Part shown: positions 1 to 34,154 of the stretch, piece by piece
How the letters are laid out: each line of letters begins with the position of its first letter
Numbering within the stretch: position 1 is the stretch's first letter
Assembly: GCA_900128395.1 (NCBI GenBank)
Contig: LT649351.1
Coordinates: 1-34,154, forward strand
Reading direction: 5' to 3'
Source: Stramenopiles sp. TOSAG23-2
Lineage: Eukaryota; Sar
Length of the DNA stretch: 34,154 bases
Program-made: the position numbers and the translations under genes
The notes under the pieces: generated by a model
The model's database searches: none
Told to the model about the DNA's origin: nothing
What the model saw: the letters and a program-made list of their open reading frames with translations, nothing else

Positions 1-323
1 GGAAGTCCACAACAATGTGAACACACCACAAACAAAATAAAGCTTTCTCGCACTTCTATAAATGGTGCAATGCTAAAGTCACCATACATACACCTTCGTA
101 GAATAATCATTACATTTTTACACAGAGCACCACATACTATTATGGTAAAAACAAACAGATATTACATAGAAATATCATTATTATATAAATAATTCTCATA
201 CATATATACATTCATCATATACATTCATCATCATCATCAAATGTATAAAAAAAGAATATCAACAACAACAATTGAAAAAAATATATTTAGTACGTACATC
301 ATACACACACATATAAAACAAGC
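1..323. other. 5' flank of prohibitin, no gene seen
   Basis: AT-rich leader and presumed promoter of the prohibitin gene. It holds a CATCATCATCAT stretch near 222-238, CAACAACAACA near 260, and TA-rich runs, with CA repeats just before the ATG. I see no coding region, and the window begins here. The mirror is 33832-34154. Confidence 0.6.
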
Positions 324-1151
324 ATGTCGTATTTAAATGCCGCGAAAAAAATTTCACAAGGTGTATTAGGTCTTGGTGTAGCAGGTGTAATTTTACAAAA
401 TTCTTTATATGATGTTGACGGTGGTGAAAGGGCTGTGATATATGATCGTTTTCGTGGTGTATTGCCAAAAGTAAAAGAACCAGGGATGCATTTTAAAATG
501 CCATATATACAATACCCGCACATTTATGATGTAAAATCTAGGCCTAGAACTGTAAATACATCGACCGGTTCCAAAGATTTACAGCAAGTTAATATATCCT
601 TACGTATATTATCACATCCTATACCAGATAAAATACCAACTATTCATGGTGAAATTGGACAAGATTATGACGATCGTGTATTGCCATCGATTGCACCGGA
701 AATATTAAAAGCAATTGTGGCACAATACGATGCAGAGCAATTGATTACCAATCGCGAGCAAGTATCACGCGAAATCTCAGAAACATTAATTGAAAGAGCT
801 GGACAATTTCATTTAAATGTCACCGATGTATCTATTACACATTTAACTTTTATGAAAGAATTCGAACGTTCTATTGAACATAAACAAATTGCACAACAGG
901 AAGCTGAACGTGCAAAATTCATTGTTGCCATGGCAGAGCAAGAAGCAAAAGCAGCAGTTATACGAGCAGAAGGGGAGTCTGAAAGTGCAAGAATTATTAC
1001 AGAAGCATTATCAAAATCAGGTGAAGGTGTCATTCAAGTACGTCGTATTGATGCGGCAAAAGAAATTGCAACAGCATTGGCTGGATCAGGTAATGTTACA
1101 TATTTACCAGGTCAAGGTAATATGTTATTAGGATTAAATTCTGGAAGGTAA
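324..1151 (+). CDS. PHB1: Prohibitin 1 (mitochondrial inner-membrane scaffold)
   Basis: This 275-aa protein is a full-length prohibitin 1; the usual length is about 272-280. Family knowledge: PHB1 and PHB2 form ring complexes in the mitochondrial inner membrane that hold m-AAA protease and stabilise cristae and respiratory complexes. Visible features are a hydrophobic anchor at about residues 13-24 (GVLGLGVAGVIL), the RAVIYDRFRGV start of the SPFH/Band-7 domain near 36, the GSKDLQ and DYDDRVLPS blocks, VSITHLTF near residue 170, and the coiled coil beginning AQQEAERAKF. It matches PHB1 rather than PHB2 in the short N-terminus and the NVTYLPGQ ending. The ATG at 324 is at the expected N-terminus and the stop is TAA. 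There is no intron. It converges on the 99-aa orphan gene 804 bp downstream. Confidence 0.97.
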   Translation: MSYLNAAKKISQGVLGLGVAGVILQNSLYDVDGGERAVIYDRFRGVLPKVKEPGMHFKMPYIQYPHIYDVKSRPRTVNTSTGSKDLQQVNISLRILSHPIPDKIPTIHGEIGQDYDDRVLPSIAPEILKAIVAQYDAEQLITNREQVSREISETLIERAGQFHLNVTDVSITHLTFMKEFERSIEHKQIAQQEAERAKFIVAMAEQEAKAAVIRAEGESESARIITEALSKSGEGVIQVRRIDAAKEIATALAGSGNVTYLPGQGNMLLGLNSGR

Positions 1152-1955
1152 ATATATATATATGATATTATATATTAATATATTAAAAATATAAAAAATA
1201 CAAATGCTTTTGTGTGATGATATATGATGATGATGAAAAAAAAAAAAAAGAAGAAAAAGAAAAACTTGATATTGTAGCGTTATGCATGTAATGAAATTTA
1301 GATGATATATATATATATATATATGTATGATTGTAATATATATATAGTAGAAAAAAGAAAAAGAAGAAGTTTCTAATACATGATAAAGTAATATATTATT
1401 ATTGTGGAAATACGTGATCCATTAATTTTTGAAAGAATGAAATGAAAAACGTTTTTTTTTTTTGGATGGTGTATGACACAATTATATATATATATATATA
1501 CACATATGTGTATACATATTTTGGTGTGTGTAATATGATGTATGTATTTATATGCATACGGTGAGAGGCAATAATGGTTAGAAATAGCTTACGAAAAAAA
1601 GAAAATGTGATAATGTAAAAGAAGCTTTGTGAGAGCTGGGAGAGAAAAAATATGTATTACACTCGAACGTATAATTGTGTGTGCGGTGTATATATTTATT
1701 TTTAAAATTTATATATATATATAATATATATTATACTCGTATAAAATATATATTATATATAATTATTATTATAAAAATTTGATACGAAGAGGGTATTATT
1801 CGCGTGTGTGTAATTTATTAAAAAAATACAAAGATTGAAATAATGGAAATTAGAGTGATTGATTTTACATTGATTTTTAGAATAAAAAAAAGCCTAAAAG
1901 CCTTCATATCGCCATACCTCGTAGAAATATTTAAAAAAAAATAGTATACGTGTAT
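1152..1955. other. Convergent intergenic region, AT-rich, 3' signals
   Basis: Region between the 3' ends of prohibitin and the 99-aa gene. It holds a 14-bp A run (about 1236-1249), (AT)10 at 1305-1324, a 12-bp T run near 1452, (TA)9 at 1483-1500, and a dyad at 1731-1744. TGTATATA at 1687-1694 would read as a consensus PUF site if it is in the prohibitin 3' UTR, but such strings are expected often in DNA this AT-rich. Position 1652 differs between arms. No gene is evident. Confidence 0.6.
1731..1744. terminator. Small dyad TTATAC-TC-GTATAA in 3' flank
   Basis: Perfect 6+2+6 inverted repeat in the convergent region between prohibitin and the 99-aa gene. It resembles dyads behind the other genes. 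A role in 3'-end formation is inference. Mirror at 32411-32424. Confidence 0.3.
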
Positions 1956-2255
1956 CTATTTTTTACGATTCGAACTAGATTTCTTTCTACCAGCACCATT
2001 ATTACTTTTACGACCACTATTGCGATTATTATTCCCCACTTTATTTGACTTTGTCTTTGATTTTGTATCAATACCGTCTCCAATTTTTTGTTTCAAGTTT
2101 AAATGTCCTAACGCTTCTTCAAATTCTATTGTCTCCCTTACACCGTTTTCAAACCGTTCATTCTCTGGCTCTTCATGTGTATTCATTGACGCTCCTCCTA
2201 AATCTGAATGTCTCATCGCTTCCAATGCATCTTCTTCATCATCCGTGGAATCCAT
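1956..2255 (-). CDS. Hypothetical 99-aa charged protein
   Basis: I do not recognise this gene. It encodes 99 aa with a sharp charge split: the N-terminus is acidic (MDSTDDEEDALEAMRHSD), the middle has REGION-like charged helix potential around GVRETIEFEEALGHLNL, and the C-terminal 40 residues are Lys, Arg, Asn and Ser-rich, ending SSSNRKK. There is no signal peptide, membrane segment or Cys motif. The basic tail would suit nucleolar or nucleic-acid binding, but that is only inference. The start is a real ATG and the stop is TAG. Its place in the strict alternating-strand layout, between a convergent and a divergent region, favours a real gene. It is divergent from the universal stress gene, 1,285 bp away. 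Confidence 0.65.
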   Translation of the reverse strand: MDSTDDEEDALEAMRHSDLGGASMNTHEEPENERFENGVRETIEFEEALGHLNLKQKIGDGIDTKSKTKSNKVGNNNRNSGRKSNNGAGRKKSSSNRKK

Positions 2256-3540
2256 CTTTTGTTATGTACAATAATATAATTGATGATGTTTTCAATAGTG
2301 TGTGGATATATCTCTATACATTCATTCTATATATGGATAAATATAATTTCAATGATAATGTATAACAAATATATAATAATGGATGATTTAAATATGATAG
2401 TGCGATACAGCATTAGCATAATAGTCGAGGAGTACCAGAGAGTACCTCGCCGCTTTGCGTATAAGCAAATACAGTACAGTATTATAGCATGAAACTTTAA
2501 AAAACAGGACTGCGTTCCATAAGCAAAGCTTGAAAATTTAGATCCCCCCACTCCCCACTCAATAAGATCGATCAATATGTCTAAAATTTCTATCCTTCCT
2601 ACCACACAGCATATAATTTGACCATTGAAAAAAACAACATGGTACTATTGGATAAGTGTCTTACGATATGAATAGCATTGTGCTGATGTAAATCATTCGC
2701 AATAAGGACCATGACCATATAGATAATACACAAAAAACAATTAAAACAAATAAAACAAAACAACAACAAACGATAACAACTGAACCATCTGCAATGACAA
2801 GTGTTGCTACGATACATTCTCAATAAAAATTGAATATGTATTTAATGACATAGCAATAAACCAATATAATGAATTTCAAGTCAGTTTGATGGTTCGTTCA
2901 CAAAAAATTTTAATCACAATCATGATTTTATACGAGGTTCTCCTAAATTCTGTATTCTATTGCCACCTAAAACAACCGTGGTAGCTTGGGTTTTACCCAA
3001 TTATTTCAAACGTCTAATAAACTGGTACCTACTGTAGCTCTAGCCATGCTAGCCCAGCTAGTGTACTATATACCTAGTACCTAAAATATAGGTGATAGGT
3101 GAAGTAAGTGCAACTGTAGACACAATAATAATGCTACTATGAAAATATACAGCTCCACACAGGCTTACCACTACTGGCTACGCACTTACCAGGCTTACAA
3201 TACTGTACAGTACGTTTTTGATACAGTACGCGCTCTTGCATCGTGTTGATGCCGCGGAGAAACCATTGATGGGAGAAGTATAAGTTGATGTACGCCTGCT
3301 AGCTGGCTGGGCTGGCTAGTAACGTATTTACAGGTAAATATCATTATCGTGCGTGCATTTATCGATAAATAATGTTACTTTCTTTCAAATACAACAACAT
3401 ATATATAATACATACATCTGTATATCGATACAAAAAAACAATAACATACAATATTATCATCTTTATTATTACAATAATCATCATTAATATATATATATAT
3501 ATATACGGTTTATTTACCATTTACAAAATAAAAAGAAAAG
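2256..3540. promoter_or_regulatory. Divergent promoter region of the 99-aa gene and the USP gene
   Basis: This 1,285-bp region has no convincing gene. It contains a near-perfect dyad at about 2426-2449 (CGAGGAGTAC / GTACCTCG around direct repeats of AGTACC), and a TTGGGT-TTT-ACCCAA hairpin at 2986-3000. A less AT-rich stretch from about 2960 to 3320 carries AGGCTTAC twice (3161, 3191), the palindrome TACTGTACAGTA at 3201-3212, and GCTGGCTGGGCTGGCTAG near 3300. An AT microsatellite lies at 3487-3505 just before the USP start. Position 3075 differs between arms. Confidence 0.5.
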
Positions 3541-4496
3541 ATGGCGAAAAAAATAACAGTAGGAGTGGATGGTTCAGAAATTGCACATATGGCATATCAA
3601 TGTGCAGCCTATTTACGAAAACCAGAGGATAAAATTGATGTATTTCATATATCAACACCAGGGAAAGATTATTTGCCATATGATTTACAACCGGATTATA
3701 TAAAAGAAAATTATGACAATCTTTTAATTTCATCTGTGCCAGAAGATAGACGCACGGTAACAATTGTTGAGAAAAAAACGGGACAAAGTACAAAAGGTGC
3801 TGTATGTGAATATATTAATAATGCAGATGAAAAAACTGACTTTTTAGTTGTTGGTTGTGCAGGACGAAAAGGACCAAAAACCGATCCAACTATATTAGGA
3901 TCAACAACTGATTATTCACTAAGAGCAGCACATTGCTCATGTATCATAGTGAAGAAGAAGATGGAAAAATTTGCTGAAGCGGAAGAGAGATCAAAAGCAA
4001 AATTTATGGCTTGTGTTGATGGTAGTGATAATTCACATAAAGCATATACCGAAGCATGTCGTATTGCATTTGATACAGATGAACTAATAATATTACATAT
4101 CTATTCTGCTGAAGAGGCAGAAGTTAACGACGATGGAATCACAAAAGCGGATGAGATTACTAAAAAATATACTGATTTAGGTCGTGGTACAGTCAAAATT
4201 GTCGAAAAAATGGGAGGTACATCGATATCCAAACAAATCTTACAAGTTGCTACAGATGAGGAAGTTGATTTTGTTGTTGTTGGTGCTGATGGTATGGGTG
4301 CATATTTAAATGGGTAAGTTTAACAATATGCTACAAGTACAGTATATTTAAATGATACGTATATAAAAATTTACTCTAACAGATTTTCACTTTACCACAA
4401 AAATGCAGATCTCCTAAATTGGGATCAGTCAGTGATTATGTTGCTAAAAATGCAAAAATGGGAGCAATTATTACAGAAGTATTAACATCGTCATAA
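3541..4496 (+). CDS. Tandem-domain universal stress protein, one intron
   Basis: Two UspA-fold domains in tandem make a 286-aa protein. USP domains are small nucleotide-binding folds; in eukaryotic algae and plants they are linked to stress responses, with partners unknown here. Domain 1 starts KKITVGVDGSE (residues 3-13) and ends with the ATP loop GCAGRKGP...GST. Domain 2 starts FMACVDGSDNS near 156 and has the matching loop GADGMGAYLNGSPKLGS. The unspliced frame stops at 4317 in the middle of that loop. A GTAAGT donor at 4314 and an ATGCAG acceptor ending at 4408 give a 95-nt intron. Splicing joins exon 3541-4313 to 4409-4496, rebuilding codon 258 (Gly) and adding 28 residues before a TAA. 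Total coding length is 861 nt, in frame. It is convergent with the kinesin gene. Confidence 0.93.
4314..4408 (+). other. Spliceosomal intron, 95 nt, phase 2
   Basis: Donor G/GTAAGT at 4314 and acceptor ATGCAG/A ending at 4408. Removal restores the second G-2X-G...GS nucleotide loop and the C-terminal helix ending in EVLTSS. This is the only intron I can support in the arm. Mirror intron at 29747-29841. Confidence 0.92.
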
Positions 4497-4707
4497 AAAA
4501 ATAAACACCGCGTAAAGAGAAATAGAAGAAGAAAAATGAATACATGTAGTATTTTACCATATTATATTTAATATGTAGTATAAAATGCACATGAGAAGAC
4601 AATATGATGAAAAGAGCTTTTTCTATGATAAAGAGCCAATGATATATATATAGTATCTATGGAAGCTCTATAAAACAAATGATAAAGTATATATGTGTAT
4701 GTGATGA

Positions 4708-4721
4708 TACGAGTTCTCGTA
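4708..4721. terminator. Small dyad TACGAG-TT-CTCGTA behind the USP gene
   Basis: Perfect 6+2+6 inverted repeat 212 bp after the USP stop. It belongs to the ACG/CGT-armed dyads found in all convergent regions here. Function is inferred only from position. Mirror at 29434-29447. Confidence 0.35.
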
Positions 4722-4951
4722 ACATAAAAAGTAGACACATATCGTATATAATTATAAAAAAATGTGTAAAAAATAAAGAAAATTTTTTAAAAATAACACA
4801 TGCCTATAAAATTTTTTGAAAAATAAAATATATCCCCCCACATATGATTATATAATCATATACGCATATTTTTTTATTTTATACGCGTGTATACAGTGTG
4901 TACGAGAAGTAAAAATCGTACGGTTCGCGTAATATATATATTATATATTCT

Positions 4952-4961
4952 TTCGTACGAA
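4952..4961. terminator. Palindrome TTCGTACGAA in the kinesin 3' flank
   Basis: Ten-base perfect palindrome about 230 bp beyond the kinesin stop, inside a cluster of TACGA/TCGTA words (4898-4980). Mirror at 29194-29203. Confidence 0.3.
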
Positions 4962-5191
4962 GTATATTATACGAGTCGTATGCATATCATATTTGTATCA
5001 TACACTTTTCATCCAAAGTAAAATTAAAAATTGCATATGTAGAGGTCTCTAAAAATACGCGGATGTTACTTTTTTTTTGTGTGTGTTTCATATTTTTTTT
5101 AAAAAAAATACGAGAGTATAATTCTTAAACATGCGTAAATTAACTTTTTAAAATTATAAACACATAATATTTTATAAGAGAGTATATTTTT

Positions 5192-8128
5192 TTATATCGA
5201 TGTAGTAATAGAATCACCATTTCGAATCAGTTCAGCAGTAGTATCCTGTTGCTGAGGCTCCTTCCCTAAAGTAGTTGTCGTATTATTTGAACGTAATTTT
5301 CTTCTCTTTTTACGCGTATTATTATTACCACCATTGATAACATTATTGTTATTATTATTTTCACCATCATTATCATCATCACCTTCTTTTGCTACAGATT
5401 GCTTTTCGATATTCGTGGAAGTAGTATCAACATCATCATTAAATACACTTCGTTTATTTAAATTAGAACCATACATGCCTTTTTTTCGATTGTTATGGAT
5501 GGTTAATTTTTTTTTCAATTTTATAATATCTTTTTGAGCTTTGATATATTTTTTTTCCCATTCATCCCTTTCGCTTTCAACTTTTTGTATACCCTCAATA
5601 TACAATGATTTTTTTTGCTTTTGTTTCTGCGCTTTACGGATGGCTTTTTCTGCTAAATGTTCCACGTGATCTATGTAAGTACGATAATCCTCAATTTCCT
5701 TTACTAATTTTTTCGCCATGTTGGCTAATTCACCACGTTGATGCAATATACTTAATTGCTGTTTGCTTTTATTCAATTTTTCATCTTTCATTTTCATTTG
5801 ACTAATTTTTGCTTTACGAGTTTCGTTTTGATAATGTAGACTATCGATTTCAGCATCCAAACGTTTTCCATCAGCTTCTAGGACAGCGATAGCTCTAGAA
5901 TGTGCTAATTGTTTGATACGCTCCCCTAGCTGTGTCCTGGAACTATCCAAATCAGCCCTTAAATCATCTATGACTTCCGCCTCATGCATTGCACTCGTTT
6001 CAATATGATGAATGTTTGCATTTAAAGTAGCTTTTTCCTCCGCGTGTTTTGTTTCAGATACCAACAATCTTTCCCTTAATTCTTCCACTTCCTTTTTTAA
6101 ACTTGGATCTGATGAAGCATTTAAATTACTCATCTGTTCATTGATTATATTTTTTTCATCACCATATTGTTTATTTAATGTATCAATAGTATTTCGTAAC
6201 GATATTGCTTCATTACAAGCCGAGATGTTATTTTCTTCTAATTCTTTTACTTGTTCATTTCGTTCCATTACTTGCTGTTGCAAATAATTGATTTGTCTGA
6301 TTTTTTCTCTTAAAATAGCTGATTGTGTATTATTCATCAAGAACATATTGTTGTTACTATTACTATTGCTACCATGTTTATTATAGTTTATTATATTATC
6401 ATTGTTTTTATTGTTCATTGGATCATTAATATTACCAGCAACCGTAGTAGTAGTAGTAGTAGTAGTAGTAGAATGTCTTGCAACATTACGTATCATTCGT
6501 GCTTTCGTTGCATATTCTAATGTCATTAATGTTTCACGATAATGTTCTGATGTTGGATTTATATGTGCTAAAAATATTGTTTTTGAATTGCCACCTAATG
6601 AATCTTTTAGTAAATATGTTAATTTACTATCGCGATATGGAGCCAACCATAAATCCGTATTGCTATTTGATAATGTCATCAATACATTAGATAAACATGA
6701 TAAAGATAAGTTAATCGCTTGCCTTTCTTTCAACTCTTGACCACTTGTACTAGTCACGGATAATCGATCGCTACCAGCTAAATCAACAATATGAAATTTA
6801 GAGCGACTTACTATCGTATTATCATGCAAAGATTTTGTTACATAAAATGTAACGATTGCATGTGATCGAGAAGATGCTTTATTATTACAATGTCTTGCAC
6901 TGTTACCTTTTTTAATTTGTAAAATAGCTTGTTCTGCAGAAACAATGTTTGTACGTAACGAATCGGTCCCAGTCAACGTTATACCATTTCGACCTTTATC
7001 ATGCAATTCAATAGTACCATGCCGATTATTGTTATTACTACTATCATCGTCCTCGTTCATATATAATAAATCTTGAAAACGATTATTGTATAATTCAACA
7101 TATCCAATGGATACATCATATGTCACATTTGCAGAGGCACGATCTTTCATACCAAGAAATAGATCTGATACAATGCGTGGCAATATGCCACTACATTTTG
7201 TATTGCCCATAATTGTATAGGTTTTCCCCGTACCAGTAGCACCATATGCAAGTACGGTTGCGTTGAAACCATCTAAAACAGAATTCACTAATGGTTGAAC
7301 TTTTTCATATATTAAATTTTGAGAAACATTACTTGTTAATGTATTACTAATAACTGAATCAAAATGAAATGCCTTTGGTTTTGGACGTTGTGGTGTTCTC
7401 CATGGTGTGCCATGACCATGCGATGATGAATAACGTTTTCTCATTGATGCAGGTGCAATACCATCCTTTGGTGCTCTTAATGTTAAACCTTTTGATGATT
7501 GATGAACTGTAACTAAATTTTCATCAATATTATCATTATTTGTATTATTATTAGGTAATATGCGTACAATCAATTCTACAGGAGCATGGATACTTGTTGT
7601 TTTTGTCTCAAGAATAGCATTATTTTGCACTTGATATTGTGAGCTATTGTACCTATTTTCATTTGTATTATCGTCGTTACCAATATTGTTGTTGTTGTGG
7701 CGAAAAGGTGACGAATGGGTTGTTGTCCCTTGCAATGGATTTGGCAACGACGTAGAAGAAAAGGATGATACATAGTTGAAATTATTGTCGTTATTGTTGT
7801 TTGGTATTTGATTAATTTTTGAAAATAAACGATTTGGTTCACCTGTTGTTATTGAATTGATATTATTCTTTGCTGAAGGCGAACCAATCAAGTTATTTGT
7901 CGTTGTATTTGACCCAAATAAGTTTTTGCTGTTATTTGTATTGTTTGACATAGATAACAAGTCTTTACCTATAAATGCTAATAACTTTTGTTCGTGTTGT
8001 TGTTGTTGTTGTGAAATACTACTACCCTTTTTACTATTTTTATTTTTGTTGATTAATTCAACTAAACTTTGTGGTTTATACTTTGTACCTTTATCATCTT
8101 TTAATAAAGAGGAAAACGATGATTTCAT
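5192..8128 (-). CDS. Kinesin-like motor protein, subfamily unassigned
   Basis: This 978-aa protein has a complete kinesin motor domain at about residues 182-550. Visible motifs: P-loop GATGTGKT (296-303), switch I NNKASSRSH (415-423), switch II VDLAGSD (448-454), the RDSKLTYLLKDSLGG block and the ATKARMIRN end (540-548). These support an ATP-driven microtubule motor. The first 180 residues are Asn, Ser and Thr-rich with a QQQQQ run, so the motor is not at the extreme N-terminus. A poly-Thr run follows the motor. Heptad-rich coiled coil spans about 600-880, which suggests dimerisation. The tail has an NLS-like RKKRRKLR (939-946) and Asn and Thr tracts. Nuclear or spindle function is possible but not shown. 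In this arm residue 394 is Asn; the mirror copy has Lys. It is divergent from UFD1 and ends in TAA. Confidence 0.95.
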   Translation of the reverse strand: MKSSFSSLLKDDKGTKYKPQSLVELINKNKNSKKGSSISQQQQQHEQKLLAFIGKDLLSMSNNTNNSKNLFGSNTTTNNLIGSPSAKNNINSITTGEPNRLFSKINQIPNNNNDNNFNYVSSFSSTSLPNPLQGTTTHSSPFRHNNNNIGNDDNTNENRYNSSQYQVQNNAILETKTTSIHAPVELIVRILPNNNTNNDNIDENLVTVHQSSKGLTLRAPKDGIAPASMRKRYSSSHGHGTPWRTPQRPKPKAFHFDSVISNTLTSNVSQNLIYEKVQPLVNSVLDGFNATVLAYGATGTGKTYTIMGNTKCSGILPRIVSDLFLGMKDRASANVTYDVSIGYVELYNNRFQDLLYMNEDDDSSNNNNRHGTIELHDKGRNGITLTGTDSLRTNIVSAEQAILQIKKGNSARHCNNKASSRSHAIVTFYVTKSLHDNTIVSRSKFHIVDLAGSDRLSVTSTSGQELKERQAINLSLSCLSNVLMTLSNSNTDLWLAPYRDSKLTYLLKDSLGGNSKTIFLAHINPTSEHYRETLMTLEYATKARMIRNVARHSTTTTTTTTTVAGNINDPMNNKNNDNIINYNKHGSNSNSNNNMFLMNNTQSAILREKIRQINYLQQQVMERNEQVKELEENNISACNEAISLRNTIDTLNKQYGDEKNIINEQMSNLNASSDPSLKKEVEELRERLLVSETKHAEEKATLNANIHHIETSAMHEAEVIDDLRADLDSSRTQLGERIKQLAHSRAIAVLEADGKRLDAEIDSLHYQNETRKAKISQMKMKDEKLNKSKQQLSILHQRGELANMAKKLVKEIEDYRTYIDHVEHLAEKAIRKAQKQKQKKSLYIEGIQKVESERDEWEKKYIKAQKDIIKLKKKLTIHNNRKKGMYGSNLNKRSVFNDDVDTTSTNIEKQSVAKEGDDDNDGENNNNNNVINGGNNNTRKKRRKLRSNNTTTTLGKEPQQQDTTAELIRNGDSITTSI

Positions 8129-8795
8129 GATTAGAATAATTTGTTTTTATTATTGTAAATGTTTCTATCTTTTTGATTGAAATCCAATGTAATTATGGTT
8201 CTTTGTTATATATGTTTTGCTATACCTCCACTCTTTCACTGCTGTATATTTATCTCTATTTCTTGTATAAAAATTTCAAAATGTACTATAATTAATTCTA
8301 TAGTTATTAATAGTAGTACGTACTTACTATTCTATTATCAGAGCTAAGAAGTTATGTGTTTTTTTCCTTGAAGAAAAAAGACGAAATAACTATAAATTAA
8401 AGTACAACATTAGTATACGGAATAATAGGAGAGCTAATAACGGTTTTAACACTACATTATCATTACAAATCATGTCGTTAGGACACTGTGATGTATACCA
8501 GGTATACTGAGCGGTACTGCGGTATGTTTTTCAACAACCAAAGAATAACTACTTGTAATTTGTATTCAAAGATCAATAATATTACCATACTAATTACATA
8601 TTAACAAAAACATGCACCTAATAACGTCCATATATATCACATATATATACAGATATATAACTTAGATATACTAGTAACAGAGAACGTAGATATAGAAAGT
8701 AGAAAGAACAATATATATATATATATATACATAGGAAGCAATCATTCATTTATATTTATATATTCACAAATATATCAATACAATTTCCTTCAAAA
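8129..8795. promoter_or_regulatory. Divergent promoter region of kinesin and UFD1
   Basis: A 667-bp region between two start codons, with no gene. It holds the dyad GTATACC-A-GGTATAC (8493-8507), followed by GCGGTACTGCGGTATG, a GTACGTAC near 8316, and an AT tract at 8711-8729 shortly before the UFD1 start. The size and layout suit a shared bidirectional promoter. Confidence 0.55.
8493..8507. promoter_or_regulatory. Dyad GTATACC-A-GGTATAC, possible factor site
   Basis: Perfect 7+1+7 inverted repeat near the middle of the kinesin/UFD1 divergent region. Its symmetry and GTAC-like content resemble dyads in the other divergent regions. Binding by a dimeric factor is inference. Mirror at 25648-25662. 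Confidence 0.35.
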
Positions 8796-10796
8796 ATGTC
8801 ATCGAGACGACGTAAACCATTATATCCAAATGCATGGGGATCCGGTACAAAACCATTCGAAGCAACATATAAAGTATTTTCTGTTGGTTCCTGTGGAAGG
8901 GACGATTTAGAAGCTGGGGATAAAGTTATATTGCCAGAAGCAGCATTTCGTGAGGTATCTAGATTGCGTTTAGAGTTTCCATTAATGATGCATGTAAAAG
9001 GCGTTAAGAAAGCAGGACCACGTTCCCAGGCAAAAAAATATAATCAATTTTGCGGTGTGTTAGAGTTTAGTGCACCAGCTGGTGTTGCACATATGCCGTT
9101 ATGGATGATTAAAAGCTTAGGTTTACGTGAAGGTGGACGTGTTGCATTTAAGTCAGTTAAAAATCTACCAAAAGGTGAACTTGCTAAGTTTCAGCCTCAT
9201 CAAAAGGAATTTATTGATTTTGCAGCTGCGTTAGGAGTTAGAAACGTGTTAGAACTAGCAATGCAGCATTATTCAGCATTATCTGTTGGGCAAACAATTA
9301 TCATTCAATATGGTAGAGACAAATATGAACTGGATGTTGTTGAGTTACAACCTCGCAAATCGATATCTTTATATGGGACGGTAGATTTAAAAGTAGAATT
9401 TGCACCATGGGACGGGCCTCGTATTCTTGATTTACCACCTGCTGAAGATGAAGAGTCAATCGGTGAAAACGATCCAGTATTAAAACCTAGACAACCAAAT
9501 TCCAGAAAGCCAAGTAGTACTAGAAGACCTGTACGTAAAAATTCAAGGGAGGAACGACGTAGTAATAGTAATAATATTAAAAATAGCAATAGTAGGACAA
9601 CACCGACAAAAAATCGTAAAGCAAGCAATAACACCAGTGACCCTAAAAAAAGCAGTAGGACACCAGTTGGTGGGAGAACAAATAGTAGTCGACCAAGAGG
9701 AGGTGCAAATGGTATGAATTCTAAAGTAAGGCCAAAGAATGGATCTATGGCCAATAACAGCAGCAGAAAACCTTTAAATGAAACGACGAGTAGAACCAAT
9801 TCACGTAGTAACAATAACAATGCAAAAGAGAATAAAGCATGGGAGCAAGGAAACAATAACAATACACTGAAAAAATCAGAATCGTCTAATACATTAAATC
9901 GTAAAAATAAACTAGCAAAATTTAAGAAAAGAAATTTAGCTGGGTTAAAAACTGCTGGCAATGACAATGGCAGTACTGCTACAGCAACAAATGAAAAGAT
10001 GGCATCATCTACACCTCCTGCACCTGTATTGAAAAAAAATACAATGACAAGCGTTGACCCACCTACATCATCATCTACAAATACAAGTACTAGTAACAAC
10101 GACACATCAACTGAAAAAGAGCAACCTAAAATGGCTTTCGCAGGTACAGGTAATGTATTAAGTAGTGGGGCTAAAGTAGTTTCAACACCAAAACCAATTG
10201 TAGCTGCTACTACTAATAGTACCTCTAGTAGTAGTAGTAGTAATAATAATAATAATAATGATGTCAAAGATGATGAGGAAAAAGGTGAAACGGAGGCATT
10301 TGCTGGCAAAGGCAAAGTTCTTGGTGGTACTGTTTCTAAACCAGCAGCATCAGTGCCATGGGCTGATTTACATCGCCAACGCCATCAAAGACATATGGAA
10401 CGTAAAAAAAAAGAACAAGCTCAAAAAGAAAAAGAAGAAGCTGAAAAACGCCAAAAGGAGCAAGCACATTTTGCAAAAATAAAAGAAACACTACAAGCGG
10501 AAGCACGTGAACGTGAACTTGCTGCTGCGGAGAAAAAAGCTTTACTTGATGCTCAACGGGCTGAGTTAGAGAGTAAAGTAGAAGATAAATTGATTCGTGA
10601 CCAATTGATTAAAAAGAAAAGAGAGGAAAGAATTGCAAAAAAAAAACAATTAGCACAAGAAAAGAAAGACGCTGAATTGGCAAAACAACTGCAAGAGGAA
10701 ATGGAAGGTGGTAGGGCGAAATCACCTGTCGCTGTTGGTAGTGCAGCACGTGCTGTTAGGAAATCCAAAAAAACAGCACCCAAGAGATTTAAATAA
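8796..10796 (+). CDS. UFD1: UFD1, p97/Cdc48 cofactor with long extension
   Basis: The first 215 residues form the UFD1 double-psi-barrel domain that binds ubiquitin and p97/Cdc48 for ER-associated degradation. Visible family blocks: FCGVLEFSAPAGVAHMPLWM near 85, GLREGGRV, KFQPHQKEFIDFA near 133, LEFAM-type helix LELAMQHYSALSVGQTI, and YELDVVELQP. Two SHP boxes, the p97-binding F-x-G-x-G-x-x-L motif, lie at FAGTGNVL (448-455) and FAGKGKVLGG (502-511). Between the domain and the boxes is a 230-residue Asn, Ser and Arg-rich linker, and after them a Lys/Glu-rich coiled coil at about 540-650. At 666 aa it is twice the length of animal or yeast UFD1. Residue 69 is Gly here and Ser in the mirror copy. 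ATG start and TAA stop; no intron. Confidence 0.95.
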   Translation: MSSRRRKPLYPNAWGSGTKPFEATYKVFSVGSCGRDDLEAGDKVILPEAAFREVSRLRLEFPLMMHVKGVKKAGPRSQAKKYNQFCGVLEFSAPAGVAHMPLWMIKSLGLREGGRVAFKSVKNLPKGELAKFQPHQKEFIDFAAALGVRNVLELAMQHYSALSVGQTIIIQYGRDKYELDVVELQPRKSISLYGTVDLKVEFAPWDGPRILDLPPAEDEESIGENDPVLKPRQPNSRKPSSTRRPVRKNSREERRSNSNNIKNSNSRTTPTKNRKASNNTSDPKKSSRTPVGGRTNSSRPRGGANGMNSKVRPKNGSMANNSSRKPLNETTSRTNSRSNNNNAKENKAWEQGNNNNTLKKSESSNTLNRKNKLAKFKKRNLAGLKTAGNDNGSTATATNEKMASSTPPAPVLKKNTMTSVDPPTSSSTNTSTSNNDTSTEKEQPKMAFAGTGNVLSSGAKVVSTPKPIVAATTNSTSSSSSSNNNNNNDVKDDEEKGETEAFAGKGKVLGGTVSKPAASVPWADLHRQRHQRHMERKKKEQAQKEKEEAEKRQKEQAHFAKIKETLQAEARERELAAAEKKALLDAQRAELESKVEDKLIRDQLIKKKREERIAKKKQLAQEKKDAELAKQLQEEMEGGRAKSPVAVGSAARAVRKSKKTAPKRFK

Positions 10797-10879
10797 AAAA
10801 AAGAGCAGAAAAATTTATTATTATTTTAAAGTAAAAGAAAAACGTGTGAGAAGAAGAAAGTTAATCGCACGGCGGGGGA

Positions 10880-10894
10880 TATACGTTCCGTATA
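10880..10894. terminator. Small dyad TATACG-TTC-CGTATA behind UFD1
   Basis: Perfect 6+3+6 inverted repeat 83 bp after the UFD1 stop, of the same ACG/CGT type as the other 3'-flank dyads. Mirror at 23261-23275. Confidence 0.35.
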
Positions 10895-11089
10895 AAAATT
10901 AAAAAGAGAGAATAAGGATAGATATGTATATGCATAAAATGATATGATATTTATATATGGTATCATATTTTATCGTGTAGTTATATAAAAATTTTACACT
11001 TCTCGTGTTAAGTAAAATATGCTCAATACTCAATCGCAAAGAATAATATCATATCATACATATCATATCCTACTATTTTTTTTTGCATA

Positions 11090-11114
11090 ATGATACGTAT
11101 ATACTTCGTATCAT
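11090..11114. terminator. Dyad ATGATACG / CGTATCAT between UFD1 and Pumilio
   Basis: Perfect 8-bp arms (11090-11097 and 11107-11114) around a 9-nt AT-rich spacer in a convergent region. It could be a 3'-end signal for either gene. Mirror at 23041-23065. Confidence 0.35.
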
Positions 11115-11378
11115 GCACGTAGTAAATTTTCTATTATAAAACAGTACACCCATGTACGTTCTATGCGTTCTTTAATTGCATTCCAATACGTCTCCTTGTT
11201 TTAATTTCATTTTACATATCTGTATCATAGTTCTCATTTTTTTATATAATTTATTTATTTATTCTTTTTATTATTTATTTTATTATTAATTTTTGTATTT
11301 GATTTATTTTCTTTTCTTTTATTTAATTGTTCTTCTCTTTTCATGTTTCAAATCTTTTACACTATTTATTATTATCTG

Positions 11379-11402
11379 TATATATATATATATATATATA
11401 TA
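11379..11402. repeat. (TA)12 microsatellite
   Basis: Uninterrupted TA dinucleotide run in the UFD1/Pumilio convergent region. The mirror copy at 22753-22776 has the same length, which is notable because such tracts normally drift quickly. Confidence 0.9.
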
Positions 11403-11634
11403 CGTTTACCTAATTTCTTTTCTCTCTTTTTAGGTTTGTTTGTTATATTAAATTAAATGTTTCGCATTTCTATTTTCTTCAATATCTTTTTACTAATTCT
11501 TTAATTACATTTAATTATCTTTTTCATTTTTCATCATTTTCTCTGATCGAATCCTATTCCTTTATATTTTATTATTCAGGTAAAAGTCCCATCATGCAAT
11601 AAAATTTGTGATGTGTACAAGTCACACGATCACT

Positions 11635-14337
11635 TTACATAATTTGTTGGAACCCACTGCCACTCTGTTGCTCAATTCTAGCCAAGATGTGACGCGCATA
11701 TGTGCTCTTCTTTAAATAGAAAGCATGTTCACTAACAACAGAGTATACTTCATCCTTTTGATCCCTTGTACAACAATCCAACATCTTTTGAACAACAAAA
11801 TTTGCATATGGATCACGCATCATACATACAATAGCAGGTTTTTCACCAATTGAACTTTCTACTGTGACATTTTCCCTTAATATATTCTCTATTAACATAT
11901 GTTTTTCTTGGTTTGGTGCATTCTTTAAACATTGTTCGACTAGATGGCTTGCAAATTTGTGCATACTGTACCTAACGACATTGGTACGAACGTAAGTACA
12001 AGCAGCGGCACGCTGATCTTCTGAGCCATGCTGCAATACATATTGCAAAACGAAGTTACCATGACGATTAAATGCAAGCTCTTCAAATTTTTGGACAAGT
12101 TTCAAAGAAATATCATCAATCATACGAACAAATTCACCAGTACCAACACTTGATCGTGGATCATGACGCACTTCGGAACATGTGGCAATACAACGTTGTA
12201 ACAAATGACACCCATATTGATGTTTAGCAAGGGACATGATGTTTGTTCTGGCCAATGCATGTGCAATGAACATGACTTTGTCACATGGCATGAAACGTAA
12301 ACATTTTTGCAATACATGTGTAGCATTGCTATCACATGCGCATGCAGGAATCTGATTTTTCAATTCGTTTTCAAGCATTGTCACTAAATGCTCGTGATCT
12401 GAATATTCAATCGCTGCTTGCAACACACGACAACCATTCACATTTTGTGCTAGTAACAATATATTTCCACGCATAGCTTCTGTCATGCCACGACATAATT
12501 CTACGCTACATTCCTCATACATCTTTTTCACGACATAATTGCCGCATTTGTTCAACATCAATTCCACTCCTTGGCCTACAATTTCAGAGTAAATAATGTC
12601 CATTTCATCTTTATCAGCAACTTCTATTCTGTGTTGTAAAAAGCGCGTTGCACGTCGATCTCTGGCAAACATTGCAATATGACCTTTGATTTCATCAATG
12701 GTCCATTCTCTACCAGATTTATCCATTTTGAATTTGTCTAAAACAGTTGATCCACCATTTAACGAATTAGGCGAGGAGTTGTAATCTTCACGTTCGCGCT
12801 CTAAACGATCCATACGGTCCATGCCGCTGTTGCTCCTTGGAGAATCCATATTGTGATGGCGACCATTACGTCGATCATTATGGCCATTTGAATGTCGATA
12901 ACTGTTGTTCCCAGGACTGCCGCCAGGACTTGAGCCATTCCTACGATCGTCGTATTTATTGTTGCGACGATTTCTTCCACGGCGTTGCGTTTGAAATTCA
13001 AACGAATCTGACCTATCACCCTTACCATGATTGTTATAATGATTGTTGCTGTGTCTTGAACTTCGTTGCGTCTCCCAACCGCCTGGCGTCCTTGAGTTGC
13101 GCGTATCACCTCTCCCACCTGGTGGTGTGCGCGGCGCTTGTTGGTGATGGTTGTTTACATTGTTACCATTGCCCCATGCTCCTTGCTGCCTTCCATTGCG
13201 TCTTGGTGGAGTATATGCATTTGGGCTGCTGTTATTTTTATTCACATTATGTTGCGTTGCAATTGGTGAACTTGGTGTTGCAAAATTCATTTTATTCCCA
13301 TCCGTTCCAAGCAATGGTTTCCTTTGCGATTGTACAGGCGATACTGAAGGAAATGGCGCTGCATTTTGCTGCCGTTGTTGTTGTTGTTGTCGTTGCTGCT
13401 GCTGCGTTTGCGGATAGGATGACGCTAAATTATTGTTATTACCACCATTGTTATTGTACGATGACTTCAAATTTAGCGTTAAGCCATGATTGCCATTATT
13501 ACTATTATTGTTAACATTGTTGTTTCCTGGCCATGCATTATTGTTGCTGTTGTTATTATTACCGTAAGAGCGATTATTTTGCTGCCCATTACCACGTCCT
13601 GGATAGCTATAACTCATCGGATTGCGATTGTTGTTATTGTTATTAACGTTTTGTTCTGGATTTCTTTGCGTTATTCTTAAAAGTTCTTGTTGTGCATTAG
13701 CACCACCACTGTTGAAAAAATTATTATTCTCTATTGTATTAGCAGAGGAACCATTATTCCCACGCCATGCATTGTTTGTGACATTGTTTAATGTGCTATT
13801 GCCACGAACGTTTGCATTTCGTTGACCACCATATGCATTATTATTCCCTTGTTGTTGCTGCTGTTGATAAAACATTTGCGTCAAATCCGATTGGTCCGAT
13901 CTTCCATCTGAACCATCACCTCTATTATTAGGGTTCAAACCACTACTTAAACCAACTGGTGAAGTATTTAAAAACGAATTCTCAAAAACAATTGGCGAGG
14001 ATGATGGTGCTCTATATCCGGACGATGTTAATGACGGTGGAGTTGATGATAACGGCGCTTGGTCTTCTTGAAAATTATTGCGACTAGCATTACTTTTATT
14101 CACTGGTGGATATGACGCATAATTATCTACAATACCAAGGGAACGTGTAAATTCTTGATTTAAAATATTCATATTAGTTGTATCATCATTTACAGTACTA
14201 TTCGGTGGTGTAGCAGATGCATTGTTATTATAGTCATAATTTGGTAAATTGGTGCTGCTTGTAGTGTCATTTGCGCTGCCATAGCCTGGCGGTGCAGATC
14301 TTTTCTGTTGTTGTTGGTTTTGTGCTGCTAAATACAT
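11635..14337 (-). CDS. PUM: Pumilio/PUF-family RNA-binding protein
   Basis: This 900-aa protein has a C-terminal Pumilio homology domain (about 542-895) behind a long Asn/Gln/Gly-rich, prion-like N-terminus. PUF proteins bind 3' UTRs and repress or destabilise mRNAs in the cytoplasm. Eight repeats can be followed. The RNA-contact residues read C710/Q714 (repeat 5, A), N761/Q765 (repeat 6, U), S797/E801 (repeat 7, G) and N846/Q850 (repeat 8, U), which predicts a UGUA core. Repeat 2 has GNYVVK with Lys604 where Gln is usual, and repeat 4 has Thr in NATHVLQ, so specificity further 3' may differ from classic Pumilio. I start at the ATG ending at 14337, because one codon further upstream is only GTG. 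The stop is TAA. Divergent from COG1. Confidence 0.95.
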   Translation of the reverse strand: MYLAAQNQQQQKRSAPPGYGSANDTTSSTNLPNYDYNNNASATPPNSTVNDDTTNMNILNQEFTRSLGIVDNYASYPPVNKSNASRNNFQEDQAPLSSTPPSLTSSGYRAPSSSPIVFENSFLNTSPVGLSSGLNPNNRGDGSDGRSDQSDLTQMFYQQQQQQGNNNAYGGQRNANVRGNSTLNNVTNNAWRGNNGSSANTIENNNFFNSGGANAQQELLRITQRNPEQNVNNNNNNRNPMSYSYPGRGNGQQNNRSYGNNNNSNNNAWPGNNNVNNNSNNGNHGLTLNLKSSYNNNGGNNNNLASSYPQTQQQQRQQQQQRQQNAAPFPSVSPVQSQRKPLLGTDGNKMNFATPSSPIATQHNVNKNNSSPNAYTPPRRNGRQQGAWGNGNNVNNHHQQAPRTPPGGRGDTRNSRTPGGWETQRSSRHSNNHYNNHGKGDRSDSFEFQTQRRGRNRRNNKYDDRRNGSSPGGSPGNNSYRHSNGHNDRRNGRHHNMDSPRSNSGMDRMDRLEREREDYNSSPNSLNGGSTVLDKFKMDKSGREWTIDEIKGHIAMFARDRRATRFLQHRIEVADKDEMDIIYSEIVGQGVELMLNKCGNYVVKKMYEECSVELCRGMTEAMRGNILLLAQNVNGCRVLQAAIEYSDHEHLVTMLENELKNQIPACACDSNATHVLQKCLRFMPCDKVMFIAHALARTNIMSLAKHQYGCHLLQRCIATCSEVRHDPRSSVGTGEFVRMIDDISLKLVQKFEELAFNRHGNFVLQYVLQHGSEDQRAAACTYVRTNVVRYSMHKFASHLVEQCLKNAPNQEKHMLIENILRENVTVESSIGEKPAIVCMMRDPYANFVVQKMLDCCTRDQKDEVYSVVSEHAFYLKKSTYARHILARIEQQSGSGFQQIM

Positions 14338-14363
14338 CACAAAAGGTTACAATTTCTTTGCAC

Positions 14364-14389
14364 GGAAGGGAAGGGGGGGGGGGAAAGGG
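14364..14389 (+). repeat. 26-nt polypurine tract with an 11-G run
   Basis: All-purine stretch including G11 (14373-14383), ending 27 bp upstream of the Pumilio ATG. It is C-rich in the Pumilio sense strand, so it lies in the promoter or 5' UTR. It stands out in AT-rich DNA and could form triplex or G-rich structures. The G-run length is the same in the mirror at 19766-19791. Confidence 0.85.
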
Positions 14390-14685
14390 TATTTACTACT
14401 GTAAAATGAGGTAATTTTCAGTATAGTAAATATATATATGTAAATTCTATATCTTTTATCTAAATGATATATCTTTACAAATGTATATATATATACGTAT
14501 ATATGTGTATTTGTGTCTGTACTAAGTATCTGATATCTTTTAATTTACAAATGAGATATATCTATAAAATGTATACAAGTCTATTTACGTATATGTATAT
14601 CTAATTATGAAGAAGGTCGATCGAAAGATAAGAACCCAGGTATATATTATAAAATAGTAATAGTATTCCCATTGTATTCCAGTAT

Positions 14686-14913
14686 TCACAACTCTTCATT
14701 CTGTAAAATAGATGTACATATAGATGGGTCGGTGGAAAGTAATAATGCTATTTCCATCTTAAATTTATAAAATCTTTTTTCAGCAATTTGTTGCAATCCA
14801 GGCAATCTGGCATATCTATATAAATTACAATGGAATAGTATTATATTGATTTTATTGGATCTAAAATATATAACTTGATCACCAAAAAAAAAGATTTTAG
14901 ATAGGAACAGCAT
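14686..14913 (-). CDS. Doubtful 75-aa ORF upstream of Pumilio
   Basis: An ATG-started frame of 75 codons ending in TGA. Its second half (ARLPGLQQIAEKRFYKFK and following residues) has a balanced, amphipathic composition unlike the Lys/Ile/Asn-poor noise frames of this AT-rich DNA; the first half is Phe, Ile and Asn-rich. I recognise no family. It could be a small gene, an upstream exon or a chance frame. Position on the same strand as Pumilio, 348 bp upstream of it, would break the alternating layout. Confidence 0.22.
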   Translation of the reverse strand: MLFLSKIFFFGDQVIYFRSNKINIILFHCNLYRYARLPGLQQIAEKRFYKFKMEIALLLSTDPSICTSILQNEEL

Positions 14914-15322
14914 TGTAGCCACACCCTTCGCTTTTTCCAGCCTTTAAAAATTTTACCTTCTTTCCGCGCGAAATGTATATCATATATTGTATAGTCTATT
15001 TAGTAGATTACATCCTTTAATCTCCTATTATAGCAACATTATAGTTACCTTCAATTGAAAAAATGAAAAATCTGGGGTTATTGTGCTCCCAGGGTGCTAT
15101 TCTAGTTATAGATCCATTTTTCCTTTTGTCGATTTCTTTGTTGTTGCTTTATAATATAGTGCTACTGTAGTTACTGTACATGTATTATTTCAATTGTTGT
15201 GCACTCTGGCACTTGTTGTGATATACTAAGCTAATTATTCAAAAATTTTCATATCATCAAAAAATATCCAATAATAAAATAATAGCAACACAGGTTAGCA
15301 GTTAGCTATGTGGTTATAGTAT

Positions 15323-15338
15323 GTACTAGCTCTAGTAC
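15323..15338. promoter_or_regulatory. Dyad GTACTAG-CT-CTAGTAC
   Basis: Perfect 7+2+7 inverted repeat in the Pumilio/COG1 divergent region. It overlaps the next dyad. The word TAGCTCTAG also occurs in the other long divergent region near 3036. Mirror at 18817-18832. Confidence 0.35.
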
Positions 15339-15367
15339 CACAGAATAATACCTGTGGTCTGTGGTAC
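15335..15367. promoter_or_regulatory. Dyad GTACCACAGA / TCTGTGGTAC
   Basis: Perfect 10-bp arms with a 13-nt spacer; the spacer contains CCTGTGG, a partial third copy. The arms share GTAC with the overlapping dyad at 15323-15338. A cis-regulatory role is inference. Mirror at 18788-18820. Confidence 0.4.
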
Positions 15368-15422
15368 AGTAATTGTTATAATATTATGCTTATAGACTAG
15401 CAACACTATACTACATATGTAC

Positions 15423-15456
15423 TAATAATAATAATAATAATAACAATAATAATAAT
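15423..15456. repeat. (TAA)n microsatellite, one interruption
   Basis: About eleven TAA/ATA units broken by a single C, 220 bp upstream of COG1. The mirror at 18699-18732 is the same. Confidence 0.85.
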
Positions 15457-15672
15457 AGATTAATAAAAATATATATATTATTTATCACATTAATTATTGC
15501 ACTAATGCACTAATATACAGTATAATATATAATAATAAACATTAATCACATTATACATAAATAATAAATATAATACTATATACACAATTGACAAAAAAAG
15601 TAAATAAAACCCAACTGTCAATACGTACATAAACATCGAGAAATTTTACATATAACACCACAACCAAACACT

Positions 15673-16929
15673 ATGCAATTCAATTCAATATCAGATTTAT
15701 ATTCAAAATTATCATTAAAAGAAGTCAAACGTGCATTGCAACAAACAGAAAGTAAAGCTAAAAATGCAAATGATAAATTAATGTCTTTGGTAGCAACGCG
15801 TTACCCAGATTTATTACAAGTTGCGGATATGGTAGATGATATGGCAGAATCACAAACAGAATCTATGGAAAATATCGTTTCAATACAAAATGCTTGTAGT
15901 CATATACCTAGCTTTAACATAAATGAAACACGTGAAATAATTAAAAAAAGACGTCGTAAAAAATTACTTGTAAAACAAAACCAAATAAAATCAGCACAAA
16001 TCATACAACAAATGTTTAGAATATACATTGCAAAAAAGACATTACACCAAGCCAAAATAAATAAATTGAAATTGATTGAATTGGAAAAAAAACAAAATGA
16101 AGCATCTAGCACATTAAGTAAAACATGGAAAATGTATAAATATAAAAAAAAAAAAAAATTAGAAAGCATACGAAAAGAAAAAACAAAATTAATTCAAAGT
16201 TTATTAAATCATTGGGTGAATGAAGAATCATGGACATATGATGATGATGCCTGGTTATGTCAACGTCCTATATCTACTAAAGAAATTGAAGATGGTGTCC
16301 AAGTTCATTTTCCATCATGCGCAAGTGCACGATTATTTGTTGCATTACATACTATGGTAACAACGTCTATTGGTAATGATGCTATTGATTTAATGCTTTA
16401 TTTTAATCAAATTATTGAAAAAACAACAAGTTCATTAGCACGTTATCAATTATTATTTGATATGAGGTTTGCTGGAATGGATGCAAAACATACTAGACAA
16501 ATTGTAGATTTACTGGATCCAATTGACCACACTTTAATGGATGGACTTGTGAATAAAGCAGTAAAGAATGCATTGAAGAAATCCAAACGGTTGTTATTAC
16601 TAGGACCCAATAACAACAACAATAATAAAAATAATATATTAAATCATGATAAATCCATGTACGATGATGATGATAATAATAATGGTAGTAGAGGAAGAAC
16701 ATTATCTACTGGTGAATTAAATAATGAAGAAGTAGATCAATTAACAAGAGCTATACCATGTCCCCGTTTTCCTATTGCTGCATTAAGGCAATTGCCATTG
16801 TCACAACGTAAGAAGAAATCAGGATCATTATCAACACCAACCTCATTAATACAACAAGCTCGACGAAAGACATCAGATAATAATAGAGCGAGTAATGAAA
16901 AAAATGCTAGTGGTGGATGGTGGTGGTGA
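15673..16929 (+). CDS. COG1: Compact COG1 (Golgi tethering complex subunit) with an IQ-like insert
   Basis: I call COG1 from both ends of the protein. COG is the eight-subunit tether for retrograde Golgi vesicles. The N-terminus (residues 11-80) has the Vps51/COG1 pattern: an initial helix, SLVATRYPDLLQVADMVDDM, then a short coiled coil. The C-terminus has RYQLLFDMRF (257-266), DLLDPID (279-285), a short helix ending LLLLGP, and PCPRFPIAALRQLPLS (362-377), matching the order of COG1 C-terminal blocks. Typical COG1 is 800-1,000 aa; this one is 418, so most of the central helical rods is absent. In its place is an IQ-like motif, IQQMFRIYIAKK (111-122), and a weaker one, LSKTWKMYKYKKK (148-160). 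An Asn tract and basic Ser-rich tail end in GGWWW. The frame is closed by TGA, 148 bp before the palindrome axis. No intron was found that would restore more sequence. Confidence 0.75.
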   Translation: MQFNSISDLYSKLSLKEVKRALQQTESKAKNANDKLMSLVATRYPDLLQVADMVDDMAESQTESMENIVSIQNACSHIPSFNINETREIIKKRRRKKLLVKQNQIKSAQIIQQMFRIYIAKKTLHQAKINKLKLIELEKKQNEASSTLSKTWKMYKYKKKKKLESIRKEKTKLIQSLLNHWVNEESWTYDDDAWLCQRPISTKEIEDGVQVHFPSCASARLFVALHTMVTTSIGNDAIDLMLYFNQIIEKTTSSLARYQLLFDMRFAGMDAKHTRQIVDLLDPIDHTLMDGLVNKAVKNALKKSKRLLLLGPNNNNNNKNNILNHDKSMYDDDDNNNGSRGRTLSTGELNNEEVDQLTRAIPCPRFPIAALRQLPLSQRKKKSGSLSTPTSLIQQARRKTSDNNRASNEKNASGGWWW

Positions 16930-16953
16930 GAAAACAAACGAAGCTTTCGTATA

Positions 16954-16969
16954 TTTTACGAGCGTAAAA
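16954..16969. terminator. Dyad TTTTACG-AG-CGTAAAA just after COG1
   Basis: Perfect 7+2+7 inverted repeat 24 bp after the COG1 stop, the closest of the ACG/CGT-type 3' dyads. Its presence suggests that the gene really ends at this TGA and is not cut by the axis. Mirror at 17186-17201. Confidence 0.4.
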
Positions 16970-17063
16970 ATTTTATTATATTTTTACGTATATTAGTTTC
17001 TGCTGACACAACCCTATTAACAATTGTTTCTGCATTGATACAGTATATTAACAATGCGTATTC

Positions 17064-17091
17064 ACACACATGTATATATATACATGTGTGT
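17064..17091. other. Palindrome axis, AT-rich core with zero spacer
   Basis: The axis falls between 17077 and 17078 inside the alternating core TGTATAT/ATATACA, flanked by CACACA and TGTGTG. With no unpaired loop, the native sequence of this point before any duplication cannot be recovered. The core could itself be a short natural self-complementary sequence where a single strand snapped back, a resolved hairpin end, or the crossover point of template switching. The axis is 148 bp beyond the COG1 stop codon on each side. Confidence 0.9.
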
Positions 17092-17225
17092 GAATACGCA
17101 TTGTTAATATACTGTATCAATGCAGAAACAATTGTTAATAGGGTTGTGTCAGCAGAAACTAATATACGTAAAAATATAATAAAATTTTTACGCTCGTAAA
17201 ATATACGAAAGCTTCGTTTGTTTTC

Positions 17226-18482
17226 TCACCACCACCATCCACCACTAGCATTTTTTTCATTACTCGCTCTATTATTATCTGATGTCTTTCGTCGAGCTTG
17301 TTGTATTAATGAGGTTGGTGTTGATAATGATCCTGATTTCTTCTTACGTTGTGACAATGGCAATTGCCTTAATGCAGCAATAGGAAAACGGGGACATGGT
17401 ATAGCTCTTGTTAATTGATCTACTTCTTCATTATTTAATTCACCAGTAGATAATGTTCTTCCTCTACTACCATTATTATTATCATCATCATCGTACATGG
17501 ATTTATCATGATTTAATATATTATTTTTATTATTGTTGTTGTTATTGGGTCCTAGTAATAACAACCGTTTGGATTTCTTCAATGCATTCTTTACTGCTTT
17601 ATTCACAAGTCCATCCATTAAAGTGTGGTCAATTGGATCCAGTAAATCTACAATTTGTCTAGTATGTTTTGCATCCATTCCAGCAAACCTCATATCAAAT
17701 AATAATTGATAACGTGCTAATGAACTTGTTGTTTTTTCAATAATTTGATTAAAATAAAGCATTAAATCAATAGCATCATTACCAATAGACGTTGTTACCA
17801 TAGTATGTAATGCAACAAATAATCGTGCACTTGCGCATGATGGAAAATGAACTTGGACACCATCTTCAATTTCTTTAGTAGATATAGGACGTTGACATAA
17901 CCAGGCATCATCATCATATGTCCATGATTCTTCATTCACCCAATGATTTAATAAACTTTGAATTAATTTTGTTTTTTCTTTTCGTATGCTTTCTAATTTT
18001 TTTTTTTTTTTATATTTATACATTTTCCATGTTTTACTTAATGTGCTAGATGCTTCATTTTGTTTTTTTTCCAATTCAATCAATTTCAATTTATTTATTT
18101 TGGCTTGGTGTAATGTCTTTTTTGCAATGTATATTCTAAACATTTGTTGTATGATTTGTGCTGATTTTATTTGGTTTTGTTTTACAAGTAATTTTTTACG
18201 ACGTCTTTTTTTAATTATTTCACGTGTTTCATTTATGTTAAAGCTAGGTATATGACTACAAGCATTTTGTATTGAAACGATATTTTCCATAGATTCTGTT
18301 TGTGATTCTGCCATATCATCTACCATATCCGCAACTTGTAATAAATCTGGGTAACGCGTTGCTACCAAAGACATTAATTTATCATTTGCATTTTTAGCTT
18401 TACTTTCTGTTTGTTGCAATGCACGTTTGACTTCTTTTAATGATAATTTTGAATATAAATCTGATATTGAATTGAATTGCAT
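17226..18482 (-). CDS. COG1: COG1, mirror copy
   Basis: The predicted 418-aa protein is identical to that of the left copy: Vps51/COG1-type N-terminus, IQ-like segment at 111-122, COG1 C-terminal blocks at 257-377, GGWWW end. The two COG1 genes face each other with 296 bp between stop codons. If the palindrome is real, they would produce complementary read-through RNA over the axis. Confidence 0.75.
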   Translation of the reverse strand: MQFNSISDLYSKLSLKEVKRALQQTESKAKNANDKLMSLVATRYPDLLQVADMVDDMAESQTESMENIVSIQNACSHIPSFNINETREIIKKRRRKKLLVKQNQIKSAQIIQQMFRIYIAKKTLHQAKINKLKLIELEKKQNEASSTLSKTWKMYKYKKKKKLESIRKEKTKLIQSLLNHWVNEESWTYDDDAWLCQRPISTKEIEDGVQVHFPSCASARLFVALHTMVTTSIGNDAIDLMLYFNQIIEKTTSSLARYQLLFDMRFAGMDAKHTRQIVDLLDPIDHTLMDGLVNKAVKNALKKSKRLLLLGPNNNNNNKNNILNHDKSMYDDDDNNNGSRGRTLSTGELNNEEVDQLTRAIPCPRFPIAALRQLPLSQRKKKSGSLSTPTSLIQQARRKTSDNNRASNEKNASGGWWW

Positions 18483-19817
18483 AGTGTTTGGTTGTGGTGT
18501 TATATGTAAAATTTCTCGATGTTTATGTACGTATTGACAGTTGGGTTTTATTTACTTTTTTTGTCAATTGTGTATATAGTATTATATTTATTATTTATGT
18601 ATAATGTGATTAATGTTTATTATTATATATTATACTGTATATTAGTGCATTAGTGCAATAATTAATGTGATAAATAATATATATATTTTTATTAATCTAT
18701 TATTATTATTGTTATTATTATTATTATTATTAGTACATATGTAGTATAGTGTTGCTAGTCTATAAGCATAATATTATAACAATTACTGTACCACAGACCA
18801 CAGGTATTATTCTGTGGTACTAGAGCTAGTACATACTATAACCACATAGCTAACTGCTAACCTGTGTTGCTATTATTTTATTATTGGATATTTTTTGATG
18901 ATATGAAAATTTTTGAATAATTAGCTTAGTATATCACAACAAGTGCCAGAGTGCACAACAATTGAAATAATACATGTACAGTAACTACAGTAGCACTATA
19001 TTATAAAGCAACAACAAAGAAATCGACAAAAGGAAAAATGGATCTATAACTAGAATAGCACCCTGGGAGCACAATAACCCCAGATTTTTCATTTTTTCAA
19101 TTGAAGGTAACTATAATGTTGCTATAATAGGAGATTAAAGGATGTAATCTACTAAATAGACTATACAATATATGATATACATTTCGCGCGGAAAGAAGGT
19201 AAAATTTTTAAAGGCTGGAAAAAGCGAAGGGTGTGGCTACAATGCTGTTCCTATCTAAAATCTTTTTTTTTGGTGATCAAGTTATATATTTTAGATCCAA
19301 TAAAATCAATATAATACTATTCCATTGTAATTTATATAGATATGCCAGATTGCCTGGATTGCAACAAATTGCTGAAAAAAGATTTTATAAATTTAAGATG
19401 GAAATAGCATTATTACTTTCCACCGACCCATCTATATGTACATCTATTTTACAGAATGAAGAGTTGTGAATACTGGAATACAATGGGAATACTATTACTA
19501 TTTTATAATATATACCTGGGTTCTTATCTTTCGATCGACCTTCTTCATAATTAGATATACATATACGTAAATAGACTTGTATACATTTTATAGATATATC
19601 TCATTTGTAAATTAAAAGATATCAGATACTTAGTACAGACACAAATACACATATATACGTATATATATATACATTTGTAAAGATATATCATTTAGATAAA
19701 AGATATAGAATTTACATATATATATTTACTATACTGAAAATTACCTCATTTTACAGTAGTAAATACCCTTTCCCCCCCCCCCTTCCCTTCCGTGCAAAGA
19801 AATTGTAACCTTTTGTG
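18483..19817. promoter_or_regulatory. COG1/Pumilio divergent region, mirror copy
   Basis: Mirror of 14338-15672 with no difference that I could see. Contents are the TAA microsatellite (18699-18732), overlapping dyads (18788-18832), the doubtful 75-aa ORF (19242-19469) and the polypyrimidine tract (19766-19791). Confidence 0.5.
19242..19469 (+). CDS. Doubtful 75-aa ORF, mirror copy
   Basis: Same frame as at 14686-14913. It starts at the ATG of CAATGCTG; a GTG three codons earlier is not a credible eukaryotic start. No family recognised, and it may be a chance frame. Confidence 0.22.
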   Translation: MLFLSKIFFFGDQVIYFRSNKINIILFHCNLYRYARLPGLQQIAEKRFYKFKMEIALLLSTDPSICTSILQNEEL

Positions 19818-22520
19818 ATGTATTTAGCAGCACAAAACCAACAACAACAGAAAAGATCTGCACCGCCAGGCTATGGCAGCGCAAATGACACTACAAGCAG
19901 CACCAATTTACCAAATTATGACTATAATAACAATGCATCTGCTACACCACCGAATAGTACTGTAAATGATGATACAACTAATATGAATATTTTAAATCAA
20001 GAATTTACACGTTCCCTTGGTATTGTAGATAATTATGCGTCATATCCACCAGTGAATAAAAGTAATGCTAGTCGCAATAATTTTCAAGAAGACCAAGCGC
20101 CGTTATCATCAACTCCACCGTCATTAACATCGTCCGGATATAGAGCACCATCATCCTCGCCAATTGTTTTTGAGAATTCGTTTTTAAATACTTCACCAGT
20201 TGGTTTAAGTAGTGGTTTGAACCCTAATAATAGAGGTGATGGTTCAGATGGAAGATCGGACCAATCGGATTTGACGCAAATGTTTTATCAACAGCAGCAA
20301 CAACAAGGGAATAATAATGCATATGGTGGTCAACGAAATGCAAACGTTCGTGGCAATAGCACATTAAACAATGTCACAAACAATGCATGGCGTGGGAATA
20401 ATGGTTCCTCTGCTAATACAATAGAGAATAATAATTTTTTCAACAGTGGTGGTGCTAATGCACAACAAGAACTTTTAAGAATAACGCAAAGAAATCCAGA
20501 ACAAAACGTTAATAACAATAACAACAATCGCAATCCGATGAGTTATAGCTATCCAGGACGTGGTAATGGGCAGCAAAATAATCGCTCTTACGGTAATAAT
20601 AACAACAGCAACAATAATGCATGGCCAGGAAACAACAATGTTAACAATAATAGTAATAATGGCAATCATGGCTTAACGCTAAATTTGAAGTCATCGTACA
20701 ATAACAATGGTGGTAATAACAATAATTTAGCGTCATCCTATCCGCAAACGCAGCAGCAGCAACGACAACAACAACAACAACGGCAGCAAAATGCAGCGCC
20801 ATTTCCTTCAGTATCGCCTGTACAATCGCAAAGGAAACCATTGCTTGGAACGGATGGGAATAAAATGAATTTTGCAACACCAAGTTCACCAATTGCAACG
20901 CAACATAATGTGAATAAAAATAACAGCAGCCCAAATGCATATACTCCACCAAGACGCAATGGAAGGCAGCAAGGAGCATGGGGCAATGGTAACAATGTAA
21001 ACAACCATCACCAACAAGCGCCGCGCACACCACCAGGTGGGAGAGGTGATACGCGCAACTCAAGGACGCCAGGCGGTTGGGAGACGCAACGAAGTTCAAG
21101 ACACAGCAACAATCATTATAACAATCATGGTAAGGGTGATAGGTCAGATTCGTTTGAATTTCAAACGCAACGCCGTGGAAGAAATCGTCGCAACAATAAA
21201 TACGACGATCGTAGGAATGGCTCAAGTCCTGGCGGCAGTCCTGGGAACAACAGTTATCGACATTCAAATGGCCATAATGATCGACGTAATGGTCGCCATC
21301 ACAATATGGATTCTCCAAGGAGCAACAGCGGCATGGACCGTATGGATCGTTTAGAGCGCGAACGTGAAGATTACAACTCCTCGCCTAATTCGTTAAATGG
21401 TGGATCAACTGTTTTAGACAAATTCAAAATGGATAAATCTGGTAGAGAATGGACCATTGATGAAATCAAAGGTCATATTGCAATGTTTGCCAGAGATCGA
21501 CGTGCAACGCGCTTTTTACAACACAGAATAGAAGTTGCTGATAAAGATGAAATGGACATTATTTACTCTGAAATTGTAGGCCAAGGAGTGGAATTGATGT
21601 TGAACAAATGCGGCAATTATGTCGTGAAAAAGATGTATGAGGAATGTAGCGTAGAATTATGTCGTGGCATGACAGAAGCTATGCGTGGAAATATATTGTT
21701 ACTAGCACAAAATGTGAATGGTTGTCGTGTGTTGCAAGCAGCGATTGAATATTCAGATCACGAGCATTTAGTGACAATGCTTGAAAACGAATTGAAAAAT
21801 CAGATTCCTGCATGCGCATGTGATAGCAATGCTACACATGTATTGCAAAAATGTTTACGTTTCATGCCATGTGACAAAGTCATGTTCATTGCACATGCAT
21901 TGGCCAGAACAAACATCATGTCCCTTGCTAAACATCAATATGGGTGTCATTTGTTACAACGTTGTATTGCCACATGTTCCGAAGTGCGTCATGATCCACG
22001 ATCAAGTGTTGGTACTGGTGAATTTGTTCGTATGATTGATGATATTTCTTTGAAACTTGTCCAAAAATTTGAAGAGCTTGCATTTAATCGTCATGGTAAC
22101 TTCGTTTTGCAATATGTATTGCAGCATGGCTCAGAAGATCAGCGTGCCGCTGCTTGTACTTACGTTCGTACCAATGTCGTTAGGTACAGTATGCACAAAT
22201 TTGCAAGCCATCTAGTCGAACAATGTTTAAAGAATGCACCAAACCAAGAAAAACATATGTTAATAGAGAATATATTAAGGGAAAATGTCACAGTAGAAAG
22301 TTCAATTGGTGAAAAACCTGCTATTGTATGTATGATGCGTGATCCATATGCAAATTTTGTTGTTCAAAAGATGTTGGATTGTTGTACAAGGGATCAAAAG
22401 GATGAAGTATACTCTGTTGTTAGTGAACATGCTTTCTATTTAAAGAAGAGCACATATGCGCGTCACATCTTGGCTAGAATTGAGCAACAGAGTGGCAGTG
22501 GGTTCCAACAAATTATGTAA
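19818..22520 (+). CDS. PUM: Pumilio/PUF-family protein, mirror copy
   Basis: Predicted protein identical to the left copy (900 aa): Asn/Gln-rich N-terminal 540 residues, PUF repeats at about 542-895, predicted UGUA core specificity. It starts at ATG 19818; the preceding codon is GTG. It converges on the UFD1 mirror copy. Confidence 0.95.
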   Translation: MYLAAQNQQQQKRSAPPGYGSANDTTSSTNLPNYDYNNNASATPPNSTVNDDTTNMNILNQEFTRSLGIVDNYASYPPVNKSNASRNNFQEDQAPLSSTPPSLTSSGYRAPSSSPIVFENSFLNTSPVGLSSGLNPNNRGDGSDGRSDQSDLTQMFYQQQQQQGNNNAYGGQRNANVRGNSTLNNVTNNAWRGNNGSSANTIENNNFFNSGGANAQQELLRITQRNPEQNVNNNNNNRNPMSYSYPGRGNGQQNNRSYGNNNNSNNNAWPGNNNVNNNSNNGNHGLTLNLKSSYNNNGGNNNNLASSYPQTQQQQRQQQQQRQQNAAPFPSVSPVQSQRKPLLGTDGNKMNFATPSSPIATQHNVNKNNSSPNAYTPPRRNGRQQGAWGNGNNVNNHHQQAPRTPPGGRGDTRNSRTPGGWETQRSSRHSNNHYNNHGKGDRSDSFEFQTQRRGRNRRNNKYDDRRNGSSPGGSPGNNSYRHSNGHNDRRNGRHHNMDSPRSNSGMDRMDRLEREREDYNSSPNSLNGGSTVLDKFKMDKSGREWTIDEIKGHIAMFARDRRATRFLQHRIEVADKDEMDIIYSEIVGQGVELMLNKCGNYVVKKMYEECSVELCRGMTEAMRGNILLLAQNVNGCRVLQAAIEYSDHEHLVTMLENELKNQIPACACDSNATHVLQKCLRFMPCDKVMFIAHALARTNIMSLAKHQYGCHLLQRCIATCSEVRHDPRSSVGTGEFVRMIDDISLKLVQKFEELAFNRHGNFVLQYVLQHGSEDQRAAACTYVRTNVVRYSMHKFASHLVEQCLKNAPNQEKHMLIENILRENVTVESSIGEKPAIVCMMRDPYANFVVQKMLDCCTRDQKDEVYSVVSEHAFYLKKSTYARHILARIEQQSGSGFQQIM

Positions 22521-23358
22521 AGTGATCGTGTGACTTGTACACATCACAAATTTTATTGCATGATGGGACTTTTACCTGAATAATAAAATATAAAGGAATA
22601 GGATTCGATCAGAGAAAATGATGAAAAATGAAAAAGATAATTAAATGTAATTAAAGAATTAGTAAAAAGATATTGAAGAAAATAGAAATGCGAAACATTT
22701 AATTTAATATAACAAACAAACCTAAAAAGAGAGAAAAGAAATTAGGTAAACGTATATATATATATATATATATATACAGATAATAATAAATAGTGTAAAA
22801 GATTTGAAACATGAAAAGAGAAGAACAATTAAATAAAAGAAAAGAAAATAAATCAAATACAAAAATTAATAATAAAATAAATAATAAAAAGAATAAATAA
22901 ATAAATTATATAAAAAAATGAGAACTATGATACAGATATGTAAAATGAAATTAAAACAAGGAGACGTATTGGAATGCAATTAAAGAACGCATAGAACGTA
23001 CATGGGTGTACTGTTTTATAATAGAAAATTTACTACGTGCATGATACGAAGTATATACGTATCATTATGCAAAAAAAAATAGTAGGATATGATATGTATG
23101 ATATGATATTATTCTTTGCGATTGAGTATTGAGCATATTTTACTTAACACGAGAAGTGTAAAATTTTTATATAACTACACGATAAAATATGATACCATAT
23201 ATAAATATCATATCATTTTATGCATATACATATCTATCCTTATTCTCTCTTTTTAATTTTTATACGGAACGTATATCCCCCGCCGTGCGATTAACTTTCT
23301 TCTTCTCACACGTTTTTCTTTTACTTTAAAATAATAATAAATTTTTCTGCTCTTTTTT
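22521..23358. other. Pumilio/UFD1 convergent region, mirror copy
   Basis: Mirror of 10797-11634. It holds (TA)12 at 22753-22776 and dyads at 23041-23065 and 23261-23275. No gene seen. Confidence 0.6.
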
Positions 23359-25359
23359 TTATTTAAATCTCTTGGGTGCTGTTTTTTTGGATTTCCTAAC
23401 AGCACGTGCTGCACTACCAACAGCGACAGGTGATTTCGCCCTACCACCTTCCATTTCCTCTTGCAGTTGTTTTGCCAATTCAGCGTCTTTCTTTTCTTGT
23501 GCTAATTGTTTTTTTTTTGCAATTCTTTCCTCTCTTTTCTTTTTAATCAATTGGTCACGAATCAATTTATCTTCTACTTTACTCTCTAACTCAGCCCGTT
23601 GAGCATCAAGTAAAGCTTTTTTCTCCGCAGCAGCAAGTTCACGTTCACGTGCTTCCGCTTGTAGTGTTTCTTTTATTTTTGCAAAATGTGCTTGCTCCTT
23701 TTGGCGTTTTTCAGCTTCTTCTTTTTCTTTTTGAGCTTGTTCTTTTTTTTTACGTTCCATATGTCTTTGATGGCGTTGGCGATGTAAATCAGCCCATGGC
23801 ACTGATGCTGCTGGTTTAGAAACAGTACCACCAAGAACTTTGCCTTTGCCAGCAAATGCCTCCGTTTCACCTTTTTCCTCATCATCTTTGACATCATTAT
23901 TATTATTATTATTACTACTACTACTACTAGAGGTACTATTAGTAGTAGCAGCTACAATTGGTTTTGGTGTTGAAACTACTTTAGCCCCACTACTTAATAC
24001 ATTACCTGTACCTGCGAAAGCCATTTTAGGTTGCTCTTTTTCAGTTGATGTGTCGTTGTTACTAGTACTTGTATTTGTAGATGATGATGTAGGTGGGTCA
24101 ACGCTTGTCATTGTATTTTTTTTCAATACAGGTGCAGGAGGTGTAGATGATGCCATCTTTTCATTTGTTGCTGTAGCAGTACTGCCATTGTCATTGCCAG
24201 CAGTTTTTAACCCAGCTAAATTTCTTTTCTTAAATTTTGCTAGTTTATTTTTACGATTTAATGTATTAGACGATTCTGATTTTTTCAGTGTATTGTTATT
24301 GTTTCCTTGCTCCCATGCTTTATTCTCTTTTGCATTGTTATTGTTACTACGTGAATTGGTTCTACTCGTCGTTTCATTTAAAGGTTTTCTGCTGCTGTTA
24401 TTGGCCATAGATCCATTCTTTGGCCTTACTTTAGAATTCATACCATTTGCACCTCCTCTTGGTCGACTACTATTTGTTCTCCCACCAACTGGTGTCCTAC
24501 TGCTTTTTTTAGGGTCACTGGTGTTATTGCTTGCTTTACGATTTTTTGTCGGTGTTGTCCTACTATTGCTATTTTTAATATTATTACTATTACTACGTCG
24601 TTCCTCCCTTGAATTTTTACGTACAGGTCTTCTAGTACTACTTGGCTTTCTGGAATTTGGTTGTCTAGGTTTTAATACTGGATCGTTTTCACCGATTGAC
24701 TCTTCATCTTCAGCAGGTGGTAAATCAAGAATACGAGGCCCGTCCCATGGTGCAAATTCTACTTTTAAATCTACCGTCCCATATAAAGATATCGATTTGC
24801 GAGGTTGTAACTCAACAACATCCAGTTCATATTTGTCTCTACCATATTGAATGATAATTGTTTGCCCAACAGATAATGCTGAATAATGCTGCATTGCTAG
24901 TTCTAACACGTTTCTAACTCCTAACGCAGCTGCAAAATCAATAAATTCCTTTTGATGAGGCTGAAACTTAGCAAGTTCACCTTTTGGTAGATTTTTAACT
25001 GACTTAAATGCAACACGTCCACCTTCACGTAAACCTAAGCTTTTAATCATCCATAACGGCATATGTGCAACACCAGCTGGTGCACTAAACTCTAACACAC
25101 CGCAAAATTGATTATATTTTTTTGCCTGGGAACGTGGTCCTGCTTTCTTAACGCTTTTTACATGCATCATTAATGGAAACTCTAAACGCAATCTAGATAC
25201 CTCACGAAATGCTGCTTCTGGCAATATAACTTTATCCCCAGCTTCTAAATCGTCCCTTCCACAGGAACCAACAGAAAATACTTTATATGTTGCTTCGAAT
25301 GGTTTTGTACCGGATCCCCATGCATTTGGATATAATGGTTTACGTCGTCTCGATGACAT
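23359..25359 (-). CDS. UFD1: UFD1, mirror copy with Gly69Ser
   Basis: Same 666-aa UFD1 as the left copy, with the ubiquitin/p97-binding domain, two SHP boxes and a coiled-coil tail. It differs at one residue: codon 69 is AGC (Ser) here and GGC (Gly) at 9000-9002. The site is in a Lys/Gly-rich loop (HVKSVKKAG) before the FCGVLEF strand, not at a known catalytic or p97-contact position, so both versions could work. Confidence 0.95.
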   Translation of the reverse strand: MSSRRRKPLYPNAWGSGTKPFEATYKVFSVGSCGRDDLEAGDKVILPEAAFREVSRLRLEFPLMMHVKSVKKAGPRSQAKKYNQFCGVLEFSAPAGVAHMPLWMIKSLGLREGGRVAFKSVKNLPKGELAKFQPHQKEFIDFAAALGVRNVLELAMQHYSALSVGQTIIIQYGRDKYELDVVELQPRKSISLYGTVDLKVEFAPWDGPRILDLPPAEDEESIGENDPVLKPRQPNSRKPSSTRRPVRKNSREERRSNSNNIKNSNSRTTPTKNRKASNNTSDPKKSSRTPVGGRTNSSRPRGGANGMNSKVRPKNGSMANNSSRKPLNETTSRTNSRSNNNNAKENKAWEQGNNNNTLKKSESSNTLNRKNKLAKFKKRNLAGLKTAGNDNGSTATATNEKMASSTPPAPVLKKNTMTSVDPPTSSSTNTSTSNNDTSTEKEQPKMAFAGTGNVLSSGAKVVSTPKPIVAATTNSTSSSSSSNNNNNNDVKDDEEKGETEAFAGKGKVLGGTVSKPAASVPWADLHRQRHQRHMERKKKEQAQKEKEEAEKRQKEQAHFAKIKETLQAEARERELAAAEKKALLDAQRAELESKVEDKLIRDQLIKKKREERIAKKKQLAQEKKDAELAKQLQEEMEGGRAKSPVAVGSAARAVRKSKKTAPKRFK

Positions 25360-26026
25360 TTTTGAAGGAAATTGTATTGATATATTTGTGAATATATAAA
25401 TATAAATGAATGATTGCTTCCTATGTATATATATATATATATATTGTTCTTTCTACTTTCTATATCTACGTTCTCTGTTACTAGTATATCTAAGTTATAT
25501 ATCTGTATATATATGTGATATATATGGACGTTATTAGGTGCATGTTTTTGTTAATATGTAATTAGTATGGTAATATTATTGATCTTTGAATACAAATTAC
25601 AAGTAGTTATTCTTTGGTTGTTGAAAAACATACCGCAGTACCGCTCAGTATACCTGGTATACATCACAGTGTCCTAACGACATGATTTGTAATGATAATG
25701 TAGTGTTAAAACCGTTATTAGCTCTCCTATTATTCCGTATACTAATGTTGTACTTTAATTTATAGTTATTTCGTCTTTTTTCTTCAAGGAAAAAAACACA
25801 TAACTTCTTAGCTCTGATAATAGAATAGTAAGTACGTACTACTATTAATAACTATAGAATTAATTATAGTACATTTTGAAATTTTTATACAAGAAATAGA
25901 GATAAATATACAGCAGTGAAAGAGTGGAGGTATAGCAAAACATATATAACAAAGAACCATAATTACATTGGATTTCAATCAAAAAGATAGAAACATTTAC
26001 AATAATAAAAACAAATTATTCTAATC
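25360..26026. promoter_or_regulatory. UFD1/kinesin divergent region, mirror copy
   Basis: Mirror of 8129-8795, with the GTATACC-A-GGTATAC dyad at 25648-25662 and an AT tract near 25427-25445. No arm difference was seen here. Confidence 0.55.
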
Positions 26027-28963
26027 ATGAAATCATCGTTTTCCTCTTTATTAAAAGATGATAAAGGTACAAAGTATAAACCACAAAGTTTAGTTGAATT
26101 AATCAACAAAAATAAAAATAGTAAAAAGGGTAGTAGTATTTCACAACAACAACAACAACACGAACAAAAGTTATTAGCATTTATAGGTAAAGACTTGTTA
26201 TCTATGTCAAACAATACAAATAACAGCAAAAACTTATTTGGGTCAAATACAACGACAAATAACTTGATTGGTTCGCCTTCAGCAAAGAATAATATCAATT
26301 CAATAACAACAGGTGAACCAAATCGTTTATTTTCAAAAATTAATCAAATACCAAACAACAATAACGACAATAATTTCAACTATGTATCATCCTTTTCTTC
26401 TACGTCGTTGCCAAATCCATTGCAAGGGACAACAACCCATTCGTCACCTTTTCGCCACAACAACAACAATATTGGTAACGACGATAATACAAATGAAAAT
26501 AGGTACAATAGCTCACAATATCAAGTGCAAAATAATGCTATTCTTGAGACAAAAACAACAAGTATCCATGCTCCTGTAGAATTGATTGTACGCATATTAC
26601 CTAATAATAATACAAATAATGATAATATTGATGAAAATTTAGTTACAGTTCATCAATCATCAAAAGGTTTAACATTAAGAGCACCAAAGGATGGTATTGC
26701 ACCTGCATCAATGAGAAAACGTTATTCATCATCGCATGGTCATGGCACACCATGGAGAACACCACAACGTCCAAAACCAAAGGCATTTCATTTTGATTCA
26801 GTTATTAGTAATACATTAACAAGTAATGTTTCTCAAAATTTAATATATGAAAAAGTTCAACCATTAGTGAATTCTGTTTTAGATGGTTTCAACGCAACCG
26901 TACTTGCATATGGTGCTACTGGTACGGGGAAAACCTATACAATTATGGGCAATACAAAATGTAGTGGCATATTGCCACGCATTGTATCAGATCTATTTCT
27001 TGGTATGAAAGATCGTGCCTCTGCAAATGTGACATATGATGTATCCATTGGATATGTTGAATTATACAATAATCGTTTTCAAGATTTATTATATATGAAC
27101 GAGGACGATGATAGTAGTAATAACAATAATCGGCATGGTACTATTGAATTGCATGATAAAGGTCGAAATGGTATAACGTTGACTGGGACCGATTCGTTAC
27201 GTACAAAAATTGTTTCTGCAGAACAAGCTATTTTACAAATTAAAAAAGGTAACAGTGCAAGACATTGTAATAATAAAGCATCTTCTCGATCACATGCAAT
27301 CGTTACATTTTATGTAACAAAATCTTTGCATGATAATACGATAGTAAGTCGCTCTAAATTTCATATTGTTGATTTAGCTGGTAGCGATCGATTATCCGTG
27401 ACTAGTACAAGTGGTCAAGAGTTGAAAGAAAGGCAAGCGATTAACTTATCTTTATCATGTTTATCTAATGTATTGATGACATTATCAAATAGCAATACGG
27501 ATTTATGGTTGGCTCCATATCGCGATAGTAAATTAACATATTTACTAAAAGATTCATTAGGTGGCAATTCAAAAACAATATTTTTAGCACATATAAATCC
27601 AACATCAGAACATTATCGTGAAACATTAATGACATTAGAATATGCAACGAAAGCACGAATGATACGTAATGTTGCAAGACATTCTACTACTACTACTACT
27701 ACTACTACTACGGTTGCTGGTAATATTAATGATCCAATGAACAATAAAAACAATGATAATATAATAAACTATAATAAACATGGTAGCAATAGTAATAGTA
27801 ACAACAATATGTTCTTGATGAATAATACACAATCAGCTATTTTAAGAGAAAAAATCAGACAAATCAATTATTTGCAACAGCAAGTAATGGAACGAAATGA
27901 ACAAGTAAAAGAATTAGAAGAAAATAACATCTCGGCTTGTAATGAAGCAATATCGTTACGAAATACTATTGATACATTAAATAAACAATATGGTGATGAA
28001 AAAAATATAATCAATGAACAGATGAGTAATTTAAATGCTTCATCAGATCCAAGTTTAAAAAAGGAAGTGGAAGAATTAAGGGAAAGATTGTTGGTATCTG
28101 AAACAAAACACGCGGAGGAAAAAGCTACTTTAAATGCAAACATTCATCATATTGAAACGAGTGCAATGCATGAGGCGGAAGTCATAGATGATTTAAGGGC
28201 TGATTTGGATAGTTCCAGGACACAGCTAGGGGAGCGTATCAAACAATTAGCACATTCTAGAGCTATCGCTGTCCTAGAAGCTGATGGAAAACGTTTGGAT
28301 GCTGAAATCGATAGTCTACATTATCAAAACGAAACTCGTAAAGCAAAAATTAGTCAAATGAAAATGAAAGATGAAAAATTGAATAAAAGCAAACAGCAAT
28401 TAAGTATATTGCATCAACGTGGTGAATTAGCCAACATGGCGAAAAAATTAGTAAAGGAAATTGAGGATTATCGTACTTACATAGATCACGTGGAACATTT
28501 AGCAGAAAAAGCCATCCGTAAAGCGCAGAAACAAAAGCAAAAAAAATCATTGTATATTGAGGGTATACAAAAAGTTGAAAGCGAAAGGGATGAATGGGAA
28601 AAAAAATATATCAAAGCTCAAAAAGATATTATAAAATTGAAAAAAAAATTAACCATCCATAACAATCGAAAAAAAGGCATGTATGGTTCTAATTTAAATA
28701 AACGAAGTGTATTTAATGATGATGTTGATACTACTTCCACGAATATCGAAAAGCAATCTGTAGCAAAAGAAGGTGATGATGATAATGATGGTGAAAATAA
28801 TAATAACAATAATGTTATCAATGGTGGTAATAATAATACGCGTAAAAAGAGAAGAAAATTACGTTCAAATAATACGACAACTACTTTAGGGAAGGAGCCT
28901 CAGCAACAGGATACTACTGCTGAACTGATTCGAAATGGTGATTCTATTACTACATCGATATAA
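26027..28963 (+). CDS. Kinesin-like motor protein, mirror copy with Asn394Lys
   Basis: Same 978-aa kinesin as the left copy: motor 182-550, coiled coil about 600-880, NLS-like RKKRRKLR at 939-946. Codon 394 (27206-27208) is AAA (Lys) here and AAC (Asn) in the left arm. The residue lies in the motor domain about 20 positions before switch I and is not one of the nucleotide-binding motifs. The P-loop, switch I and switch II are intact in both copies. Confidence 0.95.
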   Translation: MKSSFSSLLKDDKGTKYKPQSLVELINKNKNSKKGSSISQQQQQHEQKLLAFIGKDLLSMSNNTNNSKNLFGSNTTTNNLIGSPSAKNNINSITTGEPNRLFSKINQIPNNNNDNNFNYVSSFSSTSLPNPLQGTTTHSSPFRHNNNNIGNDDNTNENRYNSSQYQVQNNAILETKTTSIHAPVELIVRILPNNNTNNDNIDENLVTVHQSSKGLTLRAPKDGIAPASMRKRYSSSHGHGTPWRTPQRPKPKAFHFDSVISNTLTSNVSQNLIYEKVQPLVNSVLDGFNATVLAYGATGTGKTYTIMGNTKCSGILPRIVSDLFLGMKDRASANVTYDVSIGYVELYNNRFQDLLYMNEDDDSSNNNNRHGTIELHDKGRNGITLTGTDSLRTKIVSAEQAILQIKKGNSARHCNNKASSRSHAIVTFYVTKSLHDNTIVSRSKFHIVDLAGSDRLSVTSTSGQELKERQAINLSLSCLSNVLMTLSNSNTDLWLAPYRDSKLTYLLKDSLGGNSKTIFLAHINPTSEHYRETLMTLEYATKARMIRNVARHSTTTTTTTTTVAGNINDPMNNKNNDNIINYNKHGSNSNSNNNMFLMNNTQSAILREKIRQINYLQQQVMERNEQVKELEENNISACNEAISLRNTIDTLNKQYGDEKNIINEQMSNLNASSDPSLKKEVEELRERLLVSETKHAEEKATLNANIHHIETSAMHEAEVIDDLRADLDSSRTQLGERIKQLAHSRAIAVLEADGKRLDAEIDSLHYQNETRKAKISQMKMKDEKLNKSKQQLSILHQRGELANMAKKLVKEIEDYRTYIDHVEHLAEKAIRKAQKQKQKKSLYIEGIQKVESERDEWEKKYIKAQKDIIKLKKKLTIHNNRKKGMYGSNLNKRSVFNDDVDTTSTNIEKQSVAKEGDDDNDGENNNNNNVINGGNNNTRKKRRKLRSNNTTTTLGKEPQQQDTTAELIRNGDSITTSI

Positions 28964-29658
28964 AAAAATATACTCTCTTATAAAATATTATGTGTTTATA
29001 ATTTTAAAAAGTTAATTTACGCATGTTTAAGAATTATACTCTCGTATTTTTTTTAAAAAAAATATGAAACACACACAAAAAAAAAGTAACATCCGCGTAT
29101 TTTTAGAGACCTCTACATATGCAATTTTTAATTTTACTTTGGATGAAAAGTGTATGATACAAATATGATATGCATACGACTCGTATAATATACTTCGTAC
29201 GAAAGAATATATAATATATATATTACGCGAACCGTACGATTTTTACTTCTCGTACACACTGTATACACGCGTATAAAATAAAAAAATATGCGTATATGAT
29301 TATATAATCATATGTGGGGGGATATATTTTATTTTTCAAAAAATTTTATAGGCATGTGTTATTTTTAAAAAATTTTCTTTATTTTTTACACATTTTTTTA
29401 TAATTATATACGATATGTGTCTACTTTTTATGTTACGAGAACTCGTATCATCACATACACATATATACTTTATCATTTGTTTTATAGAGCTTCCATAGAT
29501 ACTATATATATATCATTGGCTCTTTATCATAGAAAAAGCTCTTTTCATCATATTGTCTTCTCATGTGCATTTTATACTACATATTAAATATAATATGGTA
29601 AAATACTACATGTATTCATTTTTCTTCTTCTATTTCTCTTTACGCGGTGTTTATTTTT
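28964..29658. other. Kinesin/USP convergent region, mirror copy
   Basis: Mirror of 4497-5191: TTCGTACGAA at 29194-29203, TACGAG-TT-CTCGTA at 29434-29447, A/T homopolymers, no gene. Confidence 0.6.
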
Positions 29659-30614
29659 TTATGACGATGTTAATACTTCTGTAATAATTGCTCCCATTTT
29701 TGCATTTTTAGCAACATAATCACTGACTGATCCCAATTTAGGAGATCTGCATTTTTGTGGTAAAGTGAAAATCTGTTAGAGTAAATTTTTATATACGTAT
29801 CATTTAAATATACTGTACTTGTAGCATATTGTTAAACTTACCCATTTAAATATGCACCCATACCATCAGCACCAACAACAACAAAATCAACTTCCTCATC
29901 TGTAGCAACTTGTAAGATTTGTTTGGATATCGATGTACCTCCCATTTTTTCGACAATTTTGACTGTACCACGACCTAAATCAGTATATTTTTTAGTAATC
30001 TCATCCGCTTTTGTGATTCCATCGTCGTTAACTTCTGCCTCTTCAGCAGAATAGATATGTAATATTATTAGTTCATCTGTATCAAATGCAATACGACATG
30101 CTTCGGTATATGCTTTATGTGAATTATCACTACCATCAACACAAGCCATAAATTTTGCTTTTGATCTCTCTTCCGCTTCAGCAAATTTTTCCATCTTCTT
30201 CTTCACTATGATACATGAGCAATGTGCTGCTCTTAGTGAATAATCAGTTGTTGATCCTAATATAGTTGGATCGGTTTTTGGTCCTTTTCGTCCTGCACAA
30301 CCAACAACTAAAAAGTCAGTTTTTTCATCTGCATTATTAATATATTCACATACAGCACCTTTTGTACTTTGTCCCGTTTTTTTCTCAACAATTGTTACCG
30401 TGCGTCTATCTTCTGGCACAGATGAAATTAAAAGATTGTCATAATTTTCTTTTATATAATCCGGTTGTAAATCATATGGCAAATAATCTTTCCCTGGTGT
30501 TGATATATGAAATACATCAATTTTATCCTCTGGTTTTCGTAAATAGGCTGCACATTGATATGCCATATGTGCAATTTCTGAACCATCCACTCCTACTGTT
30601 ATTTTTTTCGCCAT
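29659..30614 (-). CDS. Tandem-domain universal stress protein, mirror copy
   Basis: Same two-domain 286-aa protein as the left copy. Exons are 30614-29842 and 29746-29659, with the intron at 29747-29841 spliced by the same GTAAGT and ATGCAG signals. Without splicing, the frame stops within the second nucleotide-binding loop. Confidence 0.92.
29747..29841 (-). other. Spliceosomal intron, mirror copy
   Basis: Same 95-nt GT-AG intron as 4314-4408. Retention of an intact intron shows that the mirror copy is not a retrocopy. Confidence 0.92.
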
Positions 30615-31899
30615 CTTTTCTTTTTATTTTGTAAATGGTAAATAAACCGTATATATATATATATATATTAATGATGATTATTGTAATAATAAAGATGATA
30701 ATATTGTATGTTATTGTTTTTTTGTATCGATATACAGATGTATGTATTATATATATGTTGTTGTATTTGAAAGAAAGTAACATTATTTATCGATAAATGC
30801 ACGCACGATAATGATATTTACCTGTAAATACGTTACTAGCCAGCCCAGCCAGCTAGCAGGCGTACATCAACTTATACTTCTCCCATCAATGGTTTCTCCG
30901 CGGCATCAACACGATGCAAGAGCGCGTACTGTATCAAAAACGTACTGTACAGTATTGTAAGCCTGGTAAGTGCGTAGCCAGTAGTGGTAAGCCTGTGTGG
31001 AGCTGTATATTTTCATAGTAGCATTATTATTGTGTCTACAGTTGCACTTACTTCACCTATCACCTATATTTTAGGTACTGGGTATATAGTACACTAGCTG
31101 GGCTAGCATGGCTAGAGCTACAGTAGGTACCAGTTTATTAGACGTTTGAAATAATTGGGTAAAACCCAAGCTACCACGGTTGTTTTAGGTGGCAATAGAA
31201 TACAGAATTTAGGAGAACCTCGTATAAAATCATGATTGTGATTAAAATTTTTTGTGAACGAACCATCAAACTGACTTGAAATTCATTATATTGGTTTATT
31301 GCTATGTCATTAAATACATATTCAATTTTTATTGAGAATGTATCGTAGCAACACTTGTCATTGCAGATGGTTCAGTTGTTATCGTTTGTTGTTGTTTTGT
31401 TTTATTTGTTTTAATTGTTTTTTGTGTATTATCTATATGGTCATGGTCCTTATTGCGAATGATTTACATCAGCACAATGCTATTCATATCGTAAGACACT
31501 TATCCAATAGTACCATGTTGTTTTTTTCAATGGTCAAATTATATGCTGTGTGGTAGGAAGGATAGAAATTTTAGACATATTGATCGATCTTATTGAGTGG
31601 GGAGTGGGGGGATCTAAATTTTCAAGCTTTGCTTATGGAACGCAGTCCTGTTTTTTAAAGTTTCATGCTATAATACTGTACTGTATTTGCTTATACGCAA
31701 AGCGGCGAGGTACTCTCTGGTACTCCTCGACTATTATGCTAATGCTGTATCGCACTATCATATTTAAATCATCCATTATTATATATTTGTTATACATTAT
31801 CATTGAAATTATATTTATCCATATATAGAATGAATGTATAGAGATATATCCACACACTATTGAAAACATCATCAATTATATTATTGTACATAACAAAAG
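30615..31899. promoter_or_regulatory. USP/99-aa gene divergent region, mirror copy
   Basis: Mirror of 2256-3540. It contains the arm difference at 31080 (G here, so C in left-arm orientation against T3075), which changes a TACCTAGTACC word to TACCCAGTACC. No convincing gene. Confidence 0.5.
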
Positions 31900-32199
31900 A
31901 TGGATTCCACGGATGATGAAGAAGATGCATTGGAAGCGATGAGACATTCAGATTTAGGAGGAGCGTCAATGAATACACATGAAGAGCCAGAGAATGAACG
32001 GTTTGAAAACGGTGTAAGGGAGACAATAGAATTTGAAGAAGCGTTAGGACATTTAAACTTGAAACAAAAAATTGGAGACGGTATTGATACAAAATCAAAG
32101 ACAAAGTCAAATAAAGTGGGGAATAATAATCGCAATAGTGGTCGTAAAAGTAATAATGGTGCTGGTAGAAAGAAATCTAGTTCGAATCGTAAAAAATAG
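31900..32199 (+). CDS. Hypothetical 99-aa charged protein, mirror copy
   Basis: Predicted protein identical to the left copy, with an acidic N-terminus and a basic Asn/Ser/Lys C-terminus, ending at TAG. No family recognised. It converges on the prohibitin mirror copy. Confidence 0.65.
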   Translation: MDSTDDEEDALEAMRHSDLGGASMNTHEEPENERFENGVRETIEFEEALGHLNLKQKIGDGIDTKSKTKSNKVGNNNRNSGRKSNNGAGRKKSSSNRKK

Positions 32200-33003
32200 A
32201 TACACGTATACTATTTTTTTTTAAATATTTCTACGAGGTATGGCGATATGAAGGCTTTTAGGCTTTTTTTTATTCTAAAAATCAATGTAAAATCAATCAC
32301 TCTAATTTCCATTATTTCAATCTTTGTATTTTTTTAATAAATTACACACACGCGAATAATACCCTCTTCGTATCAAATTTTTATAATAATAATTATATAT
32401 AATATATATTTTATACGAGTATAATATATATTATATATATATATAAATTTTAAAAATAAATATATACACCGCACACACAATTATACGTTCGAGTGTAATA
32501 CAAATTTTTTCTCTCCCAGCTCTCACAAAGCTTCTTTTACATTATCACATTTTCTTTTTTTCGTAAGCTATTTCTAACCATTATTGCCTCTCACCGTATG
32601 CATATAAATACATACATCATATTACACACACCAAAATATGTATACACATATGTGTATATATATATATATATAATTGTGTCATACACCATCCAAAAAAAAA
32701 AAACGTTTTTCATTTCATTCTTTCAAAAATTAATGGATCACGTATTTCCACAATAATAATATATTACTTTATCATGTATTAGAAACTTCTTCTTTTTCTT
32801 TTTTCTACTATATATATATTACAATCATACATATATATATATATATATATCATCTAAATTTCATTACATGCATAACGCTACAATATCAAGTTTTTCTTTT
32901 TCTTCTTTTTTTTTTTTTTCATCATCATCATATATCATCACACAAAAGCATTTGTATTTTTTATATTTTTAATATATTAATATATAATATCATATATATA
33001 TAT
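32200..33003. other. 99-aa gene/prohibitin convergent region, mirror copy
   Basis: Mirror of 1152-1955 with one difference at 32503. It includes the TTATAC-TC-GTATAA dyad (32411-32424) and microsatellites of the same length as in the left arm. No gene seen. Confidence 0.6.
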
Positions 33004-33831
33004 TTACCTTCCAGAATTTAATCCTAATAACATATTACCTTGACCTGGTAAATATGTAACATTACCTGATCCAGCCAATGCTGTTGCAATTTCTTTTGCC
33101 GCATCAATACGACGTACTTGAATGACACCTTCACCTGATTTTGATAATGCTTCTGTAATAATTCTTGCACTTTCAGACTCCCCTTCTGCTCGTATAACTG
33201 CTGCTTTTGCTTCTTGCTCTGCCATGGCAACAATGAATTTTGCACGTTCAGCTTCCTGTTGTGCAATTTGTTTATGTTCAATAGAACGTTCGAATTCTTT
33301 CATAAAAGTTAAATGTGTAATAGATACATCGGTGACATTTAAATGAAATTGTCCAGCTCTTTCAATTAATGTTTCTGAGATTTCGCGTGATACTTGCTCG
33401 CGATTGGTAATCAATTGCTCTGCATCGTATTGTGCCACAATTGCTTTTAATATTTCCGGTGCAATCGATGGCAATACACGATCGTCATAATCTTGTCCAA
33501 TTTCACCATGAATAGTTGGTATTTTATCTGGTATAGGATGTGATAATATACGTAAGGATATATTAACTTGCTGTAAATCTTTGGAACCGGTCGATGTATT
33601 TACAGTTCTAGGCCTAGATTTTACATCATAAATGTGCGGGTATTGTATATATGGCATTTTAAAATGCATCCCTGGTTCTTTTACTTTTGGCAATACACCA
33701 CGAAAACGATCATATATCACAGCCCTTTCACCACCGTCAACATCATATAAAGAATTTTGTAAAATTACACCTGCTACACCAAGACCTAATACACCTTGTG
33801 AAATTTTTTTCGCGGCATTTAAATACGACAT
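33004..33831 (-). CDS. PHB1: Prohibitin 1, mirror copy
   Basis: Predicted protein identical to the left copy (275 aa): N-terminal anchor, SPFH domain and coiled coil. It reads inward from the window end, with 323 bp of upstream DNA present. Confidence 0.97.
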   Translation of the reverse strand: MSYLNAAKKISQGVLGLGVAGVILQNSLYDVDGGERAVIYDRFRGVLPKVKEPGMHFKMPYIQYPHIYDVKSRPRTVNTSTGSKDLQQVNISLRILSHPIPDKIPTIHGEIGQDYDDRVLPSIAPEILKAIVAQYDAEQLITNREQVSREISETLIERAGQFHLNVTDVSITHLTFMKEFERSIEHKQIAQQEAERAKFIVAMAEQEAKAAVIRAEGESESARIITEALSKSGEGVIQVRRIDAAKEIATALAGSGNVTYLPGQGNMLLGLNSGR

Positions 33832-34154
33832 GCTTGTTTTATATGTGTGTGTATGATGTACGTACTAAATATATTTTTTTCAATTGTTGTTGTTGATATT
33901 CTTTTTTTATACATTTGATGATGATGATGAATGTATATGATGAATGTATATATGTATGAGAATTATTTATATAATAATGATATTTCTATGTAATATCTGT
34001 TTGTTTTTACCATAATAGTATGTGGTGCTCTGTGTAAAAATGTAATGATTATTCTACGAAGGTGTATGTATGGTGACTTTAGCATTGCACCATTTATAGA
34101 AGTGCGAGAAAGCTTTATTTTGTTTGTGGTGTGTTCACATTGTTGTGGACTTCC
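33832..34154. other. 5' flank of prohibitin, mirror copy
   Basis: Mirror of 1-323, complete to the final base. The window stops at exactly the base that mirrors position 1. Confidence 0.6.

Follow-up and report, generated by a model that had tools for sequence, protein, structure and literature searches.

A 34-kb contig that nearly equals its own reverse complement is very probably a sequencing or assembly artefact

The window analysed here, a stretch of 34,154 bases, is the complete contig C118 of an assembly with 793 contigs and 17,453,882 bases in total, in which the smallest contig has 10,001 bases and the largest 95 kb. Along its whole length, this contig folds back on itself. Very probably, the palindrome reflects an error of sequencing or assembly and not a real palindromic chromosome, because two unrelated contigs of the same assembly also fold back at their exact midpoints. 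As to its source, we consider it likely that a false palindrome was created during assembly.

Structure and gene content of the palindrome

The contig was compared with its own reverse complement. Positions x and 34155-x matched in 17,073 of the 17,077 pairs, and, the window being the whole contig, C118 shares with whole-contig assembly palindromes the trait of being its own reverse complement from end to end. The centre of symmetry lies at 17077/17078. There is no spacer at this point, and no insertion or deletion separates the arms across the 17,077 pairs, homopolymers included, just as a sequence-only reading of this DNA had described. The same reading had x paired with 34155-x from the first to the last base; this held in all but four pairs (Table 1), so the palindrome is imperfect. 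An inverted repeat of 17 kb is far beyond what chance can account for, but its presence in the cell does not follow from this.

Genes were assigned by Pfam matches above the curated cut-off, which gave six open reading frames per arm. The sequence-only reading had counted seven duplicated genes; six were recovered in each arm, and the count of seven was not confirmed. An open frame on the minus strand at 1956-2261 may be a putative seventh gene. In arm 1, no tRNA and no Rfam match (e.g., rRNA) was found. The stop codon of the COG1-like gene lies 148 bases short of the centre. Truncation of this gene by the centre was rejected on the basis of homologue lengths and a shared C-terminus: the five homologues examined out of eight matches are all 412-446 aa long and have the C-terminus GGWWW, as does the 418-aa protein of the window. 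One homologue, P0173, carries 28 extra residues at the N-terminus, where the frame of the window has a stop. Since the COG1-like gene is complete, no gene is cut by the centre. Among the 120 prohibitin matches listed, those with named organisms came mostly from green algae, at about 54-60% identity.

Table 1. Features of the 34,154-base contig, with their mirror positions in the second arm.
Feature	Position	Strand	Mirror position and strand	Basis
Arm 1, taken as the real locus	1..17077	+		17,073/17,077 pairs match the other arm
Arm 2, mirror copy	17078..34154	-		pairing with arm 1
A/T-only tract TATATATATA spanning the centre, proposed turning point	17073..17082	.		sequence at the centre
Arm mismatch	1652	.	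32503	arm-to-arm pairing
Arm mismatch	3075	.	31080	arm-to-arm pairing
Arm mismatch	6947	.	27208	arm-to-arm pairing
Arm mismatch	9000	.	25155	arm-to-arm pairing
Prohibitin-like gene (Band_7)	324..1151	+	33004-33831, -	Pfam PF01145; close match P0054 named prohibitin 1 by a source
Universal stress protein gene (Usp)	3541..4317	+	29838-30614, -	Pfam PF00582
Kinesin gene	5192..8128	-	26027-28963, +	Pfam PF00225; residue 394 N/K between arms
UFD1-like gene	8796..10796	+	23359-25359, -	Pfam PF03152, PF24842; residue 69 G/S between arms
Pumilio-family (PUF) gene	11635..14340	-	19815-22520, +	Pfam PF00806
COG1-like gene, complete	15673..16929	+	17226-18482, -	Pfam PF08700 (VPS51_Exo84_N); homologues sharing the C-terminus

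Because of these four mismatched sites, arm 2 cannot be called an exact copy of arm 1. Two of the four mismatches change a residue (N394K in the kinesin and G69S in the UFD1-like protein). At the protein level, the arms therefore differ at 2 of 3,496 residues, and four of the six genes are identical. The proteins of the window were also compared with independent metagenomic representatives. One of 275 residues differed in the prohibitin, three of 899 in the PUF protein, which showed two gap columns in addition, and one of 418 in COG1. Pooled, 5 of 1,592 aligned residues differed, a rough yardstick only, because the representatives stand for 90%-identity clusters and cover three of the six genes.

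Other palindromic contigs and their turning points

Other contigs of the assembly were tested for symmetry about their midpoints. We touched 137 of them, 124 were testable (30, 57, and 37 in three rounds), and exact-midpoint palindromes were detected in two, C636 and C731. For this rate, the 95% interval is 0.2 to 5.7%, in a sample that was not fully random and in which no tested contig was larger than C94. The sample consisted of 19 hand-picked contigs, 20 of 100 contigs drawn at random from C60 upward, and 98 of a further 100 drawn in the same way from C90 upward, where C340 and C640 were kept and the last two drawn were omitted. Ten of the hand-picked contigs were tested, and the midpoint was not reached in the others (C1, C2, C50, C100, C117, C119, C120, C200, and C300). 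The midpoint was also missed in C90, C293, C390, and C506, which stand outside the count.

About its exact midpoint, C636 (12,064 bases) matched in 185 of 185 pairs, and C731 (10,830 bases) in 111 of 112. The central stretches of both contigs were read, and from these we infer mirroring out to the contig ends. In each of the two, the centre of an unrelated inverted repeat would coincide with the midpoint with a chance of about 1 in 10,000. Searches with the central pieces returned only mirrored copies in the same contig, at 5818-6032 and 6033-6247 in C636 and at 5288-5377 and 5454-5543 in C731. In addition, 266,455 bases, among them two runs of N and 4,155 bases from the non-central part of C118, were scanned for inverted repeats with a spacer of 0-20, at least 34 of 40 positions paired, and the innermost eight all paired. 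Nothing qualified apart from two midpoints, that of C636 and that of C731. Off-centre inverted repeats whose spacer is longer do occur, e.g., within about 6,670-7,230 of C740, and shorter ones are present in C1 and C760. Judged by their central parts, C636 and C731 show that such palindromes recur in unrelated contigs of the same assembly. An earlier proposal for C118, in which an artefact was the leading explanation and the assembler had gone out and back along the locus, is strengthened by this result. Palindromes of different lengths at unrelated loci are more readily reconciled with an error that recurs than with a single exceptional locus.

All three centres sit in self-complementary tracts made of A and T only, which extend over 10 bases in C118, 22 in C636, and 76 in C731. 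In C731, a long run of A passes through TA into a long run of T. The mismatched pair of this contig, 5414/5417, adjoins the centre at a distance of two bases, which suggests that the junction is backed by some read or variant. Such tracts were also counted before sampled positions of the genome. Six A/T-only bases precede 10.98% of the positions, 13 or more such bases 1.8%, and 38 or more 0.08%; an alternating A/T stretch of five or more bases, like that at the end of the C118 arm, precedes 1.3%. Because the genome is A/T-rich, the tract of C118 alone is weak evidence. Taken jointly, the three centres point to self-complementary simple sequence as the place of the turn.

Copies, flanks, and contig ends

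With 5,678 of the 17,077 arm bases searched against the assembly, no long match was obtained that could be a second copy of the arm. The remaining matches were simple sequence of 33 to 179 bases. An arm copy that continues differently past the centre was rejected on this same search. As the native sequence past the centre was not found, the self-complementary tract may have a different length at the native locus. An 18-base word from the centre was also found without mismatch in C5, C412, and C600; these matches are uninformative, since a control pattern was equally frequent.

An inverted duplication within a chromosome is expected to have two outer flanks at the arm end. In the contigs searched, all of at least 10,001 bases, the outermost 24 bases were present solely at the two ends of C118. 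With the smallest contig at that size, the absence of a second outer flank is weak evidence. A free minichromosome is expected to have telomeric ends. No array of TTAGGG or TTTAGGG, the two repeat types sought, was detected in C118, and the whole assembly gave one short match to a pattern of this type, in C194 at 21137. Given this single match, the telomere repeat of the species may be a different one. Searches of viral_contigs using COG1 or prohibitin, and of genome_contigs using PUF, confirmed no relative that shares the gene order, and the prohibitin gene had no plasmid match.

Origin of the palindrome and its consequences

A literature search on the phrase 'palindromic contig' led to PMC9455707 and PMC12755884 only. 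The available text of the former describes 81 contigs from SPAdes short-read assemblies of Mycobacterium bovis that are palindromes throughout, and it considers assembly error likely; palindromic contigs were detected there through identical reverse-complement genes, over many bacterial genomes. C118 is similar in that a single palindrome takes up the whole contig, each gene being present in both orientations, and in that several such contigs occur per data set; it differs in being eukaryotic and in having four arm mismatches. In cyanobacterial single-cell genomes, the available part of PMC12755884 describes a few palindromic contigs as very likely assembly artefacts. The second half mirrors the first in those contigs as well, and few contigs are concerned, whereas the mirroring described is exact and the arms of C118 are not identical letter for letter. 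The text available from the two papers gives neither a mechanism nor an account of the turning point.

In the assembly reading, which we prefer, the real locus would be a single stretch of 17 kb that runs, at its inner end, into the short self-complementary A/T tract. The assembler was presumably a short-read, graph-based one, and coverage of the true continuation at the inner end was presumably missing. The graph path could then have been joined to its own reverse complement via the A/T tract and would have retraced the locus to the starting point, which would leave the contig with symmetric ends. End-to-end symmetry had earlier been taken to favour an artefact; an artefact remains very probable, but symmetry is no proof by itself, as a real palindrome, too, would be expected to yield symmetric ends in a graph-based assembly. 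If a single consensus had been walked out and back, the arms should be identical, yet four pairs differ and the pair next to the centre of C731 is mismatched. The four substitutions may be minor variants or errors acquired on the return walk; copying errors in amplified fold-backs would be another explanation, and the differences would still not be fully explained.

As the step that produced the artefact, the assembly graph is favoured over an amplified molecule. The assembly could also be correct and the fold could have formed in vitro, if a 3' end folded at an A/T tract, primed itself, and was copied back during whole-genome amplification or library preparation. This is in line with the self-complementary A/T-only tracts at all three centres, and both the mismatch next to the centre of C731 and the four arm differences fit error-bearing copies. 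Inverted sequences account for more than 85% of MDA chimeras according to the available text of PMC1855051, and a likeness to C118 is that their joins are inverted and frequently fall at short complementary sequences. The same text weakens this route, since a deletion usually lies between the two parts of inverted chimeras and self-priming by hairpins was excluded there as a main source, whereas a spacer is entirely absent from C118 and C636. The present data also give no sign that the DNA was amplified, and we regard an origin in vitro as unlikely. It is very unlikely that the contig derives from a fold-back long read (a missed adapter, or template read and then its complement) that was retained as a contig or dominated the consensus. 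Such reads do yield spacer-free palindromes. Errors in long reads are largely indels, however, and there are none between the arms over 17 kb, homopolymers included. Ligation-based nanopore libraries make chimeric reads, particularly inverted repeats, as stated in the available portion of PMC13141652. Against such reads, in our judgement, a largest contig of 95 kb among 793 is short for a long-read assembly of this size.

Large head-to-head duplications like that in C118 are found in the palindromic macronuclear rDNA of Tetrahymena and the inverted-duplication amplicons of Leishmania. In contrast to these, C118 has no TTAGGG or TTTAGGG telomere (the two repeat types sought), no Rfam match in arm 1, and no second outer flank, its first 24 bases being absent from all other contigs of 10 kb or more. 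Given the two unrelated contigs that likewise fold at their exact midpoints, real palindromic DNA is highly improbable in any form, be it a duplication in inverted orientation, a palindromic minichromosome, or a molecule with hairpin ends. The four arm differences are compatible with two young real copies. By the rough yardstick of the metagenomic representatives, the arms are closer to each other (2/3,496) than the window is to these representatives (5/1,592), as after a recent duplication, which an artefact predicts as well. We attach just as slight a probability to an organism with a whole set of spacer-free palindromic molecules, folded at scattered A/T tracts and near-identical in their arms, of which C118, C636, and C731 would be examples.

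The main import of the likely assembly artefact is a warning about quality, as ordinary genes are doubled by false palindromes. Extrapolated from the sample, which was not fully random, the number of false palindromes expected among the other 792 contigs is about 13 (95% interval about 2 to 45). A reverse-complement test at the midpoint, allowing a few differences, would detect them. Such palindromes are liable to mislead work on paralogues, synteny, and genome size.

Palindromic and Off-Centre Repeats

In the assembly that holds the window, contigs C636 and C731 were each found to be palindromic about the exact midpoint, as seen in the central part that was read. The centre lies inside an A/T dinucleotide tract in C636 and inside an A-run/T-run in C731. 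An inverted repeat with a spacer was observed off-centre in contig C740, which as a whole is no palindrome by the test of pairing with its own reverse complement about the midpoint.

Features of the window and of other contigs in the assembly
Contig	Feature	Position	Strand	Size	Start
C636	palindrome centre	6032/6033			
C731	palindrome centre	5415/5416			
C740	inverted repeat	~6670-7230			
C200	N run at start	1-2749			
C500	N run at start	1-588			
C340	length below rank		 	12,264 bases	
C390	length below rank			13,843 bases	
C506	length below rank			10,070 bases	
C293	length below rank			20,470 bases	
C640	length below rank			11,133 bases	
window	open frame	1956-2261	-	~100 aa	MDSTDDEEDALEAM
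window	COG1-like gene	15673-16929	+		

Contig Order and N Runs

The numbering of contigs follows their length. Five of them are shorter than expected from their rank, and these look as if they had been trimmed once the sorting was done. Two other contigs open with N runs, which are sequence withheld or masked.

Genes of the Arm

The open frame on the reverse strand reads like a genuine protein and may be a seventh gene of the arm. At the C-terminus of the COG1-like protein, the GGWWW motif is conserved in the five homologues that were read, and the protein has only eight matches in the protein search. Because of these two features, the COG1-like protein of the window may be a narrow form of its family.
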